Assembly: GCF_032852305.1 (NCBI RefSeq)
Contig: NZ_CP136594.1
Coordinates: 591,001 to 655,000 of the forward strand
Direction of reading: 5' to 3'
Length of the DNA stretch: 64,000 bases
Source of the DNA: Parasphingorhabdus sp. SCSIO 66989
GTDB taxonomy: Bacteria > Pseudomonadota > Alphaproteobacteria > Sphingomonadales > Sphingomonadaceae
The translations under genes were made by a program, and so were the position numbers. This document shows, in pieces, positions 1-64,000 of the stretch. The notes under the pieces are model-generated. The model ran no database searches. It was not told where the DNA came from and worked only from the letters and a program-made list of their open reading frames with translations. Every line of letters begins with the position of its first letter. The first letter of the stretch is position 1.

Positions 1-448
<448 letters not shown>

Positions 449-538
449 CTACCCATGGGCCTAGTATGGTTTCTAACGCCAACTGCTTGCCCGGTGGCGC
501 TGGCAGGCCTGAGTCCAACCGGACAACGTATAGCCAGG

Positions 539-1276
539 CTAATTGCTCCAACCGCCATCGATGATATGCGGCTGGCCAGTGGTGTAGCTGGCCTCTTCCG
601 AGGCGAGATAGACTGCAAGCACTGCCACCTCTTCCGGCTTGCCGAGCCGCCCCATTGGCTGGCGAGCAATAAATGCGGCACGCGCAGCCACCGGATCAGG
701 CTGGGCGTTGATACGGCCTTCGAGCGACGGGGATTCGACAGTGCCAGGGCAGATCGCATGGGCGCGAATACCGGCGGCCACATAATCGGCAGCGATTGCC
801 TTGGTCAGGCCAATGACAGCGGCTTTGGTGGCGCCATAGGCAAAACGGTTCGGTACACCGCGGATCGATGAGGCAACCGAGGCCATGTTGATGATGGTGC
901 CACTCCCGCGTTCCAGCATCCCCGGCAGGGCAGCACGAATGGTGCGCACCATGCTGGTGACATTGAGGTCCCAGCTAAACTCCCAATCGCTATCACCCAT
1001 TTCGAGGATCGTGCCGTGATGCACAAAGCCGGCGCAGTTAAAGAGTATATCTGGCGCCGCCCCGGCGAGCGCCGCTGCCACCGCTGCGCCGTCACGTACA
1101 TCCAGCCGGGCTGTCGCTATCGCCGGTGCCTCTTGCTTGAGGCTGGCAAGCGCATCTTCATCGATGTCGGTGGCGGTCACCAAGGCACCTTCGCGCGCAA
1201 ATGCCAGCGCGGTTGCTCGTCCGATACCTGCGCCTGCCGCCGTGACGAACGCACGCTTTTCAGCCAATCGACCCAT
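539..1276 (-). CDS. SDR dehydrogenase, probable 2-keto-3-deoxy-L-fuconate dehydrogenase
   Basis: A 245-residue classical short-chain dehydrogenase. The NAD-binding glycine motif TAAGAGIGRA lies at about residues 12-21, the NAG-like strand is FNCAG near 80, and the catalytic triad is Ser133 (in MASVASS), Tyr147 and Lys151 (YGATK). The C-terminal half resembles the DHRS6/BDH2-like branch, ending in TGQPHIIDGGWSN. Within a fucose operon the expected role is oxidation of 2-keto-3-deoxy-L-fuconate to 2,4-diketo-3-deoxy-L-fuconate with NAD+ in the cytoplasm. The substrate is inferred from the complete pathway set around it, not from the protein itself. It is the fourth gene of the minus-strand operon and starts 65 bases after the mutarotase stop. 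Confidence 0.82.
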   Translation of the reverse strand: MGRLAEKRAFVTAAGAGIGRATALAFAREGALVTATDIDEDALASLKQEAPAIATARLDVRDGAAVAAALAGAAPDILFNCAGFVHHGTILEMGDSDWEFSWDLNVTSMVRTIRAALPGMLERGSGTIINMASVASSIRGVPNRFAYGATKAAVIGLTKAIAADYVAAGIRAHAICPGTVESPSLEGRINAQPDPVAARAAFIARQPMGRLGKPEEVAVLAVYLASEEASYTTGQPHIIDGGWSN

Positions 1277-1341
1277 TTCCTGTCCTTTCGATATCTGATT
1301 ATTTTCTGGCGCCCCGGCCCATGGCCATCAGTCGCTTTGCC

Positions 1342-1665
1342 TCAGTCCATATGAAAAACGCATTCCATCTCGGACCACCACTCTTCTGGCTCTGCCGTTG
1401 GCCAGGGGGTCTGACAGGGATCGGTGAAGGTCCACCACCGCTGGGTCTCCGGGTCGGCGGCAACCTTTGCCATATCGGCGTCCCAGTCATCGCCCGTATA
1501 TTCAAGATAGCCGAACAGCACGTCGTCCTTCAGGAAGATCGAGTAGTTGGAGACATTGGCCGCCTTGAGCGCGGCGATGACGCCCGGAAAGGGGTTGGCA
1601 TGGAGCGCCTTATACTCCTCCAGCTTTTCCGGCTTGACCCGGATCACCATTGCGCGTCGCTGCAT
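1342..1665 (-). CDS. L-rhamnose/L-fucose mutarotase family protein
   Basis: A 107-residue protein of the RhaM-type mutarotase family, which interconverts alpha and beta anomers of 6-deoxyhexoses. The family signature is visible: an early RVKPEKLEEYKALHANPFPGV-like stretch split over residues 10-30, the YSIFL strand, a LFGYLEY strand and the WW pairs in the C-terminal third (QRWWTFTDP, EEWWSEM). The ATG at 1665 overlaps the stop of the lactonase (TGATG), so translation is probably coupled. In this operon the sugar is most likely L-fucose, feeding the anomer used by the aldo/keto reductase. A slightly earlier GTG start at 1668 is possible. Confidence 0.85.
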   Translation of the reverse strand: MQRRAMVIRVKPEKLEEYKALHANPFPGVIAALKAANVSNYSIFLKDDVLFGYLEYTGDDWDADMAKVAADPETQRWWTFTDPCQTPWPTAEPEEWWSEMECVFHMD

Positions 1666-2498
1666 CACTGCTCCTCCAGCTTGTAAAACCGCCGGGCGGA
1701 GTCGCCCAGCACATCTGCCTGTTGCTCCTGGTCGAGATCGGCGAGCAGGGTGTGGCTTGCCTCGACCCAGCTATCGTAATCGCTGGCGAGATTCAGCACC
1801 GGCCAATCGCTGCCCCACATCACGCGCTCTGGCCCAAAGGCCTCGAGCACGATGTCGACAACCGGGCGCAGATCATCAAGACACCAATCGGTCGCGGCCT
1901 CGGTGACAAGGCCGGATAGCTTGCAGTGCGTAACCCCGTCGGCCGCCACTGCCCTCAGGTCGCGCGACCAGTTCTTCAGGTCGCCCGATGCAATATCGGG
2001 TTTCGCCGCATGGTCGATGACGATGCGCAGGCTTGGATGACGTTCTCGCAGAATGACGAGGCGAGAAAGGTGGCGCGGGCGAATCAGCGCATCAAGCGCC
2101 AGTCTGTGGTGCGCCATTGCCGCGAGCGCGGGCTGTACCTGCGGCGCTAATATGGCATCGTCATCAGCCAGATCCTGCAGCATCGGGCGCAGACCCACCA
2201 GAAGCGGATCTGATGCGAGCGCAGCGATTCGGATCGGCGCGTCGACCGCCTCCAGGTTGGTCCAGCCGACCACGCCACGGATTAACGGATGGTCGCGAGC
2301 CAGTGACAGCATAAACTCTGTTTCCGCATCGGTCGGTGCGGCCTGCACCAGCACAGTGCCGACAATTGCATGGTTGGTGAGGATCGGCGCAAGATCATCC
2401 GGCAGAAAGTCTCGCCACAGCGGCCTCATTTCCGGCGTCAGCCAGTCATAATCGCCGCGGTCACGGCGCCAGAAATGCTGATGGGCGTCGATGCGCAT
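1665..2498 (-). CDS. Amidohydrolase-family lactonase, probable L-fucono-1,5-lactonase
   Basis: A 277-residue TIM-barrel hydrolase of the amidohydrolase-2 family. It opens with MRIDAHQHFW (metal-binding His6 and His8) and ends its barrel with WGSDWPV (the conserved late Asp). Related proteins in sugar clusters open L-fucono-, L-rhamnono- or 4-sulfo-lactones. Here it would hydrolyse the lactone made by the preceding aldo/keto reductase to L-fuconate. The ATG at 2498 is preferred over an upstream ATG because an AAGGAG sequence stands at the right distance and the metal motif is normally at the very N-terminus. The gene lies 16 bases after the reductase stop and overlaps the mutarotase start. Confidence 0.83.
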   Translation of the reverse strand: MRIDAHQHFWRRDRGDYDWLTPEMRPLWRDFLPDDLAPILTNHAIVGTVLVQAAPTDAETEFMLSLARDHPLIRGVVGWTNLEAVDAPIRIAALASDPLLVGLRPMLQDLADDDAILAPQVQPALAAMAHHRLALDALIRPRHLSRLVILRERHPSLRIVIDHAAKPDIASGDLKNWSRDLRAVAADGVTHCKLSGLVTEAATDWCLDDLRPVVDIVLEAFGPERVMWGSDWPVLNLASDYDSWVEASHTLLADLDQEQQADVLGDSARRFYKLEEQ

Positions 2499-2514
2499 AG
2501 TTCGCTCCTTCAGC

Positions 2515-3504
2515 TCAATCCGGCACCGGGGCATCGGCGCGGATCAGCCCTTCCTCCCTCATATCGGCCCATAAAGCCGCCGGGATCGGGTGAGCGATAT
2601 GGTCTATATTGGCAGTCATCTCCGCCGCCGAGCGGGCACCCGGGATAACACTGGCGACCGCAGGATGGGCAAGCGGGAATTGCAGCGCCGCCGCAGGCAG
2701 CGGCACATTGTGGCGTTCGCAAATGACCGTAAGTGCCTGCACACGGGCAGCCACGGCTGGTGGCACTGCGCCATAGTCATAATGGGGGTTGCCCGCGAGC
2801 ACCCCGGAATTGAACGGTCCCCCCACAACCACCTGCACAGCGCGCGATTGGCACAGCGGCAGCAGGTCATCCAGAGGGGCTTGCTCCAGCAGCGTGTAGC
2901 GCCCCGCCAAAAGGATGATATCAAGATCAATCTCCTCGAGTACCTCGAGACAGATCGCAACTTCGTTGACGCCCAGTCCTACGGCGCGTGTGACACCACG
3001 TTCTTTCATTTTCGCCAGCGCCGGGAAGGCCCCTTCCATGGCAATTGCGAACTGGCGCGCATGGTCGTCACCATGGGTTAGCGCACCAAGGTCATGGACG
3101 AGAAGCATGTTGACACTGTCAACACCCAGCCGAGAGAGGCTTTCGGCAACCTGCTGCTCCACCGCTGCTGCAGAATAATCGAAATAGGGTCGGGCCAGGC
3201 CAGCATCGACAAAACCGGTATCCCCTGGCGCTTCGCCATGGGCAAGGCTGCGGCCAACCTTGGTCGACAGCATTGGCCGTTCTGACAGTCCATTGAGAAA
3301 CGCACCCAGCCGGTTCTCGGACAAGCCATGGCCATAAAAGGGAGCCGTGTCGAACAGGCTGACGCCTCCGGTAGCGGCGGCTTGCAGCGTCGTCTGGGCG
3401 TCAGCATCGCTGATCGGTGCATAGAGGTTGCCCAGCGTCGCACATCCCATGCCGAGGGTGGGTAAAACCAGAAATGGCTTTTCATCTGTGAAATATTGGT
3501 TCAC
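2515..3504 (-). CDS. Aldo/keto reductase, probable L-fucose (D-threo-aldose) 1-dehydrogenase
   Basis: A 329-residue (alpha/beta)8 aldo/keto reductase. The catalytic tetrad is readable: Asp52 and Tyr57 (FDTAPFYGHGLSE), Lys82 (STKVGR) and His137 (LLVHDLG). The long loop and the GRYTLLEQAPLDDLLP stretch are typical of the D-threo-aldose/L-fucose dehydrogenase branch (AKR15-like), which oxidises L-fucose to the lactone with NAD(P)+. It is the first gene of the minus-strand operon and is divergent from the fuconate dehydratase gene, sharing the 148-base region 3505-3652. Function is inferred from branch resemblance plus a full pathway context. Confidence 0.85.
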   Translation of the reverse strand: MNQYFTDEKPFLVLPTLGMGCATLGNLYAPISDADAQTTLQAAATGGVSLFDTAPFYGHGLSENRLGAFLNGLSERPMLSTKVGRSLAHGEAPGDTGFVDAGLARPYFDYSAAAVEQQVAESLSRLGVDSVNMLLVHDLGALTHGDDHARQFAIAMEGAFPALAKMKERGVTRAVGLGVNEVAICLEVLEEIDLDIILLAGRYTLLEQAPLDDLLPLCQSRAVQVVVGGPFNSGVLAGNPHYDYGAVPPAVAARVQALTVICERHNVPLPAAALQFPLAHPAVASVIPGARSAAEMTANIDHIAHPIPAALWADMREEGLIRADAPVPD

Positions 3505-3652
3505 AGTTGATTAGAAGCATGGCTGTCAGCAGGAGGCAACAAAAAACACCATCTGTGCTGGCTTTAGAAGTTTTTTTCATAGAGGGACTTGCCGAAACAC
3601 CGATTTATGGGTGAAATAGCAAATCATCTATATGATTGCAGGGACAATTATA
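3505..3652. promoter_or_regulatory. Divergent promoter region of the fucose genes
   Basis: This 148-base, comparatively A/T-rich region separates the divergent reductase operon and fuconate dehydratase gene. It contains an imperfect inverted repeat, GCAAATCAT-N4-ATGATTGC at 3619-3639, just before the AGGGA ribosome-binding site of the dehydratase gene. It could be an operator, but no regulator gene is present in the island, and I could not find the same motif before the fucosidase operon. I did not recognise clear -35/-10 pairs. Confidence 0.35.
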
Positions 3653-4990
3653 ATGAATCTTAATGAAGGCGGAGCACGGTTGCGAACCGGACTTACCCCG
3701 GAGCCGGTGATCGTCAGTGCCACAACGGCTGACATCCGGTTTCCGACTTCGCGTTTCCTTGACGGATCAGACGCGATGAATCCGGACCCCGACTATTCGG
3801 CCGCCTATGTCACGCTGTCTGCTGATGGGCTGGAAGGCCATGGCCTTGCCTTCACGCTGGGGCGTGGCACCGATCTGGTCGTAGCCGCGATTGAGGCGTT
3901 GCTGCCGCAGGTTATCGGACGCAGCCTGGATGGTATCGAGAATGATCTCGCCGGTTTTTGGCGCAGCCTGGTGGGGGATAGTCAGTATCGCTGGCTCGGC
4001 CCGGAAAAGGGCATCATCCACCTCGCCACCGCTGCTATTGTCAACGCAGTCTGGGACATGCTGGCGCGGCGCGCGGGCAAACCGTTATGGCGCTATCTGG
4101 CCGATATGCCACCGGAGCAGGTCGTTTCAGCGATTGATTTCCGTCATATCGCCGATGCTTTGCCGCCAGAGCTTGCACTCGACCTGTTGAACCGGAATCT
4201 TGCAGACAAGCCAGCACGCATCGCCCGGCTGGAAGCGGAAGGCCATGCCGCCTATACGACATCTGCCGGCTGGCTCGGCTATGATGACGACAAGATCCGT
4301 GATCTGGCCGGTAAGGCCATTGCCGATGGCTGGTCCGCGATCAAGATGAAGGTGGGCGGCAATCTTGCCGACGATATCCGCCGCTGTGCTGTGCTGCGCG
4401 AGGTACTTGGTCCTGACCGCCTTTTGATGATCGACGCCAATCAGGTCTGGGATGTCGACCAGGCCATCGACTGGGTCAAAGCGCTGGCTGACTATAATCC
4501 CTATTGGATCGAGGAGCCGATTAGCCCCGATGACATATTGGGACATGGCCGCATCCGGCAAGCAGTAGCCCCCATTCGGGTCGCCACGGGGGAGCACTGC
4601 CACAATCGCGTGATGTTCAAGCAGTTCCTGCAAGCGGATGCTATTGACGTGGTACAGGTGGATGCGTGCCGCCTCGGCGGTGTCAACGAGGTTCTGTCGG
4701 TGTTGCTGCTTGCTGCGGCGTTTGACAAGCCGGTATGCCCACATGCCGGAGGCGTTGGCCTGTGCGAATATGTGCAGCATATCAGCTTTTTCGATGCGGC
4801 AGCCGTCGCCAGCAGTGCTGAAGGCCGCATGATCGAGCATGCCGGTCATCTGCACGAGCATTTCATTGACCCCATCCGCATTCGCGCCGGTCGTTACCTC
4901 GCGCCCGAGCTGCCGGGCTATAGTGTCGAGATGAAGCCCGCCTCGCGCGCCGAATATGCCTTCCCAAACGGCAGCACCTGGCAATCCTGA
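3653..4990 (+). CDS. L-fuconate dehydratase (enolase superfamily)
   Basis: A 445-residue member of the mandelate racemase/enolase superfamily. The residues expected for fuconate dehydratase are all in place: KMK at 231-233, metal ligands Asp261 (MIDAN), Glu287 (IEEP) and Glu314 (ATGEH), the general base His364 (CPHAGG) and Glu395. Their spacing matches, as far as I remember it, the characterised Xanthomonas campestris enzyme (and human ENOSF1). The reaction is dehydration of L-fuconate to 2-keto-3-deoxy-L-fuconate, Mg2+-dependent, in the cytoplasm. The ATG at 3653 is preferred over 3632 because AGGGA precedes it by eight bases. The gene converges with the FAH-family hydrolase, whose stop is 13 bases away. 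Confidence 0.92.
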   Translation: MNLNEGGARLRTGLTPEPVIVSATTADIRFPTSRFLDGSDAMNPDPDYSAAYVTLSADGLEGHGLAFTLGRGTDLVVAAIEALLPQVIGRSLDGIENDLAGFWRSLVGDSQYRWLGPEKGIIHLATAAIVNAVWDMLARRAGKPLWRYLADMPPEQVVSAIDFRHIADALPPELALDLLNRNLADKPARIARLEAEGHAAYTTSAGWLGYDDDKIRDLAGKAIADGWSAIKMKVGGNLADDIRRCAVLREVLGPDRLLMIDANQVWDVDQAIDWVKALADYNPYWIEEPISPDDILGHGRIRQAVAPIRVATGEHCHNRVMFKQFLQADAIDVVQVDACRLGGVNEVLSVLLLAAAFDKPVCPHAGGVGLCEYVQHISFFDAAAVASSAEGRMIEHAGHLHEHFIDPIRIRAGRYLAPELPGYSVEMKPASRAEYAFPNGSTWQS

Positions 4991-5003
4991 GCAAGCGCCC
5001 CGG

Positions 5004-5846
5004 TCAGGCCTGAACGGTGCGTTGCCGCTGTTCTCCCAGACCCGAAATGCCCAGCCAGACCTCCTGCCCGGGGCGCAGATAGATTGGCGGGCTTTGGCCG
5101 AGGCCAACACCGGGCGGCGTCCCGGTCGAAATGATATCGCCTGTTTGCAGCGTCATGAACTGGCTAATATAGGCAATCAGAAACGCGACGCCATAGACCA
5201 TCGTGCGGGTATTGCCGTTCTGGTAGCGATGGCCATCAACCTCCAGCCATATGTCGAGCGCTTGCGGGTCCGGCACATCGTCCGGGGTTACGAGATAGGG
5301 GCCGATCGGGCCAAAGCTGTCATGGCTCTTGCCCTTTACCCACTGCCCCTGATGCTCCATCTGGAACGCGCGCTCCGATACGTCATGGACCACACAATAA
5401 CCAGCGACATGTGATAGCGCGTCTTCCTCGCGCACATATTTGGCTGGCTTGCCGATAACGACCCCCAGTTCGACCTCCCAGTCTGTCTTGGTTGAACCCC
5501 GGGGAATCTCCAGATTATCATTCGGACCGCATATGGCGTTTACGCCTTTCATAAAGAGCACCGGCTCGGATGGCACTTCGGTGCCGGTTTCTGCGGCATG
5601 ATCAGCATAGTTGAGGCCGACACAGATGAACTTCGGCACTTGGCCGACGCACGCGCCGAAGCGGAATCCCGGTGTGACTTCGGGTAGATCGAGAAGGTTA
5701 ACATTGCGCAGTTGCTCAAGCCCTGCTGGCAACAGTGTTGCGCCACCAATATCATCAATGACACCGGAGATATCACGATGACTGCCATCAGGAGCAACCA
5801 TGCCAGGCTTTTCAGCGCCGGGCATACCATGACGAAAAAGCTTCAT
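5004..5846 (-). CDS. FAH-family hydrolase, probable 2,4-diketo-3-deoxy-L-fuconate hydrolase
   Basis: A 280-residue fumarylacetoacetate hydrolase-family protein. The hallmark region is complete: KFICVGLNYADHAAE, PVLFMKGVNAI, then the metal-binding DWEVELGVVIG and the ending GDIISTGTPPGVG. In the non-phosphorylating L-fucose pathway this class cleaves 2,4-diketo-3-deoxy-L-fuconate to pyruvate and L-lactate. That assignment is by context; the fold also covers ureidoglycolate lyase-like and acylpyruvase enzymes. Its ATG overlaps the stop of the fucosidase gene (ATGA at 5843-5846), so the two are translationally coupled. Confidence 0.85.
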   Translation of the reverse strand: MKLFRHGMPGAEKPGMVAPDGSHRDISGVIDDIGGATLLPAGLEQLRNVNLLDLPEVTPGFRFGACVGQVPKFICVGLNYADHAAETGTEVPSEPVLFMKGVNAICGPNDNLEIPRGSTKTDWEVELGVVIGKPAKYVREEDALSHVAGYCVVHDVSERAFQMEHQGQWVKGKSHDSFGPIGPYLVTPDDVPDPQALDIWLEVDGHRYQNGNTRTMVYGVAFLIAYISQFMTLQTGDIISTGTPPGVGLGQSPPIYLRPGQEVWLGISGLGEQRQRTVQA

Positions 5847-7144
5847 GCCAGATTCTCCATATCGGGTGCTACAGGCTCAAAGCGAGCCGGGTCACAATCA
5901 AACTCGAGTACCAAAACCGTGGCAACAGGATCGCGATATGCTTCCGGCACGTCGATCATCACCTCGCCCATGCCATCGATATCCATCAGTTCATCCATCA
6001 CCGGCACGCGGATTTCATAGGGTAGCGCCTCGCTATGGCCGAGGATGCGCACTTGCTGCAGGTGGTGGACCGGAACGCCGCGAACCGAAACTGGTGCCAC
6101 CGGCTGCATGAGCAGGTGACAATAAAGCATCTGCCCTTTCAATGTTGTCGGCCCGTGAAACTGCCATGGCTTAAGGCCTGCACTGGACCCGATGATCGCT
6201 TCCCCGTTCCGCTCCATCCAGCGTTGAAAATGCGCCAGGCGATCCGCTTGTGGCTGTGGGATATGCCCGTCACCATCGGGGCCGATATTCAGCAGCAGAT
6301 TGCCTCCCTTGCCGGCGACTTCGCACAAAGTGTGTATCAATGTTGCTGGTGATTTGTAGTGATCATCGATCGCATTGAAGCCCCAGCTCTTATTCATCGT
6401 CAAACAGGTTTCCCAAGGTCCTGGCGGCGGCTCGGGCGGCACGAACTGCTCGGGTGTGTCAAAATCACCATGGTTAGGGAGGCGGTTATTGATCAGTATA
6501 TCGGGCTGAAGTTGGCGGATAAGCTGCTCAAGCCCGTCAACATCCCACATTTCAGGGCTGCGCTCCCAAGCACCATCGAACCAGATGGTTTCAATCGTGC
6601 CATAATCGGTCAGCAATTCCGTGATCTGACCGCGCAAATAGGCCTGATATTCCGCCAAACCCTCCGCGGTTGGCGCTGGATATTGGCCGAAGACATAGGG
6701 CCGCATCGCGTCGGTAAAAGGCGGATAGGCGGGGTGATGCCAGTCCGGCAGCGAATAATAGAGGCCAATCTTCAGGCCGTGACGTCGACAAGCAGCGACG
6801 AATTCACCGACAATATCCACGCCCGGCGCAGTTCTGGCTACGCCATAGTCGCCATAGCTGCTTGGCCACAGCGCGAAGCCGTCATGATGCCGGGTGGTGA
6901 GGACAGCATAGCGCATTCCCGCGGCTGCCGCCGCTGCTATCCATTCTTCCGGCGCAGCCGGGTTTGGCTGCCATGTCTCGGCATTGGCATGATAGGTGTC
7001 GGCAGGGATATCCTGGCCGAGCGGCAGGCCCACCACCCCGCCTACAAGCGGCCAACTCGCTTCCCAGCCAGCCTGCGCCCACGGCCCCCAATGCACGAAC
7101 AGGCCAAAGCGGGCCGGCTCGAACCAATGTTCTGTACGAGGCAT
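5843..7144 (-). CDS. GH29 alpha-L-fucosidase
   Basis: A 433-residue glycoside hydrolase family 29 protein. The family opening is clear (HWFEPARFGLFVHWGPWA), followed by TTRHHDGFALWPS near residue 83 and the nucleophile Asp190 in ETIWFDGAWE. GH29 enzymes remove terminal alpha-L-fucose by a retaining mechanism. There is no signal peptide, so the enzyme should work in the cytoplasm on imported small fucosides rather than on external polymer. It is translated together with the downstream hydrolase (ATGA overlap). This is the entry enzyme of the fucose pathway encoded around it. Confidence 0.9.
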   Translation of the reverse strand: MPRTEHWFEPARFGLFVHWGPWAQAGWEASWPLVGGVVGLPLGQDIPADTYHANAETWQPNPAAPEEWIAAAAAAGMRYAVLTTRHHDGFALWPSSYGDYGVARTAPGVDIVGEFVAACRRHGLKIGLYYSLPDWHHPAYPPFTDAMRPYVFGQYPAPTAEGLAEYQAYLRGQITELLTDYGTIETIWFDGAWERSPEMWDVDGLEQLIRQLQPDILINNRLPNHGDFDTPEQFVPPEPPPGPWETCLTMNKSWGFNAIDDHYKSPATLIHTLCEVAGKGGNLLLNIGPDGDGHIPQPQADRLAHFQRWMERNGEAIIGSSAGLKPWQFHGPTTLKGQMLYCHLLMQPVAPVSVRGVPVHHLQQVRILGHSEALPYEIRVPVMDELMDIDGMGEVMIDVPEAYRDPVATVLVLEFDCDPARFEPVAPDMENLA

Positions 7145-7249
7145 GGCTTTTTCTTTCTTCTCGTGGCGAGCGGTTATGTCGCCTGTCTTAAGTAAACAGT
7201 CGGCTCGCTGATATGCTCATGAATAATATAGCGTATTGATAGCGCTGAC

Positions 7250-8638
7250 TCAGACCGCTTCTGCCGGGATCCAGTTGCCGTGAAAGCCCAAGGGCACCAA
7301 TTGCGGCAGCGGTATCGTTGCAACCGGGTCTGCAGAAACGTCTTTAGCATCGAGCACCACAAAATCGGTGTGGTTGCGACTGACATCCAGCACATAGCCA
7401 ATCATCCAACCGTCATTCTCGGCTGAATCCGGGCTGCGCGGCACGAAGACGAACTCGCCCGGAATGCAATCGGCGCCGAAATCGTGAACTTTGCGCTCGC
7501 CCGTCTCCATATCATGGGCAATCACACCGGAAAATGGCGGGCCGCGTCCCTCATCCAAAGTAACGGTATAGGCATAGCGATAGGGCTTTCCGGTCAGACG
7601 TTCATCATATCGCGGAAATTCCTGCGGCACGCTGTCCGTGACCTGACGATCGACGGTCTTCGCCCCCAGATCGCATGTCCAGCGCTCGAAGGTAACCTTG
7701 GATCCGCCCGGCTCCTCAGTGCCCTCGGCGAACAGCCGGTCATGCACCGCGACATCGACTACAACCCGACCATCAGGCAGGTCATAGGCGTTGCAGGGAT
7801 GGAAAACATAGCCGGGCTCGACCGAGCACCAGATAATCTCGTCTGCTGTGCCTTCGCGCGGCAACAGACCCACACGTGCGGGGTGCTCCTCAGGATTCCA
7901 GACATAGGGCACGCTCATCCCGGCCTTTGCTGTTTCAACCGAAAAGGTAACCGGCATATCGAAGATGAGGACAAACCGCTCGGTCAGCGCACAATCATGG
8001 ATCATCGGTCCGCCTGACATGGGAATCTTCATTTCCCTGCGGACCAACCCGTCCTGCCCAATGACCACATGGCGGATAAACTCCATATTGCCGGCATCAT
8101 AGCAAATCGCATGCAGTTCGCCGGTGTCAGGGTCAGGATGGGGGTGGGCGGTAAATCCACCCAATTTCAGGCTGCCATCAAGGTCGGTATACGCCTTTGT
8201 ACCCAGCAAAGAGTCGACCTCCACCGGATAGCCACCCGCTTCAATCAGCGCCAATATCTTACCCGCATGGCTGATGACATTGGTATTGACGGTATCGCCC
8301 CGCTCATGGCGCGGTCCGGGAGCCGGGGGTTCGCCCAGTACCTCGCTGACTTGATTGGAGCGGATGTAGCGGTTGCGATACCATAACGCCTTGCCATCCT
8401 TGATCCGCACAGCATGAATCATCCCATCGCCGGCAAACCAGTGATGGGTGCTGCCATCGGGCGGGGTGATCGGATTGGGGCCGATCCGCATATAGGTGCC
8501 GTCGAGGCTGGCCGGGAGTTCACCGTTTACCGGCAACCCCTCCACGATCAGTTCGTCTCGTATCGGTGCATAAGGCCCTTCGAGATAAGGGTTAGTTTGA
8601 TCGGATGGCTTATCGGCTATCTGTTCAATGCTGTTCAT
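7250..8638 (-). CDS. Carotenoid cleavage dioxygenase-family protein
   Basis: A 462-residue seven-bladed propeller non-haem iron oxygenase of the RPE65/carotenoid oxygenase family. Four histidines expected to bind Fe(II) are seen: His165 (TAHPH), His214 (MIHD), His280 (VFHPCNAYD) and His453 (GFHGNW). YMRIGPNP near residue 49 and the FAGDGMIH motif are family hallmarks. Substrates of bacterial members include apocarotenals and phenylpropenes such as lignostilbenes or isoeugenol; nothing here decides which. Its place between a fucosidase gene and a TonB-dependent receptor gene, all on the same strand, is unexpected. No signal peptide is visible. Confidence 0.88.
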   Translation of the reverse strand: MNSIEQIADKPSDQTNPYLEGPYAPIRDELIVEGLPVNGELPASLDGTYMRIGPNPITPPDGSTHHWFAGDGMIHAVRIKDGKALWYRNRYIRSNQVSEVLGEPPAPGPRHERGDTVNTNVISHAGKILALIEAGGYPVEVDSLLGTKAYTDLDGSLKLGGFTAHPHPDPDTGELHAICYDAGNMEFIRHVVIGQDGLVRREMKIPMSGGPMIHDCALTERFVLIFDMPVTFSVETAKAGMSVPYVWNPEEHPARVGLLPREGTADEIIWCSVEPGYVFHPCNAYDLPDGRVVVDVAVHDRLFAEGTEEPGGSKVTFERWTCDLGAKTVDRQVTDSVPQEFPRYDERLTGKPYRYAYTVTLDEGRGPPFSGVIAHDMETGERKVHDFGADCIPGEFVFVPRSPDSAENDGWMIGYVLDVSRNHTDFVVLDAKDVSADPVATIPLPQLVPLGFHGNWIPAEAV

Positions 8639-8679
8639 GTCATCACCTCTCTGATCGTGCTAGCTATCATCGTCCTTGG

Positions 8680-8715
8680 AAAAACAGAGACAAGGCCGTA
8701 ATCCATACGGCCTTG
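8680..8715 (-). terminator. Rho-independent terminator after the TonB receptor gene
   Basis: On the minus strand a perfect 10-bp stem (CAAGGCCGTA / TACGGCCTTG) with a 5-base loop is followed by TCTCTGTTTTT. It lies 51 bases past the receptor stop and before the carotenoid oxygenase gene, so these two neighbours are probably separate transcription units. Confidence 0.75.
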
Positions 8716-8766
8716 CCCCAGGGGGTGGGACCAAGTCGTCGAAGATATGGCCCGACTGATCGTCCA

Positions 8767-11046
8767 TCAGAAGCTTACACCGAGCCTGACGCCATAGGTG
8801 CGGCCCAGATTTGGCGTACCATTTGCCCACAAATTCGCGACCGGCGCAAATGTCTGGAAGAAACGCTCGTCGGTCAGGTTGCGACCATAGACACTGGCCC
8901 GTACTTCCCTGCCACCAGCATCGAAGGTGAGGCCGATCTGCCCATCAAGCAGGCCAAAGTCGTCGATGAAGCCACGCGGATCATTAATCAATGGCGACGG
9001 CCCGCCGCCATCAAAACGCGGTCCCAGATGGAAGAAATAGCTGTCTGTCCAGCGATAGGTGACCAGCGCATCAAGCGCGACATTGTCGGTCACTTGGGTT
9101 TCGTACTGCACCGTGCCTGAAACCTGAAATTCGGGCGCATTGCGCGGTTCCACAAAATCCGTGACGTCAAAATCGTTGAAGATGAAGTCACGGTACCGTG
9201 CGTTGAGATAGCCGCCGGTGCCCGAGACAGTCAGACCTTCGGCCACCACCGCCATGATCTCTGCCTCAATGCCCCAATACCGCACTGCAGCGGCGTTGGT
9301 GACAGTGGTGATCGTCGCGCCGGTTTCGGGATTGCGGCGGATCACTTCTTCCTGCTTATCAGTATAGTCGGTCAGGAAACCGGCGAGGTTGAAGCGCAGC
9401 CTGCGATTAAACCATTCGCTTTTGAGGCCCAGCTCATAGGTATCGACCAGCTCGGGATCATAAGGCCCGATCGTCTCTGTACTGTTGCCACGACCATTGA
9501 AGCCACCCGATCGGAAGCCCTGGCTGTACGAAGCGTAGATCAGCATATCCTCACGCGGCTGGTAATCAATCGCGATGCGCGGCGTGAACTGGCTCCAGCC
9601 CTGGGTATCGGCAGCAACATTGTCAAAGCCTTCTGTCTCGGGAAAGAAGCCGCCGCCCGTCTGATTAAAGCCATTGCGATAGATAAAGTCTTTATACTCA
9701 TAGGTATAGCGCCCACCCAGAGATATGCGCAACTCATCGGTTACGCGATAGTCGCCGGTGAGATACGCGCCGAAGCTGTAAGTGGTTTGCTGGCGGTCCA
9801 CGATCTCCACCGTGTCAGGCGGGAAACCCAAGAGTTCGAAGACGAACAGCGAGTTGGCCCCGTCCTGATAGTCAACAAATTGGCCAAACAGTCCGCCGAG
9901 AATCCTCAACCTGTCATTCACTGTCCAATTGGCACGAAACTCTTGCATGAACTGACGTTCGGTCACCGGCTGGATACTCGCGAATGTCGGGATCGGGACA
10001 CCATCAAAATCCGTTTGCTTGTCTTCCTCGAAAAGGTTGAAGCCACTGATTGATGTGATGTCGACATCGCCAGCAGTAATGTTGGCTGTCAAGTTGACAG
10101 AATGAGTCGTGGTGCGCAGGAAAGTCGGCGTGTCCTGATTGGTGCGGCTAAGATCCTGATTGGGGTCAGCGCAGCGCGGCATGTCGGTGACAACAACGCC
10201 GATGCACATCAGCTCGGTTGGGTTCGAGCGATTGAACAGCACACCCCAATCGCCTTCATTGCGCAGATAATCATATTGCAGCAATATCTCGACATCATCG
10301 GAAGGCGTGAAACGCAGCGAAGGTGACACTACCAGAAGATCGACGAAGCCACGATTCTCGCCATTAAAGTCGTTGGTGAACTGGCCATCATTGGTGACAC
10401 TGTTAACCGCAATGCGCGCATCGATTTTGCCAGGCACAATCGGACCGGTCAGCGATCCGCGCAGGTTAAACTCTCCGAAATTGCCCACAGTGACCTGCGC
10501 TTCCCCAGCAAATTCGTCTTTGGGTTTGGGGCGCGTTATGTTGATGACGCCGCCAATACTGTTGGCACCGAACAACGTGCCTTGCGGCCCGCGCAGCACT
10601 TCGACACGTTCGACATCGACTACGTTCAACAGCTGGCCTGCTATCGATGAGCCAAAAATCACGCCGTCAACCACCAGCGAAACCGCAGGGCTAAAAGTAC
10701 GGTCGAAATCCGCAGTGCCGACGCCGCGAATGAATATATTGGCGCCGCCAGCGGAAACGGCATTGGGATTGATCACCAGATTGGGCGTGACCATTTCGAG
10801 TCCCTTGACGTCGAGGATTTGGCGCTTGGCCAGTTCCTCGCCACTGACAACTGTTACCGCGATTGGCACATCTTGCAGGTTTTCCGTGGTTCGCCTGGCG
10901 GTCACGACAACCGTGTCAAGCATGTCGTCCCCAGCCTGGGACGAATCCTCTTCCATAGCATCATCATTGGCCTCTTGGCCGAACGCTGGCTGCGACAGTG
11001 CCAGCAATGAAACGAAACCCAGAACGGGTGCGTACCGATTGGTCAT
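8767..11046 (-). CDS. TonB-dependent outer membrane receptor
   Basis: A 759-residue TonB-dependent receptor. A signal peptide (MTNRYAPVLGFVSLLALSQPAFGQ, split here as residues 1-23) is followed by an acidic stretch and a TonB box-like LDTVVVTARR. The plug domain is present (VPIAVTVVSGEEL, IFIRGVGT, RVEVLRGPQGTLFGAN) and the barrel ends in the classical terminal aromatic (GVRLGVSF). The start at 11046 is chosen because GGAGG stands just upstream and it begins the signal peptide; an in-frame ATG lies at 11073. The plug type is that of the broad sphingomonad receptor group, so the ligand cannot be told from sequence. Context suggests a fucose-containing oligosaccharide or the carotenoid oxygenase substrate. 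Confidence 0.9.
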   Translation of the reverse strand: MTNRYAPVLGFVSLLALSQPAFGQEANDDAMEEDSSQAGDDMLDTVVVTARRTTENLQDVPIAVTVVSGEELAKRQILDVKGLEMVTPNLVINPNAVSAGGANIFIRGVGTADFDRTFSPAVSLVVDGVIFGSSIAGQLLNVVDVERVEVLRGPQGTLFGANSIGGVINITRPKPKDEFAGEAQVTVGNFGEFNLRGSLTGPIVPGKIDARIAVNSVTNDGQFTNDFNGENRGFVDLLVVSPSLRFTPSDDVEILLQYDYLRNEGDWGVLFNRSNPTELMCIGVVVTDMPRCADPNQDLSRTNQDTPTFLRTTTHSVNLTANITAGDVDITSISGFNLFEEDKQTDFDGVPIPTFASIQPVTERQFMQEFRANWTVNDRLRILGGLFGQFVDYQDGANSLFVFELLGFPPDTVEIVDRQQTTYSFGAYLTGDYRVTDELRISLGGRYTYEYKDFIYRNGFNQTGGGFFPETEGFDNVAADTQGWSQFTPRIAIDYQPREDMLIYASYSQGFRSGGFNGRGNSTETIGPYDPELVDTYELGLKSEWFNRRLRFNLAGFLTDYTDKQEEVIRRNPETGATITTVTNAAAVRYWGIEAEIMAVVAEGLTVSGTGGYLNARYRDFIFNDFDVTDFVEPRNAPEFQVSGTVQYETQVTDNVALDALVTYRWTDSYFFHLGPRFDGGGPSPLINDPRGFIDDFGLLDGQIGLTFDAGGREVRASVYGRNLTDERFFQTFAPVANLWANGTPNLGRTYGVRLGVSF

Positions 11047-11305
11047 TTTTATCTGCCTCCATCTTCTCCCCACCCCGGAGACATCAAGATATGTTCCGGG
11101 GGCGCGTTCAGATGCACTGCAGCCGACTCTTTTGGCCGATCATAGGCGCAGCACAAGTGAACTGCTGTTTTAAGATTGCAACGGACTTGTAACTTGTGTC
11201 AAGTGCTCAATTGCGCAAATGCGTGTTTCTATGGAGGTGAGAATTGCAATTGAGAGCCGTGCATAGCTGCTGGACAAGGTGCTTCCGAAAAGGCTTGGTC
11301 CGGCC

Positions 11306-12436
11306 ATGGTAATTGCAGAAGTCGCTGATTTTCGGGAGGCAGCGCGACGTCGCGTGCCGCACTTCCTGTTCGAATATATCGATGGCGGCAGCTATCAGCA
11401 GGTCACCTTAGGCCGCAATGTTGAAGACCTTGCAGATGTGACATTAGGGCAATGGGTTCTGCGCGATGTCTCCGAAGTTGATCCATCAATCACTCTGTTT
11501 GGCCAGCGACTCTCGCTGCCATTGGTGCTGGCACCGGTCGGGCTAGCCGGCCTCAATGCCCGCCGTGGCGAGGTCCAGGCGGCCCGAGCCGCCAACGTCG
11601 CCGGAGTCCCCTTATGTCTTTCGACCGTGTCCGCCTGCACTATTGAGGAGGTCGCGGCTGAGTCCGGTCAGCCACCGTGGTTTCAGCTCTATATGCTGCG
11701 CGACCGGGGGTTTGTTACGGCCATGCTCGATCGTGCAAAGGCCGCCAGTTGCCCGGCGCTTGTTTTTACCGTCGATCTCCCGGTTCCCGGCGCGCGTTAT
11801 CGCGACCGGCGCTCCGGGCTGACCGGTGCTCCGGGCCTCTCCGGCCAGCTACAGCGCCTTGGCCAGGCGCTGGCGAAGCCGGGCTGGTGCTGGGATGTCG
11901 GATTGCGCGGTCGCCCGTTGACGCTCGGCAATGTTGCGGGCGTGTTGGGCTCCAGCGCGCCATTGAGTGACTTTCTCGGCTGGCTTGCTGACAATTTCGA
12001 CCCGGCGGCGACATGGAAAGATCTGGAATGGGTACGCAGCCAATGGTCTGGCCCGCTTATCGTCAAGGGCATCCTCCATCCCGACGATGCGCGGGCCGCC
12101 CTTGCGGCCGGCGCTGATGGCATCGTGGTGTCCAACCATGGTGGCCGCCAGCTCGATGGTGCCATGTCTGCAGTGAAGGCACTGCCGGGCATTGTTGATA
12201 CTGTTGGCGGCGACTTGGTAGTCTTGGCAGATGGCGGCGTGCGTTCGGGCCTCGATGTGCTGCGCTACCTGTCTCTGGGTGCCGATGCCGTACTTGCAGG
12301 GCGCCCATGGGTTTGGGCATTGGGGAGTGCAGGCGAGCGCGGCGTGGCACAATTGATCGCAATGCTCGATGCCGAATTACGCGCCGCTATGGCGCTTACC
12401 GGAGAAACGCGGCTCGCTGCGGGGTCGGGAAAATAG
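11306..12436 (+). CDS. lldD: L-lactate dehydrogenase, FMN-dependent
   Basis: A 376-residue FMN alpha-hydroxy acid dehydrogenase that aligns by eye along its length with E. coli LldD: FLFEYIDGGSYQQVTL, LAPVGLAGLNARRGEVQAA, WFQLYMLRDRGF, PGARYRD, IVKGILHPDDA and the catalytic VVSNHGGRQLDG. It oxidises L-lactate to pyruvate at the inner face of the membrane, passing electrons to quinone. The ATG at 11306 matches where LldD proteins begin (VADFREAARR); an upstream GTG at 11279 is less likely. The gene is divergent from the TonB receptor and provides the missing step for the L-lactate made by the fucose pathway. Confidence 0.9.
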   Translation: MVIAEVADFREAARRRVPHFLFEYIDGGSYQQVTLGRNVEDLADVTLGQWVLRDVSEVDPSITLFGQRLSLPLVLAPVGLAGLNARRGEVQAARAANVAGVPLCLSTVSACTIEEVAAESGQPPWFQLYMLRDRGFVTAMLDRAKAASCPALVFTVDLPVPGARYRDRRSGLTGAPGLSGQLQRLGQALAKPGWCWDVGLRGRPLTLGNVAGVLGSSAPLSDFLGWLADNFDPAATWKDLEWVRSQWSGPLIVKGILHPDDARAALAAGADGIVVSNHGGRQLDGAMSAVKALPGIVDTVGGDLVVLADGGVRSGLDVLRYLSLGADAVLAGRPWVWALGSAGERGVAQLIAMLDAELRAAMALTGETRLAAGSGK

Positions 12437-12474
12437 ACCAGACTTGCTGCGCAAAATTGCTAAGTCATTGAAAA

Positions 12475-12549
12475 TGGAGCGGGCGAAGAGATTCGAACTC
12501 TCGACCCCAACCTTGGCAAGGTTGTGCTCTACCCCTGAGCTACGCCCGC
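12475..12549 (-). tRNA. tRNA-Gly(GCC)
   Basis: On the minus strand the sequence folds as a complete cloverleaf: acceptor GCGGGCG/CGCCCGC, D arm GCTC-AGGGGTA-GAGC, anticodon arm CAACC-TTGCCAA-GGTTG with anticodon GCC, T arm GAGAG-TTCGAAT-CTCTT, discriminator T and an encoded CCA at 12475-12477. It sits alone between lldD and a thioredoxin-like gene. The remaining bases of this gap (12550-12754) hold nothing I recognise. Confidence 0.97.
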
Positions 12550-12754
12550 TCGGCGGCTGATTATTTGTACCAGTGATTCTGGCCCATCAGCAGGTGAGGG
12601 CGCGCGGTTAGCATGCGTTTTTCGGTCCCGCAAGAGGAATTTTTGCCGCCCTCACACCTTAATATAACAAATCCGGTCTTGGCATTGCCCGTGCGGCACC
12701 CAAAATGATAGGACAGACAAAAGCGCTCCCCCGGCCCCTCCGGGCGGCGGTGCA

Positions 12755-13699
12755 ATGACAGGATTATTGAAGGAAAAATCTGTGGCCACACTCGGACTGA
12801 CCGGCGATCAGCAGCAAGCCGTCGAAGAATTCAAGCGCGATATTGTCGAGCCGTCGATGACCAAGCTGGTCATCCTCGATTTCTGGGCCGAATGGTGCGG
12901 TCCATGCAAAGCGCTGACGCCGGTGCTGGAAAAGGTGGCCGCGGATTATGCCGATAAAGGCGTGGTGCTGGCCAAGATCAATGTCGATGAAAACAAGTTT
13001 ATCGCCGGCCAGTTTCAGGTGCAGTCGATCCCGACGGTCTATGCGATTTTTCAGGGTCAGCCGGTCGCTAATCTGACCAATGCGCGCAGCGAGAGCCAGC
13101 TTAAAGGCGCGCTTGATGAACTGCTCTCCAAACTGCCGATACAGGCGGGCGGCGATGGCGAGGCAGGGCAGGATATAGCGCCACTGCTCGCAATGGGTGA
13201 GGAAGTTCTCGCCGGTGGCGATGCCAACCGCGCGGCGGGGATTTTCGGCCAGATTGTCGAGATGCAGCCGCAAAATGATGAGGCGGTCGGCGGTCTGGCG
13301 CGGGCGTTGCTGGCGGATAATCGCGTAACGGAGGCCAAGGCTATTCTTGAGGCTCTCCCCGAAGATCAGCGTGGAGGCGAGGCGGTTAAGCGGGCGCTGT
13401 CGGCGCTGGCGTTGGCCGAGGATGCCAATGCCGATCATGGTGACAGTGCCGCATTGGCGCAGCAGCTGGAGCGTGAGCCCGACAATCACGAAGTACGCCT
13501 CGATTATGCCAATGCTCTTTGGGGCGCGCAGGATCGCGATGGCGCGGTTGAGCAGCTTTTGACCATTATCCGCGCCGATAAGGACTGGAATGACGGCGCG
13601 GCGCGGCAGCGGCTGTTGCAGATTTTTGAGGCGGTGGGTTTGGAAGACCCCTGGGTTGCGGGCGCACGGCGCAAAATGTCCGCGGCGCTGTTCGGATGA
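12755..13699 (+). CDS. Thioredoxin-domain protein with TPR region (CnoX/YbbN-like)
   Basis: A 314-residue protein with an N-terminal thioredoxin fold (about residues 20-130, LVILDFWAEWCGPCKALTP, active site WCGPC, cis-Pro strand QSIPTVYAI) followed by an alpha-helical tetratricopeptide-like half (about 150-310). This is the architecture of YbbN/CnoX, a holdase co-chaperone that protects proteins from oxidation and hands them to GroEL. Unlike E. coli CnoX it keeps both active-site cysteines. A GTG at 12782 with AAGGA seven bases upstream is an alternative start that would remove nine residues. The stop overlaps the start of the next gene (ATGA), so they form an operon. Confidence 0.85.
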   Translation: MTGLLKEKSVATLGLTGDQQQAVEEFKRDIVEPSMTKLVILDFWAEWCGPCKALTPVLEKVAADYADKGVVLAKINVDENKFIAGQFQVQSIPTVYAIFQGQPVANLTNARSESQLKGALDELLSKLPIQAGGDGEAGQDIAPLLAMGEEVLAGGDANRAAGIFGQIVEMQPQNDEAVGGLARALLADNRVTEAKAILEALPEDQRGGEAVKRALSALALAEDANADHGDSAALAQQLEREPDNHEVRLDYANALWGAQDRDGAVEQLLTIIRADKDWNDGAARQRLLQIFEAVGLEDPWVAGARRKMSAALFG

Positions 13700-14325
13700 C
13701 TCAGATGACGGCCCAGCGTATCACCATCTTTCCTCTGCCCGGCGTTATCCTGTTTCCCGGACTACAGTTGCCGCTGCATATGTTTGAGCCGCGCTATAAG
13801 GCGATGGTCAGCGATGCCATGGCGCGCGACCGGCAGATCGGCATGATCCAGCCGCGCGAGCCCGAGCAGGAGGGCCAGCCACCGGCTTTGTTCGATATGG
13901 GGTGTCTCGGTCGCATCGCCGATGTCGAGGCGCTGGACGATGGCCGCTATAATGTGCTGCTCGATGGCATTGCGCGCTTCCGACTGGTGCGCGAGCTGGA
14001 TGTCACCACGCCCTTCCGTCAGGTCGAGGGCGAGTTGATCGAAGAGGTCGAAGAAGCCCTGGCGGCTGCGGAACGCGCCGCGCTGGAGCAGGAAGCAAAG
14101 CGCTTTGCCAATGCCCAGGGCTATAGCGTCGACTGGGATTCGGTGGCGCGGCTCGATGATGTTTCCATGGTCAACGGTGTCGCTCAGATCGCCCCGTTTG
14201 ACAGCGCCGCGAAGCAGGCATTGCTTGAAGCAGAAACCTTGTCACAGCGGACCGAGTTGCTGATCCAGCTGATGCAGTTTTTCGGCCGGCGTGATCGCGA
14301 TGAGGACAGCGTGACGCTGCAATAA
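13696..14325 (+). CDS. Lon N-terminal (LON substrate-binding) domain protein
   Basis: A 209-residue protein made only of the domain found at the N-terminus of Lon protease: ITIFPLPGVILFPG, LHMFEPRYKAM, IGMIQPREPE, and GCLGRIADVEALDDGRYNVLLDGIARF (seen in two parts). It has no AAA+ or protease domain. Free-standing LON-domain proteins are common in alphaproteobacteria and are thought to help in substrate recruitment or quality control; the biochemical role is not established. It is coupled by an ATGA overlap to the thioredoxin/TPR gene, which fits a proteostasis operon. Confidence 0.85.
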   Translation: MTQMTAQRITIFPLPGVILFPGLQLPLHMFEPRYKAMVSDAMARDRQIGMIQPREPEQEGQPPALFDMGCLGRIADVEALDDGRYNVLLDGIARFRLVRELDVTTPFRQVEGELIEEVEEALAAAERAALEQEAKRFANAQGYSVDWDSVARLDDVSMVNGVAQIAPFDSAAKQALLEAETLSQRTELLIQLMQFFGRRDRDEDSVTLQ

Positions 14326-14348
14326 GGTTTGCAGTATCGAGAATATGC

Positions 14349-14496
14349 GTCGGCCCCGCGCAGGCGGGACCAAGGCTTTTGGCTCACACTAAGCCACGAG
14401 ATCACAAAGAGATTGTGCGAACACGAGCCCTCTTTGCGCCTTTGCGTCTTTGCGTGATTATAAAAGAAGCCCTGGCCCCGCCTGCGCGGGGCCGAC
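14349..14496. repeat. Composite palindromic repeat, family C copy 1
   Basis: A unit bounded by inverted arms, GTCGGCCCCGCGCAGGCGGG at the left and its complement (CCGCCTGCGCGGGGCCGAC) at the right. Nested inside is a second inverted pair related to 'cacaaagccac...cgtgg...tttgtg' (CTCACACTAAGCCACGA and CTTTGCGCCTTTGCGTCTTTGCGTGA). It fills the gap between the convergent Lon-N and marC genes and may fold as a bidirectional terminator. Two further copies are at 27674 and 40913. Confidence 0.8.
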
Positions 14497-14511
14497 GAGG
14501 AAGTTTGAATC

Positions 14512-15135
14512 TTAACTGAAGAAACTGGCCTTCAGTCCATCAATCACAAATTGCGCTGCCAATGCGGCTAGGATCACACCGAGCAGTCGGGTAATCACCG
14601 TTTCCAGCCTTTGCCCCATCAGCTTGAGCAGCGGACCGGCGGCAAGCAGGGCGAGCAGGGTGACGATCAGCACCGACAATAGCGCGCCGCCGATCACCAG
14701 ATGCTGTTCGAGCGAGGAATATTCGTTGAACAACAGCATGATGGTGGCGATGGATCCGGGTCCGGCGATCATTGGCATTGCCATCGGGAACACCGAGACA
14801 TCTTCGACCTCTTGGTCGTCGACGATTTCCTGGGCGCGGTCCTCGCGGCGCTGGGTGCGTTTTTCAAACACCATTTCCAACGCGATGATAAACAGCATGA
14901 TGCCGCCGGCGATGCGGAAGCTGTCGAGGGTGATCCCCAACGCGCCGAGCAGATTATTGCCGAATATCGCGAAGATGGCGAGGATTGCAGCGGAGATGAT
15001 GATAGCGCGCACTGCCATATCGCGCCGCGCTTTGGCCGAAGCGCCGCCGGTCATGCTGGCATAGATCGGGGCGCAGCCGGGCGGATCGATCACCACGAAA
15101 AAGGTGACAAAGGCAGAGATAAACAGTTCGACCAT
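14512..15135 (-). CDS. MarC family integral membrane protein
   Basis: A 207-residue protein with about six hydrophobic segments. The family signature is seen at the start (FFVVIDPPGCAPIY), as IAGGIMLFIIALEMVF in the middle and MPMIAGPGSIATIMLL at about residue 120. MarC/UPF0056 proteins are inner membrane proteins with no firmly established substrate; the name comes from the mar region of E. coli but antibiotic resistance was not confirmed. It is followed by eight bases and then, upstream on the same strand, folD. Confidence 0.85.
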   Translation of the reverse strand: MVELFISAFVTFFVVIDPPGCAPIYASMTGGASAKARRDMAVRAIIISAAILAIFAIFGNNLLGALGITLDSFRIAGGIMLFIIALEMVFEKRTQRREDRAQEIVDDQEVEDVSVFPMAMPMIAGPGSIATIMLLFNEYSSLEQHLVIGGALLSVLIVTLLALLAAGPLLKLMGQRLETVITRLLGVILAALAAQFVIDGLKASFFS

Positions 15136-15143
15136 GGCGCGCC

Positions 15144-16064
15144 TTACAGGCCTTCAGGATCAGCTAGGCCAGCGCGGCGACAGGCGGCGACCAGCGTATT
15201 GCGCATCAGACAGGCAATGGTCATCGGACCGACACCGCCCGGCACCGGGGTGATCGCGGCGACATCGGCACGCAGCGCTTCATCGGTGGCAACGTCACCA
15301 ACCAGACGGCCTTTTTCCGCACCTTCGGCGGGCGGCAGGCGGTTAATCCCGACATCGATCACCACAGCGCCCGATTTCAGCCAGTCACCACGCACCATTT
15401 CCGCGCGGCCTACAGCGGCGACCACAATATCAGCACGGCGCACAACATCGGCAAGATTGCGGGTGCGACTATGCGCCAGGGTGACGGTGCAATTCTCGCG
15501 CAACAGCAACTGCGCCATCGGCTTGCCGACAATATTGGAGCGGCCCACCACCACGGCGTCCATGCCGCTCAAATCACCCAGCGCATGTTTGAGCAGCATA
15601 AGGCTGCCGAGCGGGGTGCAAGGCACCATCGCCTCTTCGCCAACGGCGAGCCGTCCGGCATTGACGACATGAAAGCCATCAACATCCTTGGCCGGATCAA
15701 TCGCGGCAATGACGGCTTTATCGTCCATATGGTCGGGTAGGGGCAGCTGCACCAATATGCCGTCCACTGCATCATCAGTGTTAAGCTGATCAATCAGCGT
15801 CAGCAGGTCATCCTGCGATACGTTGGTATCGAGGCGATGCTCGAAGCTTTCCATGCCCGCGGCAATGGTCGCCTTGTGCTTGGAGCGGACATAGACCTGG
15901 CTTGCCGGGTCTTCGCCAACCAGCACCACGGCCAGCCCCGGAGAGCGCCCGGCCGCCTGTTGAAACGCCGGAACCGCATCGGCTACGCGCTGGCGCAGCT
16001 CGGCGGCAAAGGCTTTGCCATCAATGATTTGCGGCGATTTTTTCGCCTGAGTTTGTGCTGTCAT
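15144..16064 (-). CDS. folD: Methylenetetrahydrofolate dehydrogenase/cyclohydrolase
   Basis: A 306-residue FolD. Signature sequences are present: [21 protein letters not shown] (split in the protein near residue 43), [10 protein letters not shown], the PCTPLG motif, and [18 protein letters not shown] for NADP binding. The C-terminal [15 protein letters not shown] is typical. It interconverts 5,10-methylene- and 10-formyl-tetrahydrofolate in one-carbon metabolism. The gene precedes marC with an eight-base gap and follows yggT on the same strand. Confidence 0.96.
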
Positions 16065-16132
16065 TGCCTGTCACCCTGAAGGACAGACCCGGATAGTATC
16101 GCGGACGGTCTGAAATCACCGCGCCTTTAGCA

Positions 16133-16420
16133 TCACATTGTCTGTGTGGCGACGGAAATCAGGACGCGTTGCAAAATATTCAGCCCGATGATCAGCACCA
16201 GCGGCGAAAAATCAATCGCGCCGGTATCCGGCATGATCTTGCGGATCGGGTTGAGGATCGGGTCAAGCAGCATATTCAGCGAGGAATAGATGGTCGAAAC
16301 CGCCTGATTGCTCATCGACACGACATTGAACATGATCAGCAGGCCGATGATAAACTGGACGATGATAATCATCACCAGCACGTTCATCAAAATCTGCACT
16401 ATTTCGATCAGAAGCAGCAT
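16133..16420 (-). CDS. YggT family membrane protein
   Basis: A 95-residue protein with two hydrophobic blocks (about residues 3-32 and 70-90) separated by the conserved DPILNPIRKIMPDTGAIDFSPL segment of the YggT family. The family is associated with division/osmotic functions and is usually near pyrroline-5-carboxylate reductase or YggS genes; here it precedes folD by 68 bases. The internal ATG at 16420 is chosen because the longer upstream reading frame adds an unrelated charged leader outside the family. Confidence 0.85.
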   Translation of the reverse strand: MLLLIEIVQILMNVLVMIIIVQFIIGLLIMFNVVSMSNQAVSTIYSSLNMLLDPILNPIRKIMPDTGAIDFSPLVLIIGLNILQRVLISVATQTM

Positions 16421-16761
16421 GTGCGTATTTACTCCATTAAGGCGATTTCGCGCCGAACTACCGTTATGCGCCAGCCTCAGGTGTCTTGCCCTATTAATAC
16501 TCTTTAGACATGCATCCATTAAGGTGCAATATCGTTCCGCAGTTTTTTCGACCGGCGACATCAGTCTCCCTCCCCTTCACCTTCGGCTCCGCTGGAGATT
16601 ACGGGACGAGCTATCGTCTTGGCGGAGCGACAGTTGGGCAACTCTATATACTATCTCGTCATTGCGAGGAGCGTAGCGACGCGGCAATCCAGAGCAACGC
16701 AAGACGCCCTGGATTGCTTCGCTTTGCTCGCAATGACGACGGAAAATGGGCTCGGATGGGG
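16421..16761. other. Gene-poor stretch between argB and yggT
   Basis: About 340 bases without a supported gene. It holds one REP-like palindrome (16658-16737, listed separately) near the argB stop. The rest (16421-16657) would carry the promoter for yggT; I see no clear motif in it. Confidence 0.5.
16658..16737. repeat. REP-like palindrome, family D copy 1
   Basis: Starts GTCATTGCGAGGAGC and ends GCTCGCAATGAC, with internal complementary GGCAATCCAGAG.../...CCCTGGATTGC segments, so the whole folds as a long imperfect hairpin. It lies 24 bases past the argB stop. A second copy is at 49571-49652 in the GTA cluster. Confidence 0.85.
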
Positions 16762-17667
16762 TTACCCCTCGCGTACCAGCGTGCCGACGCCCTGTTCGGT
16801 GAAGAATTCCAACAGCATGGCATGCGGCACACGCCCGTCGAGAATGACCGCGGCATCGACGCCATTTTCGACCGCGCGGGTGCAGGTTTCCAGCTTGGGG
16901 ATCATGCCGCCGCTGATGACGCCCTTATCGGTCAATCGCGCAATGGCTTCCAGATCAAGCTCGGGGATCAGTGTGCCTTCCGCATCCAGCACGCCGGGTA
17001 CATCGGTGAGCAGAAACAACCGTGCCGCATCCAGAGCAGCGGCAATCGCACCGGCCATGGTGTCGGCATTGATATTATAGGTCTGCCCGTCCTCACCGAT
17101 GCCGATGGGCGCAATCACTGGGATCATTCCGGCATTGCTCAGCGGTTCCAGGACATCGGGGTCGACGCGCTGTGGCTCGCCAACAAAGCCAAGATCAATA
17201 ATCCGCTCGATATTGCTCTCCGGGTCGCGCTTGGTGCGGCGCATCTTGCGGGCGCGGACGAAATTGCCGTCCTTGCCGCTAATCCCGATGGCACGGCCTC
17301 CGGCATCGCTGATCCAGCTGACCAGCTCTTTGTTGATTGCGCCGGAGAGGACCATTTCGGCAATTTCTGCTGTTGCCTTGTCGGTAACGCGCAGACCATC
17401 GACAAAGGTGCTTTCCACCCCGACTCGCGCCAGCATCGCGCCGATTTGCGGGCCACCACCATGGACCACGACCGGGTTGATGCCGACGGCTTTGAGCAGA
17501 ACCACATTCTCGGCAAAGGCCTTGGCCAGCGCTGGATCGCCCATGGCATGGCCGCCATATTTGACGACAAAGGTCTCGCCGGCATAGCGCTGCAAATAGG
17601 GAAGCGCCTCGGTCAGTGTCTCGGCCTTGGCGAGCAGGGCGGGGTCATGTTGAAAATTATGGGTCAT
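16762..17667 (-). CDS. argB: Acetylglutamate kinase
   Basis: A 301-residue amino acid kinase. Motifs include [12 protein letters not shown] near the N-terminus (ATP phosphate binding), [11 protein letters not shown], and the acetylglutamate-binding [17 protein letters not shown] region, ending with [10 protein letters not shown] and the regulatory-type C-terminus. It phosphorylates N-acetyl-L-glutamate in arginine synthesis and is probably arginine-sensitive, like the long N-terminal-helix forms. The start at 17667 (MTHNFQHD) is chosen; the reading frame extends ten codons further. The first codons overlap the last 11 bases of the upstream queuosine transporter gene. Confidence 0.95.
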
Positions 17668-18349
17668 GGCGGTCAATCCATCTGCCGAAACGGACAATAA
17701 AGACGATCAATACCGGCACCACAACCATGGCCAACACCACCTTGGCGATGGATTGGCCGATCAGCAGGTCCATAATCGGGAATTCACCATAAAAGGAGCC
17801 GGTAATAAAGATCACGGTATCCACCAATTGGGACAGCACTCCGGCGATCACGCCGCGCAAGGCAATCCATTGGCCGGTCGCAGCCGTAAGCTTGGAGAAG
17901 AGATAGACATTGAGGAACTGGCCGACGCCATAGGCGGCAATGCCGGCTAACCAGATACGCGGCGTTGCCAGCATGATGGTGTTAAACGCATCAAGTCTTG
18001 CCGGATCATTCTGCGCCGCCGGAAGCGCCAGCACGAACAGCGCCAGCAATATCGAGAAGACCAATGGTGCAAAGCCGAAGGCGACCAGCCGATTGGCTGC
18101 GGCCCGCCCATGCAGTTCTGCCACCGCGCTGGAGAGCATCACCAATATGATAAAGGCGAAAATACCCGCCTCCACTTCCAGCGGCCCAATCGCCACCTGT
18201 TTATTGGCGAGAACCCCTGCAATGCACACCATACCGCCATAAAAGACCGAAAAGGCAAAAAGCGAGCGCGGGATGCCGCTTTGCTGTTCTGTCTCCGTCT
18301 GACTGTCAGGAGATGTGGTAGGCGCTTCTATGGTTGCATGGTCATTCAT
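17657..18349 (-). CDS. Queuosine precursor transporter (YhhQ/VUT family)
   Basis: A 230-residue membrane protein with about six hydrophobic segments. Family features are the early [19 protein letters not shown] region, the middle [19 protein letters not shown] segment, and [20 protein letters not shown]. YhhQ imports 7-cyano-7-deazaguanine or related queuosine precursors across the inner membrane. A hydrophilic 25-residue leader precedes the first membrane segment. It overlaps argB, so both are probably on one transcript. Confidence 0.88.
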
Positions 18350-18538
18350 GACAGCGCGTTATCGGCTTTTTCGCGCTTGGGGAAGGGGTTAGTCGCTATC
18401 GTGCCATGCCGCGCTTTGACCCGTAACCGAGGTAAAAGCTGGTTTTCGCTGCGAATTAACCAGGGCAGGTGCTTCCCACCGCGCCGCTTTGCCGCTAACG
18501 CTAAGCCCCGGGCGCATCTGCCAAGGGGATAATCACGC

Positions 18539-19777
18539 ATGACAGGACCATTGCTCTCGCTGGCCGGGATGGCCCTGATTTTGAGCATTGCGCTGCTGCT
18601 ATCGAGCAATCGCCGCTTTATCCGGTTGCGCGTGGTGGGCGCCGCCTTTGCGCTTCAGGCCAGTATTGCGTTGCTGGTCCTTTATGTCCCCATTGGTAAG
18701 AGCATCATCCAAGGGATGGCCGATGGCGTGTCGCAGCTTTTGGGCTATGCATCAGAAGGCACAAAGCTGATTTTCGGTCCACTGGCATCACCAGAATTGG
18801 GTGGGACCAGCTTTGCCATTTCAGCCCTGCCAGTCATCATCTTTTTCTCGGCTTTGGTGTCGATCCTCTATTATCTCAAGATCATGCAGTTCGTCATCAA
18901 ATGGGTGGGCGGCGCGATTGAGAAGGTCACCGGCATTTCCAAGGTCGAATCGCTATGCGCGGCGGCGAATATCTTTGTCGGCCAGTCGGAATCTCCATTG
19001 GTCATCCGTCCCTATCTGGCGGCACTCACCCCGGCCCAGCTATTCACGGTGATGAGCGTCGGCATGGCCGGCGTCGCCGGTACAATATTGGCCGCTTATG
19101 CCTCGCTAGGCATTCGTATCGATTATCTGCTTGCCGCCGCCTTTATGTCGGCCCCTGGCGGCATCGTGATGGCCAAGATTATCATGCCCGACGATCCCAA
19201 AGACCTCGAAGACGCGCCGCCTTTGGCGCTGGATGTCGATTATGAGGAAGAAAAGCCGGTCAATATCATCATGGCCGCCAGCATGGGCGCGCAAACCGGG
19301 GTCAAGCTGGCGGTTGCGGTAGGTGCCATGGTTCTGGTGTTTGTCGCGCTGGTGGCGCTCGCCAACGGCATATTGGGAGGCATAGGCGGCTGGTTCGGCT
19401 ATCCTGATCTCAGCTTTCAGCAGATTGTCGGCTATGTGTTTGCGCCGATCATGTATTTGCTCGGCGTGCCTTGGGATGAAGCGCTGACCGCAGGCGGACT
19501 GTTCGGCACCAAAGTGATCGTCAATGAATTTGTCGCTTTTGATATTCTGGGTCGCACCCAGAGCGAGCTATCGGAGCTCACTGTTGCCATTGTCACATTC
19601 TCGCTATGCGGTTTTGCTAATCTCCTATCTATTGCGATTCAGATGGCGGTCACTGGCGGACTGGCGCCTACGCAACGCCCCATGATCGCCCGGCTTGGAC
19701 TCAAGGCGATGGCCGCCGGATCACTCGCGAATCTGATGAGCGCCGCGCTGGCTGGACTGTTTCTGTCCCTGGGTTAG
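18539..19777 (+). CDS. Concentrative nucleoside transporter (CNT/NupC family)
   Basis: A 412-residue, multi-span membrane protein. The CNT family signatures are seen: GGTSFAISALPVIIFFSALVS split at residue 86, then AANIFVGQSESPLVIRPYL with the conserved GQSE, SVGMAGVAGTILAAYASLG, APGGIVMAKI, and the C-terminal GLFGTKVIVNEFVAF with NEF. It moves nucleosides inward with Na+ or H+. It is divergent from yhhQ across 189 bases that contain no other recognised feature. Confidence 0.92.
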   Translation: MTGPLLSLAGMALILSIALLLSSNRRFIRLRVVGAAFALQASIALLVLYVPIGKSIIQGMADGVSQLLGYASEGTKLIFGPLASPELGGTSFAISALPVIIFFSALVSILYYLKIMQFVIKWVGGAIEKVTGISKVESLCAAANIFVGQSESPLVIRPYLAALTPAQLFTVMSVGMAGVAGTILAAYASLGIRIDYLLAAAFMSAPGGIVMAKIIMPDDPKDLEDAPPLALDVDYEEEKPVNIIMAASMGAQTGVKLAVAVGAMVLVFVALVALANGILGGIGGWFGYPDLSFQQIVGYVFAPIMYLLGVPWDEALTAGGLFGTKVIVNEFVAFDILGRTQSELSELTVAIVTFSLCGFANLLSIAIQMAVTGGLAPTQRPMIARLGLKAMAAGSLANLMSAALAGLFLSLG

Positions 19778-19790
19778 GCGCAGGGGTTAC

Positions 19791-20420
19791 TTACTGGCTT
19801 GGAATCGCCCGGTTGAGATCGGCACCATGTGAGACGGCGACGCGCTGCACATTTCGCCATGTAGAGCTGACCTCGTCACGCGCGATTGCGATTTCGCGGT
19901 CAACCCGCTCATAAGCCTCGCTATGGCTGTCCAGCGGGTTCTTGCTGCAATCAAGGGCTTCGCAGATGATGCCGCCAATGATCACGCTGCTTGGGTCCTT
20001 ATTGTCCAGCGCCTTTAGCGCTTCTTCGGCTTTTACTCTGCGCTCCCAGGCGAAGATATGGTCGAGAAAGGCGACCCGAAAATCCGAAGGGGTGTTATTG
20101 AGGCTGATGGCGCGCATGCGGTTGACGCGGTTGCGGTCGATCGCGCCGGTCTGGCCAATGCGATCATCCTGCATCAGCACATCTTCAATTGCGGGACCAT
20201 AGTTAGGGGGCGGTGGTTCAACCGGCGCATAGGGTTGTCGCGGCACTACGGCATATCTTTGCCCCTGATTATTCTGCGGGCCAACCCGGGCAGGGCCATA
20301 ACCCTGATTGGGGGCATATTGTGCGTTTTGCGGATATTGCTGTTGCTGATTATCATTGTCCGAGCATGCTGAAAGCAAAAGCAGTGCCGCAGCAGAACCA
20401 AAAACCAGTTGAGAATCCAT
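19791..20420 (-). CDS. Predicted lipoprotein of unknown function
   Basis: A 209-residue protein. The first residues form a lipoprotein signal with lipobox LLSAC, so Cys (about residue 19) would be lipidated. A Q/N/P-rich low-complexity linker (about 20-85) follows, then a helical C-terminal domain (about 90-209) with MQDDRIGQTGAIDRNRVN and a disulphide-capable ICEALDC. I do not recognise the domain. The ATG at 20420 is preferred because it begins the signal peptide; an upstream start at 20462 would bury it. It ends 14 bases from the convergent nucleoside transporter gene. Confidence 0.7.
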   Translation of the reverse strand: MDSQLVFGSAAALLLLSACSDNDNQQQQYPQNAQYAPNQGYGPARVGPQNNQGQRYAVVPRQPYAPVEPPPPNYGPAIEDVLMQDDRIGQTGAIDRNRVNRMRAISLNNTPSDFRVAFLDHIFAWERRVKAEEALKALDNKDPSSVIIGGIICEALDCSKNPLDSHSEAYERVDREIAIARDEVSSTWRNVQRVAVSHGADLNRAIPSQ

Positions 20421-20510
20421 AATGCGCCCCACATACATTTTTACAAAGTAATACAGGTGCAAAATGCGCGGATGTCAATGGGCCAGGTGCCGCAAAGGCT
20501 GCGCTAACGC

Positions 20511-21122
20511 CTATCGACGCTCCAGATCGAGCGCACCGGTAATCATGCCCCATATCTGATGGCTGAGCTGCGCCGGCTCTGGCCGCGGTGTCATCCCCAT
20601 GGCGTGAATGATCGCGCTGTGCATTCCGCCAACAATGGTGGCACCGGCAATGGCAGGGTCGATATGCCTGCCGATATCGCCGCGCTTGATACCTGATGCG
20701 ACATTGCGTGCCGCCATCTCGACCATCTCTTCATGGCGAGCTGCTTCAATCGCGGCAACTTGGCTGGTGTGCACCATACGACCGAGGATTATTGGCGCCA
20801 TCGGATCGGTATAGAGAAACTCGACAGCAGCACTCAGCCGATCCCGCTCACGCACTGCCCAGGTGATATCGGGGTCAATATACCGGTTCACCACCGCATT
20901 ATAGCGATCATAAAAGGCATGGATGATCGCGCCCAGCATGCCCGATTTGGAACCGAAATAATGATAAGCGAGGCCGACCGAAACACCTGCTTCGCTGGCG
21001 ACCTGACTCATTTCCAGCTCGCCATCGCCCTCGCGCAATAGCCGCTCAGCCGCAGCCAATATCCGCGCCGCCTTGAGCACTTTGCGATCCGGTTTCTCTT
21101 TGGTTTTTGTGCTCTCAGCCAT
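20511..21122 (-). CDS. TetR-family transcriptional regulator
   Basis: A 203-residue regulator. The N-terminal helix-turn-helix (about residues 20-65) has the TetR signature ILAAAERLLREGDGELEMSQ, then ASEAGVSVGLAYHYFGSKSG. The rest is a helical ligand/dimerisation domain of undetermined specificity. It is divergent from a phytanoyl-CoA dioxygenase-family gene and a 40-bp perfect palindrome lies between the two, so it very likely represses its neighbour, itself, or both. The start at 21122 is chosen; an in-frame ATG at 21158 would place the leader against the palindrome. Confidence 0.9.
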   Translation of the reverse strand: MAESTKTKEKPDRKVLKAARILAAAERLLREGDGELEMSQVASEAGVSVGLAYHYFGSKSGMLGAIIHAFYDRYNAVVNRYIDPDITWAVRERDRLSAAVEFLYTDPMAPIILGRMVHTSQVAAIEAARHEEMVEMAARNVASGIKRGDIGRHIDPAIAGATIVGGMHSAIIHAMGMTPRPEPAQLSHQIWGMITGALDLERR

Positions 21123-21158
21123 CGCTTCACCCTTGGCAAAATTATCAGCCTCTAACAC

Positions 21159-21198
21159 TAATCATTTTTTGAATTGAATTCAATTCAAAAAATGATTA
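21159..21198. promoter_or_regulatory. 40-bp perfect palindrome, probable TetR operator
   Basis: Each half is 20 bases (TAATCATTTTTTGAATTGAA and its exact complement), with the centre between 21178 and 21179. It lies between the regulator gene and the PhyH gene, 36 bases before the regulator start and 34 bases before the PhyH start. The inner GAATTGAATTCAATTC is the likely protein contact; the T-tract/A-tract arms could also form a terminator-like hairpin in either direction. Confidence 0.8.
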
Positions 21199-21232
21199 TC
21201 CCATTTCCAGAATTGATTCGTGGAGAGATGCA

Positions 21233-22123
21233 ATGAATTTCGAACCCAAGATCGCCCCCGCACCCGCCTCAGAAGACCTTAGCCGTTATCTCAATGGGCG
21301 CAGCTTTGAGGAATGTTGGCAGCAGTTTCAGGATGAGGGCTATATCATCTTTGAAAATGCCCTTTCGCCGGAAGAAGTGGAAGAACAACGCGCAGCACTG
21401 GAACCCTGGATCGGTGCCGATGTTCGCGGGCGCAACACTTTTGAGGGTGAGAAATCGAACCGCGTTTACGCGATGCTCGCTAAAGACCCGGTCTTTGCCG
21501 ATCTCATTAGCCATCCGCTACAACTGGCTTTTGGTGATCGTGAGCTGGGTGAGACCATGCTGCTTTATGCATGCCTCGCGATCAACCTGCTGCCCGGCGA
21601 GACGCCACAGCCTTGGCATTTTGATGACAGCCATTGCCAACTGCCGCGACCACGTCCACCCTTGAGCATGTCGACCTTCTGGTCGATCAGCGACACAACC
21701 GAGGAGAATGGCGCGACCGAGATTATCCCCGGCAGCCACAAATGGGGCAATGAACAGCCCGAAGGCGCCAACACTGCTGAGGATTTTGTCACCGGCACCT
21801 ATGATGAGACCAAAGAAGAGCGCGGCAATAGCGCGCAGGCGATCAAGGCCACTATGCCCGCCGGCTCACTGATGATTGCCAAAGGCACCTTATGGCATCG
21901 CGGCGGCGCCAATGTGAGCGATGCGCCGCGCCTGATCGTCACCCCGCAATTCTGCACCGGCTGGTGCCGCCCGCTGGAGCAGCAGTTGCTGGCGGTGCCG
22001 AAAGAGATGGTAGCACAATATCCGCAACGCGTGCGCGATCTGCTCGGCTATAGTATCCACAAGCCATTTATGGGCTATGTCGATGGCATGCACCCGGAGA
22101 AGGTACTGGAAGCGCAGAAATAG
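21233..22123 (+). CDS. Phytanoyl-CoA dioxygenase (PhyH) family protein
   Basis: A 296-residue Fe(II)/2-oxoglutarate-dependent oxygenase. The iron triad is His129 and Asp131 (PWHFDDSH) plus His222 (TLWHRGGAN), with an EIIPGSHKWG strand between. Such enzymes hydroxylate diverse substrates, from phytanoyl-CoA to steroids and small metabolites, so the substrate is unknown. GGAGAG stands upstream of the ATG. It is paired with the divergent TetR gene and is probably induced by that regulator's ligand. A small membrane protein gene follows five bases later. Confidence 0.88.
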   Translation: MNFEPKIAPAPASEDLSRYLNGRSFEECWQQFQDEGYIIFENALSPEEVEEQRAALEPWIGADVRGRNTFEGEKSNRVYAMLAKDPVFADLISHPLQLAFGDRELGETMLLYACLAINLLPGETPQPWHFDDSHCQLPRPRPPLSMSTFWSISDTTEENGATEIIPGSHKWGNEQPEGANTAEDFVTGTYDETKEERGNSAQAIKATMPAGSLMIAKGTLWHRGGANVSDAPRLIVTPQFCTGWCRPLEQQLLAVPKEMVAQYPQRVRDLLGYSIHKPFMGYVDGMHPEKVLEAQK

Positions 22124-22128
22124 TAGCC

Positions 22129-22518
22129 ATGCGCAGGGTTGTGACCGCAGCCACGCTCTATACCCTGACGGTCTTCGCCATCGGCTTTCTCCTTGGCGTA
22201 TTGCGGATGCTGGTGCTTGTCCCGGCAATGGGCGAAATGGGTGCAGTGCTGCTAGAACTGCCTGTTATACTGGCAGCGAGCGCGTTTTTCGCGCGGCTCT
22301 ATGTCAACCGCTATCAATTGCGGCGTGTCACCGAGCGGCTGATCACGGGAGCGCTGGCTTTTGGCCTGTTGATGCTGCTGGAGATCATCCTCACATTTCT
22401 CAACGGCGGATCGCTGGCCAGCTGGATGGAAAAGCTGATGACCGCGCATGGCGCAGTCGGGCTGGCCGGGCAGTTGGTTTTCGCATTGTTGCCGACGGTG
22501 TTCCGGCCACACGCATAA
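22129..22518 (+). CDS. Small integral membrane protein, unknown
   Basis: A 129-residue protein with about four hydrophobic segments (roughly residues 8-28, 38-56, 72-92 and 104-124). The family is not recognised. It follows the PhyH gene by five bases and should be co-transcribed with it; it ends five bases from the convergent mutS stop. Confidence 0.65.
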   Translation: MRRVVTAATLYTLTVFAIGFLLGVLRMLVLVPAMGEMGAVLLELPVILAASAFFARLYVNRYQLRRVTERLITGALAFGLLMLLEIILTFLNGGSLASWMEKLMTAHGAVGLAGQLVFALLPTVFRPHA

Positions 22519-22523
22519 TAGTC

Positions 22524-25148
22524 TTAATCGCCGAGCAGGGCCTTTAACGCATAAAGCCTGTCCAACGCTTCCCTTGGGCTAAGCGCATCGACATCCACCG
22601 CTTCTAGCGCCTCGCGCAAAGCGTCTGTTTCCGGTTCCGGTGCATCGGCCATGGCAGCGAATAGCGGTAAATCACCCAGCCCTGCCGCCAATCCGCCGGT
22701 CGCGGCGCGGCCTTCTTCGAGTTTGTCGAGTATCGCTTTTGCGCGGGTCAGGACATTTTGCGGAACACCTGCCAGTTTGGCGACGGACAGGCCATAGCTG
22801 CGATCTGCCGGGCCGCTGGCGACTTCGTGCAGCAGCACCAGATCGCCCTGCCATTCGCGGGCGCGGACATGGTGCAGGGTGAGCGCGTCGAGCGTTTCGG
22901 CAAGGCGTGTCAACTCATGATAATGGGTGGCGAAGAGACAGCGGCAGCGATTGACTTCATGTACTGCCTCGACCACGGCCCAGGCCAGAGCCAGCCCGTC
23001 ATAGGTCGAGGTGCCGCGCCCGACTTCATCGAGAATGACAAAGCTGCGCTCGGTGGCGGCGTTGAGGATGGCGGCGGTCTCGACCATCTCGACCATGAAG
23101 GTCGATTGGCCGCGTGCCAGATTGTCCGAGGCACCGACGCGGCTGAACAACCTGTCGACAATGCCGATAGTGGCGCTCGCGGCAGGGACGAAGCCACCCG
23201 ATTGGGCGAGAATAACGATCAGCGCATTTTGCCGCAGAAAGGTCGATTTACCGCCCATATTCGGGCCTGAGACCAGCCAGACACGCTCGCTGTCATCCAG
23301 TGCGACGCCATTGGCGACAAAGGCCTCACCCTGCTTTGCCAGCGCTGCCTCGACCACCGGATGCCGCCCGGCGGTGATGGTGAGTTCATAGCCCTCGGTC
23401 ATTTCCGGCCGCGCCCAGCCATGCTCGGCGGCATAGCGGGCATGGCTCAGCGTCACATCAATCCGTGCCAGCGCGTCGGCGGTTGCAGCGATGGCGCTGG
23501 CTGGCTGACTCACCGCGCCAGTGAGTTCTTCAAAATGCGCTTCTTCGGCTAGCAATGCACGACCACCTGCCTCGGTGATCCGCAGCGCCTCATCATGCAG
23601 CGCAGGGGCGTTGAATCGCACCGCATTGGCCAGCGTCTGGCGATGGGTAAAGCCGGACTCTGCCGCCATAAGCGGGTCGGCATGGCGCGGCGGCACCTCG
23701 ATAAAATAGCCGAGAACGCCATTATGCTTGATCTTCAGGCTATCGATACCGGTGTCACCACGATAGCGCGCTTCCAGCGCGGCGATAGCCTGTCGCGCAT
23801 TGCGGCTGGTGTTGCGCAGATCATCCAGCGCCGCGTCATAGCCTGTGGCGATATAACCACCCTTGCTGCGCTCGGTCGGCGGGCTTTCGATCAGCGCCCT
23901 ATCGAGAAGATCGGTGAGTGCGCCATGGCCGCTCATATCGGGTAGCAGCCCATCAATCAGCGGCGGCAGATCAGGCGTTTCGCCCAGCCTCTCGCGCAGC
24001 AATCGTGCGCCATTAAGGCCATCACGAATCTGACCAAGGTCACGCGGACTGCCGCGCCCGGCGACAATGCGCCCGAGCGCGCGGCCAATATCGGGAATGG
24101 CTTTGAGGTCATCGATCAGCGTATCGCGCAGCAGGGCATCCTCATAAAGCCACGCCACGGCATCATGGCGCGCGGTAATCGACGAGATAGCGCAAAGTGG
24201 TGCGGCAAGATCGCGCGCAAGCTGTCGTGCCCCGGCGCCGGTCACCGTCCGATCAATCGTGCCGAGCAGGCTGAGCGTGCGGCTTCCCGAAACGCTGGCG
24301 GTAATCTCGAGGCTCTGCCGTGTCGCGGCATCCATGGCGAGAAAGGCCTGCGTCTCGCGCCGCTCGGGGGTGGTAAGGAATGCTTCACTGCCGCGCCCGA
24401 CATGACCAAGATAGCTCAATATGCCGCCCAAAGCTGCCAATTCGGCGCGGCTGAAATTCGGGTCAAGATTGCCGAAGCGTGCGGTCAGTTCGCTACGCGC
24501 CGCCTCGCTGTCAAAATCTTCGGCTGGACGCGTTTCCCAACCGCTCTGCGCCTTCGGTCCATGTGGCGAGACCAGAATCTCTCCCGGATCAAGCCGTGCT
24601 AATGTCGCATCCAGTGCTGCTGCCTCGACAGTTTCGACCCGAAAAACCCCGCTGGAAATATCGGCGCTGGCAATAGCGATCTCGCCGCGCACCTCGGCGA
24701 TGGCGGCGAGGATATTGTCGGCACGCGCATCGAGCAGTGTATCTTCGGTCAGCGTCCCTGCGGTCACGAACCGGATAATATCGCGCGCCACCAGCGCCTT
24801 GGAACCGCGCGCTTTGGCTTCGGCGGGGGTTTCGGTCTGCTCGGCTATGGCGACCTTGTGCCCGGCCTTGATCAGCCTTGCCAGATAGGCCTCTGCCGCA
24901 TGCACGGGAACACCGCACATCGCCACTGGCTCGCCCTCATGCTCGCCGCGGCTGGTGAGCGCAATATCGAGCGTCGCGGCTGCCTTCTTGGCATCCTCGA
25001 AAAACAGCTCGAAAAAATCGCCCATGCGATAAAAGAGCAGGCAATCCCCCGCCTGTTCCTTGAGCGCGAGATATTGCACCATCATCGGCGTTGGCCCGGA
25101 CTTACCGGTCTTTTTTGCCTTGGCCTGGGGGGATGCTGCGGACGCCAT
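22524..25148 (-). CDS. mutS: DNA mismatch repair protein MutS
   Basis: An 874-residue MutS. The mismatch-recognition domain is intact: MMVQYLALKEQAGDCLLFYRMGDFFE (split) carries the Phe-X-Glu-type region FFELFFEDA. Connector, lever and clamp follow, then the ATPase with Walker A GPNMGGKSTFLRQ, the Walker B-type ILDEVGRGTSTYDG and the helical C-terminus. It binds mismatches and recruits MutL. A short lysine-rich N-terminal extension (residues 1-20) precedes the usual start. It stands alone on the minus strand; the 208 bases before maeB hold nothing else I recognise. Confidence 0.97.
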   Translation of the reverse strand: MASAASPQAKAKKTGKSGPTPMMVQYLALKEQAGDCLLFYRMGDFFELFFEDAKKAAATLDIALTSRGEHEGEPVAMCGVPVHAAEAYLARLIKAGHKVAIAEQTETPAEAKARGSKALVARDIIRFVTAGTLTEDTLLDARADNILAAIAEVRGEIAIASADISSGVFRVETVEAAALDATLARLDPGEILVSPHGPKAQSGWETRPAEDFDSEAARSELTARFGNLDPNFSRAELAALGGILSYLGHVGRGSEAFLTTPERRETQAFLAMDAATRQSLEITASVSGSRTLSLLGTIDRTVTGAGARQLARDLAAPLCAISSITARHDAVAWLYEDALLRDTLIDDLKAIPDIGRALGRIVAGRGSPRDLGQIRDGLNGARLLRERLGETPDLPPLIDGLLPDMSGHGALTDLLDRALIESPPTERSKGGYIATGYDAALDDLRNTSRNARQAIAALEARYRGDTGIDSLKIKHNGVLGYFIEVPPRHADPLMAAESGFTHRQTLANAVRFNAPALHDEALRITEAGGRALLAEEAHFEELTGAVSQPASAIAATADALARIDVTLSHARYAAEHGWARPEMTEGYELTITAGRHPVVEAALAKQGEAFVANGVALDDSERVWLVSGPNMGGKSTFLRQNALIVILAQSGGFVPAASATIGIVDRLFSRVGASDNLARGQSTFMVEMVETAAILNAATERSFVILDEVGRGTSTYDGLALAWAVVEAVHEVNRCRCLFATHYHELTRLAETLDALTLHHVRAREWQGDLVLLHEVASGPADRSYGLSVAKLAGVPQNVLTRAKAILDKLEEGRAATGGLAAGLGDLPLFAAMADAPEPETDALREALEAVDVDALSPREALDRLYALKALLGD

Positions 25149-25356
25149 GGTGACAAGCGATAGCGGCTCGGCTGAAGGGATTAAAGAGCTTGATCAGGCG
25201 ATACCATAACAGCTGTGGATTGTGGTCCAGTTAGCCAAGGCAGCACTAGCGTATTTTCATTGTCCGAAATGACGATCATGGCTTGCCCTGGCCGTCTGAA
25301 ACGCTGTAGGGGCGCTCAAAGGAACAACAGATTGTGCGCAAGGAAGTGGAACCATT

Positions 25357-27645
25357 ATGGCAGACCGGGACGGCGTAGATTTTCCAGATCGTGAACCCTT
25401 GCATTTTGAGCGCGAGGCACTGCATTTTCACTCCTATGGTCGCCCCGGCAAAATCGAGATTGTCGCCTCCAAGCCGATGGCGACGCAGCGTGATCTGAGC
25501 CTTGCCTATTCCCCCGGTGTTGCGGTTCCGGTCAAGGCCATCGCTGCCGATCCTGCAGCGGCATATGATTATACTGCCAAGGGCAATCTGGTTGCGGTAA
25601 TCTCCAATGGTACCGCTATTCTGGGCCTAGGCAATCTCGGCGCGCTGGCGTCCAAGCCGGTGATGGAAGGCAAGGCTGTTCTGTTCAAACGCTTTGCCGA
25701 TGTTGATTCGATCGATATCGAGGTGAAGACCGAAGATGTCGACCGCTTTATCGAGGCTGTCGAGCTGCTCGAACCAAGCTTTGGCGGCATCAATCTCGAA
25801 GATATTGCCGCGCCCGCCTGTTTCATTATCGAGCAGACGCTGCGTGAGCGGATGAACATTCCGGTTTTCCATGATGACCAGCATGGCACGGCTATCATCA
25901 CTGCAGCCGGAGTTATCAATGCGTGTCTGCTGACTGATCGCAAAATTGAAGACATCAAAGTAGTGGTCAATGGCGCGGGTGCTGCGGCGATTGCCTGTAC
26001 CGAGCTGATCAAGGCCATGGGTGTGCCGCATGGCAATGTGATCATGTGTGATCGCTCCGGTGTGATCTATAAAGGCCGTCCCGAGAAGATGGATCAATGG
26101 AAATCGGCACATGCTGTCGAGACTGATTGCCGCACGCTCACCGAAGCGCTGAAAGGTGCTGATGTGTTTCTGGGCCTGTCGGCAGCAGGGGCGCTCAAGC
26201 CGGAAATGGTCAAAGACATGGCGGACAAGCCGATCATCTTTGCCATGGCCAATCCCGATCCGGAAATCTCCCCGCCGGTGTGCAAAGAGGCACGGCCCGA
26301 TGCGATTATCGCCACTGGCCGTTCGGACTATCCCAATCAGGTGAATAATGTTCTCGGTTTCCCGTTCATCTTCCGCGGCGCACTGGATGTGCAGGCAACG
26401 CGGATTAATGATGAAATGAAAGTCGCCGCCGCTGCTGCGATTGCCGAGCTGGCGCGCCAGCAAGTGCCGGAAGAGGTGGCCGCCGCCTATGGTGGTGAGA
26501 CCAAGACCTTTGGCGAGGACTATATCATCCCGGCACCTTTTGATCCGCGGTTGATGGAAGTGGTTTCTGCCGCGGTCGCCAAGGCGGCGATGGACAGCGG
26601 CGTCGCGCAAAAGCAGATTGAGGATATGGACGCCTATCGCCAGGAGCTTAAGGCACGGCTGAACCCGACAACAGCGGTGTTGACCCAAGTCTATGATAGC
26701 GCGCGTGATAATCCCAAGCGCGTCGTTTTTGCCGAAGCCGAGGAAGAGGTTGTCTTGCGCGCGGCTATCCAGTTCCGCGAAGGTGGTTATGGCATTCCGG
26801 TTCTGGTCGGGCGTGACAAGAAGGTGAAGCAGGGCCTGAAGGATATGGGGGTTGAAAACCCCGACGATTTTGAAATCTATAACAGCGCCAATTCGCCGCT
26901 CGTCCCGCGAATGGTGGACATGCTGTATGAGCGGCTGCAACGGCGCGGTTATCTGCGCCGTGATATTCAGCGCATGGTCAATCAGGATCGTAACATCTTC
27001 AGCGCCACGCTGCTGCAATTGGGCGAGGCCGATGCGATGATCACCGGTGTAACGCGCACCTTTGCCCAATCGATCCGCGAGGTCCGGCGGGTGCTTGACC
27101 CGCGCGAGGAGCAACTGCCCTTTGGTATTCACGTGATGGTTGGACAGAGCCACACCACCTTCCTCGCCGACACCACCATCAATGAGCGCCCAAGCTCCGA
27201 GGCGCTGGCGACGATTGCCGAGCAGACCGCTGCGGTCGCACGCCGTTTGGGCCATACCCCGCGTGTCGCGTTTTTGAGCTATTCCACCTTTGGCAATCCT
27301 CCGGGCAAATGGCTGGAGAATATTCGGGGTGCGGTGACACTTCTCGATCAACGCCCGCCGCGTTTTGAATATGAAGGCGAGATGGCCCCCGATGTAGCGC
27401 TTAACCCGGCGCTGATGGCGAACTACCCGTTCTGCCGTTTGTCCGGTCCGGCCAATGTGCTGATCATGCCGGGCCTGCAATCGGCCAATCTCTCGGCAAA
27501 GCTGCTCCGTGAGCTGGGCGGCGATTCAGTCATCGGTCCTATGCTGTTGGGTCTGGAGAAGCCGGTGCAGATTGCGACTATGTCATCGACTGCGTCCGAA
27601 TTGGTGACGCTGGCAGTGCTGGCTTCGGCGGGTGTTGTTAGCTAG
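25357..27645 (+). CDS. maeB: NADP-dependent malic enzyme with phosphotransacetylase-like domain
   Basis: A 762-residue MaeB-type protein. The N-terminal malic domain has LAYSPGVAVPVKAI and the catalytic FHDDQHGTAIITAAGV; the NAD(P)-binding domain follows (VVNGAGAAAIACTEL). From about residue 440 a phosphate acetyltransferase-like domain begins (RVVFAEAEEEVVLRAA, ending MSSTASELVTLAV), which in this family is regulatory and binds acetyl-CoA. It converts malate to pyruvate with NADP reduction. GGAAGTGGA precedes the ATG. Confidence 0.95.
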   Translation: MADRDGVDFPDREPLHFEREALHFHSYGRPGKIEIVASKPMATQRDLSLAYSPGVAVPVKAIAADPAAAYDYTAKGNLVAVISNGTAILGLGNLGALASKPVMEGKAVLFKRFADVDSIDIEVKTEDVDRFIEAVELLEPSFGGINLEDIAAPACFIIEQTLRERMNIPVFHDDQHGTAIITAAGVINACLLTDRKIEDIKVVVNGAGAAAIACTELIKAMGVPHGNVIMCDRSGVIYKGRPEKMDQWKSAHAVETDCRTLTEALKGADVFLGLSAAGALKPEMVKDMADKPIIFAMANPDPEISPPVCKEARPDAIIATGRSDYPNQVNNVLGFPFIFRGALDVQATRINDEMKVAAAAAIAELARQQVPEEVAAAYGGETKTFGEDYIIPAPFDPRLMEVVSAAVAKAAMDSGVAQKQIEDMDAYRQELKARLNPTTAVLTQVYDSARDNPKRVVFAEAEEEVVLRAAIQFREGGYGIPVLVGRDKKVKQGLKDMGVENPDDFEIYNSANSPLVPRMVDMLYERLQRRGYLRRDIQRMVNQDRNIFSATLLQLGEADAMITGVTRTFAQSIREVRRVLDPREEQLPFGIHVMVGQSHTTFLADTTINERPSSEALATIAEQTAAVARRLGHTPRVAFLSYSTFGNPPGKWLENIRGAVTLLDQRPPRFEYEGEMAPDVALNPALMANYPFCRLSGPANVLIMPGLQSANLSAKLLRELGGDSVIGPMLLGLEKPVQIATMSSTASELVTLAVLASAGVVS

Positions 27646-27673
27646 CCAAATATTGAGCAAACATACCCTTTTT

Positions 27674-27825
27674 GTCGGCCCCGCGTAGGCGGGGCCAGGG
27701 CTTGTTATATCACGCGGAGACGCGAAGGCGCGGAGAGTGCGATATCACTTCTCCGCGCCTTCGCGTCTCCGCGTGAGAAATTCTGCCATTCAGAAGAGCC
27801 CTATCCCCGCCTGCGCGGGGATGAC
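27674..27825. repeat. Composite palindromic repeat, family C copy 2
   Basis: Left arm GTCGGCCCCGCGTAGGCGGG; right arm CCCCGCCTGCGCGGGGATGAC. The nested inner hairpin is CACGCGGAGACGCGAAGGCG against CGCCTTCGCGTCTCCGCGTG, a perfect 20-bp pair. It fills the gap between the convergent maeB and histidine kinase genes and should act as a strong RNA hairpin for both transcripts. Confidence 0.85.
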
Positions 27826-27845
27826 GAAGGATGCAAGCATAGCGT

Positions 27846-29912
27846 TTATACCGCCGCCTTAGCCTTTACCGGCTGCAATGCGTTGCCAATCGCATCCAGC
27901 AAATCCTGCGGTGAGAAAGGCTTGGTAATCAGCGCCTCATGCGGGCTGTCGCTGGGCATCTCGCCGCCGGCATAGCCGGTCATCAATATGATCGGCACAT
28001 CGCCATAATAGTCATGCACCCAGCTGGCGAGGCCATGGCCGTCGAGATTGGGCATCATGATATCGCTGAGCAGCAAGTCAGGTTTGCGGGCTTGGCTTTG
28101 CAGATGTTCCACCGCCGCCTGACCATCGACAAGGCTGATGACATCATAGCCCTCTTCCTCAAGCAGTTCAGCGACATGCGCCCGAACCGCCTCATTATCC
28201 TCAACCAGCAGGATATGGTGTGATTGCTGCTGTGAGACCGCTGGTGCATTGTCATTGGTGCTGTCACTTTGCCGCTCGACGGACTGAGCCTCACCTTCAT
28301 CCACAGGCAACCACAGGGAAATGGTGGTGCCGCTGCCTATTTCCGTTTTCAGCGTCACAAACCCACCCGATTGCGCAATAAAACCATGCACCTGACTCAA
28401 CCCCAGCCCGGTGCCTTTCCCTGAAGGCTTGGTGGTAAAAAATGGCTCGAAAATGCGTTCGGCAATATCGGGTTCTATCCCCGAGCCGTTGTCCGAAACG
28501 CACAGCCGCAGCCAATGGCCTGCGCTGGCATTGGCCGAAACCGTCTCAGCGTCTTCTTGAGAAAGATGATATTCATTGGCGTGCAGCGCAATCTCGCCAG
28601 TCTGCTGGTCATTTTCCACCATCGCATCGCGGGCATTGACGATCAGATTGAGGATCGCGTTTTCCAATTGACCAGGGTCGATACAGATAGAGGGCAGAGT
28701 TTCGGCGATTTGCAGCGTCAGCTTGATCCCGCCATGCAGTGCTTGCCGCGCCAAAGGCATTAACCCATCGAGCAACTCGCCCGCATTGATCTGCACCGGG
28801 CTTAGTGATTGTCGGCGGGCAAAGGCGAGCAAACGCTGAGTCAGATTGGCAGCGCGGTTGGCTCCACCCCGCGCATTGGTGATCGCGGCGAGAGCACGCT
28901 GGGTCTCATCCTTGCCAAGCCGCCGTTCGGCAATATCGAGATTGCCCAAGACGATAGTCAGCAAATTGTTGAAATCATGCGCGATGCCGCCGGTTAGCTG
29001 GCCGACCGACTCCATTCGCTGGACATGCACCAGCTGCGCTTCGGCCTCGCGGGCGCGGGTGATGTCGCGGGCGATGCCGAAAATCATGTCATCCTCGCGC
29101 GCCAGATTCCAGCTAGCATAGACGGTCTCGCCATTCTGGTTGACCATCTCATGCTCGACCTGGATATCCTTCTGGCCATTGACCATCGGCGGAGGGATGC
29201 GCTCTTCGCTGGGGGCGAGAAAATCGACAAAATTGGCACCGCCATTATCGCCTATTGGTCCGAACGTCGCCTCCCAAGCGGGATTGCCCGCGATGATCTG
29301 GCCATCGGGCCGCGATATCAGCATCATATCAAGCGAATTGTCCCAAAGCCGGTCGCGCTGGTCGGTCGCCATGCGCGCCGCCACCGCTTGCTGGCTGAGC
29401 GAACGACGCAGTTCCAGCAATGCCGCCGCCTGCCGCGCCAGTGCGGCCAGTTCTTCCGTGCCGCTAAAATCGGGATGCGGCTTGGTATCGGAAAGGCAGA
29501 TAGTGCCAACAGCATAGCCATCGGGTGTAATGATGGGAGCGCCGGCATAGAAGCGGATATAGGGCGGGCCAGTGACCAAAGGGCTATCGCGAAAACGCGG
29601 GTCCTGATGCGCGTCGAGCACCACCATGACATCCTTTTTGCGGATCGCATGGTCGCAAAACGCGATATCGCGCGGTGTCTCCTGCACCTCCAGTCCTTGC
29701 GCCGTCTTGAACCATTGCCGGTCGCTGTCAATCAGCGAGATATAGGCGATAGGCACATCGACTATCAGCCGGGCCAGATCAATCAGATCATCAAACATCC
29801 GTTCAGGTGGACTGCCGAGAATATTATAGCTTTGCAACGCAGCCAGCCGCTTTGGCTCATCGTCTTGCAATGCATCGGGAGTAAGAAAGCTGAGGTCCGG
29901 GGAGAGAGCCAT
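27846..29912 (-). CDS. Hybrid sensor histidine kinase (GAF-PAS-HisKA-HATPase-receiver)
   Basis: A 688-residue cytoplasmic-type kinase. Order of domains: GAF (about 25-165, [20 protein letters not shown]), PAS (about 190-300, [11 protein letters not shown]), HisKA with the phosphorylated His in [13 protein letters not shown], HATPase with N-box [11 protein letters not shown] and G boxes DNGSGI and [13 protein letters not shown], and a C-terminal receiver ([12 protein letters not shown], phospho-Asp in [10 protein letters not shown]). No transmembrane segment is seen. GAF/PAS suggests a soluble small-molecule, redox or light cue, without a visible chromophore cysteine that I can point to. No response regulator gene is adjacent. 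An in-frame start 36 bases earlier exists. Confidence 0.9.
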
Positions 29913-29987
29913 TAAGCTACAATAGAGGATGCCAGCCATTATAGGCAAGCGGCATAGAAACAGGCTCTAAAGATGAGGTAATAGAAA

Positions 29988-30716
29988 CTAACGCCGCTGG
30001 TAACGGAAATACCACACCTCATGCCCCTTGCGCCGCGCCTTGGCTTCATAGCGGGTTTCCGGCCAGCCGCCGGGGCGCTTTATAAAGTCGCTGGGGCTGT
30101 CGCAAAGCCACTGAAAATCCCGACGCTGGCGCATCACCATCATCGCATGGCGCAGATAAACCGGATGGTCAGTGCCAAAGCGGAACTCACCGCCCGGTTG
30201 GAGCTTGGCCGCAATCAGGTCGAGCGGGCCATGGTTCATCATCCGCCTTTTGGCATGGCGCGCCTTGGGCCATGGGTCGGGATGGAGCAGATAGACAAAG
30301 CGCAAGGCTCCATCGGGTATCCGCTCAAGCGCATCAAGCGCATTGCCCATATGCAAACGCACATTGGTCAGGCGGTCATTGCGGATATGCTGTAACGCGC
30401 CCACCACGCCATTGACGAAAGGCTCGGCGCCAATAAAGCCATGATCGGGCAGCAAGTCGGCGCGATAGGCGAGATGCTCGCCTGCGCCAAAACCGATCTC
30501 GAAATGCAGAGGCCGGTCATCACCGAACAGTGCCTTGCCGCTGACCGGCCCTTCTTCGGGCAGCGACAGCACCGGCAGCAGCTCATCGACAAGCTGCTGC
30601 TGCCCCGGGCGCAGCTTATGCCCCTGGGTGCGGCCATAAAGCCGCCTTATGGTGCTGGGGTCACGGTGCGGGTCGGCGCTGAGACCATCATCTTTATTCT
30701 GGCTGTTCTCGCTCAT
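29988..30716 (-). CDS. trmB: tRNA (guanine-N7-)-methyltransferase
   Basis: A 242-residue class I methyltransferase. Motifs: FEIGFGAGEHLAYRA (SAM binding), FIGAEPFVNGV, VYLLHPDPWPKARHAKRRM, which contains the conserved DPWPK-x-R-H-x-K-R signature, and a C-terminal TRYEAKARRKG. It makes m7G46 in tRNA. It follows metK by 33 bases on the same strand, so lnt-metK-trmB look like one operon. Confidence 0.95.
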   Translation of the reverse strand: MSENSQNKDDGLSADPHRDPSTIRRLYGRTQGHKLRPGQQQLVDELLPVLSLPEEGPVSGKALFGDDRPLHFEIGFGAGEHLAYRADLLPDHGFIGAEPFVNGVVGALQHIRNDRLTNVRLHMGNALDALERIPDGALRFVYLLHPDPWPKARHAKRRMMNHGPLDLIAAKLQPGGEFRFGTDHPVYLRHAMMVMRQRRDFQWLCDSPSDFIKRPGGWPETRYEAKARRKGHEVWYFRYQRR

Positions 30717-30749
30717 ATCCGGCGCGTTAGCCGCAACCGGGGCTTTGGT

Positions 30750-31976
30750 TCAAGCCATGGCTGCTTTGAGCTGGTCCACTAGATCGGTCTTTTCCCAGGG
30801 GAAATGCTGGCCATCCGGGGTGCGGCCAAAATGGCCATAGGCGGCAGAAGGCTTGTAGATCGGCGCATTGAGGCCGAGATGCTCGCGGATGCCGCGCGGC
30901 GTCAGGCGCACCAGCTTGGGCAGCACTGCCTCCAGTTTGGCCTCATCCACGCCATTTGCGGCGGTGCCGTGAAGATCAACATAGACCGAAAGCGGCTCGG
31001 CGATGCCGATGGCATAGGAAAGCTGAATGGTGCAGCGTTTGGCGAGACCGGCAGCGACAACATTCTTCGCCAGATAGCGGGTGATATAAGCGGCTGAGCG
31101 GTCGACCTTGGTCGGGTCTTTGCCACTGAAAGCACCGCCGCCATGGGGCGAGGCGCCACCATAGGTATCGACGATAATCTTGCGCCCGGTTACACCAGCA
31201 TCCCCATCAGGGCCGCCAATCTCGAAGCGGCCGGTCGGGTTCACATGGATGGTGGTGGCATCGGTTACAAAACCATCGGGCATGACTTCACGCGCTACAG
31301 TCAGCACATGGTCCCGCAGCTCGGCATATTTTGTCTCGTCGCCTTCGCCCTTGTAGTAATAATAGTCCGGCGCGTGCTGGGTTGACACCACCAATGCGGT
31401 GCATTCGACCGGCTTGCCGTCGACATAGCGCAGCGTGACCTGGCTCTTGCTGTCGGGCTCAAGAAACGGTGCCACGCCCGATTTGCGGTCAGCAGCCAAC
31501 CGCTCGAGAATCTTGTGGCTATAGTCAAGTGTCGCCGGCATCAGGTCGGGGGTTTCATCGGTGGCATAGCCGAACATGATACCCTGATCGCCTGCACCTT
31601 CATCCTTGTCTTCGCCCGCATCAACGCCTTGGGCGATCTCGGCGGACTGGCCGTGCAAATGGTTCTCAAAGGTCAGCGTTTCCCAATGGAAACCATCCTG
31701 CTCATAGCCGATTTCCTTGACCGTCTGGCGCACCGCATCTTCAATTTCCTGCTGTACGCCATCTTCCCATTCGCCCTGGTTGTTCATAATGCCATTGCCG
31801 CGAATTTCACCTGCCAGCACCACGCGCTGGGTGGTGGTCAGCGTTTCACAGGCGACACGCGCCTCCGGGTCTTTGGAGAGAAACAGATCGACAATGGCGT
31901 CGGAAATTTGATCGGCAACCTTGTCGGGATGGCCTTCAGAGACGGATTCGGAGGTGAAGAGATAGCTGTTGCGCAT
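30750..31976 (-). CDS. metK: S-adenosylmethionine synthetase
   Basis: A 408-residue MetK. It begins with [20 protein letters not shown] and carries [16 protein letters not shown] and [19 protein letters not shown]. It makes SAM from methionine and ATP. A slight expansion relative to E. coli (384 residues) is common in alphaproteobacteria. A short leader with a possible pseudoknot over its ribosome-binding site (listed separately) suggests translational control. Confidence 0.97.
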
Positions 31977-32014
31977 GAAGTTATGTGCCTTTCAACGCCC
32001 GTAAAGTGGGCCGG
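31977..32014 (-). promoter_or_regulatory. metK leader with possible H-type pseudoknot over the RBS
   Basis: On the minus strand a GCCC (32011-32008)/GGGC (32000-31997) stem closes a 7-base loop containing CUUU (32006-32003). The loop can pair with AAAG (31992-31989), and this AAAGG is the Shine-Dalgarno sequence of metK. Small pseudoknots that hide the RBS are the mechanism of SAM-II and SAM/SAH riboswitches in alphaproteobacteria. Each stem is only four pairs, and I cannot match a known consensus, so this is a candidate only. Confidence 0.3.
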
Positions 32015-32046
32015 AAAACATATAAAGAAATTGTTATATGCGCGCT

Positions 32047-33609
32047 TTAGCGCCGGGATCGGCGCAAGGCAACAGCGATCAGCAGCAGAATGAGAGACAG
32101 GGCAATCGGTGCGATATAGCCCATGCGGCTGAACAGTGTTGGCTCTCCCGGAGGCGGCAAATCGGCATCAATCCGGCCTTCCTCATGCCAGGGGATGCTC
32201 TCCAACACTATGCCAAAGCGGTCAATCACGGTGGAGATGCCCGTGGGCGTGGCGCGGATCACCGGCAGGTTTTCCTCAATCGCGCGCAGCCGTGCCTGCT
32301 CCACCTGTTGCGGCGGACCAAGCTGGCCGAACCAGTCATCAGTGCTGGGGTTGAACATAAAGTCGGGCCGGTCATTGCGGTCTATCGTCTCGCCAGAGAA
32401 GATAATCTCATAACAGACCTGAATGCCCACTTTGCCAAGGCTGCCCAGATCAAGGCTGCGCGGTCCCGGGCCAGGGGTGAAGGGCACTTTTCCCTCGGTC
32501 AGCTTGTCGAGGCCGAGCGGCCCCAATATCTCTTCAAATGGCAGATATTCACCATAGGGGACGAGGTGGAACTTGTCATAGCGGCCGATCAACGCGCCAT
32601 CGCCGCCAATCGCGAATACGCTGTTGCGCGTCGAGACAAGCCTCGGGCGATCATCAAATTCAAATTTGGCGCCGCCGGTGATCAGCATATCGCCGGGCCG
32701 TAGCGGGCTGGTGTAGAGTTTGCGCCAAGCCCGCGCTTCATTGGGCGCTGCGAAATAGCTGGGATAGCCATCTTCCAGGGGATCGCTGTTGATCACACCC
32801 TCGCTCCAGAACAGGATACGCGGACGCAGATCATCGGGGGTCAGGTCGCGCGACAGCCGCAGCAGCGATTCGCGATTTTGCTGGATAACCACTGGATCGT
32901 ACCAATCCCGATCCTGCCCCATATTGTTCTGCACGATGGTGAGACGGGTCGCTGATCTTTCGAGGGTGAGGCCGTTTGTCGATAGCAAGACATAGGATGC
33001 GCTCCATAGCAGAATGAGCGGCAAACTGAGCAGCAGACCCGGTTTCCAATTCCGGCTTAACAGCAGCCAAAACCCACCAGCGGTCAGGATGAGCAGCGCT
33101 GATAGTCCATAGCTGCCCACCCAGCGCGCCGGATAGGCAAAGTCCACCAGTGCGATACCCAGTGGGTTCCACGCAAAACCAGTGAACAGCGTGGCGCGGA
33201 GCATCTCTGAGATGGCCCAGCATGCTGCCAAAGCGGGTATCAGAGCCAGCGGCTTCTCTCCTGCAAGCCATTTCGCGCTGTAAATGGCGAGCAAGGGATA
33301 GCAGGCCAGGAACAGGCACAGCAAAGCCAGCGCAGGCCAGCCAAACCAGACCGGCATCGCATCCTGAAAATAGAATGGCTGCGGGATCCACAGCAGCATG
33401 ATGAAGAAATGGCCAAAGCCAAAGCCAAAGCCGATGCGCAGCAGCTTTTTATGGCCTTGATGCGAGATGAGAATCTGGAACAGGCCGATCACGGCAAGCG
33501 GGGTTAATGGCCATAAAGAGAAGGGCGCAAAGCCAAGCGCGGCCAGGCCACCGAGAATAAGTGCCAGTAAAGCGGGGAAACGGTCAATCAACCGGGTCAG
33601 GAAATTCAT
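32047..33609 (-). CDS. lnt: Apolipoprotein N-acyltransferase
   Basis: A 520-residue inner membrane protein. About seven hydrophobic segments occupy the first 200 residues and the last 20. The nitrilase-like domain shows the catalytic Glu (LFWSEGV), Lys (YDKFHLVPYGEYLPFE) and Cys (IQVCYEIIF). It adds the third acyl chain to lipoproteins at the outer face of the inner membrane. The product precedes metK by 70 bases on the same strand. Confidence 0.95.
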   Translation of the reverse strand: MNFLTRLIDRFPALLALILGGLAALGFAPFSLWPLTPLAVIGLFQILISHQGHKKLLRIGFGFGFGHFFIMLLWIPQPFYFQDAMPVWFGWPALALLCLFLACYPLLAIYSAKWLAGEKPLALIPALAACWAISEMLRATLFTGFAWNPLGIALVDFAYPARWVGSYGLSALLILTAGGFWLLLSRNWKPGLLLSLPLILLWSASYVLLSTNGLTLERSATRLTIVQNNMGQDRDWYDPVVIQQNRESLLRLSRDLTPDDLRPRILFWSEGVINSDPLEDGYPSYFAAPNEARAWRKLYTSPLRPGDMLITGGAKFEFDDRPRLVSTRNSVFAIGGDGALIGRYDKFHLVPYGEYLPFEEILGPLGLDKLTEGKVPFTPGPGPRSLDLGSLGKVGIQVCYEIIFSGETIDRNDRPDFMFNPSTDDWFGQLGPPQQVEQARLRAIEENLPVIRATPTGISTVIDRFGIVLESIPWHEEGRIDADLPPPGEPTLFSRMGYIAPIALSLILLLIAVALRRSRR

Positions 33610-33722
33610 GGCCCGGATATGCCGTCAAAGTCGGGCGCTGGCAATTGCTCTGTGATGCGCCGCCTTTTCCATCCTCGTCCATTTCAGATGACATTCAGCT
33701 TTGGGGCAGATAGTGCACGCTC

Positions 33723-34424
33723 ATGTCATTATCTGCATTGTCTTCAATCATCCTGCCCATCACCATGTTGGTGCAACCTGCTGCTGCGTCAGAAGAGCCA
33801 TCTGCGACAACAGAAATCGCGCCGCTTACGCTCGAGCAGAAAACCGATGTGCGCTGCGCCGCCGCTTTTGCGACTATCGCGGTGCAACAGCAGCGCGGGG
33901 TTCCCTCATCGGCTTCCTATCCGTCAATGGAGCCGCGCGGTCGCGAATTCTTTGTCGATGTTGGCGCACGGCTGATTGAGGAAACCGGGCGCAGTCGGGA
34001 ACAGGTGCAGGCGCTGTTCACCGCTGAAGCCGAGGTGTTTCAAAAGGCAGCGCGCGACAAGGACGATCCCAATAGTGCAGTTGATGCGATAATGACGCCG
34101 TGCCTGTTCCGGCTGGATGCCGAGGTACCGCGTCCGCCACCGCCCAGCTTGCCACAATGTGCCGCGATTATGGCGCTCGCCTATGAAGAGGTTTTTGCCG
34201 AAGAAGGCCTATCGCCGCGCGCCCGGGATTTAAAAACACTGGCTACGGTGCTGGACAATCGCGCCCGGACCAAATTACGCGCTGAGGGCAATTCTGGCAC
34301 AGAGGCCGATGTGATTTTGGGAACACTCAAGGCGAAACTGGCCGAGGAGGCGTCGGCGCTCGAAGCGCAAGGCAAGAGCCCCAATTACGACTATGAAGCC
34401 TGTTATGAACTGGCCGAACCATAA
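33723..34424 (+). CDS. Predicted secreted protein with duplicated Cys motif
   Basis: A 233-residue protein of unknown family. The first 22 residues resemble a signal peptide (MLVQPAAAS cleavage region), so it is probably periplasmic. Two similar halves are suggested: RCAAAFATIAVQQQRG ... MTPCLFRLDAE, and QCAAIMALAYEEVFAEEG ... YEACYELAEP. Each half has two cysteines at comparable spacing, separated by a short proline-rich linker (PRPPPPSLPQ). It precedes the VOC gene by nine bases and may share its transcript. No function is proposed. Confidence 0.7.
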   Translation: MSLSALSSIILPITMLVQPAAASEEPSATTEIAPLTLEQKTDVRCAAAFATIAVQQQRGVPSSASYPSMEPRGREFFVDVGARLIEETGRSREQVQALFTAEAEVFQKAARDKDDPNSAVDAIMTPCLFRLDAEVPRPPPPSLPQCAAIMALAYEEVFAEEGLSPRARDLKTLATVLDNRARTKLRAEGNSGTEADVILGTLKAKLAEEASALEAQGKSPNYDYEACYELAEP

Positions 34425-34433
34425 GGCAGCGCG

Positions 34434-34859
34434 ATGAGCTTACGTCCCTTTCACCTTGCTTTTCCCGTCCATAATCTTGCTGCCGCGCGGCAATTTTATG
34501 GCGATGTGCTGGGCTGCGCCGAAGGTCGGTCATCGGACAGCTGGATTGATTTCAACCTGTTCGGCCATCAGATTGTCGCGCATCTCGATCCTGATATGCA
34601 GCCAGCCGCTGCCCCTACAAATGCCGTCGATGGCGATGCGGTGCCGATTTTCCATTTCGGTGTCATCCTGCAACGCGCCGATTGGGATGTGCTGGTGGAA
34701 CGGCTGAATGACCTGGATATTGCTTATCTGATCAAACCCAGAGTCCGTTTTGCCGGAGAGGCCGGGGAACAAGGCACATTCTTTATCACTGACCCCAGCG
34801 GTAACGGGCTGGAGTTCAAATGCTTTGCCGATGATGCGCAGATTTTTGCGACGGATTAA
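34434..34859 (+). CDS. VOC (glyoxalase/dioxygenase superfamily) protein
   Basis: A 141-residue vicinal-oxygen-chelate protein of paired beta-alpha-beta-beta-beta modules. Metal-site positions are plausible: His in FHLAFPVHN, His in IFHFGV and Glu in GLEFKCF. The DPSGNGLEFK ending is typical of the glyoxalase-like group. The substrate is unknown. It stops six bases before the end of the convergent YqaA-like gene. Confidence 0.82.
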   Translation: MSLRPFHLAFPVHNLAAARQFYGDVLGCAEGRSSDSWIDFNLFGHQIVAHLDPDMQPAAAPTNAVDGDAVPIFHFGVILQRADWDVLVERLNDLDIAYLIKPRVRFAGEAGEQGTFFITDPSGNGLEFKCFADDAQIFATD

Positions 34860-34865
34860 TGCGCG

Positions 34866-35447
34866 TCACAGAATATAACGCAAAGCCACAAAGCCGCCGA
34901 CGAACAATACTCCAACCACTGTTGTGGCGAGAGCGAAATTATTGTCGATCCACTCCTTCATCGGCGGGCCGAAGCGTTTGAGCAATATCGCGACGATAAA
35001 GAAGCGTGCCGAGCGGGCGATAATCGATGCGCCGATCAGAACGTAGAGTGGCATGGACGTCGCCCCGGCGGCGATGGTGATGACCTTGAAAGGCAGCGGC
35101 GTGAAGCCCGCCAGCAACACAATGATCCAGCCCTGCTCGTTAAAATCGGCGGAGAAATCGGCGAATTTTTCATTGAGACCATAAAAGCTGAGGATCGGCT
35201 GGCCCACCGCTTCAAACAGGAAGAAGCCAATTGCGTAGCCCAGCAGCGCGCCAATGACTGAGGCAATGGCGCAGATAAACGCATAGTACAGCGCGCGATC
35301 TGGCCTCGCGAGACACATCGGTGCGAGCATGACGTCGGGCGGAATCGGGAAGAAGCTCGATTCAACAAAGCTGACCCCGGCCAGCCAGCGCGGCGCCTGT
35401 TCATGCGCTGCCTTGTCCAGCGTCCAGTTATAGAGATTTTTGAGCAC
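34866..35447 (-). CDS. YqaA/DedA-like membrane protein
   Basis: A 193-residue SNARE-associated/VTT-domain protein. It has the hallmark ESSFFPIPPDVMLAPM loop, a GALLGYAIGFFLF segment and FTPLPFKVITIAAGA, with about four hydrophobic segments. DedA-type proteins are thought to move lipids such as undecaprenyl phosphate; YqaA members are not characterised well. The start is taken as GTG 35447 with GGAAG upstream, because the family begins with the LYNWTLDKAAH helix; the open frame continues upstream into a repeat arm. Confidence 0.82.
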   Translation of the reverse strand: MLKNLYNWTLDKAAHEQAPRWLAGVSFVESSFFPIPPDVMLAPMCLARPDRALYYAFICAIASVIGALLGYAIGFFLFEAVGQPILSFYGLNEKFADFSADFNEQGWIIVLLAGFTPLPFKVITIAAGATSMPLYVLIGASIIARSARFFIVAILLKRFGPPMKEWIDNNFALATTVVGVLFVGGFVALRYIL

Positions 35448-35509
35448 GGTGAGAGACTTCCAATTTTTCTGACACCTGATCAGATGGTTAAGGTGTGCCC
35501 AGTGTCTTT

Positions 35510-35975
35510 TAGTGCACACAAAGCCACTAAGACACAAAGCCTTGATAGTTATTTGCTACTCTTTTTATGCCTTCACGGAAGGTTGGGGCGCCAAAGTTGA
35601 TGAGTAGGCCAAGTTTCATATTAAGCAAACGAATATAGGTCAGCGTTTGCTTGGAGTGCACCGGTAGAAGCTGTTCGACCGACTTGAGTTCAATAAGCAG
35701 TAGATCGTTGATTATCAGATCAGCACGAAAGCCATTATCTGCCTCTACGCCATCAAAAATGACCTTGACCGGCTTTTGCCGGTCAATTTTATGGCCGATC
35801 CGGCTCAGCTTATCCGCCAAGATGCTTTCATATACGGATTCGAGTAGACCCGGACCCAATCTTTTGTGAATATCGAAAGCACAATCGAGAACTTGCGTGA
35901 CCAGTTCTTCAAGCTGTTCATCGCGCTGACGCATCATTTTTATCTCTTTGTGCCTTCGTGGCTTAGTGTGAACTA
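35510..35975. repeat. Inverted-repeat unit enclosing the GxxExxY gene
   Basis: The left arm 35510-35539 (TAGTGCACACAAAGCCACTA...) and the right arm 35946-35975 are inverted and match at about 26 of 30 positions. The gene between them has its TAG stop inside the left arm. The same arms, without a gene, face each other at 42024-42105, and related arms are nested in the family C repeats. This looks like a gene-carrying form of a palindromic repeat. Confidence 0.7.
35527..35937 (-). CDS. GxxExxY family protein
   Basis: A 136-residue protein of the GxxExxY family, a small PD-(D/E)XK nuclease-like fold. The name-giving motif is LGPGLLESVYE at about residues 26-36; FRADLIINDLLLIELKS contains the D...ExK-type core, and the C-terminus is LGLLINFGAPTFREGIKRV. 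These genes turn up in odd places, including intervening sequences of rRNA and other repeat insertions, and have no established function. The ATG at 35937 follows AGAG; the much longer upstream reading frame runs antisense-like through the symporter 3' end and is not used here. It lies inside an inverted-repeat pair. Confidence 0.88.
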   Translation of the reverse strand: MMRQRDEQLEELVTQVLDCAFDIHKRLGPGLLESVYESILADKLSRIGHKIDRQKPVKVIFDGVEADNGFRADLIINDLLLIELKSVEQLLPVHSKQTLTYIRLLNMKLGLLINFGAPTFREGIKRVANNYQGFVS

Positions 35976-36002
35976 ATCTGTTCTGCGCAAAGCTCCCCGA
36001 CA

Positions 36003-37568
36003 TCAATGCCCACCCGGTGCACCGCTGATTTCTTCTGAGAGTTCCGCTGGTGTTTCCCGGCCATGATCGGTCCCTGCGGTGCGGTTGCCCTTGGCCAAGG
36101 CAAAGACAACACCGGAAAGCGCCAACAAGCCGATCAGGTTCGGGAAGGTCATCGCCGCATTGGAGATATCGCCGAGACGCCAGACCAGATCGAGGTCCTG
36201 ATAAGAGGCGATATAGATCACCAGACACCAGAGCACGCGCCAGATCATATGCAGTATCTTCTCACCCGCGGCACTAGACCCGGGGATCAGATCGTAAATA
36301 TAGGTGATCGCCCGCTCGCCATAATAGCTCCAGGTGAGCAAAGTGGTGAACACAAACAGGATCAGCGCCAGCGAGGCAATGAAGGTACCGATCGGGATAC
36401 TTCCAACAGTGAAGGGAAAGGCTTGGGCAAAGGCGCCCGAGGTCATCAGAAAGCCCTCCAGATCGGATTGCCAGGCATGATCGACAGCAATGGTTGCACC
36501 GCTGGCGTCGATATGGGTGAAATCGCCCTTGACGGTCAGGATCACCAAAGCGGTCATGGTGCAGATGATGATGGTGTCGATAAAGGTGCCCATCATCGCA
36601 AAGCGGCCTTGCATTGCCGGGTCATTGGTCTGTGCCACAGCATGGGCAATCGGGGTGGAACCTTGCCCTGCCTCGTTGGAGAACAGGCCGCGTGCAACAC
36701 CCCAGCGGATTGCCATAATCATTGCCGCTCCAGCAAAACCGCCGGTTGCGGCCTGAGGGTTGAAAGCGCCATCAATGATCCAGCCAAAGGCTTGCGGGAT
36801 GCTGCCGATATTGAGGACCAATGCTGTCAGCGCCATCACGATATACAACACGGCCATGCTGGGGATGATCTTTTCCGCAACCGAGCCAATCGACTTGATG
36901 CCCCCAATAATGACAATGAAAACCGCCACTGCGACAATCAGGCCGCCTATCCATTCTTCGAGGCCGGTCAGCTCCTTGATCGAGTCCGCCACTGAGTTGG
37001 CTTGAATGCCATTGCCGGTCACCAGCGCAGAAAACAAAGTGCCGAGACAGAAGAAAACGGCCAGCCAGGTCCATTTGGGGCCGAGACCTATGGTGATGTA
37101 ACTCATCGGCCCGCCGCGATAGACGCCTTCCTCGGTTTTTTGACGGAAACGGATGGAAAGCGAGCCCTCGGCAAAGGCCAGTGCCATTCCCACAAAGGCG
37201 GTCACCCACATCCAGAAAATCGCACCCGGACCGCCCAGGGCAATGGCAGTGGCGACGCCAGCGAGGTTGCCGGTACCGACTTGCCCGGAAAGTGCGGTAG
37301 ACAGCGCGGCGAAAGGTGAGATTTCCCCCGCTCCACCAGAGCTTTTGCGAAAGAGGCCGGCAAAGGAGGAAACCAATCCCCGGATCGGGAAGAATTTCAA
37401 CCCGATCATAAAGTAGAGGCCGCCGCCCAACAGCATCAATGCCATGGGAGGGAAGGGGATGACTTCAGCGCCGTTCCAAGTGCCGACCCAGATGAAATCC
37501 GATATATTGGTGACTGGCTCAATCAGTCGTTCGGCAAAACTCAATTCCACATTGTTACTGGCACTCAC
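36003..37568 (-). CDS. Sodium:alanine symporter (AGCS family)
   Basis: A 521-residue transporter with about ten to eleven hydrophobic segments. AGCS signatures: LSTALSGQVGTGNLAGVATAI (split near residue 95), GAIFWMWVTAFVGMALAFAE, VYRGGPMSYI, and RGLFSNEAGQGSTPIAHA. It imports alanine or glycine with Na+. The GTG at 37568 is chosen because GGGGGAG lies eight bases upstream; an ATG at 37610 would add 14 residues. The conserved GTGN motif is intact. Confidence 0.9.
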   Translation of the reverse strand: MSASNNVELSFAERLIEPVTNISDFIWVGTWNGAEVIPFPPMALMLLGGGLYFMIGLKFFPIRGLVSSFAGLFRKSSGGAGEISPFAALSTALSGQVGTGNLAGVATAIALGGPGAIFWMWVTAFVGMALAFAEGSLSIRFRQKTEEGVYRGGPMSYITIGLGPKWTWLAVFFCLGTLFSALVTGNGIQANSVADSIKELTGLEEWIGGLIVAVAVFIVIIGGIKSIGSVAEKIIPSMAVLYIVMALTALVLNIGSIPQAFGWIIDGAFNPQAATGGFAGAAMIMAIRWGVARGLFSNEAGQGSTPIAHAVAQTNDPAMQGRFAMMGTFIDTIIICTMTALVILTVKGDFTHIDASGATIAVDHAWQSDLEGFLMTSGAFAQAFPFTVGSIPIGTFIASLALILFVFTTLLTWSYYGERAITYIYDLIPGSSAAGEKILHMIWRVLWCLVIYIASYQDLDLVWRLGDISNAAMTFPNLIGLLALSGVVFALAKGNRTAGTDHGRETPAELSEEISGAPGGH

Positions 37569-37757
37569 CGTGAAGCTCTCCCCCTTGAAGCTTTTCCAAC
37601 GCGATGACACTCCCCGTCACCGGCGCAAAATTTGCGAAAGGCCTAACAGCACCTGCGCGATTGGCAAGTCATTTGCCGTTTCGTGCGACATCCCGGCTTG
37701 TGTCATGCGCTGCTTCATGACAGGTAATCGAAGAAACAAAAGGATGAGGATAATACC

Positions 37758-38840
37758 ATGAGTCAGAGCATCGCCATTCATGTCGACAAGGCCGATATCA
37801 GCAAAGCCGCCATCAGCGAAGCGTCCGCGCCGGAGGCTGGTGAAGGCCAGATTCTCTGCGCGATTGAGAGCTTTGCCATTACCGCCAATAACATCACCTA
37901 TGCCGCTATGGGCGAGACGATGCATTATTGGCGTTTCTTCCCCTCGGGCGATGACAGCAAGGGCATTGTCCCGGTCTGGGGCCATGCCAAGGTGATTGCC
38001 TCGCACCATCCCGATATCGCTGAGGGCGAGCGGCTTTATGGCTATTGGCCGATGGGCAGCCATGTGGTGCTGACCCCATCCGATGTCTCCAAAGGCGGGT
38101 TTCTGGATGCCGCCGAGCATCGTCAGGGGCTGGCCGAAGTCTATAATCGCTATCGGCGGCTCAATGCAGACCCGTCGCATAACCCCGATTTCGAAGGTGG
38201 CCGCGCCGTGTTTGAGCCGCTGTTTATGACCAGCTTCCTGATCGAGGACCAGTTTCGCCGCAATGGCTTTTATGAAGCGGGCACGGCGATTTTGACCAGC
38301 GCATCCTCCAAAACCGCATTGGCATTGGCGCATGTGCTGAAGGACACCAGCCCCACTATTCGCTGCATTGGCCTGACCTCGCCGGGCAATGTCGCCTTTG
38401 TTGAGGAGACCGGACTTTATGACGAGGTGGTTGCCTATGATGCGATTGAATCGCTGGATGCTGGCAATGCCGTCGTCACGGTCGATTTTGCCGGCAATGG
38501 CGCGGTGCTGAAACGCTTGCATAGCCATTGGGCGGATAATTTGCGCTATTCCATGTTGGTCGGCGCGACCCATGTTGACGCGCGTGGCGGTGCCAAGGAT
38601 CTGGTCGGGCCAGAGCCGGTGTTGTTCTTCGCGCCCACCGCGGCGCAGGCGGTGATTGACGAGCTGGGGCCCGCCGGTTTTGCCCGCACGCTCGGGGCAA
38701 GCTGGGTCAGCTTTGCCAAGATGGCGAGCAGCCTGGTGACCATCGAAACGCATCAGGGAGCAGAGGCGATGCGCGATGCCTATATCGCGATGGTCGGCGG
38801 TACGGTGAAGCCCGATATCGGAATTATCGCCCAGCCCTGA
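37758..38840 (+). CDS. DUF2855 family protein
   Basis: A 360-residue protein of the DUF2855 family. It has the layout of a medium-chain dehydrogenase/reductase: an N-terminal GroES-like region (ITYAAMGETMHYWRFFP, VPVWGHAKVI) and a central Rossmann-like segment (AILTSASSKTALALAHVL). The catalytic zinc ligands of alcohol dehydrogenases are not evident. Function is unknown; an NAD(P)H-dependent reductase would fit the fold. It is divergent from the alanine symporter. Confidence 0.82.
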   Translation: MSQSIAIHVDKADISKAAISEASAPEAGEGQILCAIESFAITANNITYAAMGETMHYWRFFPSGDDSKGIVPVWGHAKVIASHHPDIAEGERLYGYWPMGSHVVLTPSDVSKGGFLDAAEHRQGLAEVYNRYRRLNADPSHNPDFEGGRAVFEPLFMTSFLIEDQFRRNGFYEAGTAILTSASSKTALALAHVLKDTSPTIRCIGLTSPGNVAFVEETGLYDEVVAYDAIESLDAGNAVVTVDFAGNGAVLKRLHSHWADNLRYSMLVGATHVDARGGAKDLVGPEPVLFFAPTAAQAVIDELGPAGFARTLGASWVSFAKMASSLVTIETHQGAEAMRDAYIAMVGGTVKPDIGIIAQP

Positions 38841-38955
38841 ATCCCGGCGTTGGCGCTGGCTTATATATGCTCTAAAGATGGCGCGGGTCGCGGTGATTCC
38901 TGCATAGGCGAACAGGCCGTGCGGGGCAGATGCGCTTGGCGCAGATGGAGAGCAT

Positions 38956-40764
38956 ATGGGGGATAGTCGGCAGACCCAGCCTGCGGACTGGATACGCAGT
39001 GCACTTTTCGCGGACCTTTCGGATGCGGCGCTGACCGCTCTGGCCGAGGCCGCAGAACGCCGTACCATTAAAGGCGGCGATTATCTGGTGCGACAAGGCG
39101 ATGATGCCGATGCGCTGTATTTTGTCTCGACCGGCCATTTCCGTGTGATCATCACCGATGAGGCGGGGCAGCAGAAAACCGTTGCCCGCATAGAATCGGG
39201 CGAACCGGTTGGCGAACTTGCCTTTTTCGCCGGTGGCACCCGCACCGCATCGCTTCAGGCCAGCCGCGACAGCGAAGTGATGGCGCTGGATCGTGCTGCT
39301 TATGACAAGGTCGCCAAAGAGTATCCGGAAGTTACAGCGGCACTGCTCAAAGCGGTGTCGAAAAGACTCGCCGATGTCACCGCAAAAACCCCTTCCATGG
39401 CGACGCGCACTTCGCGGGTTATTGCCTGCCTCAATGCCGGCGGCAGCACGATGCCCGAGGGCCTGCTTGATCGTCTGGCTGAGCAGATGCGTGCAGTGCT
39501 GGGTAGTGATGCAAAAGTCCATATCGTGCGACAGGCCGATGTTCCTGGCTCAGGCGACGCAGACTATCAGCAATGGCTTTATGCCCGGGAGTCAGCGGGC
39601 GAATGGCTTTTAATCGAGGCCAATGGCGAGGCTGCGTGGTCAACGCGGGCAACGCGCAATGCCGATGCGCTGTTGCTCTTTGCCGATGCGCAGAATGGCG
39701 ATCCTTCAATCAATGACCATGAACGGGCCGCCTTTACCGCTATTGATGCCGATAGTCGCACCCTTGCCATTGTGCGCCAGACTAGCGACGCACCCATTGA
39801 GCGCAGTCTGGACTGGCTCAAGGACCGCGATCCGCATCTGCACCATCATATCGCACTCGATAGTGATGGTGATTTTGCCCGGCTGGCGCGTTTTATGACC
39901 GGCAATGCCGTCGGTCTGGTGCTGGCAGGCGGCGGAGCCTTAGGTTGTGCACATCTCGGCATTGTGCGTGGTCTGCGCCAAAGCGGCGTTCCGATTGATT
40001 ATATTGGCGGCACCAGTGCGGGCGCGGCGATGGGCGGTGCCATCGCCCAAGGGCTCAGCGTTGAGGAAACGCTCGACCAGATGGAGGCGATGTTTATCGA
40101 GGCTAAGGCGATGAAACGCTTTACCGTCCCGGTGCATTCGCTGCTCGATCCTGCCGTTTTCGATCATGAGCTTTCCACCCGCTACTCACAGAAAGATATT
40201 GCCGATCAGCCACTTGGCTTTTTCGCGATCTCGACCAACCTGTCGACCAATGACCTGTTCATTCATCGCCATGGCCCGTTATGGGAAGCGGTGCGCGCCA
40301 GCGGGTCGCTACCCACCATCCTACCGCCCTTTATCGACAGCGATGGCAATATCCTGATCGACGGCGGCGTTCTCGACAATATTCCTGTCACCGTCATGCG
40401 CAAAATCAAGCCGGGGCCCAATATCGTCGTCGGCCTGGGGGACACCAGCACCGCATGGCGCATTGATGCCGAGTATAATGCCCTGCGCTCGCGGGTGCGG
40501 CTGGCGCGTGATGTGTTGCTGCGTCGTCCGGCACCCGATGATTTCCCGTCTATCGTCGATATTATGTCCCGCTCCATGGTCGTCGCCAGCCGCATCGCAT
40601 CGCGGTCAATGCTGAGTGACAATGATATCCTGCTGCAGCCGCCAATTATCGAAGGCATGCAGATACTCGACTGGCATCTCGGCCGTGAACAGGCGGAAAA
40701 GGCGGCGGAATATGTTGCGCAGCAACTGGGCGAGAATGAGGAATTGGCGCGATTAGCGAGCTGA
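38956..40764 (+). CDS. Patatin-like phospholipase with cyclic nucleotide-binding domain
   Basis: A 602-residue protein. Residues about 15-130 form a cyclic nucleotide-binding domain (DYLVRQGDDADALYFVSTGHF split, then SGEPVGELAFFAGGTRTASL with the phosphate-binding cassette). Residues about 310-500 are a patatin domain with the oxyanion AGGGALGCAHLG, nucleophile Ser354 in GGTSAG and Asp469 in DGGVLDN. This is the bacterial NTE/NteA-like architecture, a lysophospholipase possibly regulated by cNMP. GGAGAG precedes the ATG. Its 3' end adjoins the promoter region of the GTA cluster. Confidence 0.92.
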   Translation: MGDSRQTQPADWIRSALFADLSDAALTALAEAAERRTIKGGDYLVRQGDDADALYFVSTGHFRVIITDEAGQQKTVARIESGEPVGELAFFAGGTRTASLQASRDSEVMALDRAAYDKVAKEYPEVTAALLKAVSKRLADVTAKTPSMATRTSRVIACLNAGGSTMPEGLLDRLAEQMRAVLGSDAKVHIVRQADVPGSGDADYQQWLYARESAGEWLLIEANGEAAWSTRATRNADALLLFADAQNGDPSINDHERAAFTAIDADSRTLAIVRQTSDAPIERSLDWLKDRDPHLHHHIALDSDGDFARLARFMTGNAVGLVLAGGGALGCAHLGIVRGLRQSGVPIDYIGGTSAGAAMGGAIAQGLSVEETLDQMEAMFIEAKAMKRFTVPVHSLLDPAVFDHELSTRYSQKDIADQPLGFFAISTNLSTNDLFIHRHGPLWEAVRASGSLPTILPPFIDSDGNILIDGGVLDNIPVTVMRKIKPGPNIVVGLGDTSTAWRIDAEYNALRSRVRLARDVLLRRPAPDDFPSIVDIMSRSMVVASRIASRSMLSDNDILLQPPIIEGMQILDWHLGREQAEKAAEYVAQQLGENEELARLAS

Positions 40765-40765
40765 C

Positions 40766-40821
40766 TTATCCAAATAGGATAAAATATATTGACATCGTGA
40801 CACTCTTAGGTTAGAAAGAGT
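40766..40821 (+). promoter_or_regulatory. Candidate promoter of the GTA cluster with two inverted repeats
   Basis: A consensus -35 TTGACA (40789-40794) and a -10-like TAGAAA (40812-40817) are 17 bases apart. Upstream is TTATCC-N5-GGATAA (40766-40782), and over the spacer and -10 lies ACTCTT-N8-AAGAGT (40802-40821). It is the only good promoter seen between the patatin gene and the first GTA gene. The 386 bases 40765-41151 otherwise hold only the family C repeat at 40913-41124. I saw no TTAA-N7-TTAA CtrA box here. Confidence 0.4.
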
Positions 40822-40912
40822 CATCATCAGAAAATTGCGATTCGGCGGTGCCACCAAAGACCTGGTATCAAAACCCATTATATTGTGAGTCGATAGCGGT
40901 GCTTTATGGTTC

Positions 40913-41124
40913 GTCGGCCCCGCGCAGGCGGGGCCAGGGCTATAGTTTCACACAAAGCCACAAAGCCACAAAGCCACAAAGATACGAAGAGATCGTGCGT
41001 AAAGGAGCCTTCTCCGCGCCTTCGCGTCTCCGCGTGAGTTTTAAAAAAGCTTTGGCCCCGGCTCGGCTAAAGCCGAGTTTATCCTGAGCGCCTGCCTTGC
41101 AGGCTGTCGAAGGGCGGGGCCGAC
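40913..41124. repeat. Composite palindromic repeat, family C copy 3
   Basis: Outer arms GTCGGCCCCGCGCAGGCGGG and GGGCGGGGCCGAC. Nested inside are a TAGTTTCACACAAAGCCAC arm followed by three 9-base direct repeats of CACAAAGC/CACAAAGA, a CTCCGCGCCTTCGCGTCTCC segment, and an extra insertion containing GCTCGGCTAAAGCCGAG and a TCCTGAGC...CTGTCGAAGG repeat. It is longer than the other two copies because of this insertion. It ends 40 bases before the first GTA gene. Confidence 0.8.
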
Positions 41125-41163
41125 GAAACTATAGTCTATAAAAGCCAATTTATGAGGTATGCC

Positions 41164-41877
41164 ATGCCGACCGAGCAAAGCGGAACGGGTGGCAAGGAAC
41201 TGAAAGTAAGCGATAATAACACTCCTGTTTCACCGAAAAGGTCCATAGCCTCGTTAAGCCTGACACTGCGTACAGAAGGCAACAAACACCGCTTTTTGCG
41301 GCGTTTGCGAGGCTTTGGCAGGTTGGGGGAAACAGCCTTGGCCTGCGGGGTCAGCAACGGCACACATGGAGACTGGCGCAGACAGGATCCGGATTTCGCC
41401 GAGGCCTGCAGGGTGCAGATTTCGCGCTATCGGCGCAATGATCGTCCAAAGGGCAGGGTAGAGGAGGATAGTAAATCTGACTTTATCGCCTATGTGGCAC
41501 ATTTCCATAAAGTGCCGCTGGCCTTACGCTTTGTCGGATGGGATATGCTGCATCTGCACCGGCTGTTGCGCGATGACCCGGACTTTGTCGCTGAGTGGCA
41601 TGTCGCACTGGGCAGTATCTGCACCGAGATCGAGCTTATCCTGCTGCACATAGCGCGCTTTGGTATTCCGCCCGAAACTGTTGGCGAGCCAAGCGACGAG
41701 CGGCAATTTGATGTCACGCAGATGCTCAAGACGCTACACTATTGGCAGAGCAAACAAGCGGCCAGTGATGTTGGCGCAGTCGGGGAGAGTGACGCTTTGA
41801 TGAAGCTACGGCAGAAACTTGAGAGCATTAGAGATCGATCCGTTTTTCTCCCCTCCTCTTCAGAGGAGGGGCAGTGA
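41164..41877 (+). CDS. GTA gp1-like protein, probable small terminase
   Basis: A 237-residue protein. Near residues 40-80 it has a helix-turn-helix resembling small terminase subunits: FLRRLRGFGRLGETALACGV, then SNGTHGDWRRQDPDFAEAC. Small terminases recognise DNA and load the large subunit; in GTAs this subunit has lost sequence specificity. The ATG at 41164 follows GAGG; an in-frame ATG at 41152 is possible. The last codons (SSSEEGQ) are supplied by the left arm of a palindromic repeat (family B), so the natural C-terminus has probably been replaced. It precedes the large terminase gene by 316 bases filled with repeats. Confidence 0.65.
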   Translation: MPTEQSGTGGKELKVSDNNTPVSPKRSIASLSLTLRTEGNKHRFLRRLRGFGRLGETALACGVSNGTHGDWRRQDPDFAEACRVQISRYRRNDRPKGRVEEDSKSDFIAYVAHFHKVPLALRFVGWDMLHLHRLLRDDPDFVAEWHVALGSICTEIELILLHIARFGIPPETVGEPSDERQFDVTQMLKTLHYWQSKQAASDVGAVGESDALMKLRQKLESIRDRSVFLPSSSEEGQ

Positions 41878-41979
41878 GACTTAGGGCCGTGAGGCCCTTA
41901 GTCGCAGCGGGGTGGTGTTGCGGCACGCGTTGTACTTTGTGACTCCACCACCCCAACCCCTCCTCTGAAGAGGAGGGGC
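41850..41979. repeat. Palindromic repeat, family B copy 1
   Basis: Arms CCCCTCCTCTTCAGAGGAGG at both ends, each itself palindromic, around a core with a conserved CCACCACCCCAACCCC segment. The reverse complement matches the copy at 45275-45408 in the arms and in parts of the core (GGGGTTGGGGTGGTGG; CCACCCCGCTGCGACTAAG; CTAAGTCTCACTGCCCCTCC). Its left arm contains the stop codon of the small terminase gene. Confidence 0.88.
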
Positions 41980-42023
41980 TTTGGTCTGACGAGTCTTTAC
42001 CGAAGGCAGATGCTTCTTTGTTA

Positions 42024-42105
42024 TAGTTTCACACAAAGCCACAAAGACACTAAAGGGTGCCACAAGGTGTGATCGCTTTGTGTCTTCGTGGCTTTGTGTG
42101 CACTA
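42024..42105. repeat. Gene-free inverted repeat related to the GxxExxY unit
   Basis: A TAGTTTCACACAAAGCCACA arm at 42024 faces its complement ending CGTGGCTTTGTGTGCACTA at 42105 across about 20 bases. The same arms flank the GxxExxY gene at 35510-35975. With family B copy 1 it fills the 316-base gap between the two terminase genes (41878-42193). Confidence 0.8.
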
Positions 42106-42193
42106 AACTACTTTTTTCTCCGCTTGCGCGGAGCTGACAACAAGCAAATTACAGAACAACGAAGGGGAGCAGATAACCTGAGTCACTACCCTT

Positions 42194-43540
42194 ATGTCCC
42201 ATGTCTCGCTTGCCGAAGCGCTGGCCAATGCCGTTGAGCGCGATGCGTTGCTGGAGTCACTGGAACGCGCTGAAGCACAAGCTTTGCTAGAGGATTGGCA
42301 GTTCTGGGCCCGGCCTGAACAGCTGGCCCCGCCGGGCGACTGGCGTCTCTGGCTGATGATGGCGGGGCGCGGCTTTGGCAAGACGCGCGCAGGGGCCGAA
42401 TGGGTGCACCAGATTGCGCGTAATGATGGCACGGCGCAGATTGCCCTGGTTGGCGTGAATCTGGCCGAGGTCCGCGCGGTGATGGTTGAAGGCAAAAGTG
42501 GTCTCTTGGCCACCGCAAAGCGGCGCGAAAATCTGATCTGGGAGCCAAGCCTGCGCCGTTTGCGCTGGCCATCGGGCGCTATGGCCATGGCCTATTCCGC
42601 CGCCGAGCCGGAGAGCCTGAGAGGGCCAGAGCATAGCCATGGCTGGTGCGATGAGATTGCCAAATGGGATGCGCAGACGGGCAGCAGCTTCGGGCGGCGA
42701 AAGAAAAGCCCGGCGCTGGCATTATGGGAAAATCTGATGCTCGGCCTGAGACTGGGTCCGCATCAGCAGGTGCTGGCGACGACGACACCACGCCCTGTGC
42801 CGCTTTTGAAGTTGCTGTTGGAGCAGGATGATATTGCCGTCACCCATGGCCGCACTGCTGACAACCGTGCCAATCTGGCCCCCGGCTATATCGCCGCGAT
42901 GCAGGCCAGCTATGGCGCGTCGCTGTTGGGGCGGCAGGAGCTGGACGGCGAACTGATCGAGGATCGTCAGGGCGCGTTGTGGAAGCCCTCGCTGATTGAA
43001 AAATGTCGCGGGCCAAAACCGTCCTTGCGCGATCTGGTGCGGATTGTCGTCGGTGTCGATCCACCCGCCAGTGCGCATGGCGATGCCTGCGGCATTGTCG
43101 TCGCCGGACGCGATGCCGTGGAAAATGGCTGGATATTGGCCGATGCCAGTGTCGAACAGGCCAGCCCGGAACAATGGGCGCGTGCCGTAGCACAGACCTA
43201 TGCCGCCTGGGACGCGGACCGGGTGGTGGCAGAAAGCAATCAGGGCGGGGCGATGGTCGCCAGTGTGCTGCGTGCCGCGTCGCTCAGCCTACCGGTAAAA
43301 CTGGTGCATGCGCGGCGCGGCAAGTCGGCGCGCGCTGAGCCGGTGGCGGCGCTGTATGAGGCTGGACGGATATGTCATGCCGGGTTGTTTCCGGACCTCG
43401 AAGACCAGATGTGCGGCCTGATGACCGGCGGCGGCTATATCGGTCCTGGCCGTTCGCCCGACCGTGCCGATGCGCTGGTCTGGGCACTGACCGAATTGAT
43501 GCTGGGCCCAGAGAATGTGCCGAGAGTGCGGTGGTTGTAG
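42194..43540 (+). CDS. GTA large terminase subunit (gp2)
   Basis: A 448-residue packaging motor protein. The ATPase has Walker A GRGFGKT at 58-64 and a Walker B/catalytic Glu at WCDEIAKWD (Asp153, Glu154). The RNase H-like nuclease begins at VVGVDPPASAHGDACG near residue 290, with later acidic positions in ESNQGG and SPDRADALVWAL. It translocates about headful lengths of host DNA into capsids in GTAs. The length is normal. The RBS is weak: GGGGAG lies 25 bases upstream. Confidence 0.92.
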   Translation: MSHVSLAEALANAVERDALLESLERAEAQALLEDWQFWARPEQLAPPGDWRLWLMMAGRGFGKTRAGAEWVHQIARNDGTAQIALVGVNLAEVRAVMVEGKSGLLATAKRRENLIWEPSLRRLRWPSGAMAMAYSAAEPESLRGPEHSHGWCDEIAKWDAQTGSSFGRRKKSPALALWENLMLGLRLGPHQQVLATTTPRPVPLLKLLLEQDDIAVTHGRTADNRANLAPGYIAAMQASYGASLLGRQELDGELIEDRQGALWKPSLIEKCRGPKPSLRDLVRIVVGVDPPASAHGDACGIVVAGRDAVENGWILADASVEQASPEQWARAVAQTYAAWDADRVVAESNQGGAMVASVLRAASLSLPVKLVHARRGKSARAEPVAALYEAGRICHAGLFPDLEDQMCGLMTGGGYIGPGRSPDRADALVWALTELMLGPENVPRVRWL

Positions 43541-43544
43541 CGCG

Positions 43545-43748
43545 ATCCTCCCCCAAAGGGGGAGGGGGACCAGCCGTAGCTTTAGCGAAGGCTGGTGGAG
43601 GGGCACAAGCCGCATGATGCAATGTAACAGAAGTGGAACTTCACTCTCAGTATCGCGGCAGAAATAGCACCGTCTCTTATCTTTGGTGTCATGCCGAGGG
43701 TACCCCTCCACCGCTTTCAGCGGTCCCCCTCCCCGTACCGGGGAGGAT
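43545..43748. repeat. Palindromic repeat, family A copy 1
   Basis: Ends ATCCTCCCCCAAAGGGGGAG on the left and CCGGGGAGGAT on the right. Next to each end is a second complementary pair, GGTGGAGGGGCAC and GTACCCCTCCACC, with a small internal hairpin (CAGC...GCTGG) in each arm. It fills most of the 232-base gap between the large terminase and portal genes and leaves only the portal RBS (AAGGAG). Confidence 0.88.
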
Positions 43749-43772
43749 TGTTTTCTCACAAGGAGACCTTTC

Positions 43773-44954
43773 ATGTCCTTTTGGCGAACGGGCTGGCTGG
43801 CCCTGAAACATTGGGCCGGTCCGCCGCGCCCGGCGCAGACGGTGACCGGGCCTGAGACATGGCCGCGCGGGTTGATCTATGGCGCTTCCACCCCATCAGG
43901 TTTGCCCGGCGATTATATCAGCCAGGTGCGCGCCGCCTATCAGCAAAATGCGGTAGCGCAGCGCTCGGTTCGGATTGTCGCCGAAGGGGCAGGCAGTGCG
44001 CCATTGCTTGCTGACAAGCCGATAAACGCACTGTTGCAAAGCACCAGTCACGAGGCGCAGGATAGCAGCCAGTTGCTCGCCACACTGGCCTCGCACCTCC
44101 TGCTGCATGGCAATGCCTATGTGCAGATCGCCCGCGATGCCGAGGGCAAACCCGAACGCCTCTATCCCTTGCGCCCCGACCGGGTGACGATTGAGAGCGA
44201 TGCGCAGGGCTGGCCTGCCGCCTATCTCTATCGCGTCGGTGAAGCGGTAACGCGCTTTGCCGCCTATGATGATGACGGCGCGCCGCATATTGTGCATCTC
44301 AAGACATGGCATCCCGATGATGACCATTATGGTCTGGGCTGTCTCGGCGCGGCGGCGGAGCCGGTGGCGATTCATAATGCCGCCAGTCGCTGGAACCGGG
44401 CGCTGCTCGACAATGCGGCGCGGCCATCGGGGGCTCTGGTCTATGATCCGGGAGAGGCGGGGGCGGTGCTGAGCGCTGATCAGTTTGACCGGCTCAAGGC
44501 GGAGCTCGAGAGCAATTATGGCGGCGCGGGCAATGCCGGGCGGCCCTTGCTGCTCGAAGGTGGTCTCAAATGGCAGGGCATGAGCCTCAGCCCGGCGGAT
44601 ATGGATTTTGTCGCGCTCAAAGCCGCAGCGGCGCGCGACATTGCGCTGGCCTTTGGTGTGCCGCCGATGCTGCTCGGCCTGCCGGGCGACAATACCTATG
44701 CCAATTATCGCGAGGCCAATCGCGCGCTGTGGCGGCTGACCATCTTGCCGCTGCTTGGCACCATGCTGGGCGGTCTGGGCGGCGCGCTGCGCCATTGGTG
44801 GCCCGATGCCGACCTGTCCGTTGATATCGATCAGATACCGGCCTTTTCCGAGGATCGCGAAAAGCTGTGGAACCGGGTGAGTGCGGCGGATTTCCTCAGC
44901 GATGAGGAGAAGCGGGCGATGCTCGGGCTGGAACCAGGAAAGGAAACGCTATGA
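43773..44954 (+). CDS. GTA portal protein (gp3, HK97 type)
   Basis: A 393-residue HK97-family portal. Family stretches include YQQNAVAQRSVRIVAEGAGS, LLLHGNAYVQIARD, LYPLRPDRVTIE, and the stem/crown region ending in FGVPPMLLGLPGDNTYANYREANRALWR (split at GDN). It forms the dodecameric ring through which DNA enters. The start at 43773 has a perfect AAGGAG-N7-ATG; the longer frame upstream is repeat sequence. The stop overlaps the next start (ATGA). Confidence 0.93.
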   Translation: MSFWRTGWLALKHWAGPPRPAQTVTGPETWPRGLIYGASTPSGLPGDYISQVRAAYQQNAVAQRSVRIVAEGAGSAPLLADKPINALLQSTSHEAQDSSQLLATLASHLLLHGNAYVQIARDAEGKPERLYPLRPDRVTIESDAQGWPAAYLYRVGEAVTRFAAYDDDGAPHIVHLKTWHPDDDHYGLGCLGAAAEPVAIHNAASRWNRALLDNAARPSGALVYDPGEAGAVLSADQFDRLKAELESNYGGAGNAGRPLLLEGGLKWQGMSLSPADMDFVALKAAAARDIALAFGVPPMLLGLPGDNTYANYREANRALWRLTILPLLGTMLGGLGGALRHWWPDADLSVDIDQIPAFSEDREKLWNRVSAADFLSDEEKRAMLGLEPGKETL

Positions 44955-45259
44955 GCCGGGAAGAATTGCTGGCGCGGCTGATCGCGCAGGCGGGTAGCGA
45001 CAAGGCCGATCTGGTGACGCTGCGCGCCATTGTTGAGGAATCGAGCGAACTCGGCGCAGCGCGGGCGCTGGAACATCTTGGTCTTGCCGATGCCACCGCA
45101 CGCCGCGATATGGCCGAACTGCGCGAACTGCTCAGCGCTTGGCATGAGGCGAAAAGCAGCGTCTGGCATGCGTTTCTGTCATGGATGGTGCGCGGCGCGC
45201 TGGCGCTGCTGCTGATCGGTCTCGCGGTGCGGCTGGGGCTATGGGGCTGGGAGATATGA
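44951..45259 (+). CDS. Small protein between GTA portal and protease (gp3.5 position, DUF6127-like)
   Basis: A 102-residue protein. The first 75 residues are helical and charged (LLARLIAQAGSDKADLVTL; ARALEHLGLADATARRDM), then a single hydrophobic segment (GALALLLIGLAVRLGLWGW) ends the protein, so it should be anchored in the inner membrane by its C-terminus. I associate it with the DUF6127 family from sphingomonad GTA clusters. In Rhodobacter a small gene also sits here (g3.5). Function is unknown. It is coupled by ATGA overlaps both to the portal upstream and the protease downstream. Confidence 0.75.
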   Translation: MSREELLARLIAQAGSDKADLVTLRAIVEESSELGAARALEHLGLADATARRDMAELRELLSAWHEAKSSVWHAFLSWMVRGALALLLIGLAVRLGLWGWEI

Positions 45260-45807
45260 GCGCGCGATTGGATAGCCCCTCCTCTTCAGAGGAGGGGTTG
45301 GGGTGGTGGCGTTCAACCGGCACAGCGCAATCGGATAGCCCCCACCCCGCTGCGACTAAGCGCCTGACGGCGCTAAGTCTCACTGCCCCTCCCCTAAAGG
45401 AGAGGGGGATTGTTCGTTTTGCCGGCTATGCCGCGCTGTTTGACCGCATGGATCGCGGCGGGGATGTGATCCGGCGTGGGGCGTTTCGGCGTACGCTGGG
45501 TGATGGCAGTCCGCGCCCGTTGTTGTGGCAGCATCGTGGGGCGCAGCGTATCGGCACGGTGCAGCATATCGCCGAGGACCGACGTGGCCTGAGAGTCATT
45601 GCCACGATTGACGCCACCAGCGGTTCTGCGGCCAAGGCACGCAGCATGGTGCAGGCAGGCGCGGTGACCGGCCTCTCCTTCGGCTATCGTGTGCGCCATT
45701 ATCAGATCGGCCCACCGCGGCTGTTGCTCGACCTGGATCTGGTCGAGATCAGCCTGGTGACCTTCCCGATGCAGCCCGATGCCAGGGTGCATCTGCTCGC
45801 AGCGTAA
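45256..45807 (+). CDS. GTA prohead protease (gp4) with repeat-encoded N-terminus
   Basis: A 183-residue HK97-type prohead protease. The conserved domain starts at IVRFAGYAALFDRMDRGGD (about residue 51) and has the catalytic His93 (LLWQHRG) and Ser141 (GLSFGYR), then LDLVEISLVTFPMQPDARV. It cleaves scaffold parts of the capsid protein. The ATG at 45256 overlaps the previous stop (ATGA). Residues of about 7-51 are encoded by a palindromic repeat (family B copy 2), giving a leader rich in Ser, Glu and Pro. The next in-frame ATG (45448) would cut into the conserved first strand, so the repeat is probably translated. Confidence 0.9.
   Translation: MSARLDSPSSSEEGLGWWRSTGTAQSDSPHPAATKRLTALSLTAPPLKERGIVRFAGYAALFDRMDRGGDVIRRGAFRRTLGDGSPRPLLWQHRGAQRIGTVQHIAEDRRGLRVIATIDATSGSAAKARSMVQAGAVTGLSFGYRVRHYQIGPPRLLLDLDLVEISLVTFPMQPDARVHLLAA
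45275..45408. repeat. Palindromic repeat, family B copy 2, inside the protease gene
   Basis: Left arm GCCCCTCCTCTTCAGAGGAG, right arm CCCCTCCCCTAAAGGAGAGG, with the core CCACCCCGCTGCGACTAAGC. It is the same element as 41850-41979 in opposite orientation. It contains no in-frame stop in the protease frame. Confidence 0.9.
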
Positions 45808-45840
45808 ACGAAAATACTTCCCCAACTGAAAGGCATGATT

Positions 45841-47103
45841 ATGGAACAGACAGTGGCAAATGCCGCGCCTGAAGGCGTGGCTGTTGATAGCGCGGGCGCG
45901 AGTGGCGATCCGCTGGAAAGCTCATTTGCGGCGATGCTCAAGACCGATGAGCATGGTGAAAGGATTGACGCGCTGGAAGGCGCGGTTGATGGCGTAAAGG
46001 CCGATGTTGATGCGCTCAAAGGCGAGACGGCCACGCTCAAAACCGGCATGGCGCGGATCGCCTCGGCCGCAGCGCGCCCGGTGCTCGCAAGCCCTGCCGC
46101 GCCATCGGGAGCAGAGGTGAAGGGCGGCGCGACCAGCCCGGCTCTGCGTGCCTTTGTCGATGGCTATTTGCGAGCGGGCCGCGAGACCGAGATCAAGAGC
46201 TTCAACGCTGGCAGTGGCCCCGAAGGCGGCTTTGCCGTCCCCGATGAACTCGACGCGGTGATCGCCAAAACCCTCAACACCATCTCGCCCATTCGCCGCA
46301 TCGCCAATGTGGTGCAGACGGGCAGCGCCGGTTATCGCAAGCTGATCACCCATGGCGGCACACCGTCCGGCTGGGTCAGCGAGACCGCCGCGCGTGACGA
46401 GACCGATACACCGACCTTTGCCGAAATCGCACCGCCTTCGGGCGAGCTATACGCCAATCCAGCGGCGAGCCAGACCATGCTCGATGATGCTGCGTTCAAT
46501 GTCGAACAATGGCTGGCGAGCGAGATTGCCGAGGAATTCGCCCGGGCTGAAGGCGCCGCCTTTATCAAAGGCTCCGGTGCCAATCAGCCGCGCGGTTTCC
46601 TGAGAGCACCGGTCAGCGATGCCGGTGACGCAACCCGCGCCTTTGGTACGTTGCAGACGGTTTTTTCGGGCGCGGATGCGGGCTTTGCGGCCAGCGATCC
46701 GGAAGACCGCCTGATCGATCTGGTGCACAGCCTCAAGCCTGCCTATCGTCAGGGTGCAAGCTTCGTCATGAATTCGACCACGCTGGCACTGATCCGCAAG
46801 TTCAAGACCGAGGATGGCGCGTTTCTGTGGCAGCCGGGTCTGGCCGAAGGTCGCCCCGATACGCTGCTCGGCTATCCGGTGGTTGAGGCCGAGGATATGC
46901 CCGATATTGCCAGCGGCAGCCTGTCGATTGCTTTCGGCAATTTCCGCGCCGGCTATCTCATCGCCGAGCGTAAGGCGACGACGATCCTGCGCGATCCGTT
47001 TACCAACAAGCCGTTTGTGCATTTCTATGCCACCAAGCGCGTGGGTGGGCAGGTGCTTAACAGCGAGGCGATCAAGCTGATGCGCTTTGGTGCGATTAAC
47101 TGA
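45841..47103 (+). CDS. GTA major capsid protein (gp5, HK97 fold)
   Basis: A 420-residue capsid precursor. Residues about 15-90 are a coiled-coil scaffold-like delta region (EHGERIDALEGAVDGVKADV, then DALKGETATLKTGM) expected to be removed by the protease. The HK97 core begins near FVDGYLRAGRETEIKSFNAG and has GWVSETAARDETDTPTFAE, FIKGSGANQPRGFL and the C-terminal YHARKRVGG-like segment YATKRVGGQVLNSEAIKLM. The start at 45841 is chosen because AAAGG lies seven bases upstream; ATG 45835 is too close to it. It follows the protease by 33 bases. Confidence 0.94.
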   Translation: MEQTVANAAPEGVAVDSAGASGDPLESSFAAMLKTDEHGERIDALEGAVDGVKADVDALKGETATLKTGMARIASAAARPVLASPAAPSGAEVKGGATSPALRAFVDGYLRAGRETEIKSFNAGSGPEGGFAVPDELDAVIAKTLNTISPIRRIANVVQTGSAGYRKLITHGGTPSGWVSETAARDETDTPTFAEIAPPSGELYANPAASQTMLDDAAFNVEQWLASEIAEEFARAEGAAFIKGSGANQPRGFLRAPVSDAGDATRAFGTLQTVFSGADAGFAASDPEDRLIDLVHSLKPAYRQGASFVMNSTTLALIRKFKTEDGAFLWQPGLAEGRPDTLLGYPVVEAEDMPDIASGSLSIAFGNFRAGYLIAERKATTILRDPFTNKPFVHFYATKRVGGQVLNSEAIKLMRFGAIN

Positions 47104-47107
47104 CGCA

Positions 47108-47289
47108 ATCCTCCCCGGCACGGGGAGGGGGACCAGCGAAGCTGGTGGAGGGGCACCCTCGGCCTCATAGATTGCATGTAATGGCTCGCGATCAGGCGGC
47201 ACGGGTGAGTACCCCCTCGGACATTGCATCATGCCGCCTGTGCCCCTCCACCATCCTTCGGATGGTTCCCCTCCCCCAAGGGGGAGGAT
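47108..47289. repeat. Palindromic repeat, family A copy 2
   Basis: Left arm ATCCTCCCCGGCACGGGGAG with GGACCAGCGAAGCTGGTGGA; right arm GTGCCCCTCCACCATCCTTC with GGGGGAGGAT. The core shares CTCGGCCT-ATAGATTGC-TGTAATGGCTCGCGATCAG-CGGCAC and GCATTGCATCATG-like parts with copy 4. The rest of this 319-base gap (47290-47422) holds only a 28-codon open frame of biased composition and the RBS GGAGG of the next gene. Confidence 0.9.
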
Positions 47290-47422
47290 TTTCCAGATCG
47301 GCAGAGCATGGCGCGGACCTTTGGTTCCGCCAGTGCTTTGCCGCGCCCGCATCGCCGGTCCCTCCCCTCCCGGCGGTGCGGGCGACCTTTGTAACTCTCG
47401 CTATCGGCAAGGAGGCAGTGTG

Positions 47423-47971
47423 ATGACCCTCTCGATTATTGACCAGCCAGCTATGATAGATGCGGCAGCGCTGGCCGAGCTCAAAGCCCTGCTGGCGATT
47501 GAGAATAGCGAGGATGATGCGCTGTTGCTGTCGCATTTCCGCTCCGCCTATGCGCTGTGTGAGGCCTTTACCGGGCGGGCCTTGCTACATAGCCGCAGGT
47601 GCTATCGATTGACGCTCAGGACCGGGATGCAACGCCTGCCCGATCATCCGGTTATCGCCATAGAAGAGATACGCACCATTGATGATGACGGCAATGGAAC
47701 AGCCTTGCCGATTACCGCCTATCAGATGGATATCGATGGTGAGGGTTTTGGCAGTGTGGCACTTTTGGCACCGCTGCCGGTGGTGCCTGTCGAGGTGCGC
47801 TATTCAGCGGGGATTGCCGCGCAATGGGAGCAGCTGCCCGAACTGTTGCGCCAGGGCATTGTCCGCCTCGCCGCGCATCAACATTTGCAAGGCGCTGCGG
47901 ATAGTGAAGTCATGCCTCCCATTGCCGTTGCGGCACTGTGGCGTCCATGGCGAAGGCTGCGGCTGGCATGA
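47423..47971 (+). CDS. GTA head-tail connector protein (gp6)
   Basis: A 182-residue protein of the phage gp6-like head-tail connector family (YqbG/HK97 gp6 fold). The N-terminal helices (AALAELKALLAIENSEDDAL, LSHFRSAYALCEAFTGRAL) and the LPDHPVIAIEEIRTIDDDG strand are characteristic, as is the late LPELLRQGIVRLAAHQH helix. It docks to the portal ring. GGAGGCAGTGTG precedes the ATG at 47423. The stop overlaps the next start (ATGA at 47968). Confidence 0.88.
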   Translation: MTLSIIDQPAMIDAAALAELKALLAIENSEDDALLLSHFRSAYALCEAFTGRALLHSRRCYRLTLRTGMQRLPDHPVIAIEEIRTIDDDGNGTALPITAYQMDIDGEGFGSVALLAPLPVVPVEVRYSAGIAAQWEQLPELLRQGIVRLAAHQHLQGAADSEVMPPIAVAALWRPWRRLRLA

Positions 47972-48192
47972 AGCATTTTGGTACAAAGCTGGTTGAACGT
48001 GCTGAAACCATGGCCGAAGCGCGGGCCAAGCAGCATCAGCAACGGATAGCCGACGCTGTGTTGGCAGACTATCCCGAAGCCACAGTGCAGCACGATGGAT
48101 CAGGCCATCGCCTGCATATCACAGCGCCTGGACTGATGCGCCGCTGGCTTGGCGATCCCTATTTCTCTCTGCTGAAAAGGACCCGGCGATGA
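47968..48192 (+). CDS. Small protein in the GTA head-closure position
   Basis: A 74-residue, basic protein: a charged N-terminal helix (LVERAETMAEARAKQHQQRI), then a beta-rich part (YPEATVQHDGSGHRLHITAP) and a basic end (LKRTRR). It occupies the place where the Rhodobacter GTA has its head-closure (stopper, gp7, about 110 residues), but I see no similarity to that family. Its own family is not recognised. It is coupled to both neighbours by ATGA overlaps, so it is a genuine part of the cluster. Confidence 0.7.
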   Translation: MKHFGTKLVERAETMAEARAKQHQQRIADAVLADYPEATVQHDGSGHRLHITAPGLMRRWLGDPYFSLLKRTRR

Positions 48193-48611
48193 CAGTATCG
48201 GATTTGCAGGGGCTAGAGGCGCCTGACTTCGCCCTGCGTCAGCATATTGAGGATTGGCTTAGCCAGTCGCCGATATTGGCGCGGCATATGGCGCACATAA
48301 GCGATCAATCCCGCCGCCCGAAAGCGCGTCCGGCATTGCAGGTGACGACGACGCAGACAGCGGACTGGAGCGGCAAAGGCTTTGCCGGGCGCGAGGTCGA
48401 GCTGGTGCTGACCCTTGCCATGCGCGGTGAGGATAAAGCGCGCTTCTCGGCTCTTATTGCGGCGATGGAGGAGCGCATGGCCAATGTGCCGGATGCATTC
48501 TCGGCTGGCCGTATCGTGACGCTGATCCCGCAAAACCGCCGCACTGCGCTGACGCAAGACGGCGTCTGGCGCATGCGCAGCAATTGGCGAGCGCGGGCGA
48601 TTATTTCCTAA
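48189..48611 (+). CDS. GTA tail terminator (gp8, DUF3168)
   Basis: A 140-residue DUF3168-family protein. Visible features are ALRQHIEDWLSQSP at the N-terminus, the LQVTTTQTADWSGKGFAGREVELVLTLA strand pair (split at GK) and the helix ARFSALIAAMEERMANVPD, ending MRSNWRARAIIS. The family caps the tail tube beneath the connector. ATGA overlap with the preceding gene. Confidence 0.88.
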   Translation: MTVSDLQGLEAPDFALRQHIEDWLSQSPILARHMAHISDQSRRPKARPALQVTTTQTADWSGKGFAGREVELVLTLAMRGEDKARFSALIAAMEERMANVPDAFSAGRIVTLIPQNRRTALTQDGVWRMRSNWRARAIIS

Positions 48612-48792
48612 ATCCTCCCCCTTGGGGGAGGGGAACCATCCGAAGGATGGTGGAGGGGCACAGGCCGTACGATGTGATGTCTGAAGGGCATAGATTTGTG
48701 CCGCCTGATCCTGGCTTATCGTACGCAATGTATCATGCCGATGGTGCCCCTCCACCAGCTTCGCTGGTCCCCCTCCCCGTTCCGGGGAGGAT
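48612..48792. repeat. Palindromic repeat, family A copy 3 (inverted)
   Basis: Reads ATCCTCCCCCTTGGGGGAGG ... CCATCCGAAGGATGG ... and ends CCAGCTTCGCTGG ... CCGGGGAGGAT, which is the reverse orientation of copies 2 and 4. It begins at the stop codon of the tail terminator gene and ends 29 bases before the tail tube gene, so it fills nearly the entire gap. Confidence 0.9.
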
Positions 48793-48821
48793 TTGTGCTT
48801 ACCATAGAAAGGACCTAGAAT

Positions 48822-49229
48822 ATGACCGCAGAAAAGGGCAGCGCCTTCCTGCTGAAAATCTCCGATGGTGGCAACCCGCCCGCGTTCAACACCGTAGCCG
48901 GGATGCGCACGACGCAGATGAGCATCAATGGCGAGGCGGTGATGGTGACCAACAAGGATTCGGGCGGCTGGCGCGAATTATTGTCGGGCGCGGGCATCCG
49001 CTCGGTGTCGGTATCGGGTGCCGGGATTTTCCTCGGCACCGATGCCGAGACGCGGATGCGCGACCATGCGCTGGCAGGAATTGTCGATGACTATGAGCTC
49101 AGCTTTGAAAGCGGCGAGCGGATGCGCGGGCGTTTCCTTGTGTCGCGGCTTGACTATGCCGGAGATTTCAATGGCGAGCGCAGCTATACGCTGGCGTTGG
49201 AAAGCTCCGGCGCGGTGACCAGCCTGTGA
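48822..49229 (+). CDS. GTA major tail tube protein (gp9, TP901-1 type)
   Basis: A 135-residue tube protein. Family features are KGSAFLLKISDGGNPPAFNT near the start, then TTQMSINGEAVMVTNKDSGG, WRELLSGAGIRSVSVSGAGIF (split) and a C-terminal strand GERSYTLALESSG. It polymerises into the tail tube. The stop overlaps the GTG start of the next gene (GTGA). Confidence 0.93.
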   Translation: MTAEKGSAFLLKISDGGNPPAFNTVAGMRTTQMSINGEAVMVTNKDSGGWRELLSGAGIRSVSVSGAGIFLGTDAETRMRDHALAGIVDDYELSFESGERMRGRFLVSRLDYAGDFNGERSYTLALESSGAVTSL

Positions 49230-49543
49230 GCGCGGTGACTGCCAATGCCGAACGCGGCGAGGCCGAACTGGTCGTTGTCGGTGAGCGCTATGTGATCCGT
49301 CCCAGCTTTTCCGCTCTGGTCGCCGCCGAGGCTGATCTCGGGTCGCTATTCGCACTGGTCGAGCGTGCGGCGGCGGGCCAGATGGCGCTGGAGGATATGG
49401 CGGGGCTGTTCTGGCACTGCATTGCTGACCGGCCCGAAACCCTATCTCGTGAAGATGTCGGGCAGGCGGTACTGACCATGGGGCTTGCCAATGCCACACC
49501 GATCTTGCGCACGATCCTGCACCAGGTTTTGCAGGGCCGATGA
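49226..49543 (+). CDS. GTA gp10 family protein
   Basis: A 105-residue protein of the GTA_gp10 (DUF3356) family: RYVIRPSFSALVAAEADLGS, then LFALVERAAAGQMALEDMAG and LFWHCIADRPE. In the Rhodobacter GTA this position is a tail chaperone/assembly protein not found in particles at high copy. It starts with GTG inside the stop of the tail tube gene. A REP-like palindrome separates it from gp10.1. Confidence 0.88.
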   Translation: MSAVTANAERGEAELVVVGERYVIRPSFSALVAAEADLGSLFALVERAAAGQMALEDMAGLFWHCIADRPETLSREDVGQAVLTMGLANATPILRTILHQVLQGR

Positions 49544-49570
49544 TTGCACCATCTTTTTGAAAACTCCAGC

Positions 49571-49652
49571 GTCATTGCGAGCGAAGCGCGGCAATCCAGA
49601 GCCGCAAAGTGCTGCCCTGGATTGCCGCGTCGCTGTCGCTCCTCGCAATGAC
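49571..49652. repeat. REP-like palindrome, family D copy 2
   Basis: Starts GTCATTGCGAGCGAAGCGCG and ends TCCTCGCAATGAC with complementary GGCAATCCAGAG and CCCTGGATTGCC inside. It is the same family as 16658-16737. It lies between gp10 and gp10.1, 27 bases after the gp10 stop. Confidence 0.87.
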
Positions 49653-49692
49653 GGTTTCGGGTTGGTTCCAGAGAGATCAAGAAAACAGCCAA

Positions 49693-49926
49693 ATGCATAA
49701 TGAAGCACAGAGCAGACCAGAGTTTGCGCCTGCGGCTTCGCGGCTTGCCGGGATCATGGCGCTGCGCTTTGGCTGGATGCCCGAGCAATTCTGGAGTGCG
49801 ACCCCGGCGGAATTGAACAGTATCTTTGCGGCGCTGAAACAAGCAGAGGGTGGCGATGCTGATCCGCCTTCCGTTGCGGACATTGCGCGACTTTTGAAGG
49901 ATTTCCCCGATGGATGCAGTGATTGA
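49693..49926 (+). CDS. GTA gp10.1 (rcc01693 family)
   Basis: A 77-residue protein whose FAPAASRLAGIMALRFGWMP, then EQFWSATPAELNSIFAAL, is the recognisable core of the small tail assembly chaperone-like family found after gp10 in GTAs. The ATG at 49693 is chosen; the same frame is open back to 49609 but that part runs through the REP palindrome. It overlaps the tape measure start by 17 bases. Confidence 0.85.
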   Translation: MHNEAQSRPEFAPAASRLAGIMALRFGWMPEQFWSATPAELNSIFAALKQAEGGDADPPSVADIARLLKDFPDGCSD

Positions 49927-50491
49927 GGAACTGGTTGTTTCGGTGCGCGGCGATACACAGACATTCGCCCGTGATGTCGAGACGATGCGCAGCTCGCTGG
50001 ATAGTGCGCTGGGCAGCGGTTTTGACCGCGCTGGACGGACGCTGGAGGCCGGGCTGATGCGTGCAGTGCGCAATGGTTCGCTTGGCTTTGAGGATTTGCG
50101 TAAAGTGGCGCTGTCCGTAATCGATGATATTGCCGCTGCTGCGCTTTCGAGCGGGTTGAACAGTATCGGGCTGGGCGCTGGCACTGGAGGACTAAGCGGC
50201 GTTCTGGGCGGTCTGCTTGGCAGCGTACTTGGCCTGCCGGGGCGCGCAACCGGAGGGCCGGTGGCACCGGGGCGCGCCTATCGCGTTGGTGAGCAGGGGC
50301 CGGAGCTTTTCATCCCCACCAGCAGCGGCCGCATCGACAATGGCCGTGCCACGCCAACCCAGCCACGCGATATGCGAGTGGCGATTACCGTCAATGCGCA
50401 GGATGGCCAAAGCGCCCCGGCGGCGCTGCAACGCTCCTCACGCCAGGTGGCCCGTGCATTGGGCCATGCGGTGCGCCGGGCGGAGCGGTGA
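49910..50491 (+). CDS. GTA tape measure protein (gp11), very short
   Basis: A 193-residue tape measure. It has the phage minor tail start (DAVIEELVVSVRGDTQTFAR), FEDLRKVALSVIDDIAAAAL near residue 66, a Gly-rich hydrophobic stretch (GLGAGTGGLSGVLGGLLGSV) and the conserved GRAYRVGEQGPELFIPTSSG (split). Typical siphophage tape measures are 600-1200 residues, while the Rhodobacter GTA protein is about 220, so a very short tail is predicted. It overlaps gp10.1. Confidence 0.9.
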   Translation: MDAVIEELVVSVRGDTQTFARDVETMRSSLDSALGSGFDRAGRTLEAGLMRAVRNGSLGFEDLRKVALSVIDDIAAAALSSGLNSIGLGAGTGGLSGVLGGLLGSVLGLPGRATGGPVAPGRAYRVGEQGPELFIPTSSGRIDNGRATPTQPRDMRVAITVNAQDGQSAPAALQRSSRQVARALGHAVRRAER

Positions 50492-50497
50492 TCTTTT

Positions 50498-50683
50498 ATC
50501 CTCCCCGGCACGGGGAGGGGAACCAGCGAAGCTGGTGGAGGGGCACCCTCGGCCTGATAGATTGCTTGTAATGGCTCGCGATCAGTCGGCACCAATCCAT
50601 GCATGCCCTTTCAAGCATTGCATCATGCGGCCTGTGCCCCTCCACCATCCTGCGGATGGTTCCCCTCCCCCTTGGGGGAGGAT
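50498..50683. repeat. Palindromic repeat, family A copy 4
   Basis: Left arm ATCCTCCCCGGCACGGGGAG with ACCAGCGAAGCTGGTGGAGG; right arm TGTGCCCCTCCACCATCCTG with GGGGGAGGAT. Very similar to copy 2, in the same orientation. It starts seven bases after the tape measure stop and ends 19 bases before the next gene. Confidence 0.9.
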
Positions 50684-50702
50684 AACGTGAAAGGACCATC
50701 TC

Positions 50703-53072
50703 ATGGACTTCTGGCTCGCTGAAAAACGCAATGGCCAGCAGGGCGATGTGATTCAGCGTTTTGATCCGCGATTCTGGACCGTCAATTTCCCGCGGCCGAT
50801 GATGGCGTCTGTCGTGACCAGCGCGGCGGATGCGCTGACGGTGCGCACGGTCTTCTATGATCGTAACCAGCTGGCCGGGCTGATCTGGGACAGCGAGGAC
50901 CGGCTGGATCATGCGTTGCTCGCCTATGCAACCGACCGCGATTATCGCCATACCAGCCTAAGCTTTCGCTGGCGTTCGAGCGGTATCAAAGCGCTTGATG
51001 CGGTGCACGGGCCGACACTGACGATTGAGGGCCGCGATGCCGAGGGCCATCCGCGCAGTTGGTATGTGCGGCTGTGGAACTACGCCCAAGGCAGTCCCAG
51101 TGATGCGCTGATTACCCTCAATTTCTCCGATTTACAGGGCGGCTTCCTGCTCCCTGATGAGGCCGATCCGGTTTATGCGGGCGATATTGACCGCATGTTC
51201 ATCTCGCTGGTGCCGCCGGATTATGATCCTGATACGGCATCGCTTGTCGCAGTGCGCGAGGGCCGGGTGGATATTAGCGAGATACGCTGTTCGGGCCATC
51301 GCGCGATGCTCCATATAGGCGATATCATGGTGCCGCAGCACGGTCTCTCCATGGCCACCGCCTATGATGACAGCCTGAACCAGACGCCCGAGCGCTTGCT
51401 GCGCAGCGTGCGGCAATTGGGCTATGTAGGGCCGATCAGCCATTATGTCGGCATGAGCCATTATTTCCGGTTGGTGGCCGAGAGTGAATTGGTCGATGTT
51501 CGGGATGGACAGTCTGCGATAAACACGCCCTGCCGCGCCTGGCATCAGGACCTTGCTCAGCGCGCTGCGGCGGCGGGGCATGATTTGATCTTCTCGCTCT
51601 CCTATGAGCTGTTTAATCGCCATTGCCCGGAAGACTGGAAGCAGCGCGATTTTGAGGGCAATCCCGGGCTGACCGGATGGGATCCACCCTCAGCCCTGCT
51701 GAGCCCGGCCAATGACGAAGCCATGGGCTATTTGCAGAATGTTGCGCGCAGCTTTGTCGCGATTCAGCAGAGCGCCGGGCTACCGGTGCGGTTTCAGGTT
51801 GGCGAACCCTGGTGGTGGGTTGGCTTTGATCACCGTATCTGCCTCTATGATGATGCCGCCAATGCCGCTTTTGGGTCGCTGTCGGTAGAGATAAGCGATG
51901 TGCGTCAGCCAATGTCGGCGGCGCAGAATGCCTTACTCGATGCAGCGGGCGCGGTTTTGGCGCAGTCCACGGCGGCACTGGCCGATGCGGTGCGCGATAT
52001 GGCGGGTAATGCGGGCGCTGAGCTCAGTATCCTCATCTACCTACCGACCATCGCCGATCCCGACAGTCCCGAAGTGCTGCGCGCCAATATCCCCTTGGGC
52101 TGGGCGCGTCCGGCGTTCGATATATTGCAACTGGAGGATTATGACTGGGCCACCGAGCGCCGCACTGGCACGCGCGAACGAGCATTGGCGCTGGTCGCCG
52201 ACCGGCTGGGCTATCCGCTGGATGAACAGCATTATTTCTCCGGCTTTGTGCTCAACCCGGAAGACAAGGCTCAGTGGCACGGGATTATCGACGCTGCTGA
52301 GGATGCGCGAAAACGGCAAATCCCGACGATTTTTCTCTGGGCCCTGCCGCAAGTGGCGCGCGATGGGCTGGTGGTGTTTGATTTGGCAGGAGATGATGCG
52401 GTGCAGGCTTTTGATGATGTGGCTTTCCCGCTGCCGGTGAGCATGGAGATGCTGGCCGAGGCGGAATTCTCGACCCAGATTCTTACCACTGGCGACGGCC
52501 ATGAACGGCGCAACAGCCGCTGGAGCGATGCGCGGATGCATTATGATGTCGGACCATCGGTTGCCTCCGAGGCAGATCTGGCGGTGCTGATGCGTTTCTT
52601 CCGCGCGCGCTCCGGTCCGGCGCGGGGTTTCCGCTTCCGCGATCCGTTTGATCATAGCAGTGCCGATAACGGCCAGGCGGTAAAGCCAAGCGATCAATGG
52701 ATTGCCACCGGCAATGGTGAGCAGAGCGATTTCCCGCTGCTAAGGGCCTATGGCGATGCGCAGGGTGGTGATCCACAATTGCGGCGGATTACTCGCCCGG
52801 TTGCCGATACCATCCGCATCGCGATGGATGGCGCCGAAACCAGCGGCTGGTCGCTGCAACCGGGCGGTATAATCCGCTTCACCACGCCACCGCCCGCAAA
52901 CAGCCAAATCAGCGCGGGCTATCTCTTCGATGTACCGGTGCGCTTTGCAGAGGACCGCTTGGCGGTAAGCGCTATCACCTTTGCTGCCGGTGAAGCGGCG
53001 AGCGTGCGGCTGATCGAACTGCGCGAAGATGTCGGCGAAGCCCTGCCAGCACAGCAGGGTGTAGCGGCATGA
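50703..53072 (+). CDS. GTA tail protein: TIM-barrel-like N-terminal part fused to DUF2460 (gp12)
   Basis: A 789-residue protein. Residues about 595-785 are the DUF2460/TIGR02217 distal tail domain usual for gp12 (FFRARSGPARGFRFRDPFDH, then LRRITRPVADTIRIAMDG, GGIIRFTTPPP). The first 590 residues are extra: a beta-rich start (LWNYAQGSPSDALITLNFSD) and a sugar-hydrolase-like barrel from about 215 to 560 (SLSYELFNRHCPEDWK, FQVGEPWWWVGFD, ILQLEDYDWATERR, IPTIFLWALPQVARDG). It resembles GTA_TIM and non-contractile tail sheath TIM barrels. Rhodobacter gp12 is only about 200 residues. The stop overlaps the next ATG. Confidence 0.85.
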   Translation: MDFWLAEKRNGQQGDVIQRFDPRFWTVNFPRPMMASVVTSAADALTVRTVFYDRNQLAGLIWDSEDRLDHALLAYATDRDYRHTSLSFRWRSSGIKALDAVHGPTLTIEGRDAEGHPRSWYVRLWNYAQGSPSDALITLNFSDLQGGFLLPDEADPVYAGDIDRMFISLVPPDYDPDTASLVAVREGRVDISEIRCSGHRAMLHIGDIMVPQHGLSMATAYDDSLNQTPERLLRSVRQLGYVGPISHYVGMSHYFRLVAESELVDVRDGQSAINTPCRAWHQDLAQRAAAAGHDLIFSLSYELFNRHCPEDWKQRDFEGNPGLTGWDPPSALLSPANDEAMGYLQNVARSFVAIQQSAGLPVRFQVGEPWWWVGFDHRICLYDDAANAAFGSLSVEISDVRQPMSAAQNALLDAAGAVLAQSTAALADAVRDMAGNAGAELSILIYLPTIADPDSPEVLRANIPLGWARPAFDILQLEDYDWATERRTGTRERALALVADRLGYPLDEQHYFSGFVLNPEDKAQWHGIIDAAEDARKRQIPTIFLWALPQVARDGLVVFDLAGDDAVQAFDDVAFPLPVSMEMLAEAEFSTQILTTGDGHERRNSRWSDARMHYDVGPSVASEADLAVLMRFFRARSGPARGFRFRDPFDHSSADNGQAVKPSDQWIATGNGEQSDFPLLRAYGDAQGGDPQLRRITRPVADTIRIAMDGAETSGWSLQPGGIIRFTTPPPANSQISAGYLFDVPVRFAEDRLAVSAITFAAGEAASVRLIELREDVGEALPAQQGVAA

Positions 53073-53887
53073 GCTGGTTTAGTCAGGCGCTGGAAACGGT
53101 CGCCATTGTCTGGCGGCTGGAGCGACACGATGGTGTTGCGCTCGGCTTTGTTGGCCATGATCGCGATATCTGGCGGCAGGGCTTTCGCTATCGCGCGGTG
53201 CCGGGCATTCAACCCTCGGCGATTATGCTGGAAGACGGTTTGCGGCCCGACACCATGGATATGCAGGGCGTGATTGCGCATGATGCGATCAGCGAGGCCG
53301 ATCTCGAGGCCGGGCGTTGGAATGGTGCGCGGGTCGCTATAGGCTTCGCGGATTGGGCCGATGCGGATCGTACCCCGGACTGGCTGGTCCATGGCGAAAT
53401 CGGCGAAATCAGCCGCCGCTCCGGCGCGTTCACAGCCGAAGTGCAAAGCGGCAAAGCGGCGCTCGAAGCGGCTCCCTGCCCGCGCACATCGCCGAGCTGC
53501 CGCGCCGATTTTGGCGGCCATGGCTGCGGCCTGTCGCGCCAGCGTTTTCGTATCGAGGCAGAGCTGCTGAGCGTGGATGCTGATGGCGCACTGGTTTTTG
53601 ATGCCATAAGTGAAGCAGATGCGCCCCATTATCTGTTCGGCCATATTCGCTGGTTAAGCGGCAACTGTCGCGGATCAACATTCGCCATTGGCGCTGTGCA
53701 GCAAAGAAGGCTGATCCCCAGCGATATCCATAGCTGCGTGCCACAGCCGGGTGATCGCGCGATGCTCACCATGGGCTGTGACAAGCAGTTCGTCACCTGC
53801 CGCGACCGTTTTAACAACAGCGCCAATTTCCGAGGCGAACCGCATCTACCCGGCAATGACCTGCTGACCCGCTATTCCTATGGATAG
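53069..53887 (+). CDS. GTA tail hub protein (gp13, DUF2163)
   Basis: A 272-residue DUF2163/TIGR02218 protein. Recognisable are the start (VAIVWRLERHDGVALGFVGHDRD, split), SEADLEAGRWNGARV, the Cys-rich PCPRTSPSCRADFGGHGCGLS, and the end MGCDKQFVTCRDRFNNSANFRGEPHLPG (split at FNNS). In the Rhodobacter GTA the homologue is the hub with an iron-sulphur cluster bound by such conserved cysteines; by analogy these cysteines may bind one too. It overlaps both neighbours. Confidence 0.9.
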   Translation: MSWFSQALETVAIVWRLERHDGVALGFVGHDRDIWRQGFRYRAVPGIQPSAIMLEDGLRPDTMDMQGVIAHDAISEADLEAGRWNGARVAIGFADWADADRTPDWLVHGEIGEISRRSGAFTAEVQSGKAALEAAPCPRTSPSCRADFGGHGCGLSRQRFRIEAELLSVDADGALVFDAISEADAPHYLFGHIRWLSGNCRGSTFAIGAVQQRRLIPSDIHSCVPQPGDRAMLTMGCDKQFVTCRDRFNNSANFRGEPHLPGNDLLTRYSYG

Positions 53888-54302
53888 CCGCGGAGAGAGT
53901 ATCACGCAGCGGGCGATGGAATTGATCGGTGCACCGTTTCGCTTTCAGGGGCGTGATCCCGAGACCGGTCTCGATTGTGTCGGGGTAGCGCGCCACGCGC
54001 TGCGCGATTTGACCAATATCCCGTTACCGGACTTTCGCTATAGTTTGCGCGGACCAGGCCGGTCGACGTGTCGCGCTTGGGCGGAAAAGGCAGGGCTGAC
54101 TGCACTCGCCTCGGATAGTATTGTTCTTCCGGGCGATATTCTCTGTGTCGCGCCCGGCCCTGGCCAGCACCATCTGATGGTCGCCGTCGACCAGGGCTTT
54201 GTCCATGCGCATTACAGTATTGGCAAAGTGGTGCTTTGGCCGGACCATCAGGACTGGCCGCTGGTCGCACATTGGCGGCTGGACCCGATTCATATCCATT
54301 AG
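53880..54302 (+). CDS. GTA cell wall peptidase (gp14, NlpC/P60)
   Basis: A 140-residue cysteine peptidase. The nucleophile is in ETGLDCVGVARHAL near residue 32 and the catalytic His in GPGQHHLMVAV near residue 100. It would cut peptidoglycan during DNA entry from the tail tip. The gene overlaps the hub gene by eight bases and is followed by the host-specificity gene after nine bases, with AGGAG as RBS. Confidence 0.93.
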   Translation: MDSRGESITQRAMELIGAPFRFQGRDPETGLDCVGVARHALRDLTNIPLPDFRYSLRGPGRSTCRAWAEKAGLTALASDSIVLPGDILCVAPGPGQHHLMVAVDQGFVHAHYSIGKVVLWPDHQDWPLVAHWRLDPIHIH

Positions 54303-54311
54303 GAGACGGTT

Positions 54312-56579
54312 ATGGCGACACTGGTTTTGTCCGCAGTCGGGCAGCTTGTTGGCGGCCCTGTCGGCAGTGCGGTCGGGGCGCTGCTGGGCAACCGCGTCGA
54401 TAACATGCTCTTTGGCGGATCACAGAAAGGCCCGCGCCTCGCCGACCTGTCAGTACAGACCTCGCAATATGGCGCGATCGTTCCGCGCATCTATGGTCAG
54501 ATGCGGGTTGCCGGTACGGTGATCTGGGCAACCGATCTGGTCGAACATCGTGAGCGCACGGGTGGCGGCAAGGGCCGCCCTTCACAGACGCATTATACCT
54601 ATAGCGTGTCCTTCGCTGTCGCGCTGTCATCGCGGCCCATAGCGTCGATTGGCCGGATCTGGGCCGATGGCAATCTCTTGCGCGGGGTTAATGGTGATTT
54701 CAAAACCGAGACCGGCTTTCGTCTGCACAATGGCTTTGCCGATCAGCCGGTCGATCCGCTGATAGCCGGGACGGAGGGTGCCCATTCCTCTCCCGCCTAT
54801 CGCGACTATGCCTATTGCGTATTCGAGGATTTTGATCTGACCGAATATGGCAATCGCATCCCGTCGCTGACCTTTGAAGTGATCGCAGGGGATGAGAAAT
54901 TCTCGCCTGTAATGCCTATAAGCGATTTTCCCGACGCAGACCCCGATATGCCGGAACAGCCTGCAACGATAACCGGCTATGCGATACAGGCCGATAGCTG
55001 GCGCGGGGCGATTGAGGAATTGATGGCCGCTTTCCCGATGCATGCCGATTGGCGTGCCTCGGGGCTCTACTTGCTGGCTGCAAATACGGCATATGATGCT
55101 GCAGATAGCAGTTCACTTCCCATGCTTCGGTCAGAAGACCAACTCCTCGATAGTGAAACAGCAGATGCGGCAGCAGAGCAACGCGACAAGCCAAAGCAAC
55201 AGGCAGAGACCCTGATTCTGCGTTACTATGAACCGGAACGCGACTTTCAGGCCGGATTGCGACGTTCAGTATCGGGGCTTGTTGACAGCAGCCAAAGAGG
55301 CAGAACCGAGCAGCTTGATCTGCCAGCAGCTCTGACAGTCGACGACGCAGAGACCGTCGTTCAGCAGCTCCAAATGGAACGCCAAGCGAACCAGTCCGAG
55401 CGCACAGTTTTCCTCGCCACAATCGATCCCGATTTACGGCCCGGCCAATTGGTGCGGCTGGAGGATAGCAACGCCTCTTGGCGGATACGGCATTGGGCGC
55501 TTGAGAATATAGCGCAAAATGAATCGCGGAGTATTGGTTGTCGGGTTGATCTGGTGCGTTTTTATTCCGGCGCAGCTTTACCGTCCTACGCTGGTTATAG
55601 CGCAGGGCGCAGTGTGCAACCAGCTGACTATCCGGCTGGCCCCATCGACTGGACCTTACTCGACCTTCCTTGTTTGCCGAATGAAATTGCATATCAGCCC
55701 AGGCTTTTCGTAGCTGCATGGTCGGCAAACGGCGAACCGGCAGGCTGGCGCCATGCGGATATTTTCCGCGCAACCGCAGATGGAGGCCTGTTGCTATCTT
55801 TGGGACGGGTACGCAATGCAGCCATTACTGGCAAAACCCTGACTGTGGTGCCTGCTTCGAAAGGTCTGTTTCTTAACCGACAATTGGCGCTGGAAGTTGA
55901 TTTTGGCGAAACCGATCCGCAATTGGAGTCACTTGATAGTGATGGGCTAAACGCTGGCCGCAATGTCGCGATGCTGGGTGAGGAAATCATACAATTCGGT
56001 ATGGCCGAATGGGTCGGCGACGGTCGCTACCGATTGTCAGAGATCTATCGTGCCCTGGGCGATGGGCGTGGCGGCGAAACCAGTCATCCAGTCGATACGC
56101 GCCTTTTTCTCCTCGATTCTGCGATCCTGCCAATCGATAGTCAGGGGTTCGCCGCCGATGCTGAACAGCATTATGCGGCCACCAGTCCTTACGCCCCCGA
56201 GCCCATTTTGCGCACCGCGTCGCCCGGTGCGCGTGCCCTGATGCCGCTTGCACCGGTGCATTTGCGGCACAGCGCGGATGACGAGGGCAATATCGCCTTG
56301 CAGTGGACGCGCCGCGACAGACATCGCCCTGGCTGGCGAGATGGCGCGGAAGGACCGATGGCCGAGCTGGATGAGCGATATCAGGTCAGCATAGAACTGC
56401 TCGGGACCGATGATGACCGCATCACTTTAGGGGTGTTTGAAACTGATAGACCTGATTTCACTATCACCGCAGATATGCTCAATGGCTGGAATCTCGGACC
56501 TTCTCAAGCTCTGGGCGCATCGATTCGGCAGATTGGTGACTATGGAGTCTCAGATGCAGCCAGCATATCGCTGCTTTAG
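54312..56579 (+). CDS. GTA host-specificity/tail fiber protein (gp15) without the TIM domain
   Basis: A 755-residue protein. The start is the gp15 type (VLSAVGQLVGGPVGSAVGAL, then YGQMRVAGTVIWATDLVEHR and the GGGKGRPSQTHYTYSVSFAVAL region). From about residue 215 the phage-tail_3-like part begins (ADSWRGAIEELMAAFPMHADWR). The Rhodobacter protein is about 1300 residues because a TIM barrel lies between these two parts; here the barrel is absent. From about 55080 on the codon choice changes to more GCA, CAA and AGT and lower GC than the first third, suggesting a recombination border. Confidence 0.87.
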   Translation: MATLVLSAVGQLVGGPVGSAVGALLGNRVDNMLFGGSQKGPRLADLSVQTSQYGAIVPRIYGQMRVAGTVIWATDLVEHRERTGGGKGRPSQTHYTYSVSFAVALSSRPIASIGRIWADGNLLRGVNGDFKTETGFRLHNGFADQPVDPLIAGTEGAHSSPAYRDYAYCVFEDFDLTEYGNRIPSLTFEVIAGDEKFSPVMPISDFPDADPDMPEQPATITGYAIQADSWRGAIEELMAAFPMHADWRASGLYLLAANTAYDAADSSSLPMLRSEDQLLDSETADAAAEQRDKPKQQAETLILRYYEPERDFQAGLRRSVSGLVDSSQRGRTEQLDLPAALTVDDAETVVQQLQMERQANQSERTVFLATIDPDLRPGQLVRLEDSNASWRIRHWALENIAQNESRSIGCRVDLVRFYSGAALPSYAGYSAGRSVQPADYPAGPIDWTLLDLPCLPNEIAYQPRLFVAAWSANGEPAGWRHADIFRATADGGLLLSLGRVRNAAITGKTLTVVPASKGLFLNRQLALEVDFGETDPQLESLDSDGLNAGRNVAMLGEEIIQFGMAEWVGDGRYRLSEIYRALGDGRGGETSHPVDTRLFLLDSAILPIDSQGFAADAEQHYAATSPYAPEPILRTASPGARALMPLAPVHLRHSADDEGNIALQWTRRDRHRPGWRDGAEGPMAELDERYQVSIELLGTDDDRITLGVFETDRPDFTITADMLNGWNLGPSQALGASIRQIGDYGVSDAASISLL

Positions 56580-56654
56580 AGCGGATATCTGGGCATGTCT
56601 TTGCAACTCTGGCTTGATTTCATGACTTTCCGGCAAAAATGAAAGGACGACCCT

Positions 56655-57119
56655 ATGGCGCAAATCACTGCAAATGATCCAGAGGCCAATACCGCCAGAT
56701 ATGGGCTGCCTCTGCTATATCCTGGTCAGGCACACAAGGAAGTCCATCATAATGAAGCACTCGCCCAGCTTGACCTGCTGGTGAATATGGTGGTCGAGGG
56801 GATAGCCGAAACACCCGATGGGTTAACCCCTGAGCCCGGCCAATGCTGGCTGATATCCGGGACAGCTTCCGGGATATGGGAGGAGTGGCGTGGTTCTATT
56901 GCGGGCTTTATTGCCGGGGAATGGGTCTATCTTGCCCCTCAGGACGGGCAGATCGTGCAGGTTAGAGCAACTGCCGCCCGCATGGTGTTCCGCTCCGGCT
57001 TTTGGAGAATGACGCCGACCATGGCTGAACCCTCCGGTGGAGAGGTCATAGATCAGGAAGCGCGCAGCGCGATTCTTGCCTTGCGCAATGCGCTTGAGCA
57101 ATTCGGCTTGATGGTTTGA
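56655..57119 (+). CDS. DUF2793 family tail-associated protein
   Basis: A 154-residue protein of the DUF2793 type: ARYGLPLLYPGQAHKEVHHN, EALAQLDLLV, GQCWLISGTASGIWEEWRGS and the end ALRNALEQFGLMV. Such domains are found in phage tails and GTA spikes and often carry receptor-binding parts. It follows gp15 by 75 bases and closes the cluster. The next 202 bases (57120-57321) hold no recognised gene. Confidence 0.82.
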   Translation: MAQITANDPEANTARYGLPLLYPGQAHKEVHHNEALAQLDLLVNMVVEGIAETPDGLTPEPGQCWLISGTASGIWEEWRGSIAGFIAGEWVYLAPQDGQIVQVRATAARMVFRSGFWRMTPTMAEPSGGEVIDQEARSAILALRNALEQFGLMV

Positions 57120-57321
57120 CAAGAATGAAGCGATGAAAAGCAACGGTAAAAGAGGGAGAGTAACACGAGTTTACAGCGGTCGGGTTTATCAGTTTTCCAA
57201 TGCAAAACATGGAAATGGCGACATTTTTGCAACACTTCATTAAATTGCTGGCTTGCACGCATCTTACCATGGCGTTAGAGAGTATTTCGAGTTTTGCTTT
57301 GAATCCGAAAGGGGATATTAC

Positions 57322-58446
57322 ATGCGGAAGTTGGTCATTGGACTGGCGCTAGCATCTACCGCCCTGTCCGCACCTGCCTATGCACGTGACGGCCAGTGGT
57401 ATGTTGGCGTCGATGGTGGTGTCACCATCATTGAAGATATCGGCTTTGATATTGCAGGCGTCAATGATGCGGTCATCGTTGATAGTGATACAGGCTATGA
57501 TTTTGGCGGCTATGTTGGCTATGATTTTGGGCCTTTCCGTCTTGAAGGCGAGGTAAGCTACAGGGAAGCGGATCCCGACGTTATTAATGCTTCCAGAGGT
57601 TTCCCCGTCGGTTCTCCTGCAGGGTTTTCCAACGGCACGCTTGATGCCGTTGCCGGTGATACCAATGTGCTTGCTTTCATGCTGAATGGTTTGCTGGACT
57701 TCGGTGAAGATGATGGTTTGCAGGGATTTGTAGGTGGAGGTGTTGGTGTTGCACGCACTGATACTCATTACTCCGCAGTAACGAGAACGGGTGGCCCGGG
57801 TCTTGACGATTCCGACACCGGATTTGCGTGGCAGGTCTTGGCAGGCGTTCGCGCACCCATCTCAGACAATTTCGATGTGGGCCTGAAGTATCGGTTCTTT
57901 AATACTGATGCCCTTTCGGTCGTTGATCGTACTGGTCGTGATTTGGATGGACGTGTTCGCACGCACAGTTTGCTGGGCAGCCTTATCTACAACTTCGGCG
58001 GTGAAGAGGCGCCTCCGCCACCGCCGCCGCCAGTGCCGGTAGCGCCTCCGCCACCGCCACCGCCGCCGCCGCCGCCGCCGCCAGTTGCAGCGCCGTGCGC
58101 CAAGGGGCCCTACATTGTGTTCTTCGACTTTGACCAGTCGAACATCACACCTGAAGCGGCAACCATTCTTGACAACGCTGTGGCTGCTTATGGCAATTGT
58201 AACAGCATTCCGATCATGCTGGCTGGCCACGCTGACCGCTCCGGTTCACAGAGCTACAATGTTGGCCTGTCTCAGCGTCGTAACGAGTCGGTTCGTGCGT
58301 ATCTCACCTCACGCGGAATTCCGTCGGGTGCGATCTCCAGCGAGGCATTTGGTGAATCCATGCCGCGCGTACAGACCGCTGACGGCGTTCGCGAATTGCA
58401 GAACCGTCGTGTGGAAATTACTTATGGTCCGGGTTCGGGCATGTAA
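57322..58446 (+). CDS. OmpA-family outer membrane protein with Pro-rich linker
   Basis: A 374-residue protein. A signal peptide (MRKLVIGLALASTALSAPAYA, cleaved about residue 21) is followed by an eight-strand beta-barrel domain (about 22-235: DFGGYVGYDFGPFRLEGEVS, LKYRFFNTDAL). A linker with long proline runs (about 234-262) leads to the OmpA C-terminal domain (IVFFDFDQSNITPEA, LAGHADRSGSQSYNVGLSQR) that binds peptidoglycan. It anchors the outer membrane to the wall. AAAGGGG lies before the ATG; the upstream open frame is not a signal peptide. A terminator follows. Confidence 0.93.
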   Translation: MRKLVIGLALASTALSAPAYARDGQWYVGVDGGVTIIEDIGFDIAGVNDAVIVDSDTGYDFGGYVGYDFGPFRLEGEVSYREADPDVINASRGFPVGSPAGFSNGTLDAVAGDTNVLAFMLNGLLDFGEDDGLQGFVGGGVGVARTDTHYSAVTRTGGPGLDDSDTGFAWQVLAGVRAPISDNFDVGLKYRFFNTDALSVVDRTGRDLDGRVRTHSLLGSLIYNFGGEEAPPPPPPPVPVAPPPPPPPPPPPPPVAAPCAKGPYIVFFDFDQSNITPEAATILDNAVAAYGNCNSIPIMLAGHADRSGSQSYNVGLSQRRNESVRAYLTSRGIPSGAISSEAFGESMPRVQTADGVRELQNRRVEITYGPGSGM

Positions 58447-58471
58447 GTTTAGCCACATGGTTAGAAAAGAG

Positions 58472-58500
58472 GGGCTGGTCTTCGGACCGGCCCTTTTTTT
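58472..58500 (+). terminator. Rho-independent terminator after the ompA-like gene
   Basis: GGGCTGGTC-TTCG-GACCGGCCC with one G-U pair, UUCG tetraloop, followed by seven T. It lies 26 bases after the stop codon. Confidence 0.92.
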
Positions 58501-58583
58501 GCCCACGCTGCGCGGATATCGGGCTTTCTATTTGTCTAGTTGATGGTTAAAGCGCTCTTCAATTTACGAAGTTGGGGATTATC

Positions 58584-59885
58584 ATGAAGATTGCGATGAT
58601 CGGTTCGGGATATGTTGGACTGGTTTCCGGTGCCTGTTTTTCCGATTTTGGCCATAATGTCGTTTGTGTCGACAAGGATGAGACCAAGATTGCCGGCCTG
58701 CTTGCGGGCAAGATGCCAATTTACGAGCCTGGCTTGGATGCGTTGGTGGAACGCAATGCTTCAGAAGAGCGATTGAGCTTTTCAACCGACCTTCCGGCTT
58801 CGGTTGCAGATGCAGATGCAGTCTTTATTGCCGTCGGCACACCATCGCGGCGCGGCGACGGTCATGCGGATCTCAGCTTTGTCTATGCCGCGGCGCGTGA
58901 GATCGCCGAAAGCGTGACCAAACCGATGGTTATTGTGAACAAGTCGACCGTACCGGTTGGTACCGGCGATGAGGTCGAAAGGATTTTGGCTGAAGCCAAT
59001 CCCAATGTGCAAAATTGGGTGGTGTCTAACCCCGAATTTCTGCGTGAAGGGGCGGCTATTGACGACTTCAAGCGGCCCGACCGTATCGTCATCGGTGCCG
59101 AAGAGGAAGAAGCCAAACGCATTATGCGCGAAGTTTATCGCCCGCTCTTCCTCAATGAAGCGCCGATATTGTTCACCGGTCGCCGAACCGCTGAACTGAT
59201 CAAATATGCTGCCAATGCATTTCTCGCGACAAAGATTACCTTCATTAACGAGATCGCCGATCTGTGCGAGAAGGTTGGTGCCGACGTGCAGGAGGTGTCG
59301 CGTGGCATCGGTCTTGATAATCGCATCGGGCCGAAATTCCTCCATGCCGGCCCCGGCTATGGTGGCTCCTGCTTCCCGAAAGATACGCTGGCGCTGTTGA
59401 AGACCAGCGAGGATAATGACAGCCCGATGCGCATTGTCGAGTCGGTGGTGAAGGTCAATGACAACCGCAAGCGCGCAATGGGCCGCAAGGTGATTGATGC
59501 GCTGGGCGGTGAGGCGCGCGGGCGCAAGGTTGCGCTGCTGGGCCTGACCTTCAAACCCAATACCGATGATATGCGCGATGCGCCATCGCTGGCGATTGTT
59601 CAGGCGCTTCTAGATGCGGGTGCCAACATCACTGCTTTTGATCCTGAGGGCATGGACATCGCCGCCGAATTGATGCCCGAGGTCACCATGGCCGGGTCCA
59701 GCTATGAGGCTGTGACCGATGCCGATGCTGTGGTCATTGTTACCGAATGGGATGCTTTCCGCGCGCTTGATCTCAAGCATATCGCACAGATTGCAGCGCA
59801 GCCGCTGCTGGTCGATCTGCGCAATATCTATAATCCTGAAGAGGCGCGCGCAGCAGGCCTCACCTATCACAGCGTAGGACGGTAA
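58584..59885 (+). CDS. UDP-glucose 6-dehydrogenase
   Basis: A 433-residue UDP-glucose/GDP-mannose dehydrogenase. N-terminal Rossmann MKIAMIGSGYVGLVSGACFS, VFIAVGTPSRRGDGHADLS, VNKSTVPVGTGDEV, NPEFLREGAAIDDFKRPDRI and the catalytic Cys263 in GPGYGGSCFPKDTLAL are all present. It makes UDP-glucuronate for exopolysaccharide or lipid glucuronosylation. The ATG at 58584 with GGGGA upstream is preferred. The ugd/tuaD/rkpK-type names would fit. The neighbours (LMW tyrosine phosphatase, flippase) support a polysaccharide role. Confidence 0.94.
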   Translation: MKIAMIGSGYVGLVSGACFSDFGHNVVCVDKDETKIAGLLAGKMPIYEPGLDALVERNASEERLSFSTDLPASVADADAVFIAVGTPSRRGDGHADLSFVYAAAREIAESVTKPMVIVNKSTVPVGTGDEVERILAEANPNVQNWVVSNPEFLREGAAIDDFKRPDRIVIGAEEEEAKRIMREVYRPLFLNEAPILFTGRRTAELIKYAANAFLATKITFINEIADLCEKVGADVQEVSRGIGLDNRIGPKFLHAGPGYGGSCFPKDTLALLKTSEDNDSPMRIVESVVKVNDNRKRAMGRKVIDALGGEARGRKVALLGLTFKPNTDDMRDAPSLAIVQALLDAGANITAFDPEGMDIAAELMPEVTMAGSSYEAVTDADAVVIVTEWDAFRALDLKHIAQIAAQPLLVDLRNIYNPEEARAAGLTYHSVGR

Positions 59886-59914
59886 TCTCCGTTTATCGCA
59901 ATACCGCTTGCACC

Positions 59915-61537
59915 TTACTGCGCCGGTTCTCCTGCAGCGATAGCGCGTTGCATTACGCTTTCTTCAGCTTGGGCCAGTTGCCGCACGGCGATGATCAGCA
60001 GAACCAGGCCAATCGGGGCTACTGCCAGCAGTGACAACACCCCGGTCGTCAGGCTGCCGCTCATGTCTGAGACCTTGCCGACCATATAGGGGCCTAGCGA
60101 CAGGCCTACCAAGGTGGTGGCGAGGAAGAAGGTCGCCGTCGCCACACCACGCATTCTGGGTAGCACCAGATCCTGCGTTGTGGCAGCCGCCGCGCCCAGA
60201 GCCGAGCTGGCAAACAGGCTCATCAGGAAGTTCAGGATATAGAACAGGATGATGTTGGTGGTCGTGAAGGCAATGATCAACGGTATCACGGGTGCCACCA
60301 CCCCGAAAATCACCACCCAGAGCCTGCCAGTGCAATAGGTCTGTTTCAGGGCATCAGCTACACGACCACCAATGGTGATACCGAGAAAACCGCCCAAGGC
60401 ACCGGGGCCACCGATCCAGAGTCCGGCTTGTGCCTGCGAAATGCCAAGCTCGCGAATGGCGTAAATCGGCGCATTGAGCGTGACCGCATAGGAAGAAAAC
60501 GCGACCGCGCCATAGCCCAATATGGTGCAAATAAAGGCCGGACTGCCCCAGATCAGGGCAAAGGTTGGGCGGTCTTTTTGCCTCAGCTGTAAAGCCCAGG
60601 ACCAGATCGCATAATAGCCGATACCCAGTGCCAGCCATTGCTCCCAATCGCCAAGCGCCAGAAACAGGAACAAGGCGATCAGCGCGATTCCCACCAGCCC
60701 GATCAGATTGAGGCGCAAGCCATCAGCGCCCTGACGCGCTGCACCGAGCAGAGTGAACGGCGGAATCACCGCCAGCATTTCGGCAAAGAATCCGGCAAAT
60801 GGCCGCTCAACAGGTGGACTGAGGATGCCGTCTGACTGGCCACGCAGCGGCTCGCGCAAGGTGACCAGCCACAGTGCGAGCAACAGGCCCGGCAGGCCGA
60901 CAATCACAAAGGCCGCCTGCCAGCCCACCAACCCCAGTGGGGGGTCGACCGGGAAGGCGCTGTTCCATTCAGAGGATATCTTGCCGCCCACAAATAGCGA
61001 AAAGCCCCCGCCCAAATAGATGCCGGAAGAGTATATCGCGAGCGCGGTGGCGCGCAGTCTTTTGGGGAAATAGTCGGAGATGATCGAATAGGCCGAAGGG
61101 CTGGCGGTTGCCTCGCCGACACCGACGCCGATTCGGGCTACGCTCAAGGTCGCGAAGTTGCGGGCAAAGCCGCTGAGGGCAGTAAAGGCCGACCAGATTG
61201 TGAGGCCAATCGTCATCAACCGCACCCGGTGCCAGCTATCGGCGAGCTTGCCGAGCGGAATACCGAACAGCGCATAAAACACACCAAAGGCGGTGCCATA
61301 GAGAAAGCCGATTTGGCTGTCGTCCAGCCCCATATCCTTTTTGATATCTTCGGCCAGAATCGCGATAATGTTGCGGTCGATGAAATTCAGCACATAGAGC
61401 AGAACCAATACGCCGAGCACATACCAGCTATAGGCGCTTGCCTTTTGCGTGTCTGGATCAATAGCGTTGTCTGGATTGTCTGATGCGGCTTGTGCAGATG
61501 TGTCCGTCGTCTCGGCGTGATTATTGCCCGATACCAT
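59915..61537 (-). CDS. MFS transporter (spinster-like)
   Basis: A 540-residue major facilitator with about 12 hydrophobic segments. The family pattern is seen: NFIDRNIIAILAEDIKKDMG, SDSQIGFLYGTAFGVFYALFGIPLGKLAD (split), RIGVGVGEATASPSAYSIIS and DYFPKRLRATALAIYSSG. This branch is the bacterial 'spinster' group, whose substrates are mostly unknown (organic acids, aromatic compounds, lipids). An acidic N-terminal 30 residues precede the first segment. Confidence 0.85.
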   Translation of the reverse strand: MVSGNNHAETTDTSAQAASDNPDNAIDPDTQKASAYSWYVLGVLVLLYVLNFIDRNIIAILAEDIKKDMGLDDSQIGFLYGTAFGVFYALFGIPLGKLADSWHRVRLMTIGLTIWSAFTALSGFARNFATLSVARIGVGVGEATASPSAYSIISDYFPKRLRATALAIYSSGIYLGGGFSLFVGGKISSEWNSAFPVDPPLGLVGWQAAFVIVGLPGLLLALWLVTLREPLRGQSDGILSPPVERPFAGFFAEMLAVIPPFTLLGAARQGADGLRLNLIGLVGIALIALFLFLALGDWEQWLALGIGYYAIWSWALQLRQKDRPTFALIWGSPAFICTILGYGAVAFSSYAVTLNAPIYAIRELGISQAQAGLWIGGPGALGGFLGITIGGRVADALKQTYCTGRLWVVIFGVVAPVIPLIIAFTTTNIILFYILNFLMSLFASSALGAAAATTQDLVLPRMRGVATATFFLATTLVGLSLGPYMVGKVSDMSGSLTTGVLSLLAVAPIGLVLLIIAVRQLAQAEESVMQRAIAAGEPAQ

Positions 61538-61666
61538 TCATGGTTCCTCTCCCAAGCACCACGGCCCGGTATTCTTATAGTTATTGTGCATGGCTAGCAC
61601 GCCATGGAATATCCGCAAGTTGAAAACCGGTTCACCTTTGGCGCGATGCGTCATAAGTTGCTGTGC

Positions 61667-62170
61667 ATGAGTACATTTGACCCCGATAGCGAAAAGGCCA
61701 CTATCTTGTTTGTCTGTCTCGGCAATATCTGCCGCTCGCCCTTGGCCGAGGCGGCAATGCGGGTGCATGCGCATCGGCATGGTTTTGCGATAGAGATCGA
61801 TTCGGCCGGCACGGGCGCTTGGCATATCGGCAATTCCCCCGACCCTGGCTCGATCAAAGCCGCCACGAAAGCAGGGATAGACATTCGCCATCAGCGCGCC
61901 AGGCAGGTCAGGCGCGCCGACTTTGACGATTTCCGCCATATCGTTGCGATGGACCGCTCAAATCTCACCAATCTAGAAGCCATGCGCCCGGATGGCAGTA
62001 AGGCGGATTTGCGGTTGCTGCTCGATTATCTCCCTGGCGATCCACGTCGGGATGTTCCCGATCCCTATGGTGGTGGCAGCGATGATTTTGCCGAGGTCTG
62101 GGGCTTGGTGAATCGGGCAACGGCGAATCTGCTAAAAGCGCTGATGCAGGGCGAATCATCCCCCGCCTGA
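61667..62170 (+). CDS. Low-molecular-weight protein-tyrosine phosphatase
   Basis: A 167-residue LMW-PTP. The P-loop is FVCLGNICRSPLAE (CX5R at about residues 17-24), with a general acid in VPDPYGG near residue 130. In bacteria such phosphatases pair with BY-kinases to control polysaccharide export; no kinase is in the window, but a Wzx-like flippase gene is adjacent (nine bases, convergent) and UDP-glucose dehydrogenase nearby. The start at 61667 is preferred because the family begins shortly before the P-loop; the open frame continues upstream to 61604. Confidence 0.9.
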   Translation: MSTFDPDSEKATILFVCLGNICRSPLAEAAMRVHAHRHGFAIEIDSAGTGAWHIGNSPDPGSIKAATKAGIDIRHQRARQVRRADFDDFRHIVAMDRSNLTNLEAMRPDGSKADLRLLLDYLPGDPRRDVPDPYGGGSDDFAEVWGLVNRATANLLKALMQGESSPA

Positions 62171-62178
62171 CCCCTGCC

Positions 62179-63798
62179 TCAGTCTTTGGTGTCGGCCATG
62201 GCCTCGACAGATTCAGGTGCCTTGCGGCAAATCACCAAACGGATGATATCGTCGAGGCTCTGCGGTGCGAGTATTTTGAGCAACCCGGCATAGGAAGCGC
62301 CGCCAACCATCACCATCAGCGCAAGCCGAATCGCATTCTCAAAGCCTTTGTTGGCGAGACCCGGAAGCGCCAGAAGGTTGAACAGATACACCACCGCCGC
62401 CATGGCAATGGATGCGGAGATGCCAGGCCAGATCGCCTGGAATAGGCCGGTATAGGTCAGTCCAATCACACCTTTAGCTTGCCAGCATGTAAAGGCTGCA
62501 AAGATCGGCAGGCCAATAAGCCAGGCAAAAGCCAAGCCAATTGGCCCAAACTGGATGCCAATGGCAAAGGAAATAGGCATGACTAGTGCACCGAAAATCG
62601 ATGATCGCAAAGTGACCTGCGGCGCGCCCAGCGCATTGGTTGCCGGAGCGAACAAGATCTGAAATGTCATAAACGGCATAGCTAGGCTGAGCAGCTGGAT
62701 GAACGGCACCATGCCCAGCCATTTCTCTCCGAATATGGTAGAGACAAGAGGTTGAGCGGTCACAGACAGACCGAAATAAAGCGGGCAACTGATCAACAGA
62801 ATCAGCCGCATCGATTTCAGGAATGACCAGCTGAGTTTTTCAGGCTCTTTTTGCAGTCGCGCATAGGCGGGGAAGGCGACCTCGTTCAGTGGCGGGACAA
62901 ATTTGGCGGCAAAGACCTGGGCGAGAAACAGCGCTTCCGCATAAAGGCCCAGCGCATGCGGATCGAGAATGCGCCCGGCAATAAAGATGTCTGACTGGCT
63001 ATGCACAATCCAGAAAAAGTGACTCGCCAATAATGTCGAGCCAAAACCCAGCATTTTGCGCGAGCCGCGGAAATCAAAGCTTGGCCAGACCCAAAGCCTC
63101 GCTGCGAGCATCAGGCCTATCGCGCGCGTCCAGAACAGCGCAATAGGCGCTGCCACCAAAGTCCAGACCCCCCATCCACTTAAGGCCAGAAGCAAAGCGG
63201 TCAGCGCACCAACAATCGCTGCGGCCAGATTCGCAAAGGCCTGCCTTTTGAAGTCAAGCTGCCGACTCATCAGCACCTCGGGTACGATCATAAACGGGGT
63301 TGCTACATATATAAGCGCCTGCACCCGGAGCATCTGGGCGATGAAAGGCTGATTATAATAGGCCGCAACCAAGGGAGCGCTGAGTATCTGCAGTAGCGCA
63401 AGGCCGGCATTTAGGAGAATCACGATACCAAAGGCCTGGCGAATCTCTTGCTGCGAAACATTGTCCGACTGGATCAGGGAACCGGCAAACCAATAGCCAT
63501 TGAGGAATGCGAGAAAGACCATCACGGTCTGAGTCATCGCAAACAGGCCATAATCCGACGGATCAAGGATTCGAATCACCGCCAGAGTCGAGCCCCAGGT
63601 GATGATCTGTGCGAGAATCTGGCTGCCCGAGCGCCAAAATACCGCCGAGCGCACCTTTGCGCTGAAATTCTTGTCGCTCTCTTCTGCCGTGCTGGCGGCT
63701 GAACCCGTCGCCTTTGGCGTGGCTTCGCCCATATTAGGGCCTTCCACCTCTTCAGTGGTTTGGCGGATTTCCGGGCTATGCTGTGCGGTTCTGTCCAT
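62179..63798 (-). CDS. Wzx-type polysaccharide flippase
   Basis: A 539-residue membrane protein with about 12-14 hydrophobic segments, a cytoplasmic acidic N-terminus of about 40 residues, and the family start FWRSGSQILAQIITWGSTLAVIRILDPSDYGLFAM (split at WGS). It belongs to the WzxC/AmsL/PST-like polysaccharide biosynthesis proteins of the MOP superfamily, which flip lipid-linked repeat units across the inner membrane. It is on the minus strand near the window end, divergent from the promoter at 63859. Confidence 0.9.
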   Translation of the reverse strand: MDRTAQHSPEIRQTTEEVEGPNMGEATPKATGSAASTAEESDKNFSAKVRSAVFWRSGSQILAQIITWGSTLAVIRILDPSDYGLFAMTQTVMVFLAFLNGYWFAGSLIQSDNVSQQEIRQAFGIVILLNAGLALLQILSAPLVAAYYNQPFIAQMLRVQALIYVATPFMIVPEVLMSRQLDFKRQAFANLAAAIVGALTALLLALSGWGVWTLVAAPIALFWTRAIGLMLAARLWVWPSFDFRGSRKMLGFGSTLLASHFFWIVHSQSDIFIAGRILDPHALGLYAEALFLAQVFAAKFVPPLNEVAFPAYARLQKEPEKLSWSFLKSMRLILLISCPLYFGLSVTAQPLVSTIFGEKWLGMVPFIQLLSLAMPFMTFQILFAPATNALGAPQVTLRSSIFGALVMPISFAIGIQFGPIGLAFAWLIGLPIFAAFTCWQAKGVIGLTYTGLFQAIWPGISASIAMAAVVYLFNLLALPGLANKGFENAIRLALMVMVGGASYAGLLKILAPQSLDDIIRLVICRKAPESVEAMADTKD

Positions 63799-63858
63799 TA
63801 TGGATTCTGCTCTAGCGCAACTTTACGAATTTTTTTGAAATAAAATTGCAAAAGTGTG

Positions 63859-63887
63859 TTGACGGAATCAGAAGCCACCCATATATG
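63859..63887 (+). promoter_or_regulatory. Strong sigma-70 promoter, probable rRNA operon promoter
   Basis: TTGACG (63859-63864), 17-base spacer, TATATG (63882-63887), preceded by an A/T-rich tract with AAATTTTTT-like runs (63826-63858) and followed by TGACCTCTCACCGACGCGGC. Such A/T-rich upstream plus TTGACG/TATAT with a GC-rich discriminator is what sphingomonad rRNA promoters look like to me. No gene is seen in the remaining 113 bases (63888-64000), as expected of an rRNA leader. Confidence 0.55.
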
Positions 63888-64000
63888 ACCTCTCACCGAC
63901 GCGGCGCTGAGCGTTCAGCGCTTCCACGTTGGTCGCCAACATAAACGGACAACCAGTCCCCCGGTTAATGAAAGATCGGGGAACCATCGGTGTCCGCTTC

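Follow-up and report, generated by a model that had tools for sequence, protein, structure and literature searches.

The gene cluster and its layout

The window, a stretch of 64,000 nt from Parasphingorhabdus sp. SCSIO 66989, carries at 41152-57119 a run of 18 plus-strand ORFs in the gene order of RcGTA, the gene transfer agent (GTA) of Rhodobacter capsulatus, with host genes on either side. Family and profile searches place a terminase small subunit-like gp1 first, followed by the large terminase subunit gp2, portal gp3, DUF6127 protein gp3.5, S78 protease gp4 and HK97-type capsid gp5; then come the head-tail connector gp6, gp7, gp8, tail tube gp9, a GTA-gp10 family protein and the tail assembly chaperone gp10.1; and the short tape measure gp11, gp12, hub gp13, NlpC/P60 peptidase gp14, megatron gp15 and a DUF2793 protein complete the row. 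An earlier reading made from the sequence only had called a GTA cluster in Rhodobacter order, which the Pfam, NCBIfam and PHROG families bear out. It had described 17 mostly overlapping genes, gp1 to gp15 and then DUF2793, whereas we found 18 ORFs, overlaps at 8 of the 17 junctions, a fused gp12 and a gp15 below full length.

41152..41877 (alternative start 41164), +, gp1, terminase small subunit-like, 241 aa; PHROG_4044, E 5.3e-11; final codons inside repeat R2
42194..43540, +, gp2, terminase large subunit, 448 aa; Terminase_6N/6C
43773..44954, +, gp3, portal, 393 aa; Phage_portal, E 3.2e-75 (scanned from 43683)
44951..45259, +, gp3.5, DUF6127, 102 aa; family match
45256..45807, +, gp4, prohead protease S78; Peptidase_S78 (scanned from 45181); ATG overlaps the gp3.5 stop
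45835..47103, +, gp5, major capsid, 422 aa; Phage_capsid, E 4.7e-90
47423..47971, +, gp6, head-tail connector; TIGR02215
47968..48192, +, gp7 position, 74 aa; by place in gene order
48189..48611, +, gp8, tail completion; PF11367
48822..49229, +, gp9, tail tube; PF06199
49226..49543, +, gp10, GTA-gp10 family tail protein; PF11836
49693..49926, +, gp10.1, tail assembly chaperone TAC_6; PF09550 (scanned from 49609)
49910..50491, +, gp11, short tape measure, 193 aa; PHROG tape-measure families, RcGTA_tape under cut-off
50703..53072, +, gp12, fusion of NCTSP_N, NCTSP TIM barrel and Dit, 789 aa; Pfam/NCBIfam domains
53069..53887, +, gp13, baseplate hub; TIGR02218
53880..54302, +, gp14, NlpC/P60 peptidase; PF00877
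54312..56579, +, gp15, short megatron, 755 aa; peripheral/GTA_TIM domain absent; Pfam/NCBIfam
56655..57119, +, DUF2793 protein, putative fibre or attachment part; PF10983, with 1 of 6 PHROG matches to a tail fibre family
57322..58446, +, OmpA-like outer membrane protein, conserved neighbour; Pfam (scanned from 57253)

Among the loci of the best 80 of more relatives, gp1 had matches in 7, many loci ending before gp1, and gp7 was matched in 1; gp7 had no family in NCBIfam-type and PHROG searches. These 80 relatives were fetched by gp12, so that gp12 is present in them by construction. The OmpA neighbour was kept in 49 of the 51 full loci from this set. Catalytic residues were judged by eye alongside the Pfam matches, and gp2 contains a Walker A-like GRGFGKT. 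Rfam families gave no match across 37-60 kb at gathering scores, and a CtrA-like motif matched once, at 351-366, against 3.16 matches expected.

GTA-Hunter requires at least six clustered genes classed as RcGTA-like by its classifier (PMC6821227, available in part), and counterparts of all 11 of its training genes (g2-g6, g8, g9, g12-g15) sit together here by family and order. Two NCBIfam equivalog cut-offs were missed, GTA_megatron NF048004 by gp15 (374.2 of 800 bits) and RcGTA_tape NF058675 by gp11 (19.1 of 220 bits). In the accessible part of PMC9662315, a GTA is defined by heredity (Caudoviricete-derived proteins, a genome endogenised in the host, mostly vertical inheritance or co-diversification) and by its DNA (mostly random host DNA packaged, its own whole genome not packageable, DNA delivered). 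By their Pfam, NCBIfam and PHROG families, the proteins encoded here are Caudoviricete-derived.

The gp12 fusion and the short megatron

RcGTA-like clusters are already known in Sphingomonadales; the unusual part of this one is the gp12 fusion and the absence of a gp15 domain. The sequence-only reading had overlooked this exchange, visible in the Pfam and NCBIfam domains. Gp12 joins three parts in 789 aa, where a plain distal tail protein (Dit) has ∼210 aa:

50751..51320, +, gp12 residues 17-206, NCTSP_N (tail-sheath N-terminal domain); PF23844, 323.1 bits against a cut-off of 27
51333..52367, +, gp12 residues 211-555, TIM-barrel_NCTSP; PF23845, 536.5 bits against a cut-off of 27
52413..53024, +, gp12 residues 571-774, distal tail protein (DUF2460); PF09343 and TIGR02217, both above cut-off

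Pfam assigns the first two to the non-contractile tail sheath of phage N4. Residues E302, E368 and E478 of gp12 were invariant in 20 of 20 sequences. A mainly enzymatic role of the barrel is somewhat unlikely; it would then be a glycoside hydrolase that cuts through capsule or exopolysaccharide on the particle’s way to the outer membrane, and not a receptor binder. Such TIM enzymes usually carry acidic residues after a pair of strands, unlike gp12, whose acidic residues, by our count, follow strands 3, 4 and 6. A shared fold proves no function, and N4 gp64 is described as a sheath subunit, not an enzyme (PMC12633501, available in part).

The megatron barrel GTA_TIM (PF13547) had no match in gp15, in genome G000 or in any of 196 Sphingomonadales genomes, with a Caulobacter control positive. 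Within that order, the NCTSP TIM was found in 99 of 196 genomes and GTA_TIM in 0 of 196; across the class Alphaproteobacteria, GTA_TIM occurred in 29 of 289 genomes, NCTSP in 4 of 289 and both together in none. The gp12 and gp15 changes thus go together, and we read them as a probable lineage-specific exchange of a recognition module in a GTA that is likely to work and is passed on mainly by vertical descent. Of the 53 Dit places found in the class, 50 are in frames that lack the length to hold the fusion; the other 3 are in long frames, and all belong to Sphingomonadaceae. Among the 99 NCTSP genomes, the TIM falls into two separate matches in G035, G047, G072 and G140, contains a stop in G010 and is present only in part in G144, and the two TIM pieces of G098 each lie on their own contig.

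The megatron C-terminal domain was unmatched in 84 of the 196 genomes of the order. Where a short megatron occurred without an NCTSP TIM match, 5 of 5 inspected relatives (L137-L141) resembled deletion remnants; these were picked for a retained megatron end, so their retained 3′ end partly reflects that selection. One of them, L140, had no gp2-gp12 match in the 9 kb upstream. In an unrooted megatron tree, TIM-type megatrons form one clade (100/100) with the short megatrons around it, a topology that fits acquisition by RcGTA types as well as loss in Sphingomonadales. Of the 29 GTA_TIM genomes, 12 were inspected; alignment A2 took in 11 of these, all but L128, and the tree 9; alignment A3 comprised the window’s gp15, 23 of 71 relatives’ gp15 and L136, with 9 of the 71 in the tree, and alignment A1 left out L009 (incomplete start). 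The predicted structure of gp15 had a pTM of 0.45 and was weak in overall placement.

We also considered whether the same domain had moved from the megatron to Dit. Compared as profiles, gp12 and 11 TIM-type megatrons showed no homology (probability 0.2), and we make no claim of such a move; a distant fold relation between the two barrels is possible. The RcGTA megatron was absent among the 50 gp12 matches listed, which proves nothing, and a genome scan with a single protein as query gave no match. The relatives are the best 80 of more, and a large phage with a Dit fusion may have escaped the search. No description of an NCTSP-Dit fusion was found in the literature searched.

Inheritance, selection and decay

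The sequence-only reading had proposed synteny as a check, and the congener G482 carries the complete cluster at the same site, flanked by patatin, OmpA and UGDH. In a second congener, G481, half of gp15 and DUF2793 are what is left there. The locus is fixed in the genus and the genome endogenised in the host, in the sense of the accessible part of PMC9662315. A gp12 tree of 81 rows mainly followed host groups, with the Novosphingobium and Sphingorhabdus rows each in two places, and gp12 distances were correlated with the distances between the neighbouring OmpA proteins (Mantel r 0.73, n = 49, 0 of 500 permutations). Judged against OmpA and host groups, inheritance is mostly vertical, as the same definition has it. 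Relaxed selection on structural genes would have spoken against the earlier reading; the cluster genes are under purifying selection in the relatives, with omega medians from 0.24 (gp9) to 0.49 (gp15) and single gp11 pairs up to 0.93 (NG86, non-independent pairs, no codon-bias correction). Between the window and its congener, dN/dS was saturated or nearly so for most genes, so selection was measured among relatives only.

It is very improbable that the cluster is an ordinary prophage or prophage remnant. Related tail tips do occur in a prophage-type element of the order, in genome G013, which has an integrase on the same contig, primase, Sak4, a TerL of its own and a long tape measure. However, the locus examined here is fixed in the genus, its gene tree is largely host-like, and the same ∼15-kb gene set recurs in IMG/VR pieces among the best 80 relatives of more. 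No integrase, repressor, replication or lysis family was found in the 12 flanking proteins scanned (patatin and OmpA included), in agreement with the earlier claim that such genes are lacking.

Six junctions with gaps of 149-319 nt contain dispersed repeats, and a further copy lies in frame within the gp4 ORF; both had escaped the sequence-only reading. A repeat search located the following copies:

41850..41980, no strand, R2, covering the gp1 stop and gp1/gp2 gap sequence
43545..43749, no strand, R1, gp2/gp3 gap
45274..45407, no strand, R2, inside the gp4 reading frame
47107..47291, no strand, R1, gp5/gp6 gap
48610..48793, no strand, R1, gp8/gp9 gap
49570..49653, no strand, R3, gp10/gp10.1 gap
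50498..50683, no strand, R1, gp11/gp12 gap

R1 has at least 40 loci, with 4 in the cluster against 0.20 expected (P 5e-5), a figure that is optimistic because 40 of 60 candidates were scored; the copy numbers of R2 and R3 are lower bounds, as for R1. Repeat-like pieces gave 29 blastn matches in the 80 relatives’ loci (the best 80 of more) and none in the stretch of G482. The R2 copy in gp4 is translated near the N terminus, and this repeat and the end of gp1 in another could impair function.

The repeats in six gaps and inside gp4 would suit a relic on its way out, with genes open but no particles made in this strain, as would the reduction in G481, the genomes of the order in which the megatron C-terminal domain is unmatched (84 of 196) and the gp12 copies that are split or interrupted in some relatives. 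We nevertheless regard this as unlikely: all 18 ORFs are open in the window, purifying selection acts across relatives, and G482 retains a complete cluster. Of the earlier claim of a functional, sphingomonad-type GTA, the type stands and is RcGTA-like, and function is probable in view of G482, the gp12 tree with its Mantel correlation and the omega medians; the G481 remnant, the five deletion remnants and the split gp12 copies count against it.

Proposed working of the particle and known systems

The 18-ORF RcGTA-like cluster probably makes GTA particles in which the N4-type sheath module of gp12 serves as a predicted receptor- or glycan-binding collar, replacing the absent peripheral TIM of gp15. 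RcGTA has six copies of Dit, and six sheath modules would therefore ring the tail tip. There they would bind the cell surface, as the receptor-binding protein gp65 does in the six-fold gp64:gp65 sheath of N4 (PMC12633501, in its available part). A signal would pass from the modules to the hub and megatron, the N-terminal iris of the megatron would open, and gp14 would then cut peptidoglycan, letting DNA enter. Binding or cleavage of surface polysaccharide may be a further task of the TIM barrel. We infer particle production, receptor binding and gene transfer. Given an N4-type tip module and a missing megatron tip domain, recipient cells are probably recognised by a different device. Sphingomonadales bacteria carry glycosphingolipids instead of LPS.

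The likeness to N4 is partial: the TIM resembles gp64, and the best large-subunit match spans only residues 47-129 of that subunit, so receptor binding may not carry over. The N-terminal module might instead be purely structural, stiffening or shielding the short tail without cell contact, and its N4 relatives do form a sheath around the tail tube; yet gp65 is a receptor binder (both from the available part of PMC12633501), and the module co-varies with the absence of a baseplate protein’s peripheral domain, which makes a purely structural role quite improbable.

More broadly, we suggest, short of calling it probable, that siphovirus and GTA baseplates have an exchangeable TIM-barrel recognition module, carried on the megatron in the RcGTA type, on the hub in G352 and in prophage-type elements of Sphingomonadales, or on Dit in the GTAs of that order, and that Sphingomonadales GTAs use an N4-like receptor-binding sheath module as their own recipient-choosing device. 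GTAs are usually described via RcGTA, and in a large part of an order whose bacteria are common, particles of this kind appear to be fitted with another recognition head, one that N4-type sheaths either supplied or have in common. This would offer a handle on GTA recipient choice and link podophage sheaths to siphovirus-like baseplates. The NCTSP-Dit fusion with a short megatron may serve as a marker separating Sphingomonadales GTAs from true prophages; pieces of these GTAs are filed as viral contigs in IMG/VR.

The RcGTA-like clusters reported for Sphingomonadales (PMC6821227 and PMC9765227, each available in part) come from the same taxon and represent the same cluster; there, g7 was already noted as replaced or missing, and the available text is silent on both the fusion of NCTSP with Dit and the lack of a TIM in the megatron. 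With RcGTA (Rhodogtaviriformidae), the window shares the gp1-gp15 order, Dit, hub, peptidase, both megatron ends and a short tape measure. However, the RcGTA Dit is unfused (210 aa against 789 aa), and its megatron, 1304 aa long against 755 aa here, carries the peripheral domain at 230-744 (PMC7296036, in its available part). The N4 sheath gp64:gp65 (PDB ID codes 9lc0, 9yf4 and 9yf5) shares NCTSP_N and the TIM barrel, and its six-fold arrangement would be expected here from Dit; N4, a short-tailed phage, uses two separate sheath proteins, whereas the window encodes one polypeptide joined to a siphovirus-like tail Dit. The G013 prophage-type element (L239/L241/L242), a second element in G026 (L238) and G352 (L136) share the NCTSP module, short megatron, gp14 and DUF2793. 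All three have the module on the hub, in a fusion of 899-964 aa, and a separate Dit, whereas the window has the module fused to Dit; the G013 element also has different head genes and an 815-aa tape measure.

The short megatron and the distribution of the sheath module

The megatron of the cluster, gp15, is 755 aa long and aligned with TIM-type megatrons over 704 columns at the highest possible profile probability. The alignment contains one long gap, opening after about residue 195, and the part inspected ends inside it; the peripheral domain of the megatron of RcGTA (the gene transfer agent of Rhodobacter capsulatus) is placed at residues 230–744 in PMC7296036. A structure of gp15 predicted with low confidence in its overall placement (pTM 0.45) gave the RcGTA and JBD30 baseplate proteins as Foldseek matches. 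Pfam domains in gp15 were as follows:
Residues 229–396: Phage-tail_3
Residues 504–593: Rcc01698_C

We scanned 196 Sphingomonadales genomes for GTA_TIM, the peripheral-domain TIM of RcGTA-type megatrons, and found it in 0. The megatron C terminus was present in 112, and the TIM barrel of NCTSP, the module resembling the phage N4 tail sheath that gp12 carries fused to the distal tail protein Dit, was present in 99, including the window's own. The two occurred together in 97 genomes, with NCTSP alone in 2 and the megatron alone in 15. The NCTSP TIM match was split in G035, G047, G072, and G140, had a stop inside in G010, and was partial in G144. Megatron frames in the 15 megatron-only genomes were <600 aa in seven, 730–927 aa in five (G006, G008, G050, G158, and G161) whose loci look like deletion remnants, and >1000 aa in three (G021, G039, and G065). 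Dit stands alone in G065 and G021, the two inspected of these three. Their loci (L142 and L143) also encode hubs with a long insertion and megatrons of 1167–1178 aa, in which an insertion matches no Pfam TIM.

An alphaproteobacterial sample of 289 genomes contained NCTSP in 4 (three Sphingomonadaceae, the window's genome included, and G352, from another order), GTA_TIM in 29, and Dit in 48, at 53 places. Fifty of these places lie in frames of 199–362 aa (one below the cut-off); the other three, all in Sphingomonadaceae, lie in frames of 788–839 aa. Across a phylum sample, NCTSP was found in 16 of 398 genomes (14 Sphingomonadaceae, G352, and one match below the cut-off). At 12 of 12 inspected GTA_TIM loci, Dit is stand-alone (204–213 aa) and the megatron measures 1205–1494 aa.

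In G352, the NCTSP module is fused to the hub (899 aa); Dit stands alone beside it, and the megatron measures 772 aa. Upstream at its loci L136 and L243 is a TerS-like gene, itself preceded by host-metabolic-looking genes (named by eye). Two NCTSP places each were found in genomes G013 and G026. In G026, one of them belongs to a GTA cluster whose gp12 is the Dit fusion (787 aa); the other place in both (L239/L241/L242 on G013 contig 14; L238 in G026), a prophage-type element, combines a stand-alone Dit, an NCTSP-hub of 932–964 aa, a short megatron, and DUF2793. The G013 contig also encodes a TerL and a capsid-protease, each belonging to other families, as well as a primase, Sak4, a ParB/methyltransferase, and a tape measure of 815 aa. 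An integrase lies about 19 kb away from the DUF2793 end of the element. Given this gene set, the element is very likely a prophage. The module and a short megatron therefore co-occur in two arrangements, with the module on Dit or on the hub; the megatron tree does not show which state came first.

Cluster organization, neighbors, and repeats

The ORF list with Pfam, NCBIfam, and PHROGs upheld the RcGTA order described in the sequence-only reading, with 18 ORFs in place of its 17 genes; the overlaps it took to be prevalent occur at only 8 of 17 junctions.
41152–57119, plus strand: GTA cluster, 18 ORFs
Upstream: patatin/cNMP-binding protein (Pfam)
Upstream: oxidoreductase-like ORF (read by eye)
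57322–58446, downstream: OmpA-like gene (Pfam)
58572–63798, directly 3′: UDP-glucose dehydrogenase-like ORF (read by eye), low-molecular-weight phosphatase and polysaccharide biosynthesis genes (family scan)
Downstream: MFS (family scan)

Judged by sequence, the flanking genes look like host genes, and those at 58572–63798 form an exopolysaccharide-type set. The OmpA-like protein may serve as a partner or receptor, or its gene may just have been adjacent for a long time.

Six inter-ORF gaps contain repeats. The dispersed families R1 (four copies), R2 (two), and R3 (one) all lie within 41.85–50.7 kb, with none inside gp12–gp15. R1 is roughly 185 bp with palindromic ends; its four copies fall within 7 kb (43545–50683), against 0.20 expected in the cluster from 40 scored loci of at least that many in the genome (P = 5e-5, an optimistic figure), and are the tightest four-copy group among the scored loci. 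The gp11–gp12 gap is 211 nt versus a median of 8 nt in relatives, and a 149-nt gap separates gp10 from gp10.1, which overlap in relatives. One R2 copy sits in frame within gp4, the prohead protease, just past its start (region 45256–45420). Residues that resemble the repeat by eye also occur at this position in relatives L025 and L034, which suggests that the gp4 N terminus is a recurrent insertion spot.

Inheritance, selection, and viral matches

In the congener G482, the cluster is complete with the same neighbors; gp12 identity is 66%, and no gp7 match was seen in that cluster. In another congener, G481, everything from gp1 to the middle of gp15 is gone, and only gp15 288–754 and DUF2793 remain between patatin and OmpA (L151, 16289–18234).

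The best 80 of a larger set of named relatives, fetched by gp12, provided 51 full loci. Synteny in other Sphingomonadales, proposed as a check by the sequence-only reading, was borne out, with gp3, gp5, gp9–gp11, gp13–gp15, and DUF2793 present in 50–51 of the 51 and OmpA adjoining in 49. For the dN/dS check that it also proposed, the capsid gave a median omega of 0.32 among relatives. The NCTSP module of gp12 is constrained about as tightly as its Dit partner (median omega: NCTSP part 0.34, TIM part 0.33, Dit part 0.34); constraint is weaker on the hub, tape measure, and megatron (0.47–0.49). In the gp12 tree, Sphingobium rows group together and Erythrobacteraceae lie close together; Novosphingobium and Sphingorhabdus rows each fall in two places. 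Five relatives' loci picked for a retained megatron end (L137–L141) have large internal deletions sparing gp14, gp15, and DUF2793, which may have a separate role after head loss.

Searching phage records with gp12 (tblastn) matched 432, only one of which covers at least 80% of gp12. This record (L233; MT840053.1, 5.4 kb), deposited as an unverified human-gut bacteriophage, matches gp9–gp15 of the cluster and so appears to be a fragment of a GTA of the Sphingomonadales type. Among the best 80 of a larger number of IMG/VR contigs encoding this gp12, none exceeds 25,335 bp; among their 33 pieces of at least 15 kb, gp5, gp9, and gp11–gp15 are present in all 33, gp3 in 31, and gp2 in 28.

Proposed cell entry and comparison with RcGTA

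In RcGTA (PMC7296036), attachment is followed by rearrangement of the baseplate, opening of the iris, cleavage of peptidoglycan, and finally DNA entry. The window's likely GTA would follow the same steps, attachment first and DNA entry last, with first cell contact made by six Dit-borne sheath modules replacing the three megatron peripheral domains; we infer this contact from N4 homology and the joint distribution. The gp12 TIM barrel, in which E302, E368, and E478 are invariant (20/20), is also a candidate for sugar cleavage.

It is already known that Sphingomonadales carry GTAs, that these are inherited mainly vertically, and that g7 is replaced in them (PMC6821227, PMC9765227, and PMC9662315). 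The NCTSP–Dit fusion with a short megatron was not found in the open literature searched. Whereas RcGTA has three megatron peripheral domains, the window's GTA is predicted to carry six Dit-borne sheath modules.
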